DNA from: Branchiostoma floridae
Lineage: Eukaryota; Chordata; Leptocardii; Amphioxiformes; Branchiostomatidae
Direction: 5' to 3'
DNA: 64,000 nucleotides
Assembly (NCBI RefSeq): GCF_000003815.2
Contig: NC_049980.1
Location: forward strand, 10,870,879 to 10,934,878
In this document: piece by piece, positions 1-64,000 of the stretch
Layout: each line of letters begins with the position of its first letter
Position numbering within the stretch: position 1 is the first letter of the stretch
Program-made: the position numbers and the translations under genes
Notes under the pieces: model-generated
What the model was told of the DNA's origin: nothing
The model's database searches: none
The model's input: only the letters and a program-made list of their open reading frames with translations

Positions 1-85
1 CTCCCGGCAGTGTGGTTCAGCGTTACAAAGTTGTCCACATATTACGTCTTACGTTAGTTCCCCAAATGAATCTTCAAGATACTCA

Positions 86-1105
<1,020 letters not shown>

Positions 1106-1578
1106 TTAAAACTGAGGAGTCCTGAAGCAAATCTGTCCCCGGCTTTGACCTACGCTGTCTGCCGGAACCAGATGGAAAGTGTCCGTTCTGGTCAGTAATA
1201 CAATAGCGGTATTCACAGCCCACACAACGCTACACAGTTCCGCCCACTGAAAGTCGTCCCTGTTATCGTCGTCCTTTCATCTCCCAAAGTGTAGTATGGG
1301 GGCTGGAATCTTAAGGGACTCTTTCTGGACATTCAATGTGGCATCGCTTTCGGGGACGAATCGTTGGCCAGGACGTTTGTGGGTTGTTGTCGCCCGACAT
1401 CGACCACCGACTGGAAGGGAGAATAAAAAAACGTTGAGTGAAAAGCTTCAAGGCTTGATTGACATATCGTCACCACAATTTAAACCGTGCCCATGTAGGG
1501 ATGGCATCAAAACAATCTGCATAAGGAGCAACAGAAGCCGAATATAGAGGAGGTCCCCATCCAACTGTAAACAAACAA

Positions 1579-1605
1579 GCACACACACACACACAAACAC
1601 ACACA
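1579..1605. repeat. (CA)n microsatellite
   Basis: Imperfect CA dinucleotide run with a few interruptions, in the intergenic region upstream of the cholinesterase-type gene. Confidence 0.9.
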
Positions 1606-3670
1606 ATTCACCCAGTCAAATACTGTAGCCAACAATGTTCAAAGGCGCGGATAAAGCAAAGGTCGTGGACTTTTCCTATCAATCGAGCGACCAATACGTG
1701 CAACATTGAGGAACATTTACCCGCTACCTAGCTACCCTCTCCAGCAGTATTCTAGAAATCCTTGTCCTCCAGGAGCGGGATACAAAGTGCAAACTTTGCA
1801 TGCTGAAGAGCGTAGGAATGTACTGAATATAGCTAAAGAATATGTTTGGCCCGAGGCTTGGTTCCCCTTATTTGTTCAAATCCATAGCGCTGAATAAGCG
1901 GCGCAGTTGAACACCAGCGCCCGTGGGAACACAACTGACGCAGTCAGCGAAGAATGACCCTTCCATCCATCCGTCTTAATTTGTCCAGCTCCCGCTGAAA
2001 GGCCCAGTTACTCCCGCCGATGTTTAGTTAACCTTTACCGGAAATCTTTATAACTCAGTTGCATCCAAAAGTCGACGTTGCCAAGCCATGGCGATTAATT
2101 TTCCACGCAAACAGGATTCTACTAGCGGAAATACAAGAAAAATGTTCTGCAGGAAAAGTAATTTTGTTAAAAAAAAACTAAAAAAAAACATGGCGATTTC
2201 ATCTGCGGTTGAGGTAATGAGATAAGCTTATTCTGTACATGGATTTTGTTTTGTTCGTTGTCGCAGCTTTAAGAGAGGTTTTGAATTCGGTAAATGATAA
2301 AGAACGTTTGCCGTCTTTGAACACCATGCCTGAATATGAATAAGAATTGACGTCAAAGATACACCGCGTATCCAAACCCTTACAGCAGTCACCAGTCTAT
2401 CACGTCTGACAACCAACCACTTTGTGCAGCTTCTGTAATGAAAACTACACTACAAGGAAGCACCTCTCTGAGACGATATAATTTGTAACGTTTCTCAAAA
2501 TAATGCAAAGTACAAAATTCGTCAATTTCAGAGAACATCTTCAAAAGTTATCCTTCTAATTGTTGTCGCGCTGTAAACGATATCGATAAAATTACATTAT
2601 TGCTACTAGTATTGGCAAGATGCTTCTCTCCCTCAACATGTTACACGGCGGTCGGAGTCGGAAACTTCACAGATTTCTTTGCAATATTGGACATGCCTGG
2701 AATATTAATGCATAAACGGTATGTAAGACCACTAAGAGTATAAGTCTCAATCTTAACTGGCGAAACAGCTCCTCTGTACGATATTGCTTGGTACTGCATT
2801 ATTTAGCTCTCGCGTTTTTTAAATGAGCCCCACTCACCCAAAAAAAACTGAATTGAGAAAGCGTTTTGTCGCAATTTTAGCCTTTTGGCTTCTGTTCCTT
2901 GCTTCTCTGCTGAGACCATTAGCCACAACAGAAACTATATTGGACAGGCCTAGATGAGAGCAGAAGAATCTTGAGAACGTAATTGTACCAAGATTTGGCG
3001 CGACATCACAGGAGTTATCAGACGTTCACGGTAGCCAGGTTAGTCCATGTTGAATGATTATATGGGTGACATCCGCGCGCTATAATTTTTGGCCGTTTCC
3101 AAAAATGAATAGAAACAGTTTTCAACAATTTACTCTAAATCGTAAAAAGCAAATAATAAGCAACCTTTGATAAGCAAATATATGCAGTGGATTGCGAAAA
3201 AAATATCGGAAAACGTATACTAATGTCATAGGATGTTCTAAGGTCCAAAAAAAATGTGAAAGGACAAAGATGAATTCGAAGAATCCGTTGTTCGGTAACG
3301 TTTTATGATATTCTGTGTGTTCAGCCGTATGTTCAACCTCACTGACCACTTAGAATTCATAAGGCAACTTTTCTTGGTGAAACTTTTTTATTCACCCACC
3401 CACATAAGTTTTTGGGATTCCCAGATGATGTCATCCATATAATCAAATCAACATGGCCTTAGGTCTGGCCGAGAGCAATCTACTGCCTCCTGAAACATCT
3501 TCCCCGACATCCCGCACATTAGCAATCTTCACCATCTAATTCTCAGAGAACAAATAGATGGTACAAGCTAGGACTAGGAGTGATTGGGCATTTCCTTGTG
3601 GTCCGTTATCCTGGTGAATACCTGATTAGTGCAGGGGCATCTCACATCGTCCCTAATGTGATCGGGATGG

Positions 3671-4543
3671 TAATTCAATAGGATATTATTGAGCGCGTCG
3701 CCACTGATCATCAGGCGGGGTCATGCAGGGTCAAACTCGGTCAGGCGAGGCAAAACGCCGCTGATCCAATTAGTATTCTATCAACATTTGCCATGGATTA
3801 TTTTGTATCCTAAGTCTTCAATAATCAATTAATAAAGCATGGAGTTTTCAATATCTAGAGAAAATTGAAGTTTCTGGAATAGGCCTAGGCAGTTTCGTCA
3901 ATCAACAAATTGATAGTTAATTGCAAATTGTTAATTCCGTGTATCATCTTTGTTGAGTCCAGAACCAAGTCAGAGATAATGAAAGGTGTTCCCTTCTGCT
4001 CTCTCTCCCTACTCTCCAAGTAGAGGTTCGGCTCAGGCAGTTTTGAGCGTGTTTTAAGCTAATCTCCAAGCATATCCTACAACGGCATAATCATAAGATA
4101 GTACTAAACTGGCCAAGGAGTGTAGTCAGCCAAAATGAGTCCATTTCTCCGGTAGCCAAACACACTCCTAAGCCGGCTTCACTCCTCTGGCAGCTTTTGA
4201 TACTATCTTATGCTACCGTAGAATCTGCTTGGAGATTATTTTCAGGCGTTTACATTGTATTGGGCTTGCTATTTTGTGCTGTCTTCTTTAAGGCTGAAAG
4301 ACATTAAGTAAACAGTACAAAATAGAAAGTCCGATTAAAACGCCTAAAACACGTCAAAATACTGGAGCTGAATTTCTGCTTGGAAAGTATTCTGTCTCTC
4401 TCCCTTCCTGGGTCATATATACATAATCCCTACAGACAGATCGTATTGGCCGAAGAGTGGAAATTTCTCGGAGCTGCCATTTCACCACCCCTGCTAATGC
4501 GATTTGAGCAGTAATTCAATATAATGTTATTGAGCACGTCGCC
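3671..4543. repeat. Pair of 32-bp direct repeats bracketing a foldback element
   Basis: The segment 3671-3702 (TAATTCAATA...GCGCGTCGCC) recurs at 4512-4543 with about 28 of 32 bases identical and in the same orientation. The two copies bracket the inverted-repeat region at 4030-4380. They may be two ends or two copies of a dispersed repeat; no coding potential is seen. Confidence 0.6.
4030..4380. mobile_element. Foldback/MITE-like element with nested inverted repeats
   Basis: The sequence from 4060 (TAATCTCCAAGCAT...) is mirrored by ...TGCTTGGAGATTA ending near 4238. Inside these ends, a second pair matches (ATAAGATAGTACT against TACTATCTTAT). A further hairpin follows at about 4243-4345, where AGGCGTTTACA...ATTTTGTGCTGT pairs imperfectly with ACAGTACAAAAT...AAAACGCCT. 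No open frame is present, so this looks like a non-autonomous element or two nested ones. Exact ends and target duplications are not clear. Confidence 0.6.
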
Positions 4544-7249
4544 AATTAATGGGCGGTGGGGAAATCCACATTAGGGTGGGTCTGGTCCGTTCAATCAAAT
4601 TTAGAGCAGAGAATACATACAGAAGGGGCGAGTTTCAGTCCACCTGAGCAATCTTACGTGCCTATACATTCAATGTACCACATTCGAATCATCGCCTTCC
4701 TTCACATAGACACTCCTGGCAAGCCTATACTGATAAATCACATCACAGTGCATCTAGAGAATATATACGTTGGTCTTGCCACTTACCACTTTGATGATTG
4801 AATGTATAGGACAATCGACGTGCAGTAACAAGACTGTCATGGCAGAAAAATCAGCCGTAGTACACTGAAAATAGCGTCACTAATACTATACTAGAATACC
4901 ATGCCACGATGTTGAATGAATGTTCTGTAAACCCACCGTGCTGTGAGAGATATTGCTCGGTCCAAATTGTCATCTATCGGTAGCTGAAGTCTGGAGTCTG
5001 CCTGGCTCAGATTCTAGGCGATGTCATCTCTGCATAGCTTACACGTAATAGGATTGTTCTCGATCCCACTTTGACATATAAAACCACGACCCGATGATAT
5101 TTTGCCAAACCTCTTCCAGGGGAAAGTGGGGGAAATATCCAATCGCATTAAAGCGAAGTGCTCATTTGGGCAACCCCGGGACAATCATAGCGCCTGAAAG
5201 TGCAATCAGGGTGCCTATACCCATTGTCCTCAATATCACACCAGGTCAATCTAATGTGGTTTATTCCACGCAGTAAAGGGGCAGTGGATCTGATGGATTT
5301 TTGTTGACCATCTTCTTCAACAGAATAGAGCTTCGGTCAATCCTTGACCTGTATATATACGCACCTGTCCGGACCGTATGTTACACCATATGTACATTGG
5401 ACACTGCCACCTGTACTTCTATTTGTATACTTCTCCAAACGTCGCGAACCTGCACAACGTAAACTTTGTGTATTTGATTCATGGCTATTTGCATAGGTGT
5501 TGAGTTCAGGCTGCGGTCAGTTCAGTCCAATTGTGATACTGGATTCTATTACAAAGCTTTTCATGCTACAGAACAAAGGTGAAAACGGCACACTGAAAAT
5601 GAAAAGCAGTCACATGGCAGTATGCCATGAAAATCCCAGTAAAGTTGTATTTTACCGTCGTCATTGAAAATTGGGAATCGTCATTGGAAATTGTGCCTAA
5701 AGCCAAAAGCTTTTTCTGTTTTTACATCGTTCTGATGACTGTTGCAAGTGTCACAATTTACATGTACCACCGTGGGCCGATAAACGCTTCTAATTGTGTC
5801 GTCTTTCAAATGAAAAATACTTTATCACTGAACTTGTTTTACAGTGGTACCGAATGTTTATTTACAGTGTACGTTTGACGTCATTGCATGACATTGTCCT
5901 ACAGTTGGTCGCTGGGGCGAGTTGTTGGTAGGCAATTGAACCATGTGTCATATAGCCTCTTGATATGCAAGACCAATTATGCAGAACCAACCAAAAAGCA
6001 AGTGGTGCCAAATGGTAACCTATGCCCGTTGAAAATTTGGATCAACAGTCGAAGGCCACATGAGTAAAAGGGGATTCACACAAGGGCATTGTGTCAAATA
6101 GAAAATGACCTACTAGAAGTAGTATATGGACGCAGTGGGACAGCGAAACTCAAAACCCAAGGTCCAGCTCTTCCTCGATGGCATGCGGCATGCGACGAGA
6201 AAAACCAACAGTTGTCCAAGGACAACACGGAAATAATTGCCAACGATAACTGGGCTGTATAGAACACGAACACATTCCGTCGTAATACCCTGGACATGAA
6301 GGTTGAGACCGAGGGGCCCCGAACAAAAGGCGGAATAATTACGAAGTAATCAAGTCCTCCTTGTGGGGGTCTATCGGTGTGGAACATGGCCAATATCTGC
6401 CCTCTCCCCATCACATGCCTGCCCTCCTTTTAAACGCCTGTCATACCCTTACCTCCAGTCTTTGTCGTTAATTAGTGATCACGTCAAATGACGTAAAAGT
6501 CTTGAATGTAAATTTACTGTATCCACTTACCTAACAAACAGAGGCCTCTTCTCTGGGTTGACTTTACAATCCCTCCCGCGCCGTGGTACCGAGCAAAATG
6601 GGTAGCTTGCGGGGCGCTGTGCTAGCGCATCGGAAAAATGTGGCGCCTGTATTATCTTAAGAAAAGTCGGGTCAGTGGTTTCTGATCCGTGTTACAACGA
6701 AAACATGATCGAAGCTAAAGATGACCTGGAGCTAGGAAGCCTGGAGGACCGGTATAGCAACTCTCCGCTGTAGTTTGAGGGATGGTACGCGAGACGTCCG
6801 GAGCGGGAGTACCGGTCCGGAATGCCGCCATACCAGCAATGCGCTCGTTCGCACCGGGAACACCTTTATGGGTATGGCTATCGAGACAGCGTTTTGTTTC
6901 TGGCCGCCAACTGGCGACAATCGTTTGTTCGCCGTCGGCATTACGAAATGAGAGGGATGGGGAGGGGCACACATGTACACAACATGTCGACCTAGTTAGA
7001 AACATGTAAAGAACTCTGAAAGGCCGAAAATTACTTCAATTTCTTCCTTACTTCCATGGTTATGGAGGATTGATAGCAAGGTTTTGATGCACTCGCATAA
7101 ACCCTTCGCATCTTCCTCATCCATTGTGATGAGGATGCAAATGAACATCTGTAGCATAATAAGTATTAAACTGTGACAAACTTAATGTACCTTATATGAT
7201 ATATACAGCGTTATGACAGCACAAATCTTTGTGCCTTTCACAATTTCTG

Positions 7250-7400
7250 GGTGTGAAATTGTACTTTGACTCAACTTTAACATTTGCAACGAGTGTTTAA
7301 ATTGAAACATCAAAACACGTCAGCAAAGCACAGGGCAGTGTGTGTTGACACATTAATGTTGTTGGTTTTATTGTATGTTAACATAGACATATTGTTTTCT
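7250..7400. repeat. Dispersed repeat, copy 1 (second copy at 11239-11365)
   Basis: Shares TTTGACTCAAC, then GCACAGGGCAGTGTGTGTT, with a stretch in intron 1 of TMEM68-like copy A. Spacing is similar and orientation is the same. It is a non-coding interspersed repeat of unknown class. Confidence 0.6.
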
Positions 7401-9864
7401 ACCGTGTATCAATGTAAAAGAAAACAGCGATATGAGTTAAAAACAGTAGCATCAATGACAAGATACAAAATACTAGTAGTAAACCTGTAATGATCTGTAA
7501 TGGGTCTGTGTACAGATGTCGTGCAAGAAAACTACGGTACTTTTGTCATCCCCACCCCTCCACCTAAGAACTGTACGATCGGTCCCGACATTTATAAATA
7601 ATCCGTTTGACGTTTGGAATAGGTCAGAGCAAGTGGCCCGTGGCCCTGCTCCATCTGAATGTCGTATTACTATTCCAGGTCCCGCCAGGCGGACAGATTT
7701 CGGAGGTCTCTACGGGAGGCGGGATGGCGTAAATTCCTCCACGATTCCGCCCGACCTTTGCGTCATCACGGCCGGCTTGTTAATAATAGATGGCGTTTGT
7801 TGTCGGTGTCTAATACAGCATATTCATTTTGCCGATTGGCCCTTTAGCCCGAGTTACATTCGTTCTTCATAATGGGCTTGCAGACAGACTGGAGTCCATG
7901 TAACTCGTGCAATACTGTCGTACGATTATCTGCCTGACTGAAAACACAAGGGCTGAAATAGCACTAAAACAACAATGCACGTGCAGAAATGGCACATGAC
8001 GGCAAAGGTTACAGAAATAGCACAGAGATGTCGAAGTTGTTGAAATGTCATCAGAATTATCATGTAACACATACACAAGTGTGCACACATACACACACGA
8101 CACTCATGGACGAATTCTCCCCTCCGAGACGCTTTAGTAAAAAAAAACTCTCATGTGCTTTTAGTAAACAAAATGGCATGCAATTGTAAGTTGTTTCGTG
8201 AAATGCAACTGTTGAAAGCTATAATTGAACTTTTCATGTTAATCATACCTGATAAGATTTTGACACATTATGATTATGCTACCGGTATACCAAGCACCGT
8301 CCTTTGGGAATTTGGTCGCCTTTCTTAACGCTGCAGGTAGACTTCTTATCGATAGAGGGCAACACTAGTCTATATTTGTAGTCTCGTATCCTGTTATCTT
8401 GAAATGGAACTTTCGGAACTGTCAAATTAAGCTTGAATGCATAAATAAAGCAGGCTATCCAGTGACATTGAAAGTAAGTGTGCTAGTCTTTCTGAATTAC
8501 AATTGTCAGCCCTGCTGGTTTCTATACAGCACAGTAGCATGACATAGGCAAAGCTGCTTTCCATGACTTTTGACATACTTTCAATAGGTTATAGAAACTT
8601 TCGTTCATGTGTGGGGGGATAGTAGGAAATACATCTCAGTACTACTTCTGAACGCTCGTTGCTTGTACTATCACGCGGCAAGAGTCTATGACACATAGGA
8701 GGATGGCGAATGATTAAGTCCATGTTTTCAGTCTGTCGATTGAAAAAGAGTCACTCAAATATCGTGGGTGCAATAGAACCACCACCAATCTTCGAAAGCT
8801 TCTGGTGGTGTCCGTGATATTCCCCTGCGGATATTCCGAAGTCGTTCGGAGAAGAGACATGCTCGACAAAGTAATTGTTCCCTTATTGCAATCCTTACAT
8901 TCAATGCCATGACGTCATTGTTGAATGGAATGCCTAGATTACCACGCATTGAACCTTTGATCCTCCTGCAGCTGGGTGCTGTGGAACTGGGTGAACAACT
9001 TTGACCTGTATGCCACCTGCACGTTGGACTACACTAACACATGCAAAAACAACGCAATCACCGTAGACATATTGGCTTGAGGAAGGCATTCCGGTGTTAG
9101 AAGGTAGGTTGCAGTGTCATTTTATGCTATTTCTCTGGCCCGTGATTCAAATGTACGGCTCAATCGTACTTTCTTACATAAAACACAACGTACTTGTATC
9201 ATATACCAAATGAACGGATGTTAGATTGAGAGTACAGAAAAGTGAATTTGTTGCGTTCTGTCCATTGTACATGTTGGCTTCTGTCGACGTTTTAAGCCCT
9301 TTTTTAACGTTTAAACTTTTACAGTTTCGAACTGTACGCACTTGAAGATATCAAAATGGTAACAAGATAAGTAGGGTAATGTTGAAATGATCAGCTGAAT
9401 ATGTGGTTATCCTACTATGGGCGTGGCACACAATTATATTTATGCTATCTGACCTATAAGGGTTTAACAGCAGTACAGTTTTATCACCGTGGTTTCTTAT
9501 CTTAGTTCATGGACACAAGGTTGTTTCTCTGCCTCTGAATAACAACACTTAAAACATTTACGTGAGCGCTGTATTTATGGACGTCAACTCAAGTAGCATA
9601 TATCATGCTCAAATTCTCAAAACTCAAATTCTCAAAGAGAGAGTAGACGTAATAACGGCCAATGCAATCACATCCATTAGACAAAACATGTAGAAATTGC
9701 CATATCAATCATTTAAGAAGCAACGATCGTGGGACTATACACGATCAAAAGGACACATATTCTTTAAAAAAGTATTTCTATACTCCGTGCCTCCGTTGAT
9801 AACAAGGTCGATCAAAGGTCATTCCGAATAACAGTCTCGAAGGTCGACGGTGGAAGGTAAGCTT

Positions 9865-9971
9865 TATAAAGAGGGTCGACCCCGCGAAGCAAAACAGTCA
9901 ACACTTCAAACCACTTGTACTCGAGCTCCCGTCAGCCGAATAGTCAATTACTTTGTTTTGATAATGAAACG
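9865..9971 (+). promoter_or_regulatory. Candidate TATA box and non-coding first exon of TMEM68-like copy A
   Basis: TATAAA occurs at 9865-9870. About 30 bp downstream a TCA-type start context (~9898) would open a short leader exon that ends at 9971 with the strong donor ACG|GTAAGT. The matching acceptor is CCCCACAG at 10601-10608, five bases before the copy A start codon (CCACCATG). An ATG at 9966 in the proposed leader would open a short upstream frame that overlaps the main start out of frame. This is inferred from motifs only. Confidence 0.35.
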
Positions 9972-10613
9972 GTAAGTTTGCAAGAGAGGTCCAGTGATAG
10001 ACGTTAGTGAAGGTAAGACGTGCAGGTGATAACTTAAAGATACACATACAGAAGTTACTTAAGCAACTGGGCATGTTTTGTGATTGAGTAAATTAGCTCC
10101 CCTTGTTTGGGTACAGTAGCTAATGTTGTAGCAGTGTGACAGGGCAGGGTCCCCAGTGTCGGAAAGTTCGACACGTAGACCTTCTTTGATAATTGTTCAC
10201 AAAATATCAAGGAACTCATACCAAAACGAGTTTTTAACATTACCATCGCCCCTAAAATTGGTTTTGTAAGCTAACTTTTGTCATGCCTTGTAAAAGACAT
10301 TGTATTCAGCCATAGGCTGACATTACTTGATTTAATTAAAGAGTACTTGAGGAGTTGAGTACTGAATACCTTTTCATACACGTGGGACTTGCAAGTACTC
10401 GATCGTATAATTTGAAGTAGTATGCATTCTTTAGTTCCTAAAATTAATATCTATCTAAAACAAACACTTTCTTCTGTATACGTAGTTCTTTAAGAGTGGC
10501 ATCATACATTCTCTCAAGACAAACGAGACATCGTATTATCAAACTCTTTATATAGACGTTTTGACCTGTTTGACGTCGAGTCATTTTAGTCTCCACCTAT
10601 CCCCACAGCCACC

Positions 10614-12010
10614 ATGTCACTCCACCCGGCTCCAGAGTCCAGCCTCTTCTGTAACGCCACCACAGAACAACTCCTTACAAACATCACCATCTTATCATGG
10701 ACGGAAAGCGTCACCGTTACCATAGAGCAACTGCACATCATCATGACAACCGTGCGAGCCATTATGGAGTTTGTCGGCGTGGAAGGTGTGGATTTGGGAG
10801 CCGTCTTTCTCCACTACCTTCCCCGTGTCATAGCCGTGCTCTTCATCGTGCCGTGGTACATCATGGGGTCCCTGTACGTAAATGCCATCATCATCCGCTT
10901 CTACAGTGAGATGTACAACTTGAAGGACCCTTTTGACGGCAACGCTATCTGGCAGAAGGCGCGGTGCGCGGTCTCTGCCTTTTGGGCAGTCCAGGCAAAG
11001 ATTTTGCACGGTGAGTGCGTGGACGATTGATTCAGGTTAATCGCTACAGACAGCTTATATCGTGTTGTTTATTTGAGCGAGGTTAGGGGGAGATAAAAAA
11101 CATTTTTTTTTTCGTAAATTTGTCACGTTGTTTTTCATGTCAATAACGCTAACCTGGCAAAGATGGGAGATGAACAGCTTTTAAAGTCATGAAACGTAAA
11201 ACATTTTCTCATTTTTTATAGGTTGCAAGATTCATGATTTGACTCAACGTTAACATTGGCATCGAGTGTTAAAGTTACTTCAACTTTACAAATTCCAGCA
11301 CAGGGCAGTGTGTGTTAACATTCCTGTTTATTGCCATGATAACATGGTGTTTTCTGAAGGCGATCCATGTAGAGGGGAACAGGGTGTTAGAGGGAGATAA
11401 AATTTCACACGTCTTGATTATCATTTTTCATATCAATAACACTCGCTTGGTGAAGATGGGAAATGAATAGCTCTTAAAGTCATATTAAGTAAAACATTTT
11501 TTTACAGGTTACGAGATTCACGGCTATGAGAAGCTACCAAAGGACGGTCCAGGTCTGATTGTGTACTACCACGGCACCCTGCCTGTGGACTGTTACTACA
11601 TGATGGCGAGGATCAACCTGGACCAGGGCAGACCGCTGTGTGCCATGACCGACCGGTTCATGTTCAGTATTCCAGGTACATGTGTTGTGTCCGCTCTTCA
11701 ATATCTGTTGAAGGGAGTCATACTTTTACTTCATTCAAATAAAGCCGTTATCACACAACAGAAAAATATCTCACGAAACGGGTACATGTACGTGAGCTCT
11801 AATGGACATTTTCGGTTACCGTAGTAATAAGGCCGGTGTCGTCCCGATCACTGCAGGATTTTCAGAGATCGGTCCATGGTCACCGAGACATAGTCTCGAG
11901 AGGGGGAGCTGATTTACCAAACTGCTTTTTCGTTTTGCGATCGGGTTGCGGTAAAATTTCCTTTACTAGCACAGAGAACCTTCGCAGATGTTGAAAATCA
12001 CGAATCAGTG

Positions 12011-12057
<47 letters not shown>

Positions 12058-14462
12058 AAATAAAAATATGTCGCTCCCGAAGTCTGCAAAGGAGGATAAC
12101 CGAGACCCGTGATATGGGACATGGTAGCTTTCAAGGTGATAAATACGCTTGACTTTCTAGTGATTTCAAAATTCCTTGACCTTCTGACGATCAAAAAATT
12201 CGGTCAAATGTCACCGACAGTGTGACGCCGGCTCGACCGAGGTGTCGATAGGAGTTTCTGTTCCGATCATGCTTCTGAAAATGCAGCCATATAGCATTGC
12301 GTGAGCTCTAAATGCCGCTACAGTATATGTTACACAAGAGAATCCCTGTGAGGTAACGGGGGGTCCTTTCCCTTTCATCAGGGTTGAAGTTTATGATGGA
12401 CGCGATGGGAGTGAACCGAGGCGAGCCTAACCACTGCGTGCAGCTGCTGAAGGCCGGGAACCTGCTGGCCCTGGCCCCGGGAGGCGTGAGGGAGGCGCTG
12501 TTCGGAGACAAGCACTACCGCCTCATCTGGAAGCACAGGATGGGCTTCGCAAACGTGGCTAAAAGAGCCGACGTGGTGAGTCATCCGCATACCTTTCCGA
12601 TGACTCTTCCACCCCCTTTCAATCAGTTTGGTTGCGTCCCTCTCCTTGGTGCTGATTAGGCCATCGCACCACAGCTGTCATCGCTGTCCGCGATACTGAT
12701 TGGCCACTGTAGCAGATTGCGTAATTCGTTACTTTTGCGTTGATTGGTCCGTAGTTTAGTGTCTACTAATTCTATCAAATCTCCAGAACTACACATAGAC
12801 GCTTATTCTCCCTTTTCAATAGAGACCGCGAAAGTGCTGAACGAACAAACATTTTACAGATTACTACAGTCGAAGATTTTTACAAATGATTTTTTTACAT
12901 GTCCATGTTGTATTGTCTTTTTTTTTATCTTAACATTTGAATAGTATATACCAAGTATGAAACCAAGTGTCACACAAAAACAATTTTGGTCGCTGAAGGG
13001 TTGCTCAGCGGTGGCTATCTAACGTTAGTGGAATGGGGGCCTTTGTGATAGACGAAGACACCCTATGTAATTCAAAATGGGAAAGAAAAGAACCTGTACC
13101 ATTCCCTTCAAAATGGTAGCATCTTTTTACTTTGTTTTCCTTCTTTCCACGGCAGCCTATCTTCCCAGTGTTCACAGAAAATTTGCGCGAGGTTTTCCGG
13201 ACCCCACGATTCGGGATACGTATGTATCATATCTTTGTGTTTAAACTCTTTTAGTTTTAACATCTCTGAACATTGTGGAGTTTCTTCATTCCACTGTATG
13301 TGACGTGTAATTCGTTATGATATTACTGTGTGTCATAATCTGCAGTTGTTTTTCGTTGATAAAGTCTTCATATCTGCTTGTAAACATGGCTTCCGGCTTT
13401 GTAACATCTACAACTAGCATCATTCTACTTATGTAGTGGAACTGCTTTCCTTCTGAAGATTATAAGTTTAAGATAGTTTATAACCAGTAGATCGAATTCC
13501 ATTTAACCATGTTTCACACCTAGCCTTCCTGGAGTGGGTGTATGAGAAAACCCGGATGCCTGTTGTCCTCATCTATGGTGGATTTCCTGTCAAACTCAGG
13601 TCAGTCAAACATTCTAAAGATTAGTAGATGTTGTACTGTTAGTAGTTTTTGAAATATGAAATTAGTGAGTCTCAAATTTTGGAAATTTACTAGCAGCTAG
13701 TTTAGATTAGACCTTGCATTTGCTAAACAAGTTTTGCAAATTACCTAGCACCTAGTTTAGCTAAGACCTTGCATTTGCAAATATCTTAAAACAGTTCATT
13801 ACCTTACAGGACCTACATAGGAGACCCTATCTATGATCCTAACCTGTCCGCTCAGGAACTTGCTAAGAAGGTGGGTTCTCAATGTTTGAGATTATTTGGT
13901 CAAAGGAATGCCATTTTTATTCAGTTAATGGTAGTTCACCTTTCTTTACATGGTGACTTTTATCCGTTGTTTTTAAAAATGTGGCATTTACATATATCTA
14001 GTAGACAGACGTTGGTTTCAAATTGCACCATTTTCATATTATTCCAGTCTGAAACAGTCGTCTATCGACTTCATATCCCTAAGTACTCTGATTTCATATA
14101 CAATGGATAAAGGTTACCCCACGGATAAAGGTGAACTAGCGGTTATATCAAACAAATCTTCTGGGAACTCCAAAGCTGATGCGAGTTCTGCTGCAGTACC
14201 TTAGAAAGCCAGGGGTCCAGTTAACCTTCAATTTCATGACCCCTTCCCACCTACCAAAAAATTATCAGGATCCAATGAAGGTTGTGAATATATATTGTGA
14301 AATGTAACATGTAATGCTATATTTAACGTTACACCTTACCTATTGTTCCAGACCCATGATGCTATAGAGGAGATGATCGAACGCCACCAGAGGGTCCCAG
14401 GAAGCACTCTCCATGCCCTTCTGGACAGATTTCACGGACCCAGCTCCTGTGGGAAGGTCTGA
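10614..14462 (+). CDS. TMEM68-like triacylglycerol-forming acyltransferase, copy A
   Basis: Seven coding exons: 10614-11010, 11508-11675, 12382-12575, 13156-13219, 13524-13599, 13810-13870, 14352-14462. Every junction is GT-AG and in frame; the product is 356 aa. TMEM68 (also called DIESL) is an ER membrane acyltransferase of the PlsC/DGAT2-like group that makes triacylglycerol. The N-terminus has NxT sequons (residues 14, 23), then a hydrophobic hairpin (~63-97). The catalytic motif is YYHGTLPVD (His154, Asp160), followed by APGGVREALFGD (~220-231), FLEWVYEKTRMP and YGGFPVKLRTYIGDP, all hallmarks of TMEM68. All key residues are present, so the enzyme is probably active. Copies B and C share the exon phases. 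The N-terminal ~37 codons are almost identical to copy B. Human TMEM68 is somewhat shorter (from memory, about 324 aa). Confidence 0.92.
11075..11530 (+). repeat. Tandem duplication across intron 1/exon 2 boundary of copy A, with a relic splice acceptor
   Basis: 11075-11238 and about 11380-11530 are diverged direct repeats offset by about 286 bp. Both contain GGGGAGATAAAA-like, TTTTTCATRTCAATAAC, AAGATGGGARATGAA and TTAAAGTCAT blocks. The first copy ends in TTTTTTATAG|GTTGCAAGATTCATG, a decayed version of the true acceptor and exon start TTTTTTTACAG|GTTACGAGATTCACG. The first copy loses exon homology after ~15 bases, where a dispersed repeat (11239-11365) begins. Confidence 0.7.
12011..12050. 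repeat. (CA)n microsatellite in intron 2 of copy A
   Basis: An almost pure CA run of about 38 bases. The apparent reading frame across it on the minus strand is an artefact. Confidence 0.95.
13934..14136 (-). mobile_element. TA-flanked MITE (about 203 bp), copy 1, in intron 6 of TMEM68-like copy A
   Basis: The ends are GTTCACC (13934) and GGTGAAC (14136), flanked by TA on both sides (13932-13933 and 14137-14138). The terminal inverted repeat of roughly 35 bp includes TTATCCG and GGTTACCCC. The interior, read on the minus strand, matches the elements at 29337-29538 and 37147-37351. The TA target site and lack of coding capacity suggest a non-autonomous Tc1/mariner-type element. Confidence 0.8.
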
Positions 14463-16882
14463 GCTGGTAACCACAGCTTTTTGTAAGAAATCACCTAATG
14501 TAGCTTTGCTCATAAAATCCTACATCATTGTTACAGAGAAAGGCTCGAAGGTAGAATGATATCACAGTACCGGTATTCATAAAAATCTGCCTCTGTCATG
14601 GCAGAAGTGTTTTGGAGATTCTTCAAAGTGCCTTTCTTTTGAAATGGTGGCCGTGTAAAATACTTAGTATAATCTGATCAATAATTAGGTAGGTAACATT
14701 AGCCGCAATGTAAATATGAATACATTTAAAAACTGTTGGAAAAAAATCTCATCACATACAGCATTTTTGCTTGAAGGAATGGCTACCAAGAGATTTGGGT
14801 GCGATTAAGTGCAATAATATCGGAAATGCCATCAGAAATGACAAATAACATTCTGGGATTCCTAATACAGAGATTTAAAACTTTAGCTCACATGCAAAAC
14901 ATTAGCAAATAAGACACCTGTTTTCTGTCAAAAGAAACAGCTGTATAAGGCTGTAATTTCTTTAGCATCTTTTTTTAGTTTTCTTCATGGAGTCATGTTT
15001 GTCATAAAGATTAAAAAATGCAATTCATGTCCGTTTTTGTTGTTGCTTGTAATTGTTATATTTGTGTTGCATTTGTTTACATAGTCTGGAAAAGACTGAC
15101 TGACAGAGAGATTATTTGTTTACATCAATGTAACATCATTTTGTATTCATATATATTATTAATGTTGATTTGTTTATGCAATTCTATTTTGTCTTGAACA
15201 AAAGCGAGGAAAAGGTCTTATGCCTGTTACTTTTGTCCAACTCGTTTATACATGTATGTATGATGAGGAAGTTGAAATAAATAAATAAATAGTCTGTTAT
15301 GAATGGACTTAAATGCTTTAGGGCAAAAGCTTTGCAATATCCATGACTTGATATGGTGCAAATATGAAGAAATTTCTGTCTATTGTCCTACCATTGCTAT
15401 ATACATGGATATGAGAAATAAAGACAGACAAAAGTGCCAGTTGTCATGATCAGTTGTCAAGTTCAAACATGGACTTTTGTTCATTTTCATCATCCAAATA
15501 TGATCTTATTGCTAACCTTGACTGAAATGCACTTATACTTAATATGCACTTATAATTCAATGGTCTGTTATACAGTTGTTCCCACCACTCACATTAACAT
15601 GGCACAAAACTTGTGCAGTTAAAAGAAAAATCAACTCTTTAGGGCCACTCATGGCATGGTGCAGCATCCTTGACAATTTGAAATGTCATTACTGCTCTGT
15701 TATGCTCCAACTACAGCATCAACTCCAATGTTCACAATACAATCAATCACTTTGCAAAGTCTCCATGGAACAGCTACATGTAGCAGTCACAGCAAAAAAG
15801 GTAGCTATTAAATCCAAAATTACTCAATAATTGCACATAAAATCCAATATAAAATCTTACTTAAATATTCCAATCTGATAATGCACAACTCACTACTTAC
15901 CAAGTAATTCAAAATATTGCAAAAACACATCTAACATACCTGTACACACATACATGCACTACTTTAATCAGCACTCTTATAGCTAGCTAGCTTGGCTCTT
16001 AACCAAGTTTCCACAGTATGTTATGCCACTATTGAAAACTTTGAAGCATTTTCTGTATTCCTTTTCTAGCATGTGTGAGGATGAGGTAGACATATAGAAA
16101 CACAATAGCATTATACAAACCCTAAAATCAGGACAGTAGCATCTTAAATGGATAAAAAAAGGATACTTACATTTGAAAACTTCAAAAACTTAATATCACC
16201 CCTTGGTCAAATTAGTATATGCAATATACATGTACCTATTGGTCCTGATTACAAACACAGGATATAGTTTGGGAAGCATCAAGGGTCTTCAGTACCCCTG
16301 TGTGGCAAACGTGCATGTTTGGTTTTCAAATAGAATCAAAGCTAATGGCATGAGAAGTATCTAACTTTAACTATGAGGTTCACACAATCATCAACTTAGT
16401 TACTAGTACATGTTCAGTGTTGTAGATGTACTAGTACATGTAATTTTATGTACATCAGAACTTGGTATTTCCCATTCCAGTGCTCTAGACATCAGTTTTC
16501 AATGCAACATATGACAAAGAAACTCAAATTGATATTGCCACGCTAAGTGTCATGTGCAGAAATACTTTAAAAGTAACACATTGTGCAAGAAATATCAAGT
16601 AGGAAATGGACAAGCTTCTATGTACCCTCTATTCCAGAGGGATTTTGGAACCCTTAACTTTGTCAACATCACGTTCTAGTTTGCAACTGAAATGACAATG
16701 TTTTATAACATAGAAATTTCCAACTCGAGGTAAAATCTTAACTACTCAGAGAGTGCCCATTTCAAAACCTGACAAATACAGTTCCTGATTCTAGTAACAT
16801 CAATCTTGAGATATCTACTTGTCCAGCTTTGTGGGTATCAAAAAAGCTAATCCTTCACATTCTGATGTTACATCATATACAG
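14463..16882. other. Convergent 3' region of TMEM68-like copy A and XKR
   Basis: Holds the 3' UTR of copy A (candidate AATAAA at 15276-15281 within an AATAAATAAATAAAT run, another at 15416-15421) and the 3' UTR of the XKR gene on the other strand. No gene is seen. TACATGTAC-like short palindromes are frequent near 16400-16460. Confidence 0.55.
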
Positions 16883-19800
16883 CTACACACAACTTTCAAA
16901 CTGGGAGTTGGAACTACTAGACTTGGACAACCCTTGGTTTTGTATGCGCAGACTGGTTTGTGAAGCTGTCCTGGGTATCTGGCAGGCTTCCCCTCCACCC
17001 CTGTGGAAAGGGGGACAGTTTGACAACCTACGTTGCATCTCCATGTCCTCATTAATATTCGTGTCTGTACTGTTTGTAAAGTTTGAGAGGAGGACCTCAT
17101 CATTCCTCACCCTCCAGCGGTGCACAAATGCAAGGTCCAGCTTTTCCCGATTGGCCAATCCGGACACGTGTGACGGAGCAAACTTCATCGGCGTGCCTGT
17201 CCGCTTCATCACGACAACAGTCTTCTTCAGCATGCTCTGCTTGTCTGCCTGTTTCCCACTGTCCACTTCGTCCCACGGAAGGGCAGGCTGTCCTGATTCT
17301 ATGGCAGTCTGGTACATGGGAGAGTCCACCTCTTCTGCCTCCTCCACACAGCAACGGACTCCTCCATTTGGATGGAAGAATAGGTAGTACAGCGCCATGA
17401 TGATGATCCCTGCCAGGAACCCTCCCAACACGAGGACCAGTGCAGCGTACTTGTACATCACGTCTTCATCCATGACCTTCCAATACCACAGTCCTATGAG
17501 AGCTGCGTTCTCCAGGTACATGAAGGTGTAGTAGGCGGACGCGCGGTACCGAGTCCGGCCCTCCTTCACGTTGAACCAACAGAAAATGTGAACAATGGCC
17601 ATGACAAAGTCAAAGACCCACTCCTCCCCGCGGTTGTCGCAGAACTTGGTGTCCTGCCACAGCAGCCACAGGAACATGAGGATGAAGTGCACGCCCACCA
17701 CCACAAACATGATCCACTCAAACTTGGCGGCAAACAGTGACAGGGCCACCACACGAGCTACCACCTCAAATAACCTCCACATCATCCGCAGGCCCACACC
17801 GGTGAAGGACAGGTTCTTCTTGTCAGGGCGAACCTCCCGTAGAGCCTTGTGGTACGCCACTAAAGCCCAGGCAAGGGACACCAGGCTAGCTGCGCACGTC
17901 ACAACTGAAACAAAAGGCTTCATGAGAATCTAACAACATGACGTACACATACATGTACTCTACATGTACCAACATCTAATGCAGTCATGAGAAAGCTGCA
18001 CAGTGAATGATGGCAAAAGAGCATAAACCAAGAAAGAAACCTTTATAGTAGGGGCCAATGCCTTTACCCAGGCTATCTGTAGATAGAAAAGATGAAGGGA
18101 AGGGGGACAAGACATAATACTGACAATAGTCAAGTCAGCCCATTCAAAACAATAAATATAGGCATAGCAGATGACATAGACATAGCAGAGATAATTCTAA
18201 AATTTTGAAAATAGGAAAACACATGCATTAACAGCATGTCACCCATAAGATACAGACCAAAGCAAAGCCAACCTTCTAAAAAATCAAGCGAACTTGCAAA
18301 TGCAACAAAAAGTGCAGCAGCCCGTATGAACACTGGTCTATGACACAAGGATGATACATTGTGTTCTGGTATCTAATATGAATTTTTTTCTTACTGGTGA
18401 GCAGGTCTCTCTCCCCCTCATGAGCCAGGATGTACAGCTGTAAGGTGAGCTGAGGTGCAGACTCCAGGAAAGCCTCGAACAGTCGCAGCATGCACACATC
18501 CGCCCACTCATACACCACGTACTGGTACCTCTCCCGCTCCTGCTGGCTCTCACAACCGTACTTCAGCGTACGGATATACCTGGAACAGATACAGAAAAAT
18601 GTTGTCAATCACTTATAGGTCCATTTTCAAACATTTTGTCAATCAATCATAGGTCCATTTCACCAGACCTATAGTATATGTCTATCAGCCTAGTAGTAGT
18701 AGTAGTCCACTGTGTCCTGCTGCTGCAGTGGTCTGGACACCCTGCAGCTGCATTCTATCAGCCTACTAGTAGTTAATACTACTCATTTCTCAGTGCTGAG
18801 TTATTTCATCATGTGTGTGTGTGTGTGTGTGTGCATGTGTGTGTGTTTGTGTGTATGCAGTATGTGTGTGTGTGTCAATGTGTGTGTGTGTGTGAGACTG
18901 TGGACAATATAACTCGAGAAGCTCAGTGGCTAGATCTTCATGATATGTGACAGGTGGGTGGGGTTAGGTCAATTTTGATGATGGGCCTTCTAGCGACTTA
19001 TGTAGTACTGCAGTGTACCTTCCAATCTTCTATATCTCATTTATTTTGCACATTAGTACATACTGCACATGTAAAACACTACCTAAGCACTGATGTACAC
19101 AACTCTATCTACTAGTGCTAAAATACATGTAAGACAAAAATTGCAAATACATTAACTTATGTCCTGCACCGCCTACATGTACAATATTAATGTAGGTCAA
19201 ACAAAATGACCTTGCAACATGTAGCGGAATGTCATCAATTCAATCAGTGACTTATTACTTTTAATGGATTCCTTCAGGTTCACTCCCAGCCACTTTGTTT
19301 GCATGTGTCTATTGTGAATACCAATTGGGGTCGACCATATTGACAACAAAGGGTAAGGTGCCAAAAACTGTTTATGAAATGATTGACAGTGAGCAATGCT
19401 ATAGGTATTTGCATATAAAGGTCATACTATAAGAGCAAGCAAAGGCAAACTTGCAGGCATATAGTTTACAATAGATTAGAGATACCGGTAAGTAGCTGCA
19501 ATAGTCTATAAATAGGCTGTGTAAAGTGCATATGAAGATAAGTCAATTTTATAAGATACGTTAACATACATGTATTTGTTGCTGTAGTTGCTATTCTTAT
19601 GTTATTCTAAGCTGAAAAAGGCAAATAAAACTATTGTTATTAGTTTGTTGGCTTATTTCTGTGTCCTACCACAAGACATATATCTTACACTCAACATGAG
19701 GTTGTTGCAGCTTTTACCACAAATGTGGCACTATTTTGCTACAATGTTTTTAGCAACAAGACTGGAAGAGTACACATAGGTCGCCCTTGTATTTGTTCCA

Positions 19801-22521
19801 CCCACACATGGTCACTATGCAAATACACTTGCTGGTTCTTGTGACATGATGCCAGGTTAGCCCAAGGTTTCTCCATGAGGTAAAAACAAGACCCTGCAAA
19901 AACTGGATCAATACTCTAACATAGTTAGCTTTGCCCATAATCAGCTATTAGTTCTTCTGTAAGTGCTGTTTGCATTTGTAGAGGATCAATCTTAACACAA
20001 TTAAAAAGAAGATTTTGCACATCATCAGCGCATTTTCATAAATCCGATGGCTTAGCTATTTTCCAACATGACATGGTGAACAAAAAAGGCCTTTGTCGGA
20101 GAGCATTTACTCTGTACAAAGCTATTGTGGTCAACCGTCGAGTGTGACTCTCGAGTTCAAAATATAGTATTCAGCCTAGGAAAAAGTTATGCTAAATGAG
20201 GGAAAGAATTGGGGTTGGTAGCTATCTATATTACATAGGGTTAAGTATACTACACATACTACACAAACTGTTCAAAGTCTAAATCTGTTAACAGTACTAG
20301 TGCAAAAAAAAAAGGAAGTCTGTTAGAAAATTTGAAACAAGTTGCTTGGAATTGTACTACCCCAAGAAGGAGCAGGTTTAACTTTAAGACAGGGCCTGTT
20401 GGGTTGAAACACAATATTTTTTTCTTAGCAAGAGTTAAATCATGTCTTACTCAGGACTGCCCCCATTGCTTTACAATTTGTATTTCAGCTGTAGCAATAT
20501 ATAATAGTGTAAATGTTACAATTCTCCCCTCCTAACATCTGCTTGGAGATAAGTCTAATTGTGAAAAGATGATTCAAGGCCCTGGTTACCATTACAGTAC
20601 ATGATAGCCATGATGTAATGAATGAATAATTTTGGAAATCCAATCATGATCTCTAAGGGAGGGTGCTGGGTGCACATCGACCAACAGAACAGTTTGGCAC
20701 TTGACTAATCATTTTACTTCTGTCTGCACTACTGCAAGCTACCATGATCATTACTGTGCATGTACAGCTTCACATCTGTGCCATTTTGGGGCCAAATTTT
20801 GTGAGCTGACAATGTTTAGTGCTGTACCCGGTAACCAATACACATTACAAACATGATTGTACATTGCTAATGTGTTTATAGATTATAGCTCTGTTAGAAC
20901 ATGGCCACTACCCTCAGCCAATCAGAGCCCTTCAATAACATTGTACTGTGTTTATATCCCATAGTGCAAAAAAGTGTGGCACTATGAAAAATGTGTGGTA
21001 CTATGAACTCATTTGCATAGAATAGAACCACACTTTTTTCACAGCACAACCCTTTTTCTGCACCACTTGTCGGCTCACACACTGTGCTAATGGTCAGGGG
21101 ATTAGAGAGGATTAAGACATGAAGACCTAATGTCATAAAAGTAACCAACAGTTTAATGTTTTCTATAACAGGAAAACAGAAATAGATCTTCAGAAAATAA
21201 CAAGCATGGTGCAATATTTTACAGACAGTAACAGTAAGTCTCTTTCCTTGACACAATCTTGCCAGCTGTGTGATTAATTCTTGCAAGGATTCATGCTTTT
21301 CACTTTCACTTTCTTTGTTTCCCTTGCCACCCACGCATTGTTTAGTGTACACAGCCTGGTGTTGGGAACTAGATATACGATGAACAGAATGATCCAGTTT
21401 ACAACTTATACAAGTGAACAAAAATGCTTAGAAATACAAGATCATACATATGTACTGCTCTAAAAAAGAGAGAATCTATTGTACAGTAACAGACTGACTT
21501 GTTTAACTTGCATATTACACTATGTCAATACGCCATTTATGTTCACATTACGGTACTATACATGGATGTAGTTACTAGTATAGACCTTAGATGAGTATCA
21601 TTGTATTAATTGACTTACTACTGTTGCCTTACAATTGTACCATGTACAAATGTCGTGCAATAATTCATTAATTCATCCACAACGTTATGTCATGGTAAAT
21701 CTTGATGGTCTATTGACTTTGACTGACTCATTTGCAATATTTACTTACCTCATTAGCCAGATGCCATCTTGGAGCTGGCAATATCATGTTACGCTTTGAT
21801 AGACCATAGAAGCAAGTATTAGTACGCTAAATTTTACCAAAAGAACCGCCCCGCCCCAACAAGTCCCCAGGCTTTTAGGGGATTAGGACATGGGCCCCCC
21901 TGGGTGATTTTGTTTCATATGAGCAGAACATAATTTGTTGTTTCATAATTTGTTGCTTCATCTACCATAAGAAGTAATAAGGCAGAATCACAAAGCAAGT
22001 GAAAATGTTATGTTTATAGTTTAATACCTGACAATTGTCCCGAGTTGCAGAAAGTGTAGAAAACTCCTCCAGAGCCAGCTGAGGATAGCCGGCTTCTTCC
22101 TGGCCACCCTCCCCCTCTGCTCCTCGCTTTCTTCTGCGTCTCGACTCTCATCCTGGAGGTACCACTTCAAGCTGAACAGCTGCAACACGATGGACGGTAA
22201 CGCCACGAAGAACAGGGTAAAACCGAAGAACCAGTACCGCTTTTTAGTCCAGTACATGCAAGCCAGGGCGATGTCTGACCCGATGTCCCATACAAACGTC
22301 AGGATGCCTCCGATAGTCCACACAAAGTCGAGCTTGGAAAATCTCTGTTCGTACAAGCCCTCCCTTAAGTCCGTGCATTTTCGTGTGCGCATACAACAGC
22401 AACAGCTCAGGCCACTACAGCCTGGATCGGGGATCTCCTGAGCGGGAGAGTCCGTGGAGGCGGAGGAAGGTGCGTGTTGGAGAGAGGAGCTTGCAGCTCT
22501 CCCGTTCGAGTTGGCCGCCAT
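16883..22521 (-). CDS. XK-related phospholipid scramblase, XKR4/6/7 type
   Basis: Three coding exons: 22028-22521, 18395-18579, 16883-17904. Junctions AG|GTATT to CAG|GTAT and ACCA|GTAAG to TTTCAG|TT keep frame and give 566 aa. XKR proteins are plasma-membrane phospholipid scramblases with many membrane segments. The start is placed at the second in-frame ATG (AAAATGG), because its product begins MAANSNGR, like the MAAKSDG start I recall for vertebrate XKR4/6/7; an upstream ATG (22567-22569) would add 16 residues. Family traits are a cysteine-rich CCCCMRTRKC stretch, FVWDIGSDIALACMYW, the conserved FEAFLESAPQLTLQLYIL block and a run of hydrophobic segments in exon 3. The cytoplasmic tail contains WDEVDSG (residues ~437-443), a canonical executioner-caspase site. 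The three-exon layout is what I recall for XKR4/6/7. Confidence 0.92.
17261..17272 (-). other. DEVD caspase-type cleavage site in XKR tail
   Basis: Encodes Asp-Glu-Val-Asp followed by Ser-Gly, about 35 residues after the last predicted membrane segment. Vertebrate XKR4, XKR8 and XKR9 are known to be activated by caspase cleavage of this tail. Use of this site is inferred, not shown. Confidence 0.6.
18580..22027 (-). other. XKR intron 1 (with GT microsatellite)
   Basis: A 3.4-kb intron. It contains a (GT)n microsatellite (18811-18895). A 175-codon minus-strand open frame at 20894-21421 has no domain, signal or splice logic and is rejected. No other gene is seen. XKR intron 2 (17905-18394) is also featureless. 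Confidence 0.6.
18811..18895. repeat. (GT)n microsatellite in XKR intron 1
   Basis: Interrupted GT dinucleotide array of about 85 bp. Confidence 0.95.
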
Positions 22522-22569
22522 TTTGAGTTCGTGCTGACTCGCCGGGAAAACCCGGAAGTAGCTGGTCAT

Positions 22570-24842
22570 GTGAACTTCATGACGTCACTGTCCTTACCAG
22601 AGAGATTTCCCATGCTGACATTTGGTTGAACTCCGTGGTTTTCATACTTGTCTGTGGAACTAGACGGAGTCTCGAGCAATCCACAGCGAGTTAATGAAAG
22701 GACCAACAGTCAATACAACGAGACAGCTAGGAAGGTTTGTATATAAGGCTTTTATTCTAAGACAGCAATGCATTAACGTCCAACATTCGTCGTCCTTGTC
22801 CACGTAACCCTGTTCTCTGTTGTGGATTTTGTTGATTTATGAGTCTAGTTACATTTTTTTCTTTGCCATTTATTTCGATTGCCCTTTATGTCCTATGTGA
22901 TAAAGTATTTCCTTGTTTTGATGATATGTAACACATTATGATTTACGGTTGATTTACTTTTTGGTTACAACTACATTTGATTTATTGATTTGTATTGGAA
23001 ATTAAAGTTGCATTATTATTATCATTGTTATTATTAATTTCTTATGATTTTATTTAACTGTGTTCCCTGTTGTGCATATTGATTAACACTTAATGTTTTG
23101 CAAACAATGCCTTGTTTTGTTTTTTGTTACATATGTGTCCTGTGGCTTTTAAATTGATTAAGTTGCATTACGTCTGTGATAATTTATTTGATGATGTGTT
23201 TCCATGTTGATAATTATCATTTGTTCTTTTACCATTAATCTGAAATTTTGTACAATTTGTTCCCTTGATTTAAATTGGTCAAGTTAAATTAAATTAATTG
23301 TTGTTTGCATTTAAGTTATATTATGCTTTTGTTTATTCATGATTTAGAATTTATGTTGTTTATCTATGATTTAGAATTTTATGTTATCCCGTGTTTCTGG
23401 TGATACTTTTCTTATGGTTTATATGATTTACTTTTAAGTAACAGATATGTTCGTCGTGTTTATGATTTGTGTTACATTATGTCACTCAGTTTTATTACTA
23501 TTGTATTTGCTATGGCCCATAGGTGGCAAAAAGCAAGAAATAAAGTTCAAGACACAGCATGTTCAGGACAAAAGATACAGAATCCAGACGTTTTGCTGCA
23601 GTACCAAGGTCAGGTGCCGGGAGACCCAAAATCTACGTTGACATTTGCGTCAACAACAGCTACACAAATGACAAATTTCGTCGGCAATCCCTCCAAGTTT
23701 TCAAGTAATGCTCTGCATACACACACACAGACAACATGGACCCAAACTTTACCTACATTTGTCTTGGGGGTAAATAACGGTTTGGGACAGAAAATGAAAG
23801 ACAGTATCGTTTCCAGTCAATTCAGAGGAAGTTTGTAAATAACCTACAGCGACGGAAGTTTGTAACGTTAAATACTTTTTTATTTTATTTTCTTGACTCT
23901 GTAGTAAACACATCAATATTCTACCGTCTTAGATTCACATCAATCAGTATAGGACGGCACACAATCTGACTAATAATAGAACTGTATGAAAAACGAAATG
24001 ACTAAAAATATCGCAAATTGTTATCACAAAACTTTGGTGAAATATAAAATATCGCGACTGTAAGCTTCAAAAATGAATGCAGCAGTGAATACTGTTATCT
24101 AACATGGTTTTGCAAGATTTCATGTTGCCCTTCCCCATCCCCAACTAGCGCAACCCTAGACCTGGTATCGATCCACTTCCAGCCCCGAATTCGACAAAAT
24201 GGATCAGAGGAGCAAATCAAAGCTAGTGAATACCATGTTATTCACAAAACGCAACACTGGAGAACAAACATAAGGAAGGTTAAAACCAAAAATCTATCAT
24301 AGAAGCCATTGTCACCACACGATTTTAGTTGACTTGCTCACACAGTCTCACAATGACCCCTAGTGAACAAAAAGCAAAGTGCAGATATTTTCGTCGCCAT
24401 GATAGAGAAGAATTGATTGGCTAACGCGGTATCTATCGTTAATTTGATTGGACAAAACTAACCAATGGAAGACAGGTAAATTTGATAGACAGGTGTTGAA
24501 TTGATTCGCTACCGTTGGTCAACGTGGGTAACATCTAACCAGCACTTGTTTGTCGACAGTCGGGAAATGTATCAAACAGAGCTATCTGTTTGCAGTATGA
24601 TATAGGCAGGAATGGAGATGTGCTCTTGTAATATTAGTTTTAACAATACGGTACAGAACACTTTGCCTGGTATTGAGAAATGCAATACATGTTTCAACAA
24701 TGACAGAAACACACATGAAAATTGTTCTAAACAAAGAGTAATATGTACAGTTACTTTGACAACATACAGAAATAAGTTCACAAACATTTTGAAACGTTTT
24801 TAATTATTTGAACGATTCAGAACTATTGTGACTAAATTATTC
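22570..24842. other. Intergenic region upstream of XKR, T-rich core
   Basis: Contains the presumed XKR promoter side. From about 22820 to 23460 the plus strand is strongly T-rich and C-poor, with short repeated phrases such as TGATTTAGAATTTTATGTT. A dispersed repeat lies at 23551-23610. A GATTGGCTAAC CCAAT-type motif lies at 24414-24424. No gene is recognised. Confidence 0.5.
23551..23610 (+). repeat. Dispersed repeat carrying CTGCTGCAG or a close variant, copy
   Basis: Shares AGCATGTYCAGGACAAAA followed by a TTYTGCTGCAGTACC-like block with 50681-50735 and 57871-57938. The terminal block also appears alone at 14185-14200. Confidence 0.55.
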
Positions 24843-24848
24843 TTTATT
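24843..24848 (-). terminator. Polyadenylation signal of the DIPK2-like gene
   Basis: AATAAA on the minus strand, about 55 bp beyond the DIPK2-like stop codon. This is the usual hexamer, and its position suggests a very short 3' UTR. Confidence 0.6.
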
Positions 24849-24903
24849 TAAGATACCTCAACCATGTAACAAATACTTATCCTCTTGCAATGGATTTTAC
24901 GCA

Positions 24904-26241
24904 TTATGCCATCTTTAAGATTTGCTGCAGAGTGAAGACTGCGTCCAGTCGACCTCCGGGTTGAGTCTCCTGAACACACCGTCCAAGTGCGCCCTCTAGC
25001 GGCCTCTTGATTTTATTCGGAGGGTCGTGTAGAAGTCCTTCAAAGTGCTTATCACTTTCCACGCTACCCGCAACCTCCACTCTTTGCTCCTCACGTTCTT
25101 CACTCGTTTTGCTCCAATTGCGCCGCTCTGGATGTTTTTGCAGATTGGACAAAAGTCGGGCACATATGCTGGCATACATCATTGGAGTGTACTTGAAAAT
25201 GTCCTCACAATGATACTCATCGCTGTACAATGTCTTCTGGAAGTCCATGTAACACTGCTCGTTGCACATCCCCGTCTGTTCTTGATTGACAACCGTTCGC
25301 CTGTCAATCACCATCACATCATCCAAGTCGATCAGTCGAACCCAGCCGCGACTGTCGACTGCGAAGTTTTGGAACGACACATCCAGCAAAAACAGAACCC
25401 AGTCCGGGTCCTTTTCGCGGAGGGTGTCCACCAGTTGTAACAGCTGTAAAGCAATGTCAACCCGAACTTCCCATGAAGAGTCCATGAAAGTGTCTAGCGT
25501 CCTCCCCGCATGTTCCACCACAATCACTCTTCCACAAGCCCCATAAAACTTGGGGAAGGGCCAAGGCGTTTTAGACTTAGTAGTGAAATATCGGAGTAAG
25601 ACCGCCTCCTCGTTTAGGAGAAGTGAGGTGGAGAGAAACGCACGTCCGACTCTATCAACTACCGTATTCTCGCTTTTGACATACAACCTTGTCACTTCTT
25701 GCAGAAACCTGGCAGATAGACAAAGTGACAAGGCTGACTTCTCCTTGTGGGAGATTCTCCACGCTTCCCGCAACCAGTCTGGTTTCAAAGCAACATCGGT
25801 GACCAATATGGTCTCCAGTATAAAAGACGAAGGATTGCACGCATCAGTACGTGGTGTTGTCCCACATATAAAGCTCTCATATCTCTGCCACATATACTCT
25901 TCACTGAGGACTTTAGCAATGGCCGTTTTACCATCTACAGTCCCGATGGAAGCGATACCTTTCTTTAGCGGCTTGCCTTTGTGCACCTTCACGAAGTGAC
26001 CTCGACGTAGAAGTTCACAGGTGTCCCCAAAACACGCCGGACATTTTTCTGGCTCGGCCCACGAAATCAGGATGTCGTCTGTCTCGGCAGATTGTCTGTG
26101 ATGTACCCTTACACTGTGTATGTAGACAAAAATAACGAACAGCAGTACTGCCAAAAGGAGAACCTTCAACCTGGTCGACCTTTGAACCGGCAGAACACGA
26201 TGCAAACGCCTCAATGTTGAGCATAGAGTGGACATTTTCAA
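24904..26241 (-). CDS. Divergent protein kinase domain 2 (DIPK2/DIA1-type), intronless
   Basis: A single uninterrupted frame of 445 codons. Family proteins are secretory-pathway (Golgi/secreted) kinase-fold proteins. Residues ~25-44 (LKVLLLAVLLFVIFVYIHSV) form a signal anchor. CPACFG (67-72) is the DIPK2 hallmark. PFPKFYGACGR (~228-238), LLDVSFQNFAV (285-295, catalytic-loop Asp287 and Asn292), LIDLDDV (303-309, the DFG-equivalent Asp305) and LLHDPPNKI (403-411) follow in the family order. Lys110 in AIAKVL is a candidate ATP-binding lysine. Length is close to human DIPK2A (about 430 aa from memory). Vertebrate DIPK2A has introns, so this may be an ancient retrocopy or a lineage intron loss; the frame is intact and looks functional. 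A second Met at residue 3 could be the true start. DIPK2A versus DIPK2B cannot be decided. Confidence 0.88.
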   Translation of the reverse strand: MKMSTLCSTLRRLHRVLPVQRSTRLKVLLLAVLLFVIFVYIHSVRVHHRQSAETDDILISWAEPEKCPACFGDTCELLRRGHFVKVHKGKPLKKGIASIGTVDGKTAIAKVLSEEYMWQRYESFICGTTPRTDACNPSSFILETILVTDVALKPDWLREAWRISHKEKSALSLCLSARFLQEVTRLYVKSENTVVDRVGRAFLSTSLLLNEEAVLLRYFTTKSKTPWPFPKFYGACGRVIVVEHAGRTLDTFMDSSWEVRVDIALQLLQLVDTLREKDPDWVLFLLDVSFQNFAVDSRGWVRLIDLDDVMVIDRRTVVNQEQTGMCNEQCYMDFQKTLYSDEYHCEDIFKYTPMMYASICARLLSNLQKHPERRNWSKTSEEREEQRVEVAGSVESDKHFEGLLHDPPNKIKRPLEGALGRCVQETQPGGRLDAVFTLQQILKMA

Positions 26242-28424
26242 ACAAAGCTAGCTTAGTAGCTATATATGGTCAGTCCTGGGACTTCCGAAAGAAGAAAACT
26301 TCCCCATTTAGAGTATATGACCAATGCTTTTGTTGGGTGATTCCCCTAGCAAACCCCGAGGAACCGTAAATCAGACTAGGTGCGCATCTGCTTCGCGCAC
26401 CATTAATGATTATCAAGGTCAGGTTAAGGTCGCAGCCCACAGCATTTCTTCTATTACGTAGGGGCAAAAAAGTAGTGCGGCCGAAATCTGGAAGCGCCTG
26501 TAAACACCGTAACGTGAACGACAGTGGGGGATGAGCTTTGCTATATGGTAGTACAAGAAGTCGACTTTCAGGTGGTATGTGTAAGGTTTTGATGTTTGTC
26601 CATTTGGTGTATAAATGCGCGTGACCTTTACAGCTGCCTGCCCTTGTGAGTCGGCTGCAGTTCCGCATGACCCCGCATGACCCCATTTAAAAGAGGTCTT
26701 TACAAAAATTCAAAATAATAATAATAATAATCATCTGGTGTATTTTGCCAGCCAGTAGGTACCCAGTATGAGTAATGAGGCTGTTTAACGTGGTCGAGGC
26801 ACCTCCTCGAGCACGGGACCCCCGTTTTACGTCCCTCCCGGAAGACGATTTCGTGGAAACTTCGTGAGGCTACAGCAATCCGGACGTCCTTGGTTGGTCC
26901 CCCATCCAAGCACTGTCCGGACCGTCGCGTTGCTTAACTTCCGAGATCGAGGGATCGGGTGTACCAACGCGCCACGCGGCCGTAGCAAAAAACGACAACT
27001 TTTTCTGTTTTTCAATTATTTTGGTAGGTTATACCCTCGACTTCAACATATTAGTTTGTCGTACTTGAAAACTGCACCCTGGTATGATTTTATCAGCGTC
27101 GATGTCAGTCACCTTGTGGTCCTTAACTATAGAAATCCCCATAGGCCGAAAACTGTGTGAGTCTGCTACCTTGAACCACAGCGGGGATCGGCCCGGAATT
27201 GCAAGCAAACTTGTATTCGACCAAAATCACATGGCATATTGACTATTGATGTCGGCTCACTTCAAAACGTGCCAGTTTTACAGCGTCAGAACCGCCGTTG
27301 CCATGGCAACGTCACTATGGCCCCGCCCTATGCTTAACTATGGGACTCAGCGTGGAATTGCCGTTGGCCGGAACACCGTTCACCCCCCCCCCCCTTTCTG
27401 TCGCAACGAAGCCGCATGCTAACCCTAAATGATTCAGAAAGTTAGAATATGCACCTTAGAACTTCTTTTAGAACAGAAACCCAACCGGAATTGTACATTT
27501 GTCCGGAAAACGGGACCCCTGACAGCTCCCTCAGATTGGCCTTGTACGGGACCTGCCCTTGTGCTGGGTGCCGAAGTACGAAGTTGGCAATATCTCAGCA
27601 ACCGCTTGTATGTCTGGACTAAAATTTGGCACAGTTCTATATCTTGACTTCTTTTATTCTATAAAGCAAAAGAAATTCAAGTTCAAGTTCGTTTAAATAT
27701 TCAAGGGAGGTTCGACTTTAGAGGCGGGGGGGGGGGGTATTTTCTAAAATGTAGTAAAGGCACGAATCTTTATGAAAACAACATGTTTGACACACTTGGA
27801 TTTTGATGATATAGTAATGTGTTTCCAACTTAACACTTTTCCCCACCTTTTCGTTAGCGTATTGTTTAAGAAAGGTTTATTTGCATTTTGTCGGCTGTTT
27901 TAAATCCATTCCATAGAATGATAGAGGTCGAAAAAATACACTTTCCAAGGAATCTGCAACAATTCTGACACTGACAATTCTTAGGAGATATGTTTTAATG
28001 TGTTGATATTCTTAAAATAATAAATTTGGGGGTATTTTCCATAACGTTACCCCGAATAACGTAAGTACCTGTGGCATGGTATTCATTGGAAATCGTACCG
28101 TACAGACCATAATAAAATCATATCCCTCATTGCGATTGCGTTGAAAGACAGTAAATTCAACAACAAGTTCAACGTTAACGACTTGAGCAGTGACTGGGAA
28201 TTGAAGTTTTTACAAAAGATGTAGATTAAAAGCACTAGTGTAGATCAAAATGATATTTCCCATATTTCGTCTTATTACCAAGTTAAAATCATATCAACTT
28301 TCATTACATGTACACGTATTACCGCAACTCCTGCACGTGTTCAGTTCAATGTGCAAGGAATGTTCTGCGTCCCAACACCAGGACATGATATGTTTTAGAT
28401 ACTCAATCTACACACTAAGAAGTG
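26242..28424. other. Intergenic region between DIPK2-like gene and TMEM68-like copy B
   Basis: Contains the 5S-derived SINE (26708-26983). A run of C at about 27384-27396 and a run of G at about 27726-27737 lie some 340 bp apart and could pair. The rest is unassigned DNA with no recognisable coding exon; the sequence just upstream of the DIPK2-like start should hold its promoter. Confidence 0.5.
26708..26983 (-). mobile_element. 5S rRNA-derived SINE (SINE3-like)
   Basis: Read on the minus strand, the head (26983 to about 26880) matches 5S rRNA internal-promoter landmarks: CCGATC..., GATCTCGGAAGTTAAGCAAC (box A region) and GTGCTTGGATGGGGGACC (box C region). A non-5S body follows and the element ends in a (TTA)n tail at 26713-26731, a typical SINE tail. 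The 5S part departs from a functional 5S gene outside the promoter boxes and is joined to a foreign tail, so it is a retroposon rather than a 5S gene. Target duplications are not clear. Confidence 0.8.
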
Positions 28425-31400
28425 TCAGCCATTCTTTTGGAAACGGAAGACGGGAATTCTTTCCAGAAGGGCGCGAAGAAGATTTCCCGGAATTTTCTGA
28501 TGAGCCTCTATCATGTCCTCCAGGGCACGGTGAGTCTGAAAGGACAAGAGAAGGTTGTAACTCTCTCGAGTTTACGTTCAGAAGTGATTGGTCATCAGTA
28601 TTGATCCTGAAGAAGGCGACAGTGGTCGTTGCTAATTTGATCCGTGTGTGTATTCGTGTTGAACGAAAGATAAGCATTGTAGTAAGAAAATGTTGTGCTT
28701 TGGATACCTGTTTGCTGTCCGTAGGCTGGACATTCAGTATCATGGTCATTTACTTAAAGAACTGCGTGTGTGCAACAGTGGTGTAGTTTTGAGATCTTTA
28801 GAAACGTTGTGTATATTCTTGCCTATGACAATGCAAGACGAGTGTCTATGACTGTGCATTTTGTCCACACAGGATATAAAGGTATAAACAGAAATAGTAT
28901 TAACTAATCTGCCATTAGAATGCTGGCTTACCTTCTTAGCAAGCTCTTCAGCAGAAAGACTTGGGTCGTAGATAGGGTCTCCTATGTAGGTTCTGTGTGG
29001 CCAACATGTCGACATGATCAACAAAACATCTCATTTCAACATGTATAACATGTCTCATATCAAGCTCAAATTCTTTACGGATGCTATCATAGAAAATGGT
29101 GAAAAATGTTCTTGTCCTTTTTTATAGCATGTAACACCTAAACGTTAACATTTAAAATATCACATCATACCGGTCTTGGTCCTGGTTCTCCATTCTCACC
29201 ACACACATACACTAACCTGAGTTTGACAGGGAATCCTCCATAGATACCAACAACAGGCATTCTCGTTTTCTCATATACCCACTCCAGGAACCCTGGGTAC
29301 AAAACAATACAGTCATTACCATACACATTAACGCTAGTTCACCTTTTTCCGCGGGGGTGACCTATATCCGTTATTTTTTTCAAAACAGGGTATTTAGGCA
29401 GATCAAGCCGACGGGTGGTAGTTTTAGACTGCAATATACTGAAAACATTGCAATTTGAAACTTCCGTCGACGTGATAGCCCCAAATGCCTTGTTTTTAAA
29501 TGCAACGGATATAGATTACCCAGCGGATAAAGGTGAACTACGGAAAAATGACTGGAAAGTTATCGTTGATTGAGGTGAACAAAATTCATTTTTATTTGTT
29601 CATGTGTAGACAAAACCTTCAGCCGTACGTGGTACTTACGTTTTCCCATCCGCGGTGTTCTGAACGCTTCCCGGCAATTTTGCGTAAACATGGGAAAGAT
29701 AGGCTTCAGACCAACAAAAACAGCAACAAAAGAGCATAGTCAATATTGGCTCGTAAAGTATTTCAAATCGACTAAACATATATGATCAATCCGATTCATG
29801 AGAAACATGTTTATTCATATTTTCCGCCAATTTCCACCCGTCCATTGCATATCAGTAAGTTGAAAATGAAGCTTTGAATTACTTGTTTTCCGTCGTATAA
29901 TTTGTGTAAATAGAAACTGATGAAGGGCGTAATCACAAAAATCAAACGACGGAAACGACAAAGGTAGTGTAGGAATGTTTAATGTCTATGTATGAAATAT
30001 GACGATCATAATTTGACAGATAACTCCAGAAAGTACAATATATCATTTAACATGATTCAGTGAACCAATCAGAACGTTCACAACAATCACAAGTGTATCA
30101 ACTAGGCGGATAGACCAATCAGCACCAAGGACAGGAATTGTGGTGAAGGGTACGTGTTCATTTTGACGTAACACGTCATTGGTAGGAGGTACATTAATTA
30201 AAAGCACGAACCAATCAGCTTGAGGAGAAGAGAATGATGCCACCAATGACTTACTACACCGGCCTCTTTCGCCACGGCGGCGAATCCCATTCTCCTTTTC
30301 CACATGAGTCTGTAGTTCTCGTCCCCGAAGAGCGCTTCCCTCAATCCGCCAGGCGCCAGGCCCAACAGGTTTCCCTTCTTCAGCACCTGGACACAGTGTT
30401 GGTGTTCTCCTGATGTCACACCCATCGTGTGCAGCATGAATTTCCAGCCTGAAGAGGGGGAGAGCGTAATAATTTGGAGACATAAAGAGTAAAGTTAGTA
30501 GTCTTACAGGAGAAGTGACATGTGGAAAGTGGAACTGTGTATATGGTGATTCAGTGGACATTATCATCACAAATGTGTCTGGTGAAGTTGCATGGGAGTC
30601 AAGTTGGGACTAGGAAAAAATTGTGTTTCCGGCCAGCTGCTGGCGACTGACCCTAGCAAAAATCGACATCAACCGACCTCTAGCCTATTTTTCTTAGGTC
30701 CACCACTGCAAGGGATATAACGTTAAACCTTTCCGTCAGTCATCGGATGAAAAAAAAATTGTAGAATTACTTTTCAACACACAAGTTCTGTAGCGATAGA
30801 AAATGGTGCTTGTACAAAGTATTTCTGTATGTATGATGGATAACGTTAGGTATGATGGCGAAAAATAGCAGCATCTGATCCATTTCTGTACAAAATCTTT
30901 AACAGTCCCTACCTACCGACCTTAATCTTTAAAGCCGTAGTCGGAAACACAATATTGATTACAGAACTATCGAATTACGTCGAAAATTTTTAGGGGTAGT
31001 AGCAGTGTTGGAAGTAAAGCGTTAGCATTTTCTATCATGAGTTGCTGTGTCAAATTAGTGTTTGACAGAAAGCTAAATTACACTGAAAGAAACGATGAGC
31101 TCATACCTGGAATGTTGAACATAAAGCGGTCGGCCACAGCGCACAGAGGTCTGTTCTGTACGAGGTTGACTTTTGCCAGCACGTAGTAGAAGTCTAACGG
31201 CACGGTACCGTGGTAGTACACAAGCAACCCCGGGCCGCGTGTGGGCAGTTTCTCCAGACCATGGATTTCATGAGCTGAGGGTTGAAAGGGGATTTCGCCA
31301 CAAGAAAACGTTTAATCACAAATCCTTTCCACTAATGTTAGACGGCGATCGCTGAGCGACCGTACAGCGACCAAAATTGGATTTGTGTGACCCTAGAATC

Positions 31401-32390
31401 ATCACTGTGGAGTAGGATGCAAGATGTTTAAACAAGACAACAAAACACACAAAATGTAAAAAGAAAAGATATTGAATGGTCTGTCAAATCTCTGGTCGCT
31501 TTGCGATCACAACCTCTGTGAGTGCAACTAAGAATACAAGACTTCGTACAAGACAAGTAAGAATTAAAGTGAACTAGGTACATGGGGACCCGATGGCATA
31601 CGTTAGAATATAAAAGTTAATACCGTTACAGTACACTATTGGCAGTATGGCAGCATTATCTTTCTATTTATATCGCCTGTTATATATAAACATGATGATG
31701 ATTCCTAGCCTGAGTATTATCCTGGTTGGCCTACCTTACCGGTGCTCCCACACTCCCCCCTCTGGTTGGTGAGTGGTGAGTATGGGAGCCCTGGTAAACT
31801 AATTAGGCTCATGATGGGAGCCCTGGTATTCGCTAAACTAACCAGGTTGATACTTCTCGCACTCTTGTGTATATTATTGTGTATTGACTGTATTGTGTTA
31901 GTGGTGCCGCCAACATCAGCTCTTTGCTTATAAGTACTGTGTGTGTATTTCGTATTTTTCGTTTAATAAAAAGAAATGTACAACTAATAGTAGCGTAACA
32001 TGAAAACACAGACTCACCGTGCCAAACCTTGGCCATGATGTCCCAAACGGTGGACGCCATCCGCCGTGCCGGTAACCAGACATCGCCGGCAAACGGGTCC
32101 GTCAGGTTGTGCTTCTCGCCATAGCGGTGGATAATGATTACCGTGACGTACAGGGCTCCCACCATGGTCCAGGGGAGGATGTACAGTACAATCGTGGGCA
32201 GGAGAATCCAGTAGGTAAACACTGTTCCCCAGTCTAGACTGTGAAGACCCAGATACCCCATGGCGACTTGGAGCGTTTCTATGGTAACGGTGACGCTTTC
32301 CGTCCATGATAAGATGGTGATGTTTGTGAGGAGTTGTTCTGTGGTGGCGTTACAGACCAGGCTGGACTCTGGAGCCGGTTGGAGTGACAT
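28425..32390 (-). CDS. TMEM68-like acyltransferase, copy B
   Basis: Seven coding exons: 32018-32390, 31107-31274, 30255-30448, 29640-29703, 29217-29292, 28932-28992, 28425-28535. They splice in frame with the same phases as copy A and give 348 aa. Catalytic YYHGTVPLD (His146, Asp152), LAPGGLREALFGDENY, FLEWVYEKTRMPVV and YGGFPVKLRTYIGDP are intact, so ER triacylglycerol synthesis is likely. The start is the ATG at 32390 (CCACCATG), just after an acceptor-like GTGTGACAG; in-frame upstream Met codons lie before that acceptor and are probably intronic. Codons 1-37 match copy A at 107 of 111 bases, whereas the following membrane region is much more diverged. Like copy A it has IYDP where copy C has IPYDP. 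Intron 3 keeps recognisable homology to copy A. Confidence 0.92.
29337..29538 (+). mobile_element. TA-flanked MITE, copy 2, in intron 4 of TMEM68-like copy B
   Basis: GTTCACCTTTTTCCGCGGGG at the left end and GGATAAAGGTGAAC at the right end, each bordered by TA (29335-29336, 29539-29540). The element is 202 bp. Interior CAGGGTATTTAGGCAGATC and GCAATATACTGAAAA match copy 3 at 37147. Confidence 0.85.
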
Positions 32391-35300
32391 GGTGGCACTA
32401 CAGTTACCACCTGTCACACAAACTGTCAGAAAGGAACAATAACAAGTAAAATTTACGGGAAAGCACATATCGATTATGTTCTATCATCAGCCAATCAGCA
32501 TCGCTTGTGTGAAGTAAAAGGAGAGCTAGGTCACTAAATGTCAAGGTCGACTCCGTGGTTGCTACGAGTGTCGGTATTCGCTATTTTAGTATGAATGTCA
32601 AAGGTTATAATATATACCTAATATGTACATCATTTACAAACTCATGCGCTAATAATGCCAATTGCAAGAACACACTGGCACAGATACGGTAACGCTAAAA
32701 ATGCAAAAAAGAGTTGTGTCTACACGTATAATGTATCATATGTACATATACATAACCGCGGATTTGCTTATCTTTTGTAGGCAGTGGCCTGATGAATGAC
32801 GCTCAGCTAAGGAAACGGTGACCTTTCCTTTTATACATACATGTATCTATAAATAACGCATCAAAACCCTGTACATCATATTGAGAAGCTATTCGAGTTT
32901 CGTAGTAATTCATCTCGAGCTTCCAGTTGTAGTGTCAAGGACTCAGCTGCAGTGACTTTCTAGCTTAGCAAATAGACATCTGTTGATCCACAAATATGCA
33001 CACGTCCTATCTGTGACCACAATTTATGCTATGACACACGTACTGCACTTACAATTGGATGTGGCCCCGTCCGCTAAGTGTGCCATGGTGAATATGGTGA
33101 AGACGAACATTTTAACCACAAACGTGGCGATGTTTTTTCTCCTCACATTCGGGATCGTCTTGATCGTCCAACCAAAGCAAATGTGACCTTTGGTAGGTCA
33201 TATGCTGATCACATGTGCTGTGGATGCCAATGTTGATACAGTATGGTCTGCCTAACACCGCCTTTTGACCTTTGGCATTGTTACTCTTGATAACTGGTGT
33301 TATTCTGTGTACACGAGTGAAAGCAGAAGTGTAACGGTACACTAAAAAGCTTTGCGGAGACATTTAATAATTGCACCATTGTAGAGGCGTTTCCGTTTAA
33401 TTGCACTCCCCATTTGTCAGCACATTTTGTGCAATTATCCGGATGGTGCAACAAAGCAAAGTTATTCAGCTGGACCGCATCATTACGGACTGGGATTCCG
33501 TGTAATTAACAGAAGTGTGCAATTATTCGTTGTGCAATTAACTGGCTTCTACTGTACCTGATATTTCAAAAAGATAACTCTATCTGAATCAAATGTTCTA
33601 ATGGCAAAAACGACCAAATTGATAAGGAGAGATTCAAATCAATCTTCCAAGAGCAATGATGGCCAACTATATATGTTTTTATTTCTGGAAAATAATCTTT
33701 AACAATACAATGCACATCATTGTGGAACATAATCCTTTAATACAATGTAAGTAACATGGAAGCACTTTACATAGAAAGTGAACAGTTTTCAGGAGTAATT
33801 GTACACAATATAGTGACACATTATTCTTTTTTGCACAACATGTAATTTGTGACACTAATAATGTAAATCAAGTTAAGCATTGCACATTGCACGTTAATTT
33901 TTTTCATATTTTGGAATGCAGTCTACATTGATAATGTCTGCCATTTGTTGAAAGAACAGCTTAAGATTTGATTATTGATTAACTGATTAACTAATTAATT
34001 GATTTGTTAATGAGCTACTTATACTTCAGCAACAATCAGCAATTAATTAAGACTTTCTGGAATGATACTTCCACATGTTGAGGCACTGTAGACTCTTCAA
34101 ACGAAGCTGAAAGTGACATGAACAAAACATGTATGACATGCCACTATTGCCACACAAGATGCCTTACTAATGTAAAACATCTTGAATGGTTTTAGACAAT
34201 TCTCAGTCAAATAAGCAGAGCAATAATTGCCTGATATATTTCATAGGGTATACCATATAAATAACACTGATGGACATGGAGAATCATACTGAATTTTGCA
34301 ATACATGTACTTAAAAAATGATACCACAATTTTAACAATCATGACACTGTAAAATTATTCCACCTTTAGTTACATATTGTGCCTTCTGGTGTACATTTGT
34401 GATAATTATTAAAAATTGCGACCAACATCATAAATCAACCAACGTGAACATGACAAAAACGCAACTGCAGCAGACTATTTGGTCCAGGACCTACAAATAC
34501 AGTGTACCTCCATCCCATATTCATACTTTGTCAAAATTAATTTCATATTATCTCACAGCTTCACAAATATGTCAGTGCACATTCATAAACATGCACAAAA
34601 ATTGCTTCTATCAAAGTTGCAACATAAAGAAGACTAGCTACTCTGTTATACACAGTCATGTACATTGATTGATAGATAAATTATGCAACATCTACAATGA
34701 CTTTATTTTTTCTGCTGTTACAAGTACTGACATTTTTCCACAAAAATAGTATATTCATTTGTTTCATTTAATAGTTCCACAGTTTTCAATGGTCCTTATA
34801 CAGGCACCTTAAATCATCTTTTTATTACACAACTTTACTCCAGGGACACACCAGAACAAAACTCCAGAACAGCTTTTTGATTTAAAGAAAAATTATGTTC
34901 TGGAAATCTCCCCTCACAACCTTGTTTGTACAAGAAGCATGTCTCTACAACTTGTAGCATGTCACAATACATGTACATAATTCATGTATACAAAATGAGA
35001 ATGTTGACAGCTTGCCAATAACTTTCCCTTTAATACTTTTCCTGCTGTACAACCATGCCTTTTTATCACTTCTTTGTATATCTTCTCTCAATGTAGCCCA
35101 CAACTCTGGCAATTCCAACATCTATGTCACAATGGAACGCATTTCCACAACCCTGAGACAGCAACTTTCAATCTGGCTTATTCCAAAACAGAGAGAAAAT
35201 TAAACTTTTCCATTTGAATTCTTCAAACATATTATCAAGAACAATAAACAAACCACTGTTCATCTTCATATACCTCTGTAATCTCCAAGCATGTCATGGA

Positions 35301-35548
35301 GGCTATTAGATTATTATGTTTCCCAACAATATGCTTGGAAATGTATACTTCCTTATCACACTTTCATGGATGTGTTTTACTTCTTGACTATAAGGACACT
35401 GCACTGACAGGACTGTTTCCCATCCTGCAAATATTAATGACCATTGCATGACTGGACCAAACCACTGCACTTGGTACCCACTGAACATATCACACTACAA
35501 CACATTGATAAGATATTTTACTGTGTTAGGGAAGACCACACATCCTGT
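32391..35548. other. Intergenic region between TMEM68-like copies B and C
   Basis: Upstream DNA of copy B and 3' UTR/downstream DNA of copy C. A pogo-like MITE lies at 33366-33554. From about 33660 to 35500 the sequence is AT-rich and featureless. No gene is recognised. Confidence 0.5.
33366..33554 (-). mobile_element. Pogo/Tigger-like MITE remnant
   Basis: The right end, read on the minus strand, is CAGTAGAAGCCAGTTAATTG, preceded by TA, as in pogo-type terminal repeats. GTGCAATTA motifs recur in both orientations (33366 onward, 33512-33541), giving a partial inverted-repeat structure; the left end lacks the CAGTAGAAG part. No coding frame. Confidence 0.5.
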
Positions 35549-38229
35549 TTAGTCCTCTTTCTTAGTGCTAAATGCAGGAATCCTGTCCAGTAGTGCACCA
35601 AACACCGTCCCTGGGATTTTCTGGTAAGTGTCAATCATCTGTTCCAAGGCATTGTGGGTCTGCAGGGGGAAACATGAGAGCTCACAAACATGTTTGATTC
35701 AGGAAATGTTTATGGTTATGATAAGTCATATGGATATAACACTAGACAGTTACTGTGAAATCAAGGAGGTTTCAACCTCCTTGGTGAAAGGCAATAAATA
35801 CAAGGTGAAAACAAATCGTTCTAAACTCATAATAATACAATAGGTCCTATGCCATTTCAAAGTGTAATGCAACACTTGTGGCATGTTAGAATAAAATATT
35901 CAGGATTTTTCTAAAACCTCACCTTAACAGCTAATTCCTGAGCAGAGACATTGGGATCATATGGAATCGGATCCCCAATATATGTCCTGAAGAAAACGTG
36001 TGTATAAAAAAGCTTTCACAAACAATTGAATCATTGAATACGTGTATAGTATATACTACATTAAAGATACATTTATGCAAAGCTATTTCCTTTACATGTT
36101 TCAAACTATTCTAGATGTTTGTACTTTATGTCTTTTCAAGATTGTAGTAAAAACATTTAAATCATCAATGATAATGTGAAAAATTGAAAAGAAAAGAAAG
36201 GGAGAAGAGGGCCGACCTAAATTTCACTGGAAAGCCTCCATAGATTGGCACAATGGGCAACCTGGTTTTCTCATACACCCACTCAAGAAAGTCTGAAACA
36301 TATTCAAGAAAAAAGAACTTCGTTCATGACTTGGCAAAACAATGAAATGGTGATATCCTACAAACTATATGCATACACATGTTTAATAACAGGAAAAACA
36401 ACATTTTATTTTCCAGGCAAACAGATGCATCAAAACATTCACACAACAAGGGCTGCTTGGATACTGTTGTTTGGTTACAACCACAGTCAGTTCTCACATA
36501 AGTCATTTTAGCATAACAAGTTATAACAAAACACTGTCTATAAATAACTAGTAAGTACTTACGCCTTCCCATCCTGATGGACCTGAATCCTTCTCGACAG
36601 TTTTGGGTGAACATGGGATATATGGGCTGCAAAAAAAAAAGTGAGAAAACGTCTTGAAAACTTTAAGCACTGGGAATTAAAACTAGGAAACTACATTTCA
36701 ATCAAAATTGATCTTAAGTATTTGACAACATCTCACCACTTTGGCTTTTTTCGCCACCTTGGCAAAGCCCATTCTGTTTTTCCACACTAGTCTGTAGTAC
36801 TCGTCACCAAAGAGTGCCTCTCGTACCCCACCAGGGGACAGAGACAGCAGGTTCCCCTCCCTCAAGAGCTTGATACAGTCCTCTGGTGCCCCGGGGGTCA
36901 CACACATCACTTTCAGCATCAGGTTCCAGCCTTTGGAAGCAGTAAAATCATTTCTTGTCAACTTTTTTTAAACATTAAAAACAACTATCTTTTTGTTGTT
37001 ATTTTCAAAAGATCTAGAAGAAAGGGAAAAATTGACAATGACATCATTTTTGTTTCCCATATCTGTTTCCAATAAAAGTTCATAAAGTTCATAAAAGTTG
37101 ATGTACCTTTTCTTTACTAATAGAATATACTGATCTGCTAATGTTAGGTCACCTTTATCTGTAGGGTAACCTATATCCAAAGTATTTCAAGATAGGGTAT
37201 TTTGAGATCGTCAAGTTGAAAGACGGTAGTTTCACAATGCAATATTCTGAAAATATTTAAATTTGAAATCCACGGCCTTTAACCAGAAATCCCTAGATAC
37301 AGTTTTTTTTTAATACAACGGATATAGGTTACCCCATGGATAAAGGTGACCTAACGTTATATCGTTAAATCTTCTTTTATGGATAAAGTAAATCAGGCCC
37401 TATGTACATGCAGGAATAGTACAAAGTCAGCAAGGCAAATCTTTTTTTTTTCAAAACTTTTGGCCATATGATAGCTTGATACAAGATGTAGTGTCATCTA
37501 ACAGTACATACCAGGTATCTTGAACAAAAAGCGGTCGGCAACTGCATACAGAAGGCGGTTCTGATGGAGCACAACTTTGGCCATGACGTAGTACAAGTCG
37601 ATGGGGATGGCACCATGGTAGTACACCACCAGAGCAGGGCCAGTGGCAGGCAGCTTCTCTACACCATGGATTTCATATCCTACAGGGGTAAAAAAAGGAT
37701 AATGGTTTGGGCTATTTTAATTCAAAACACTGGAAATGGCACGAGTGGTTTGGCTGTAATTTCCTGATTGAGTATAGAATATAAGTACACATGTAGGTTG
37801 TCAAAGCCCCTGTCACAGATAGCCAACCATGACCCCATGACCCTCTTGCTTACCATGCCAGATTTTCCCCTGTAGTTCCCAGAGTAGCGCGGCAGTTTTT
37901 CGTGCTCCGAGCCAAACGTCTACAGCAAACGCGTCCCTCAGCTTGTGCCGTGCACGGTAGATGTGAATGATCAGCGCGGTCAGGTAGAGGAGAAGGATGA
38001 CGAACACCGGCAGGATGAAGGCCACCATGATGGGGAGGAACATCCACACCAGGAACGAGATCCAGTCGATGTCCAGGCTGTCCACTCCCAGATCCTCCAT
38101 CACGCCATACATGGTCTCCATGGCGACGTTCACCGTCTCCATCCACGACAGAATGGAGGTATTGGTCAGTAGTCTCTCCGTGTCCGCATCGCAGAGAATG
38201 ATGAAATCCATGGCAAGGTTTTCTGACAT
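35549..38229 (-). CDS. TMEM68-like acyltransferase, copy C (most vertebrate-like)
   Basis: Seven coding exons: 37854-38229, 37512-37679, 36737-36930, 36563-36626, 36217-36292, 35923-35986, 35549-35659. All splice in frame and give 350 aa. The donor of exon 5 (AG|GTCGGC) is the weakest. Motifs are YYHGAIPIDLYYVM (His147, Asp153), LSPGGVREALFGDEYY, FLEWVYEKTRLP and YGGFPVKFRTYIGDPIPYDP. The HGAIPID, SPGGVREAL and DPIPYDP forms match my memory of human TMEM68 better than copies A and B do, so this may be the founder gene. The start at 38229 (ACCATG) matches the A/B start context; an ATG two codons earlier (38235) is in frame. A TATTACAG acceptor at about 38270 suggests an upstream leader exon. 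Confidence 0.92.
37147..37351 (+). mobile_element. TA-flanked MITE, copy 3, in intron 2 of TMEM68-like copy C
   Basis: GGTCACCTTTATCTGTAGGG and GGATAAAGGTGACC ends bordered by TA (37145-37146, 37352-37353). The element is 205 bp, and its interior is homologous to the two other copies. Confidence 0.85.
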
Positions 38230-41200
38230 GGTCATTCGTGGAGTGGGTTCAGAGCGCTTGGAGTGACCAAACTGTAATACAGCAAATATTGAAATGTGAT
38301 AAGTCAGTCCCAAGGCCAGATATCAACAGATAAAATTTCTTGACTACTGCAAACTTTACTTATGCGGTTGGACGTTTTACGTCATATTAGGAGGTGGGGA
38401 AAGGGGTTTTTCCTGCATTTTGAACTTGGGTTGCGACATTTCTGTATAATACAAGAAATACAATGGAAATGCAGTGTCATGAATTTGTGGCGGAGAGGTA
38501 ATACAGTAAAAACCACTGCAACAATTTCCAGATTCACAGTATTCAGCCCAATAGTCCCAATGTCCATCCATGACATTTGAGTACAAATTGAGAACAAAAT
38601 GAAGAAAATTGAGAACTTGAGCAGAAACTAAGTAAAAAACGACTTTTTCAAACCTTTGGTGCAGCTTATAATGAAGGAAATTTTACTTCTCTGTTTTTTT
38701 TGCTACTTCAAGAAAAATAAGTTGCCTCAAAACCACTGACAAGGGCGCCGGGACTACTGGTTGTCCTTGTCATGTCCACACAGTGTAATAAATTAGCACT
38801 AATCATTGGACAAACTTTGCACAAGTTATCACAATCACCTACAAACGTGGACGACCTACTTGGCTCAGCATAAGATGACATGGGATGACACAGTTTCTAC
38901 TATAAAATCACTAACAACATGATGCTAAAAATATATATTTTATGTATATGTACACTGTACGAGTAACTATATGCTCCTGAGCTCTCTTGAAATGGAAAAG
39001 CTGATACTAGATAATATCATGTTTTGTTGAGTCTGTTATGTGTGCCAGGGTCAACATCCTAATAACCTTTGATCAGGCTGCCTTCACCTGCACAAATTAC
39101 AAAGTACAGTCAAACCTGGCCGAACAACCACCCAGGTCACTAACCACCATCTCCAGTCTTTAAGACCACACTTAAAACAGCCCATCCTATTTTACAAATT
39201 TAAGACCTTCTGCTAACCACTGTATTATCAACCAACGACAGATTAACCTGCCTCAGTTACCCATCAAACTTGGTGACGATCGCTCTAAAATACAAGAGGC
39301 AAAATCACTGAAGTAGATTCATAACGTGTGTATATTGAAGCAGTGGGATTGACATAAAGAAAAGGAATAAGAGCACTTTTTGCCAGTTGTATTAACAAAC
39401 AATAGTACCCATTTGATTGTTAGACAAACACATCTCTTATGGTAAAAAAATAGTTGACAGCAATACATTTACATAACAATATGGAGATCATATAAACTGT
39501 TGGCATCTCTTGTAGATACATTTCCTTCTAACTGAGATGTATATTGTGCAAATGTAAGTTTTTTGGGAGGGACAAACTATTCATTTCTCTCATGTTTATT
39601 AAACCACTCCCCCGTGCCCTCTCCTGCCATTTTCCTCAGTCCTCTGAGTTGTTTTGTTATCTACAGGTGTGCCTGTAGCTACTTTGTGTTTGAACAGAAA
39701 CAAAGTGTTATTTGTTGGAACAAGCAGACCTTTGACTCTGAGTTATGTAACATGCTGCTTAACCAATTGCAAAGGAAAACATTTCATCATATTCCATGTG
39801 AAAATTGAGGGTTTTGGTTTGACAGCTTGTCAGTACATGCACTAGTCATAAACTCCAATAAAATTCCAAGCATAAATTGGTGCAGTGTGTACCGAGATTG
39901 AAACTTATTGGGAAACAACATGGGGGTGATATGACGAAATTCAACATGAATTTAACTCCATATTTGCATTTGAACATTGGGTTTGTCAAGAGGAAATTCT
40001 GATAAACTCAAAATCAAGCATGCCTTTAACAAATTAAGATCTAGAGGTTTAAGCTTTGTAGTATTAAACATCTGAGGCTAAATAGAAAGATGATATGATT
40101 CATAAACATGCCCTTATCTTTGCACACATAAATTGCAAACTGGAATCCTTTACTACAAAACTTAAGATGAAGTAATCTTGATGGAAAACTGATTACCTAC
40201 TTTTTCTTTGGAAGACAAAAACATATTACATAAACACTGGGATATAAATAAGATAATATAGCAAACTCTGGAGAAATGCCTTACATAATGTAGCCAGGTC
40301 CAGGCAAAGAGAGATGCCTAATTCCCACACGTACAGCTATCTTGTAGACTGCAGCTCCAGCTCCTTGCCATCTGAAAGGACAGACAAAAGTTTAACTGCT
40401 GAGATTGTTTCCCTGCATGCCCAATACTAACAAAGAGATGTTACCTCTCTCAGTTAATGTTTGACATATCCTGAGTTAACTTAAGGGCAAATCATGTACA
40501 GGAGCTGTGACCTTTCATGGTATTTCTTTTTTACAGGAGAGAAGGCAGAAGCATGTTATGATGTTAAAATTTAATTTACTTACACTGTGGTGCTCCCCTA
40601 CCAGTAATGCATTGTCAAAAGTTTTTTTTTTTTTTATGTCTTATTCGCAGGAAGCACAGAACAACATGTACCTTTCAATTGGTAAACATCCACAAGTGGT
40701 GCCATGAGTCATTAGGTGAGAGCCGGACCTCTCCAAGCAGAAGTCAGGTGGAGTGGCTAGTTTTTTATATCTTTGGGGGCATTTTGTCCAACTGGCTGAC
40801 AAAAAGAAGCAAAAAGCATTTTAGCCACTAGCCTAACCTGTGCGCAAGCTTGATCCATCCAGGTCCAGACACTCATATAGAAGAACTTTATTGCATGACA
40901 ACTGTACAGGATACAGTGTATGGCAACTTGTACATTGTACAAATCTGACAATTGCAAGTGCAGATTTTTGAAACACTCATTCTAACTGATTCGAAGAACC
41001 AGACTGAGTATTTTCTATCATTTCAACATCCTCTAGGTGTGCATTAGGTGTGCATGTCAGTACCCAGTTTTCTCTGAAGAAATGCAACCTCTTTTCAAAG
41101 AGAGCTATGAAAATTATATGCATAAGGTCGAGGTTATTGTAATAATCCTGTCAACAAGACTTTTCTGCCACTATCAACAGGATATTCATTTGATAATCTT

Positions 41201-42052
41201 GTGATTAACACCTACTGATCCTGTACACACAACCCTAACCATGGCCATGAGGATAGGATAATTCTCTTAGATGCTGCAAAAACATGACTACATTCTTGAG
41301 CAATGATAATTGGGGACAATATTAAAAATTGCCCCTAAAAAAAAGGAAAATTCCCATATCACACACTGGTCAACTCCAGTCACTCATAGAGCCATACCAA
41401 GGAGGTTATATAATATCCTAATGCTCTTACATAACGCTGAGATGGGAAATGAAGTGTCATACTTTTTTTAAAAATTCGGCTACCTAAATCCAAGGACGTC
41501 TCATGTATTTTAACGTCCTTGCTAAATCAAAACCTCCTTGCCAAAATCAAAATAGGTCTTCAATCATAATAACACGTGCACGCGTCTCTTTTAGCTAAAA
41601 ACAGCACACTTGCCCTGTCAGTCACATATTCTACATCCAGTGACTCCGATGTGTGCTTTCAGCTGTTTCGCCATGTCGTCCACTCCATGTGTCATTCATA
41701 GTTCCTCACAAGGACGACGAAGAAAAACAAATTCTCATTCCTGTTTCATATTTACGCAGCCTGTCACCCCACGGCGACCTCATCAGCTGATTGATACGTC
41801 ACGTGACTTTGGACTACTACACTTGAAGTTTCTAGATGTCCTAAATACTTATTACATCATCCAAAAAATATATTATTCCATACTAATAAACCTTCTTGAA
41901 TCTAAATATATGGTAATAAATAAATCGTTTAGCATCTCTTTTGAGAAATGATTCATTTAGAAATGCAACTTTGAAACGACATTATTTTTAGCACCCCTAT
42001 TTGGTGTAAGTGTGGAGTTCCATAACAAAGCACGCTGGGTGCCACGCCCAAC
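38230..42052. other. Intergenic region between divergent TMEM68-like copy C and CCM2
   Basis: About 3.8 kb with no recognisable coding exon. A TA-bordered CAGTCAAACCTGG end at 39107 resembles a pogo/Tigger terminal repeat. It should contain the promoter regions of both flanking genes. Confidence 0.5.
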
Positions 42053-42163
42053 ATGGCGGCTGTCTTGAACGAAGTTACGACGAATTTTTCTGTTTCCAAG
42101 TCGCCCGCATACTTGAAGACGGAATCGGTTTGCGTGACGCGGGCGTTCAACCTCTGTGGTTAG
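42053..42163 (+). promoter_or_regulatory. CCM2 promoter-proximal YY1-like motif / upstream ORF
   Basis: CAACATGGCGGCTG at about 42049-42062 resembles the YY1-type motif often found just downstream of transcription starts in housekeeping promoters. Its ATG opens a 36-codon frame ending at 42163, 17 bp before the CCM2 ATG and out of frame with it. Whether it acts as a DNA element, an upstream ORF or both depends on the start site. Confidence 0.4.
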
Positions 42164-42180
42164 GCATCGAGCATTGATTG

Positions 42181-45100
42181 ATGTCCACCGCTGTGGAGAT
42201 AACTGAAATGGAGGATGATGGCAGGAAAAAGAAGGTACGTAGTCCGCAACTGTCACCGCTTAGTTTTTGGGTGTGGTCCGTTTTTCCTGGCTGCGTGTTG
42301 CCGTAGTTCCGACGTTTGCGTCATCTGCGTTGTCCACAACTAGTCATAATTTGATGACAACCAAATAAAACCTTGTAGAACGTCTTTCGTGACGCTTTCC
42401 TGCAGTTCTTAGCCCGGGTTTCTTGAGGAAAAATTCACATCTGATAATGACTTGTTTGTTGCCTAGTGAGTTTTGGACCGTTACTTTTTCGGAGGGGGTG
42501 GGGGGTCAACTATTGTGAGATAAAACTATAAGTGCAACAGCACATACCTCCCTGCACTTCTTGGAAAATATTGGTTGATGACGGATCACCTAACTATAAT
42601 TATCCATCCTTTTCAAGGCTATGTCGGTTTCCAATCTCTTTAAAAATAAATAGATGACCTTTTTCTCTGTAATGTTTGGGCATCCTTACTGCACAGAACA
42701 TCATCATTATTATTTTTTTGTGGAAACGCAACGTGTGGATATTTTCATCACAGGGCTGCTTTCACTGAGTTTATAATAGAGGTTGATAATTGTGCTGTGT
42801 TGCATGTGTGTGCTATATGTCAATCTAAGGACATAGCACAGCATGATGTACCTTACAATGGATCATTGTTTCCTTGACTTGGGTGGGGACGTGAATTGAT
42901 GGTCCATTAGACTCCTTCAAAAAGAGGCAAAGTCCTGTTAGCATTCACGTAATAAATAATGAAATACCTTAACTGTGACAGGCACTGTGTCCAACATTTA
43001 TGAGAAACTGGGCGTAGTTAGGTCATGCCTGAATAGCCAATTGGCTGTTTCAAATTAACAAAATAGCACAATATGATTTATAATTTGCAATGGCAACCAT
43101 GACTAAAATTAATTTGTGTTCTGTTGTTCTTTATTCTTAGACTTGTGTTTACTGATAAGTGAACATACAACTGCTATTACATGATCCATTTTTAACGTAT
43201 TGCTTTATTATAACTATAAGTTTATAGCAAATCTATTTTATCCCCAACAGATCAGCCTGCATACTTCTGTTCACTTGATTTGAACTCAACTGCCTCCCTG
43301 TAAAATATTGTTAAGAAAAATTTTTCCCCATGTGCTAGTAGTAGTAGGAAACCATCTTATTCCACAAGCAGATTTTTATTCATGTACTTTGTAATGCATG
43401 ATTATATAATAGTTTCAACTTAAAGGAGTTTTTTGTAACAATTGTGTGAGGAAAACATTGACAAGTTACAGAAATCATCTACTGTCGCTGATAAGGAGAA
43501 TGTTTTTGTTTGGTCCTTAATTTCTAGTCCTGAATAGTATTGAATAGGCAAAAGAAGTTTTAGGTGTGGGTATGACTATGACATTTTAAATTTTGCCTGG
43601 GGCACTTGGCATGCTGTGTAGCAGTGCCTCCTACTGAGCACATACATACCTTTCTTCTGCACCCACTGCAGATGTTTCCATTCATCATGGTTAACCCACT
43701 TTAAATTGAGGGACAGGAATCTGAGATGTATCCAAAGCAAATATTTTAATGATAGAAACTATATATATAGCTAAGCTGAGGTATCTGTTCTACAGATAAC
43801 CAACATAGGCCACAAGTAGTTACCACAAATGCAGTATTTAAATTTTACATCACCATTTTTATCTAAATCTCATCTATTGCATTCAATAGGTTCTAAGAAT
43901 GAATAAAATGAAAAGCCACTGTGTACAGTTTGTATTCTCCAAGACTTTATTTATTTGACTTGGAACTTGGCCAGAAGTAATTAGTTATACTGTTTGGCCA
44001 AGCAATTGGACAGCTTTGACTACCAGTTTCCTGGGGTTAGTGCCATACTTCCTAATTGATTGGGACATTTATATAGGTATTCCAACCAAAATTTCAAAAA
44101 CACAATACAATGACTGTTTTTACTGTTTCTGAAAGAGCTAACCAAGAGGAGTAAAATGCTTTTTAAATGAAGCAAATATCTTGAAGGGTTGCTGAGATAT
44201 GGCTCCACAAAGTTGCCAAAACCTACCCTCAGATATGGCCGGCTGCGCGATAAACTATGAAAATTAACAAAATACCTTTTTTGAGGGTTGATGAAAAGGT
44301 AAGTAAAGGCTGCAAAGCTTGTTTTATCTTATTTCCCTGTAATATGTACTACATAGAATCACTCCACAGAGTTCTGAACATTCATGTCATTTTATTATGT
44401 TTTTACACAGGGTCGAAGTATGCATTTCACAACAAATTACACAGGTGGCACCGTGACCTTTGACCCCTGGAGAAGGAAAAATCCTCCAAAGATCACACAC
44501 TTGTATCTCTTGACAGGAACAACCCTCTCCTTCAATATTTTACACATAACAGCACCCACTGGTGTCCTTTCACACAATAATTGTCATCTTACCTGTAATT
44601 CTTTAAAAAATAAGTAAATTTGGGTTTAAAAGTTCACATTTTGGGTTACGGTCAATGGTGTTTTTTGCACCAGTTGAGTCGCATTGCAGAAGATTAAATA
44701 TCATGCTTCATATACTTTTGCAATGTACACAACAAATATACCAACAATGTCACATCCATAGAATATCAGCAATATTAATTGCCTTATAACAAGGTCAACT
44801 TGGTCAAGGTGAAAGGTAAGTGTGTGAATATGTCGCATTATTTTCATGTTAAGTCATGATGTTACACAGCATCAACAGTACAACTTTACACTTGTAATTG
44901 TATAATAAAATATAGAAGACAGATGTTAGTACTAATAAGAGATAAAATATCAATATGTAGACATTGTGAAAACACTAAATTTATTAGGATAAGTTCAACA
45001 TTTTTCAAGGTCAAAGGCTGTCTTCAGGATACATACAATCGATACAGATTTCTTTGATGTACTTGCAGGTACATGTACTTCTCCTTATTTAATCAATACT

Positions 45101-48100
45101 ATACTAGTATATAATAATTCAAGGTAAACAACTTTTCACAGCTTACTTATCATTCTCTGTGGTAGCAACAGTATTCTTTAAACAAACTTAATGCTGATAA
45201 TGGAACTGGCTGCACAACTTGTCAACATTATGTTTGACCTCTACCATTCAATATCTCCGCTCCGCTCTCCGGTCTTATATCAGCTACATCTGGGAGTTGG
45301 TACAATCTACATTCCACCTGGAAAACAAAAGTATTTGAGTTTTATGATTAACATGTCTACCATGGTGATAATGTTCTTACATCTGAGGGGATGACGACCT
45401 ACTCCAGTACCACGTCTGATGTTCATCTACATCATCATCTTTCTTATGACTTATGACTTCTTTCTTTCTTGTGACGAAAGGATCAGAATGATCCAATAAT
45501 GAAATAAAGAATTCAATAAAGAAAGACAGGCAAGTTGGGGTAAGGAATAGATTAACTTATTATCATTAAGTAGATAAATACCTGCAACAAGATGGAAGGA
45601 GGTAAGTGTCACTGTTTCTGAGCCATCTTCTGCGACTGAACCTCAGTACCAACTGCGTCAACCTCGCCCGGTCAGTAGGAACCTGGCTGATAGTAGAGAC
45701 AAGAATATAATATTGCAGGTAAGTACAGATTTATGATTTTTGCTACACCAGAAAAGTCGAGCAAAAAATCACTTGGCAAAATCTGACAAAGAATACACAA
45801 TCTGGTTGCACAATTTTTTCACGTTGACAATGAAAATGCCATTCGTGTTTTGAAAAATTTGGGCATAGGTTCCCCGGCTGACCCCTAACCGGGGGCCCGC
45901 GGTGCCTCAAGTTCAACAAGTGAAAAAATACACAATGGTATTTTAGACTTGGAACGAGGCAAGAAATGATTCACACGAACAGTAACGATGACATTGAAAA
46001 TATACAATTGATATTTTCTAAAAAAAATTGGGCATAGGTTCCCCGGCTGACCCCTAACCGGGCCACGGTGCCTCAAGTTCAACAAAAGTGAAAAAAATTA
46101 TCCATATGTAAAATATACTAAAGAAAGCAATAAACTAAGAATAATTAATAAGAAATAATTACTAAGAAACATTTTACATTACATGTAAGTTTCATGACTA
46201 AAACATGGTTAAAGAAACACTGCATAGAAATTATATTGCTGGGATTGACTTGAGAAAAAATTGTTCAAAAGCACATTTTCTTCAACATGCCCCCCTCCCC
46301 CAAACACTACAAGTTGTATCAAGTATTTTACCTTGAAATTCTTCATCCATAGCGTCGAAAAATGTTCTATTTGTGCCGCTTCAGTCACACATCCTCCGTT
46401 TCTGAGGGGCGCGGGGCCCAAAATTTGGCGCGTTAGGATCGCGCGGCCCCGCCGGCCGGCCAAATCGGGGCGATCGTCGGGGAAAACAGCTCGCCGCTTC
46501 GCTGGTGTGCATGCTGTAAACATGCTGATTACATCAAAACGTAGCCCTGTTTTTTGTCGTCAGTTTGGCACCAGGAACAAGAAGAAAAAATAAAGTTCGT
46601 TCGGTGATTTTTATCATTAAAGATCGACGATTCCTTTCAAATTGACTTTTGTCCCCCGAAAAATTAATTTTTCCTCATGTTCCAGGCATCATTTTAAAGC
46701 TTGAAATGTGCTCTTTCAAATGGTACAACTTTCATTCTGCTGCGGTCTAAGACGGCGAAGCGCAAGCGCGGTAAAGTCAGGGGTCACGGCGGCTGCATCC
46801 GGAAGTTTTGAAACCACGATCTGAAACCCAGGCCTCCCCGCTTACGGCGCGCCGTTTTCACCGGCGAATTTCTGGCGTTTTAAACAATTTACAAGCAAAA
46901 TAAACACATCACAGGAAAGAGAAACTTATATCCTTTATTTTGATGGGTAAATTTGCCTCTAGAACCGGATAGTTTTTGTACCGCGGGTGTGGGAAGATGG
47001 TAGCAAATTTACGGATCGCCGTACGGCAGAGGGTTTTCGCGGTAGCGTTGGAATACCTAATTTATACATTTCCTTAACCAATATCATTCTGTTTCATTCA
47101 TATGGTTTATACTACCATAAATTTTTAAATCCTTACACTCACTGTTACAGTGGTTTTTCATGTCAGTGTGTGTTTCCAATTCATTCAAAATTGTTTCAAC
47201 AGTGAACTTGAAAAAAAATTGAATGATAAGTTGATTTATAGTATACTGTCAGAAACACATGTTTGGATGGCTGTTGCAGTTTCATTGTGTTGGATAAAAA
47301 AGTTTTTATCTAACATCAAGTACATGATGTACTTTGATATTGTTGTTGAAATGTATACAGATTCTTGGTAATTTGTTATATGTGGATACCCTGGCTGTAT
47401 ACTATATTACAATACTCCTTTATGCCAACCCATACTTTTAGGGACAATCTCCTATTGAGGTCACCACAAGTAGGGGGGGACACTATTTTGCAAAAATGCA
47501 GTTTTTGATAAAATACGCCCCTAGAAATATGGAGACGGTCCATCTGAATATGAAAATGTAAAAATTTTGAAAATATTTTATTGCTAACCCCCCTGTACAT
47601 ACCCCCTGAAGTTTTTAAGTTGACAATGTACTTAACTAGTATAACGCTATACTACCAAACATGCTTAATGCCTTAGAAATTGTACTTTGGCATCCTTGGC
47701 AGAATATTTGACTTCAGGAGAGATCATTGTGGATATCTGAACCTCCAAATGTATTTCCCATGCAAATATGGACTATTCCAAATCACCCCCGTGGCAAAAA
47801 TGGACTGATCCAAACTCAAAATAGGACAAAACGGGCTACAGGTATATCATAGTATAGTCTGTATTCATTTCTACCAATTTTTACACTCAATCGCACAGAG
47901 GCAGTTAGCCTTGTAGGATTTTTAAACGCCAGTGGTACTCAAATACTCTGCAAAACAGATTTCTTTGTAGCGAAATGGAATATCACAAGTTTTCACATGC
48001 TGAATCAGGTCCAGGTTCAGGTCCGGACCTCTGGACCTGAACCACACTTGCATGAACCTGAATTTTCTGTACCGTTTACTCACCCCTATTAGGCACCCCT

Positions 48101-51100
48101 GTAGTTACATGTAACTTATGTTTTATCCTATCAAGAAATAAATACGTATGCATGTAGGTGGGGGAAAGTTGTGTTCCAACTGAAAAATTTCAGGTTGCCC
48201 ACTGCGCTACCTGGATTTAAAATTACGACTTACGTTACGTTGCGCCAACCAAAATGCATTTTCAAGTGTGCAAGTGGGTATTTCGAGCACTGTTGCTGCA
48301 GCCTTTGGGTTTATCTCTAAGGAGATGTTCCAACAGACAAGGAAATAAGAAGTCTGTAGTGCCATTGTCCAAGTGGTAACCACAATTACCAATCCGAAGT
48401 GGTACTGAAAAAGAGAAGGGAACCTGGATCGTTTAGACAGTACAGTAGAGAAGGCAGGAAAGGATGCAGGATACCAGAGATTCTGATAGCTTGGAAGAGA
48501 AATGAAGAGGAGCTAAATAAGAAGAAAGGACTCAATGGGAAAGAGATTGCAAACATTGCTGTTGATTGGAAGAGAGACAAATCCTACTACAAACCCTGAA
48601 AACCCAACATCGATCTTTCACATCAACAGCAGAAGTTGATATATTGTAAGTGTAAAGCTGGCCCAACTCAAGAACACAGCTAGCCCTGTCACTACCGATA
48701 ACCACGAAAACTCCATCTGCGGTCAACCTAAAATTGAACAATGTTACACGCCATTGACATTGGTTCTTTTGATTCTGTTGTAAATAGACTCAGTGTACCA
48801 ATGAAACATTGTTGAAATTCAGTATCATAGGCATCTTGCTTACAATGACAGATATCAGGGCTCTAAATACTACCTTCTTATGCAGGGTAGTGCAGGTAAA
48901 ATTGGAGCTGTGCAGGTATTTCTGGTGTCTACCTGCACCTAACCTGCACTGGTCCATGTACTGGGTATATACAGGTTAGTGCAGGTAAAATTGGGGCTGT
49001 GCAGGTATTTCTGGTGTCTACCTGCACCTAACCTGCACTGTACTGGTCCATGTACTGAGTATATACAGGTTAGTGCAGGTAAAATTGGGGCTGTGCAGGT
49101 ATTTCTGGTCTACCTGCACCTAACCTGCACTGGTCCATGTACTGGGTACAGGTTAGTGCAAGTAAAATTGGAGCTGTGCAGGTATTTCTGGTGTCTACCT
49201 GCACCTAACCTGCACTGGTCCATGTACTGGGTATATACAGGATAGTGCAGGTAAAATTGGAGCTGTGAAGGTATTTCTGGTGTCTACCTGCGCCTAACCT
49301 GCACTGGTCCATGTAATGGGTATATACAGGTTAGTGCAGGTAAAATTGGAGCTGTGCAGGTATTTCTGGTGTCTACCTGCACCTAACCTGCACTGGTCTA
49401 TGTCATGAGTATATACAGGTTAGTGCAGGTAAAATTGGAGCTGTGCAGGTATCTTTTATGTCTACCTGCACCTAACATGCAGGTCCCAAATACTAGGTTT
49501 TTATACATAAACGTTATATGATGTAGGTGTACGTGGATTGTTATTAGCTGCATTGAATGTTACCAATATTCTGTAGAAAAGAAAAAATAGCAATGGTTCC
49601 TGAACAACTTTAGTATGAACTATACTTCAAAAATTCAGAGTGGTACAGGTAAAATTTGTCTGGTGCAGGCTATTTTCAATGTTACCTGCAACAGTGCAGG
49701 TATGCAGAAAAAGTATTACGAGCCTTGGATATAGTATGTACATGTACAAGAGAGCTTAGTAGTAGAGAGAACAGTCAACTGTTGCTTTTCTGTCCATACT
49801 TCTCGACACATATACAAAAACACTGGTTTTAAGCTTGGCAAAAAAAACTGTGTTTTTGTAACCTTGAAACAATGTTTCTTTTTGAAGTTGCCCAATTCCT
49901 TGGCATCGAGTTTCTGAAAATTTTACCACTATTCTTGTGAAGCTAAAGATACTCTGTAGTTGATTTGGGTACTCTTTGTTATTCTCAGCACTTGTCGAAT
50001 TACTGCCCTACCGTGATTTCCCTGTTTTTGGCCAAATAATGGAAATTCGCCCCAATACTTGCTGCCTTGTTACCATGACAACCAAGAATATTAAGCCAAA
50101 CCTGATAGGAAGGTATCTTGGAGTGTAATGTATCATTCAATTACACAAAATGTGCAAAAAGAACTGAAGCAATGCAGTCAGTGCTTGCAGACCTTAGCAA
50201 CGTCACACAAGTACATGGCGAGGGGGGTATCCAAACTTCAGGGGGTATGTACAGGGGGGTTAGAGTTTTACAATTGCCTAATTTTTGTGATTTCTGTGTT
50301 TATATAGATCATCTCCATATTTTAGGATGCGTATTTCAAAAAGTTTGTACTAATGTCCCCCCCTACCACAAGGTACAGCATTGAAAGTTTCAGGCAATCT
50401 GCAATAACTGCTAATTTTATTCCCAATCCCTAGCAGTAAGAGGTTAGTTTGCAAGACCTGCCTGGCAAGATGTGAAGTAATGGAATAACTCAGAACATCT
50501 GGACCAAGTGACCTGGATGAACCACACAGAGATCACTACAGAGAGAGCTATGATCATGAAGATTTCCTGTACCACTGTCATGGGCATTTTGAAACACACT
50601 CCAACTTTCCAAAAGTATCACTTCTTCCTGACGTCAAATTCAACAACTCAAAAACTGTCTGCTACCGAAAATCAAATCCATAGCATGTCCAGGACAAAAT
50701 ATAGGAAAACCCAGAAGTTCTGCTGCAGCACCTACAAAAGCCCCTAGGGGGATCGAAATTGACCTTGACCTTTGTTAATCCATCCAGGCTTTCTTAAGTT
50801 ATGCAGACCATAGATATCCAGAAACACACAGTGACACACATACAGATCTACCCCAAACAATATCTCCATTTTTTGTGGAGGTAATAATGATAAAAGAAAT
50901 GCCTTGTATTTCCAAATAGCCCCAAGATATTCCATTTTTCTAATTCCTCCTCTGAGCTGTACCAGAGATATGCATGATTGAGGATGCCAGGATATTGGCT
51001 CTTACAGCAATGGATAAACATGAAGCCTTAAAGTGAAGGTTAATTGGATTATAAGGTTTTCTTTGTCTGGAAGAAGGTGCACTAATTTCACATCTCTGGT

Positions 51101-54100
51101 ATCAAAGGTATGTACAGCATACTAGTATTTCTTTGCATTGACGTTAAAGGTCTATCTTGACTTGTTGGCATGTCACATTGTGGGACAGCAAATTAAAATG
51201 TTCTTGCTGTGCCTCTGAGCAGGATTTGTTTACAGGGAGGGGCTGCTAGCCCTTCAAGTCAACCAATATTCTCGTACATAAATAGTGGTTCACACTTACT
51301 AAGTTAGTCTACTATTTTTATCAACACGTATAGTGGGTAATGAGTAGAGTAGAGTAGAGATCTTCGGTTGTTCGAGGCTCCCCTCAAACGCAGGACCGAT
51401 GTACAAATGGGTGAAAAGTCAGCAGGCACTATGTTTACATGTACTTGTATTGGTAAACAGTGACTGAGAATGATATCATGTTCCTCGTAAGAGGTGTAAA
51501 TATAGGAATGAGGTTTTCATGGACCACCCAAAAGACAACACTGGTACCATTGACATCTGTTCTACAAAAACTGAAAACATGATGCCAGGATTCATAATAA
51601 AGGACCCACAGAACACATGTAAGACTTTGGACTTGGCCTGGGTCCCAACATATGCTGGTTAGGTTTATATGCTTAAGTAACTATTGGAGTTGACATGACC
51701 TCTGCTGCCTTAAGCAATGTTGGCATACAGACTTACTTTGGACTAAAACCTGCTGTTTCTTCCATCACACATTTATTAGAGCAGTATAGGTGCCCAACCT
51801 TTAGGTCTGTTGGTATGTGTGTATATAGAACTTAGAAGCCTCGTGCAATTGGATGCTTCGTGTATATGTAAACATTCTTATTTACATACAATTACAACAT
51901 GATGATGACAACATTCTCTAGATCTGCATCATTAAAACAATGCTAATAGTATTATTATGCTATGCATTTTGCTTGGAATTGTGTCATACTCAAATTGTTC
52001 TTCATAGGCATTGTACTTCCTCTTTGGGCCGTCAAACTCTCAAGAAAAAGTTAGGTACACTATATTCTGTAACTTTGGGACTGTACTGAGTCTTAGATTA
52101 CTTAAAAAAAATTATGTAAACAGACCCACTTAGTAGTGTCTATTTGCAAAGTACACCTCAGCTAATTGATGGGCGATTAAGTTTGAAATAGATATCAAAT
52201 CTATAAACAACAGAGGGTAAAGTAAAACTTAAAGTGTTATGCTCATCTGGGCAGGTTTAAAAAAAAAAGAAGATAATTATGTGGCTACTTGTTTGACTTC
52301 TCATTCTTTCTAATCTTTGTGTAGCAATAAGCTATATTTATATCGATGCAATATTTTCTTCCATATGTGCTGGGCATAATTGTCTCTGTTCAATGCAGCT
52401 TTTTCATAACAACAGCATTATCAATGTTACCCTGACCTTCATGGTAGAAATGTGCTAACAATAGACTATGACATTTGTGCTCGCTTGCAACTTAATATTC
52501 AGAACAAGGGCATAGGAAAGTGACTGAAAACCAGGACATACCACTACTGTTCGTGGGTAAACATGCTGGTCATTGCACAAGACAGTCACATGCCACAATT
52601 GTGTCATTGTCAGATGAGAAAATTATATTTGTTATGGTTGCACTGCCATTTGGAAAATACATTTTAATGTAAAAATGTATGGAGGAAAATCTGGATATCG
52701 ATCTGGTAAAAAAAAAGATCAGGAAAAATATAACAGAAAGTGCTGCCGTGCCTGCTCAGTGAATGTACTGTATCTTTTGCCATCTCCCCTATAACATGAA
52801 TGGTTCACCCCAGAGCTCCTCTATTGTCCTTTCAATATAAATGATCACACCAACTTCAGAGTGATAGGTATAACCTTATCAACGTCTACAAATTTGTCTT
52901 ACGGGAATTACTGTTCTCGTTTGCAGAGTTCTGGCTTTGTGTCGCCAATCAGGAAGATGTTCTCCAAGAGCGAGCGCGGCAGCGATAAGAAACCGTCCAT
53001 CGTGAGACACCGGCGTCCTCTTCACGCGGTTGCCCTTGAGCCTCCTGAATACCTCATCGACCCAGAACTACTCATAGAGGACTATATTGAAAAAGAAGTC
53101 AAGGTATGGTGCAATCTACAATGTTTATTATTATGTTGTTACATTTGGGGATGTTTGGTTTGGCAGTTAAAAAGGTATTTAGCAAGTTCTTTATACTCTT
53201 ATAATACAATGTAGTTGTAACTGAATGCCATCTGTCTAATGTTAAGGGCAATCACATGCACTGTTTTATGGTTTCAGACAGGAGACAGGCAAATTTTCTG
53301 GTATCGTAGAAACTTATCAAATGGCATCATAATTTTGTCCAAAAATGATTACACCTACAGTGTATTTATTTTGCAGAAGAAGCAGTCAAAATTTAAACAT
53401 TGAACATTGGTTTTGATATTGAGTTTGACCTAACCGCAGTGCTCCAAACAATTTATGCTCATGTTTGCACAGAGCTTGATATGAAACCCTAAGACTAATA
53501 TTATGTCTGTACATTATATGATGGAAAAAGGAAATACAAAGATTGTGTGGTTTGTACAAAAGCAATGTCAGAAGATTTATAACTGTAACATGTACCATGT
53601 TGTGCCTTTGTGCTGGGTGTCCTCGGGTCAAAGAGAGAACAATTTATTGATCCCCGTGCCCACATCTGTCAGACTAATTCCCCTCTGTTGCGTGCACACA
53701 ATATTTTTTTCAACACTAGAAACAGCCAGGCAGCCTTTGTGAGGCACTTTTCTCTACATTATTCATGTCATTTTTGTTGAATATCATGGTAAAAGTAATT
53801 GTTCTCAATTGTTAAAGAGAACAAGATACATGTGATTTGTGTGCCTTACCAAAATTTGTGCAATGGTCGTTAGGGAATTGTTGCAGAAAATGATAGATTG
53901 GTGTAACTTTTGTAACAATACCACAAACATGTACTAACAATTTCATTTTATGGTGGTGTCCTCATGATGCTTGGAAAACCTGGATACAAAATTCACTATT
54001 AACTTTTCTTAGGCTCACATAAATTGATTATACTTAATTTTTGTTCAAGATTTTTGACCAAACCAAATATAGATTTCACTAGTAGTAGTTATTTTGATTC

Positions 54101-57100
54101 CATTCAAAAACATTTAATCCCTAAAACTGGATAAAAAGGGAGTTTACTTCCAGACATTTTGAGTGTTATCTGTCACTCCTCTAGTTATCTTCAGCGTCAC
54201 TAGAATATACATTTTTCTTTGAAGATTTTCAACCAAACCAAACACAACTTTCATCATCTTTAATAATTAATTACTTTGATTGCTGTTGTTTCCACAGTAC
54301 TTAGGAGCAATACCCAACGTACCTCAGGGTCTGGATCTGACCAATAGGACAGAAGTCTTGAGAATAGTGGATGATGGGAAGGTGAGGATCTTAGCATTTG
54401 GGGATATTTTTTGTTAATGATTGGATAACATTTTTCTGTGTTCTGTGTTTGGTTAAAAGTTTAATAAAATATGCAATCTTAGAAGTTGAAGTGAGAAATC
54501 TTTAAGTTAGGAAAAGTTAGACTTAGACAGATAACAGAAAATGTGTCGATAGCACCATAGTGCATTACATGATTATGTATCTTGTACTTGCATGTACATG
54601 TATGCAGGCTTGCCAATGAAAAGGACAGCTTTGAAATCTTTGTCAGTCTGTATTACCTTGTGGTTTGTCACTCTTCTTTATAAGAAGACCAGATTCTCTA
54701 GGTCCCCTGGGTGGTCAAGTTTGACTGTATATCTATCCATAGATTCAGTTGATAATTTTTATCTGACTACAGCATGTACATGATTGTATAATAATACTTC
54801 TGTTCTCCAATTTTGCAGAGAAGGGGTTTGTTACCCTGGACATTACATCTAGAACACGATGCCATCATGAGTCTGTCTGCCAACCATGTAAAGCTGCTGC
54901 GTAGAGACGGGGAGGACTTGTTACACCGAGTCCCGGTACACGACATCGCGGCAGTCTGCTACGTACGCGATGACGGGCTCAATCTACTGGCCCTGAAAAT
55001 AGGTCAGTGTTCCTAGCCTTTTCTATTCTTCAATAACACAGTCGGGCCACGTTTATTTGATTATATGTATGACATCCTCTAGGAACCCCAAAACTAATGT
55101 GTGCAAATAAAAAAACAAAAAATAGTTGCCTTCCGTGTAAGTACATTTGTAGTTAGAAATGTTTTTGGAAATTGCCGGATGTCATCAATATAGTCAAATG
55201 AACATGGCCTATACTGACAAGAAAACTAAAACAGTAAAAATGAACTTAGTCAAATGACAATGTCATGGCCATTTGGGGCATCGTAATTTTTTTCTTTTTT
55301 CCTAGCTTTAGTATTGCTAGCCTTGTATCTCAAATCTTTGTTTTGTAAGTGTTTGTATATATGATGCTGCATTTAGTTTGCATTTGGCCAGAATGCCCTA
55401 CACAATGTTAGAGACTGCAGTACCACATACAAATACCAGGTGGCATGCACAGTGAAGTACTACGTAGTAACATGTTTATCATCATGCATGATTGTGTTAG
55501 ACAGGCTAACAATTGATGGTTTAAATGATTATTAGTCTAAGATTAATTTCTTAAAACCAATAAAATGTGGCTCTTTCCTCTCTACAGGTTCTGAAGGTGC
55601 TGATAGTGAAGTCTGTAACATAGTTGTTTTACATGCTGAAAGTAGGGTAAGTACAACTTTTGGAGTGTTTTTCAAGGTCAAACTTGCTATGTTTCTGACT
55701 TGTTTCTTCGCTTCCCATTTGCCTCATGTAGTGTTACACAATGTTATACACAACTTGTTAAAAAATAGCTGTCAAGTTGTTTAGAAAGGTTGCTTTACAG
55801 CAATGGTATTGTTTTCTGTGTGTTATTTTGGTACAAATGAATGTGTAATACTGTGTTGTCTATTGCACCTGTCCTGTAGGCAGCATCTGAGGAGCTCTGC
55901 TCTCTGATTGGTCAGACTTTCCAGCTGGTCTACACAGAGTCCACCATGGCATTTCTGGACCGGTCCATTTTACAGGGGGCGTCCACCCCCAGATATGGCA
56001 TGTCCCTCAGAAGTAGTAAGTCCCAATATTTAAATACCATCAACAATATACCAGGTAAAAAGGTGCATGATTTATTGGTAGACAATTGGAACTACATCTC
56101 AAATAGTAAACACACCACTCTATATGCTTTCATGTATATATACACGTGTAGTTACATTGATCAAGGCATTAGAACAGAATGTCTTAAAATACCGGTATGA
56201 TATTATAAGAGAATGTCAGCATTTCAAAGATTGAAACTGGTCTGCTTTCCTTCCCAGCCACTTCCAGTCCTGCCAGACCCAGTGTAGCAGAGGTTTTCGC
56301 ATCCACGTAAGTTGCACAAAGTTTTTGAAAGTGCCTGGTAGAGCTAAGTATGCTTATACACAAGTTAGTGTCCTTTATTGTACCATAGTGCCCTTTACCG
56401 TACTATATTCCAGATTAATGAAATCAGCTAGCATTGGTACAGCCAGCATCGCACTGTCAAAAGCTCAAGTCCAAATTTGTTAATCACCAGGTAGCCGCAA
56501 ATTGAGTGCATTTTTTTGCCTGAAAATCTAGCCTATGGCAGTGCTATCGCTCTGTGACCTACAAGCACTGGCTGATCCCTAAAAGCACAGTGACAGAGAA
56601 GACACAGGCTGATAATATCCTTTTGAACTGCTGTGTGAAGCTGACTCACCTGTTATTTCTCCCTAACATGATATAATTATACTGTTTGCTGTACTGTTGC
56701 AGGCCACCAAGACCGTCCAATAATAATCACTCTCCGACGAGGGAAGCCCGGTCAACACCCCAGCACACACGGAAGGAAAGTGTGGCAAAAAGTGAGAGTG
56801 ACATCAGTATCACCCCGTCTGCTCAGGAGCTCCTACAAGACTACATGTCTCTTGTATGTGGACACTTCTGTTGAGTTATTGTGGTATCTCACTGCACTTG
56901 GGGCACCAGCCCTGTGGGGTTTGTTTACTGCAGTTTTGCTATTTTCGCCGATTTTTTATCATTTAGATACTGCATAATATGTAAAAGTATGACTAATAAG
57001 ACAACAAAATACATGTACACAAAATGTAAGAAAATTTGTTCTTTATCTCTGAAATTCATCGAGTCATCTACTAAAACCCCGCAGTGCCGCACCAGTGCCC

Positions 57101-58461
57101 CAAGTGCAGTTACATACCACCTTTACCTTTTATTTGACTATATAATAATAATATAAACAGTACAGTCATATTCTATGTCATAAAGTTTATGTTTTACTAA
57201 CTGCTAAAGAATGTTTCGAAAGATAGTTTTGACATACGTTCCAAACAATAAAAAAATAAAAATTTATATTTACGGTATACTTTTGTTGCAACTGGAATAT
57301 CAAGGAAGCAAAATTAAATGTCTTACGCAAACATTTTAAAGTGTAGAATATTCTAGACTTTGTTAAAGGATAATATTTTTTTTCTTTTTCTCAGTTGAAG
57401 ACAAGGTTGAAAACAGAAGAGTTGAAGCAGTTTGCGCTCCTGTTGAGACAGTACCGCACCAGTATTAGTGTTCGGGAGTTCTGTATCCGCCTGAAGGACT
57501 TGTACAGGGAGGAGAGGAAGTTCCTGATGGCAGGTCAGACATCAAGCCTTGTCAAGTTGATTTATGCATTTTCCATCTATTAATGTTTCTCTCTTTCTGG
57601 AAATTCATATGTCAAATGGTCCCATCATGGAAGGACCCAGTTTATAAGATTTCCTCATAAATTATGCAAATTATATTCTGATTTGCATGATAACCATCTA
57701 ATTATATCCAACATCACTTAAGCTATCTACATACCAAAAATCATGGTGATCCATCAACCCCTTCTTGAGTTATTCTCTTTCAAAGTCTGGAACTTTTCCA
57801 AAAAAAAAGCCACTAAGGCGCCCAAAACCACACCATTTGCTCTTTGCTCCAAGAGCTGGTGTATGTACTACTGAAAATTCATGACCACAGCATGTCCAGA
57901 ATGTGAGATATCAAAACCGTAAGTTCTGCTGCAGTACCGTTATTTTAGTGGAAGAAATTGGTGGTCTGCCACTCCACTAGCAGAAAAGCAGGAACCTTCA
58001 GTCTTTTAAGGTAGCTATTTGGCACTTAATTTGTGTTAGTTATGGGGTTGGGCAGCAGGGATAGGGTGAAGCAGTTGTGACAGATGTTGGAATAAATATT
58101 TCCTTGTCCTTGGTTTTGTTTTTCAGGTATGAGGCCATTTATTCCAGAAAAAGATAGTCAGTACTTTGAGAGTTTCCTGGAATCTATAGGAGTCGATGGC
58201 AATGGAATTCTCACAGACAGTTATCGCCGCTACAGGCGGACTATAAGCGATGCCTCGGCATCAACTTTTAGTGCCAACGGTGCCAATGGCAATGGCAACG
58301 GGAATGGGAACGGTAGAGACTCGGTGTCAATTCCATCCTCGGGGGGCGACGCCACGCCGGTTCCGCAGGAGACGGAGGAACTGGACAGAATGTTGTCGGA
58401 CATCCATAATGACATTGAGGCCTTGGCAACAAGTGTGGAAAACATCAACATGCAGTTTTAG
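42181..58461 (+). CDS. CCM2: CCM2 (malcavernin) scaffold protein
   Basis: Ten coding exons: 42181-42234, 52927-53103, 54298-54381, 54819-55002, 55588-55646, 55880-56015, 56258-56306, 56703-56853, 57395-57533, 58127-58461. All have GT-AG ends in frame; the product is 455 aa (human CCM2 about 444). CCM2 links KRIT1 and MEKK3 in the cerebral cavernous malformation complex. The N-terminus ends MEDDGRKKK, followed by [11 protein letters not shown]. The PTB domain (~70-230) contains [30 protein letters not shown] and [20 protein letters not shown]. The harmonin-homology domain (~290-380) contains [30 protein letters not shown] and [23 protein letters not shown] linker holds an Asn-Gly repeat, and the acidic tail [15 protein letters not shown] is conserved. 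CCM2L is the alternative vertebrate homologue, but similarity to CCM2 across the full length, including its tail, is stronger. Intron 1 is 10.7 kb. Confidence 0.96.
45853..46097. repeat. Tandem pair of about 168-bp units
   Basis: GGGCATAGGTTCCCCGGCTG...CCTAACCGGG...GGTGCCTCAAGTTCAACAA is present at 45861 and again at 46029. The CCCCGG/CCGGGG arms can form a hairpin in each copy. The spacer between them is also recognisably duplicated, so this is a two-copy tandem repeat rather than two separate insertions. Confidence 0.75.
46380..46880. other. CpG-rich segment in CCM2 intron 1
   Basis: Two dense CpG patches (about 46400-46500, with GCGCGGCCCCGCCGGCCGG, and about 46740-46870) stand out from the AT-rich intron. 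This could be an internal promoter/enhancer or a GC-rich repeat; no convincing exon is seen. Confidence 0.35.
47471..47612 (+). repeat. Dispersed repeat, plus-strand copy (inverted partner at 50236-50365)
   Basis: Begins TAGGGGGGGACA and ends CCCCCCTGTACATACCCCCT. The middle contains AATACGC...AATATGGAGA. The same order occurs on the minus strand at 50236-50365. Confidence 0.7.
48881..49490. repeat. Minisatellite, seven units of about 89 bp
   Basis: Units start (TGCAGGTAAAATTGG or TGCAAGTAAAATTGG) at 48891, 48980, 49074, 49157, 49246, 49335 and 49424; spacings are 89, 94, 83, 89, 89 and 89. Each unit contains TACCTGCACCTAACCTGCAC and the near-complement CAGGTTAGTGCAGGTA, so units can form hairpins with their neighbours. 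A degenerate partial unit persists at about 49640-49700. The 88-codon frame inside the array is not a gene. Confidence 0.92.
50236..50365 (-). repeat. Dispersed repeat, minus-strand copy
   Basis: Reverse complement of the 47471-47612 family. Both end in ACCCCCCTGTACATACCCCC, and both start in TAGGGGGGGACA. Confidence 0.7.
50681..50735 (+). repeat. Dispersed repeat carrying CTGCTGCAG, copy
   Basis: Shares AGCATGTCCAGGACAAAATA and AGAAGTTCTGCTGCAG with 23551-23610 and 57871-57938. Confidence 0.55.
54718..54729 (-). mobile_element. Pogo/Tigger-like terminal repeat end in CCM2 intron 3
   Basis: On the minus strand, TA is followed by CAGTCAAACTTGACCACCC, similar to the CAGTCAAACCTGG end at 39107. 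It is an isolated end without an obvious partner. Confidence 0.35.
57871..57938 (+). repeat. Dispersed repeat carrying CTGCTGCAG, copy in CCM2 intron 9
   Basis: AGCATGTCCAGAATGTGAGA followed by AAGTTCTGCTGCAGTACCG, matching the copies at 23551-23610 and 50681-50735. Confidence 0.55.
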
Positions 58462-61400
58462 ACTCATTGCATCCACTGACTGGAGAGCAGCACGTACTAT
58501 TTCAGCCTGCTTTCACAGTGTGGTGTGACCTGTGCTACTGGTCTCAGGCTGACGTTTCATATACAGGTACTAGATGGCATGCCCTGGTATCATGCAGGTG
58601 TTTCACATTGGAGCATAAGTACTGCGTCTGGAGCACCATCATAAGCAAGGATAAAGCAATGTGTTCATGCCACTCGTCCCGCAACATCATCTGTTGTATG
58701 CCTGCCTTTACATGGTTCTGTGGAAACATCATCACATCTAACAATGGACTACTGGGAAATCCCTGTAATGTCCAGCTCACTAAAACTCACCAGGCCAGGC
58801 TCATCAGCACACTACCCAAAACTCAACTGAAGAACATGGCTGTGATGAAGACGTGTCACTCAAGAGACTCAACCATGTCTTCTTTCAACAATCTTTAATA
58901 TGTCTTCATGGACATTAAAGACCATTTGCTGTTTTAGTGCCATCTGCTAACATTGCATATACATGTACATGTAGTCCTCTCAAGTACTCATGCTATCCTC
59001 ATTATGGCTAACTATTCATCTTCTTTGTGCAGAAAATGCTTCAGACATTGTCGTGGTCAGGAAGTTACATGTAGATCAAGAACCTTCCTGACTCCAAATC
59101 ATTTGAGGATTTTGATGAACTAAACCTTGGAACCTTTCTGGCAAAGGACTAAAAAAAGACACCAAACTCATTATCACTAAAACTGATAGACCAATGAGTC
59201 ATTGGTCTATCAGTTTTAATGATAATTATGAGCTTTTCTCCAAACCCTACAAGAATGCAGTCTTGCATAGGTCTTCCCTAAGTGCCAATCATTCAAAGTT
59301 TAATTGCTGTGCAAAAAGTACTTGATGAATTGTCACATAACCTTTTTAATGTGACACAAACCCTTTGTCTGTGATAAGGAGTGTTTAACCTTTTCTGTTT
59401 GGTAATAAGTAACTTCATAAATCCTTAACAATCATGCATAGAGCTATACCCTTCAACATGTTTCTTAAGAGATGTTTTCATTGGCCTGTCTGATCTGGAC
59501 TTCTCTTTTTTTCTGATCCATTGCAAAAACAGTAACATATAATTCTTGCAGCTGTCTTGCTTCCATTTTCAAGCTAACTGCATAAAAAAAAGCAATGAAG
59601 CTGGTATGGCATTGGTGCGCCCATCCTGTCCATTGTAAGAGTACTTGCCAGGTGTATCGTACATGTACGTTCACCACCTCTATGTGAGCATGGAGTTGCC
59701 TGAGACATGACCAGGACAAGCACACATGTTCCAGGCATCCTGTACACAACCACTATGCACAACTGTCTGCTGAAAGAGCCCACAGCCAATGCCCACATGG
59801 GACAGAGTTGTATTTTCATCAGGAGAGAATAATATCTAGTGCTGTCACATATTTTTGTGTAAATGTATTTAAGATCTGTAAATGTGTGTATAAACTTTAG
59901 ATTGGCTAAAAAAGATGTTGCAAATGTCCTCTGCTGTTTCAACTTCTCACTGTGAACTGATAAATAAAAGTGTAGGAAAGTTTTGATAAGAACATTTCTT
60001 AGTCTGAAATAAACAGGAAATTGACTACCAGATTTTGTCTGATCCAAATTGTACTGTAACAAAACTAACTTTGATATAACAACCATTGATGAAGATAGTG
60101 TAGTAAAAAGTAGAATTAAAGGCCAGTTTTTAGAATCATTAAGGGGGTATCGCAATGAAGCTGCAGTATGTTGGCGGCAATTTGACAGAGCAATGAATTT
60201 AATGGTAAAAAATCTTTTTACACTTTGTGTATCTTGTTAATTTGTTACATGATATTCCCATCATAAAGTCAAGTGTAGAACGCCAACACACCACACTCAA
60301 GTGAGATACCCCTTTGAAGTGAATACTCCATTGTCATTAGAACTTTGCTCAATGATTTTGAGTGAAATAGCGTTCGTTTTGATAAAGTGAAACAAGGAAA
60401 GTTAGATTCCCTGTGATACAAGTAATTTATTTCATTCCAACTTTGTATGTAAGCTTTGTTATTATTGCTTTCTGACATAACAGTTGGGACAGTTGTTGGA
60501 AAGACTGCTGTATTCTTACAATGTGTATGTCATGTCTACCCCAGTAAAATAATTGCAGTGTTGTCCTGTCGTTTTTAGCTTGGGGAGCTCGCCAAATAAT
60601 GCAATTGAAGTGATACATTGCCCATACCCATTTTTCAGTACCACATTCTGTATCAAAGATGTGGATTCTGGTGCTCATAAACATTGGGGAAATTCCTACT
60701 TATGAAGAAACATAAAGAAAGATAACAACCATGCTTTATGTACACTGCTTATCGTGTGACTTCTTTTAGCTTTGAAAATTGTTACAAATATGCAAACTGT
60801 ACTGAAGTTAAATTATTATGTCATGTGAAAAATTATAGCAGGCTAGCTGTGTGATTTTTTAACTAAAACTGTAGCACCTTGTGGAAAAACATTGCAATTA
60901 TGGCATTGTGCAATCTTTCTCATTTTATAGTAAACCTGGTCTACATTTTACACATATGAGCAAAGGCTTTCTTATTTGATTAAACCAAGCTGTTACTTCT
61001 CCAAGAAAAATAATTCACAACTCTTGTGCTTTTATTCAGTTCAGTTCTGTTCAGTTCTAGTAGCGCTGTAGCAGTACAATTCTTAGAGGGGGTTTTAAAG
61101 ATGTTTTGGCAAGGAAGTGGTCGTTGATAGCTACATGTAAACAGCATGATAACTTATGGCAGGCTGTACCTTTAGGTTACCCACTGTAAACTTGATATTT
61201 TGTACAGCACTTGAAAAGTGCACATAGTTTTTCCTGTTGTCTGCTTGTCGCCTCTTGTGTTCAGTAACAGCTACTTAATAGATGCCTCTGTTGTACGAAA
61301 AGTTCATCAGATACAAAGGAGCAAAATCAGTATCTTTTTGAATGTTTAAAAGCAATTAATGGTACAATCACTGAATGTATCCATAACTGTTGCTAAATAT

Positions 61401-63400
61401 ACACTGTCCAACTTTGAGCTTGAGGAAATTTTATCCATTGAGATTTTTCCAGATCTGTCTGGTGATTCTTCTGCAGAACTACATGTAATGCTTGAATGCT
61501 TATAGAGTTTGCTTTTTAGTAGTACAATGAAGTACAACTTATTTGAAGTACAATGACTTTAGCAGCAGGCACTGTCAAATGATGCCCCCAGGTGCATTCA
61601 TGTGTGGCATTTATCATATCAGATTCTGTAGTAGTACATATAAATGACCGTTTCATGGTAACTTGGCCTACATAGCAAGCTCTCTGGGGCCTTTTCTTGG
61701 CTCATAATACACATTTTCTTTTCTACTAGAAAAGTTGGTAAAGGGCACCAGAGAGCCTGCTATGAAGGCTGATGGTAACTCTTGTTTTGTATTTTCTAAT
61801 GAAGCCAAAGTAAGCAGCAGTATCTGATGAGACAAGCACATTTCCCCTTGACATTCGTGCAATACCGTATGATGTGGAATTTTATGCATAGCAAACTAGC
61901 AGTCTTGCCTATTTTTGTTCACGTAGGCAAGAATTAGTGATATTTTTCAGGGTCTTTGATTTGTAGGCCTCGGAATAGCGGTACCGAACTTTGATTGAAC
62001 TGTTCTTGAAATGTTGTGATTTCTAATCCAGAAAATAGGTAACATGTATTTTACTCAGAAGATTCATTCAACATGTTACCATTCTTTGTTATTGGATGAT
62101 CAGGATTCTTGATTCATGAATAGGACTTGTCGCATTGCTGTGGTTTTGTTTAATTTAATTTGTATGTTAGCAATGAGCATGGTAGACAAATTAACATGAA
62201 CAATGATTGTGAAAAAAAAAGCATGTACATGTGTTTACTGTTGTACCCGGAAAGCCATAGTCAATTGATTGTTGCATTTCATCATTTGCTAATGCTGTAA
62301 GCAGTATATTTATGACTTACATGGTCTAGAGAAGTGCAGAAAGGAATCATTCATGTACATATAATACCGCTGTTCTTTTATCTTCCACATAAGATCAGGA
62401 CTAGGAGATAGTCTTTTGAAATGCCATGTAACGTTATGTGTTGGTTCCAGAAGAGTAATCTGTGTTTCATAATACACTAGCCCTGCTGCTTTGCTTTAGC
62501 TTTCTTTCTGCATGAAGCTTGGAAAAAATAGCCCACATTTAGGACAAAATCTGTCTTAATAATTATTAATATGTGTCGCATTTCAGAGCTGGATAGTACT
62601 ACAATCGTGCTATTGCATGCAGTGTTTTAGTTTTATATTCTATTCAAATGCTATAGCAGGTACCTTTGTTATTCACTCTCAGCTCAACTTTTAGATGAAA
62701 ATACCAGAACTTATAGTTCTTTTTTTACAACTGCTAGTTGGTGTTTTTTTTTGTTCTTACTATATAAGACACAGGGGAGACCAGAGTAGAGCAGCCCCCA
62801 TGATGTACTGTAGAACCTGGCATTGTAGTAACAAACCACTTTTTTGCAACTTTGGAGCCAGCCCTTTTGCTGCATATTTTTATGGTGCATTGTGCAAGAT
62901 GTTATAAGAAGTGTATTGTAGACATTGGCAAGTATGATATCTCAATGAATGTAGTTGAATCCCCACATGTGAAAGTTTCAGTTGGAATGATTTGGATGAA
63001 ATCTTTGGTTTGATTTCTGTGATGATAAAAGTAGCAAACCGTGTTAGCTTGGATGGATGTGATTGGTTAAAGAATAAGACTTTATAGGGACAAACCGCAA
63101 ATGGTTACAAGAAGTGCACAACTGCTGGGATCATTTAGTGAACCACCCCTTTCCCTTAATACCACCAATGATGAGGTAAAATACAATTTAAGTATGCTTG
63201 ACACCACCAACAAAAGGTTGCATCATATGATGTCACATTGTTCACCAAAAATGCAGAAATGTCGTGTGACATCATTGCTGTATGACAGTTGTAAGTCATT
63301 ATTTTAGGTCATGACCATTTTGTAATAAAACACATATTTTCCATACAGGTTCTGTCTCATGTTGTAGTGAATTCATGCACTAGGTTTGTCTTTATTACCT
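58462..63400 (+). other. CCM2 3' UTR and downstream DNA
   Basis: Candidate poly(A) signals are ATTAAA at 58914-58919 and AATAAA at 59963-59968, so the 3' UTR is about 0.5 or 1.5 kb; a further AATAAA lies at 63324-63329. Contains the palindrome at 59167-59232. The 143-codon frame at 58467-58898 lies in the likely 3' UTR and shows no domain. No other gene is recognised up to the satellite at the right edge. Confidence 0.5.
59167..59232. repeat. Near-perfect palindrome after CCM2 stop
   Basis: The left arm 59167-59197 and right arm 59199-59232 flank a single central G. The inner 20 bp (AAAACTGATAGACCAATGA and its complement, plus one pair) are perfect. The outer arm continues with one mismatch and a 3-base insertion. 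It lies about 0.7 kb past the CCM2 stop. Confidence 0.9.
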
Positions 63401-63439
63401 GCATGTATGCAGGTATGGTTTTGATGCTGGTGGAAACTT

Positions 63440-64000
63440 TTCGGTAGCCGGGGATGTAGGGCGCTGTATCTCGTGAACGGATGGTGCGAGCACGACGATT
63501 TTTGGTACGTGGGTTGGGGGTGGTAGCCTAACACTCAGGTGTGATTTTGGGCCTCCTGGCGCTTGACCTTGACATTGCAGGTGGCATTTTTGGTGTTTTT
63601 GGGGCACTTTTGGCGCTGTGTGTCCGGAACGATACGCGCGATTGCGACGATTTTTGGTGCATGGGTGGGGGGTTGTTGCCTGTTGCCTAGGATTGACTTT
63701 GGGCCTTGTCGCGTTTGAACTTGACCCGGCAGGTCGAATTTTGTGTCCGGGAGGGGTGTTTCCGGAGTTATATCTTCTGAACGGCTGGTGCTGGCGCGAT
63801 GATATTTGGCACATGTGTCGGCGGTGGCTGAATAATGCTCAATTTTGATTTTGGCGCCCTTGGTGCTTGAACTTGACATTTTAGGTTACCTTTTGTGCGG
63901 GCACGGGGCGTGCGCTGTATCTCCGGAACGCAAGGTGCCATTGTGTTGCCATTTGGTACGTGAGTTGTTTGTGGTGTCCTGGTGGTCAGGTTTGATTTGG
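63440..64000. repeat. Degenerate satellite of about 150 bp, runs off right edge
   Basis: A phrase like TATCTCSKGAACGG occurs near 63467, 63622, 63773 and 63920. Each copy is followed by GACGATTTTTGGTACGTGGG-like sequence and then TGATTTTGGGCC...CTTGACATT. Units are strongly diverged. Overlapping minus-strand frames with repeated PTHVPKIV-like peptides are products of the repeat, not genes. Confidence 0.75.

Follow-up and report, generated by a model that had tools for sequence, protein, structure and literature searches.

In the amphioxus Branchiostoma floridae, the window (the whole stretch of DNA analysed, 64,000 nt, C2:10870879-10934878, where C2 is the contig that holds it) and about 70 kb beyond it very probably represent an unduplicated chordate block, the source of the neighbourhoods of vertebrate XKR4 (8q12), XKR7 (20q11) and XKR6 (8p23). 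The window contains a single gene each for XKR and CCM2 besides three TMEM68-like genes, and the right flank adds, 37-53 kb past the window, TDH (a threonine dehydrogenase gene) and two further XKR genes; TMEM68, CCM2 and TDH all lie within about 110 kb around XKR. For each of the three XKR copies, a different one of the surviving neighbours is found in this one block. From this arrangement we infer that the vertebrate neighbourhoods descended by whole-genome duplication with reciprocal loss.

An earlier note on this DNA had linked one XKR gene, three TMEM68 genes and CCM2 over positions 10614..58461. The span fits the gene positions found, and the gene content of the window was confirmed, but the locus as a whole holds three XKR genes and not one. 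The note had also proposed a single ancestral locus for the XKR4, XKR7 and XKR6 neighbourhoods; one unduplicated locus is indeed supported, with TDH as an extra marker, but amphioxus is a cousin of the vertebrates and not their ancestor.

The mammalian neighbourhoods were taken from gene lists in association and copy-number papers. In cattle, XKR4 is listed with TMEM68, TGS1, LYN and a tRNA gene after XKR4 (PMC9498432), and a second list groups XKR4, TMEM68, TGS1, LYN, RPS20, MOS and PLAG1 (PMC7057717). In human 20q11.2, XKR7, CCM2L, HCK, TM9SF4 and PLAGL2 are given within 300 kb (PMC9292497), and a pig list agrees with the XKR7-CCM2L-HCK grouping (PMC10734178); the available text of a review on 20q11.21 gain mentions HCK and PLAGL2 without XKR7 or CCM2L (PMC10828824). 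The third neighbourhood comes from a cattle list, where MTMR9 stands with FDFT1, NEIL2, GATA4, BLK, FAM167A, TDH, XKR6 and PINX1 (PMC8908906). The human positions are reported as 8q12.1 for XKR4, 20q11.21 for XKR7 and 8p23.1 for XKR6 (PMC6585022). XKR stands next to TMEM68 both in the mammalian XKR4 block and in amphioxus, where TMEM68 is present in three copies. Likewise, XKR is near a CCM2-type gene both at 20q11 and in amphioxus, although in amphioxus XKR and CCM2 are separated by 30 kb, an interval that contains two TMEM68 genes and a FAM69-like frame. Finally, XKR is near TDH in both the XKR6-TDH-BLK block and the amphioxus locus.

The identity of the genes was established with searches of the window and of the genome (513.43 Mb in 431 contigs, C2 making up 6.8% of it), together with a flank survey covering the window and 100 kb on each side (264 kb, 13 kb of these being N). 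The queries for human TMEM68 and CCM2, as well as for LYN, PLAG1, SOX17 and GATA4, were provisional reference sequences. The TMEM68-like genes were delimited as stop-free splice models of seven exons for gene A (10614-14462, plus strand; positions are those of the window unless a contig is named) and gene B (28425-32390, minus strand), and of six exons for gene C (35549-38229, minus strand), for which a seventh stretch was located at 35917-35997. Their proteins, that of gene C having been completed by hand for the comparison, are 55-66% identical in pairs and 43-51% identical to the provisional human TMEM68, gene C being the closest (51%) and gene A showing 43% over 327 aligned positions; the best stretch reaches 63% over 57 residues (E 5.5e-22). 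Of two exons of gene A submitted to Pfam, one was without match and the other gave a sub-threshold Acyltransferase match (E 0.065); as Pfam gave no name, the name TMEM68 rests on the provisional human sequence. A genome search with gene C, its missing exon supplied from gene B, reported 17 matches, all of them inside genes A, B and C. The first-exon stretches of A and B (10608-10745 and 32259-32396) are 91% alike, in inverted orientation, and the two proteins show 66% identity overall, a pattern that suggests gene conversion.

The CCM2 (malcavernin) gene lies on the plus strand, where seven colinear stretches match the provisional human CCM2 at 52933-58440, an extent read from the matches. Five of them have E values below 1e-10 (52933-53103, 54816-55007, 55883-56023, 57395-57535 and 58114-58440) and two are weak (54295-54381 and 56785-56847; E 0.010 and 0.25). 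Malcavernin was the PDB match for both the PTB part and the harmonin-homology part. Moreover, the Pfam family CCM2_C was recognised in two exons, and the genome search with this family gave two matches, both of them these same exons.

TDH was located at C2:10973628-10975687 by query, with an earlier exon at 10971677 recognised by eye, and scores 200 bits against a solved L-threonine 3-dehydrogenase (4yr9). It is 2.6 kb from XKR2, and the genome has one other TDH locus. Since it was found in the flank after the earlier note had named TMEM68 and CCM2 only, it comes close to an independent test. The two additional XKR genes, XKR2 (C2:10978298-10980719, minus strand) and XKR3 (C2:10983820-10987233, plus strand), are followed by OSTM1 and EFR3 (C2:10989190-11005597). 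Human EFR3A lies on 8q24 and EFR3B on 2p23, positions that would be consistent with the paralogon of the locus. No second such block was reported in the genome, the TMEM68 and CCM2_C matches being confined to the window, the second TDH locus being on C7 and a fourth XKR4-like gene being at C2:1.76 Mb.

The XKR gene of the window has three coding exons on the minus strand (22521-22028, 18579-18395 and 17904-16883), encodes a product of 566 aa and matches the Pfam XK-related family in its last exon (1.7e-62). Against four PDB sequences, the product scored 264 bits with XKR4, 141 with XKR8, 115 with the 7p14 chain (which we take to be XKR9) and 51.5 with XK; a second scoring gave 270, 128, 122 and 79 bits for XKR4, XKR8, XKR9 and XK, respectively. 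Phylogenetic trees were built with XKR4, XKR8/9 and XK as references. The amphioxus rows were a selection of the XKR genes, comprising five intronless ones, a gene from C7, another from C2:34.5 Mb and the four XKR4-like genes of C2; two intronless rows present in the first tree were dropped from the second. The window gene, XKR2 and XKR3 form a clade in both trees (91/94 in the first, 98/98 in the second), and both inner intron positions are common to these three genes and the gene at C2:1.76 Mb, as read by eye from the junctions. In the second tree, the trio is placed with XKR4, XKR8/9 and the 1.76-Mb gene, apart from XK, at 86/93, and a fork at 93/93 in the first tree joins the window XKR to XKR4/8/9; the support for this grouping apart from XK, which is a long branch, is moderate. 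In the second tree, XKR4, XKR8/9, the trio and the 1.76-Mb gene leave one fork whose branching order is unsplit. None of the arrangements compared by the AU test was rejected (p of 0.348 for the trio with XKR4, 0.304 for the trio with XKR8/9 and 0.324 for XKR4 with the 1.76-Mb gene). The assignment to the XKR4/6/7 type, as first proposed, is therefore favoured by the scores, but the tree does not separate the gene from XKR8/9.

This unsplit fork bears on a wider reading, according to which all of XKR4-9 would derive from this block in its unduplicated state, with XKR8 and XKR9 as fast-evolving copies of the same locus. Moreover, XKR4, 5, 6, 7, 8 and 9 are all placed on human 1, 8 or 20 (PMC6585022). 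The scores point the other way, being more than twice as high with XKR4 as with XKR8 or XKR9, although slow evolution of XKR4 alone could explain that difference, and we hold the wider source to be possible but somewhat doubtful.

The family extends well beyond the locus, with 44 matches to the XKR profile in the genome. On C11, eight of the nine matches extend over almost the full family profile within a single frame, which in one case contains a stop, and further single-frame genes with nearly the full profile are found on C3, C1 and C18 and at C2:34.48 Mb; this single-frame set has the appearance of an expanded group of intron-poor genes. The fourth XKR4-like gene (C2:1757973-1766038) has one intron more and is followed by a long open frame; it is possibly XKR5-like.

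The genes might have been assembled by chance or secondarily in the amphioxus lineage, so that the match to the mammalian neighbours would be a coincidence. Tight linkage is not the default, since chordate linkage units keep their chromosome-scale linkage in amphioxus, and gene order within them is largely scrambled (Simakov et al. 2020, PMC7269912). Under a rough model, however, it is very unlikely that some 110 kb would hold three different neighbours of mammalian XKR genes at random: for three or more of 16 such neighbours to fall within 120-250 kb by random placement, P is 7e-9 to 1.7e-6, a value to be taken only as a guide, the list of 16 having been made by ourselves and partly after seeing the data. 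Such an assembly is considered highly improbable.

A different question is how the vertebrate copies were made. They could come from separate segmental duplications instead of whole-genome duplication, in which case the amphioxus block would still be the source arrangement. Segmental duplication has been argued for human 1/2/8/20, with the XKR and HCK families, each showing at least threefold representation on these chromosomes, placed in different co-duplicated groups (Pervaiz et al. 2019, PMC6585022). On the other hand, papers on the CRH genes describe a tetraparalogon derived from two genome doublings (PMC9353778, PMC7406891), and the amphioxus chromosome-scale study favours genome duplication (PMC7269912); separate segmental events are accordingly judged unlikely. 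In reedfish, the CRH genes are flanked by XKR genes on tetraparalogous regions (PMC9353778), and in gar an XKR triplet is described in the paralogon that also holds SRC-B (PMC7406891). XKR is common to this opioid/CRH paralogon (human 1/2/8/20) and the window, and the SRC-like genes on C2 fit its SRC-B/HCK; amphioxus differs in having the block in one copy, with TMEM68, CCM2 and TDH.

The preferred reading, genome duplication with reciprocal loss, would involve the following steps. Before duplication, XKR, TMEM68, CCM2 and TDH would have been close together; afterwards, every copy would have retained XKR and shed different neighbours, leaving TMEM68 by XKR4, the CCM2 copy CCM2L by XKR7 and TDH by XKR6. 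The same chromosome would have carried SRC-family kinases and TGS1, either adjacent to XKR before duplication or brought nearer only later. In the amphioxus lineage, TMEM68 and XKR would each have undergone local duplication, resulting in three genes of each kind. Furthermore, common long-range regulatory DNA might have kept XKR, TMEM68, CCM2 and TDH tight since before the split between amphioxus and vertebrates, despite the scrambling around them. We regard this idea as rather unlikely; if it were true, the block would represent a regulatory unit inherited from the ancestor and could serve directly as an outgroup when establishing which copy lost what.

We think of the locus as a good new example within an already known paralogon, and not as a new kind of thing. 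As a tight block in a genome of scrambled gene order, it offers a clean outgroup for rooting the paralogon and lets one ask which vertebrate copy lost TMEM68, CCM2 and TDH. It also provides an anchor for part of the paralogon, for which the 2020 study of CRH neighbours, in the portion available, described no conserved region in the cephalochordate genome (PMC7406891). TMEM68 and CCM2 are absent from the accessible text of PMC6585022, as are TMEM68 and TDH from that of PMC9353778, and the main text of the hagfish genome paper does not include XKR, HCK or TMEM68 (PMC10972751). In the open-access literature, nothing was found joining TMEM68 with Branchiostoma, and none combining CCM2L or CCM2 with whole genome duplication and amphioxus; TMEM68 and CCM2L appeared together only in an association study, and among the matches listed for XKR4/TMEM68/LYN/PLAG1 there was no mention of amphioxus. 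The block may still be described elsewhere.

The linkage of the remaining mammalian neighbours is looser. The earlier note had suggested looking for a SRC-family kinase just outside the window, and none was found there: across the 264 kb surveyed (13 kb N), queries for the LYN kinase domain, the PLAG1 fingers, SOX17 and GATA4 produced no match that reached E 0.01. In contrast with the 20q11 block, no SRC-like gene was found adjacent to the locus in amphioxus, and, unlike in the XKR6-TDH-BLK block, no GATA match was found near it. A LYN SH3-SH2 query gave 25 matches in the genome, 10 of them on C2. Nine of these ten fall into three SH3/SH2 clusters, located at 13.21, 23.36 and 25.96 Mb, and the four highest-scoring matches of the search are among them. 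These three best SRC-like clusters are 2.3-15 Mb from the window. With the whole LYN query, 84 of 553 candidates were scored, the top ones being in single uninterrupted frames, and none of the 84 was on C2; the SH3-SH2 query was the more informative of the two. The SRC catalytic-loop motif, searched as a degenerate DNA pattern, gave no matches, an uninformative result because the motif would be missed if it were split by an intron or altered at one residue. Genome-wide, many tyrosine kinase domains lie in long frames without interruption, and C12, C1 and C7 carry clusters of them.

The sole match to the TGS1-type methyltransferase family, a family that we take to be linked to TGS1, is at C2 23.80 Mb, 12.9 Mb from the window and 0.44 Mb from the SRC-like cluster at 23.36 Mb. 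By analogy, this proximity may echo the mammalian TGS1-LYN pair; compared with human 8q12, however, both this match and the SRC-like cluster closest to the window (2.3 Mb) are far from the amphioxus XKR and TMEM68 genes.

Unlike in the opioid/CRH paralogon, NKAIN and most GATA matches are on contigs other than C2. All three NKAIN matches are on C17 (C17:15823477-15829060); of eight GATA matches, seven are off C2, five above 50 bits being on C5, C17 and C15, and the one on C2 (30 bits) is at 23.47 Mb. C17 holds, together with NKAIN, one GATA finger pair (C17:19080989-19082054), and the two may belong to the remaining portion of the same ancestral linkage group. According to the chromosome-scale study, two ancestral groups, CLGJ and CLGC, alternate along BFL2, which has CLGJ in common with BFL17 (PMC7269912); a spread over C2 and C17 would thus be expected if C2 is BFL2 and C17 is BFL17.

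Some other features were observed in the region. A FAM69-type kinase-domain gene, a single open frame on the minus strand (24907-26247; Pfam PIP49_C 2e-26, PDB search without match), is a passenger of the block, and a carboxylesterase exon was recognised by Pfam at the left edge of the window. Ten further frames of the window, plus 59577-60236 and 63398-63838, were without Pfam match, and three window proteins were without NCBIfam match. A Homer-like coiled coil at C2:10956685, spotted by eye, gave weak Pfam coiled-coil matches and none in PDB, and was dropped as evidence. Between the FAM69-like frame and TMEM68 gene B lies a 5S rRNA-like match (26867-26987, minus strand; 51.3 bits, the gathering score being 38), possibly a lone or degenerate copy. 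Finally, a tandem array with a period of about 89 bases and seven copies in one family occupies 48848-49484, between TMEM68 gene C and CCM2.
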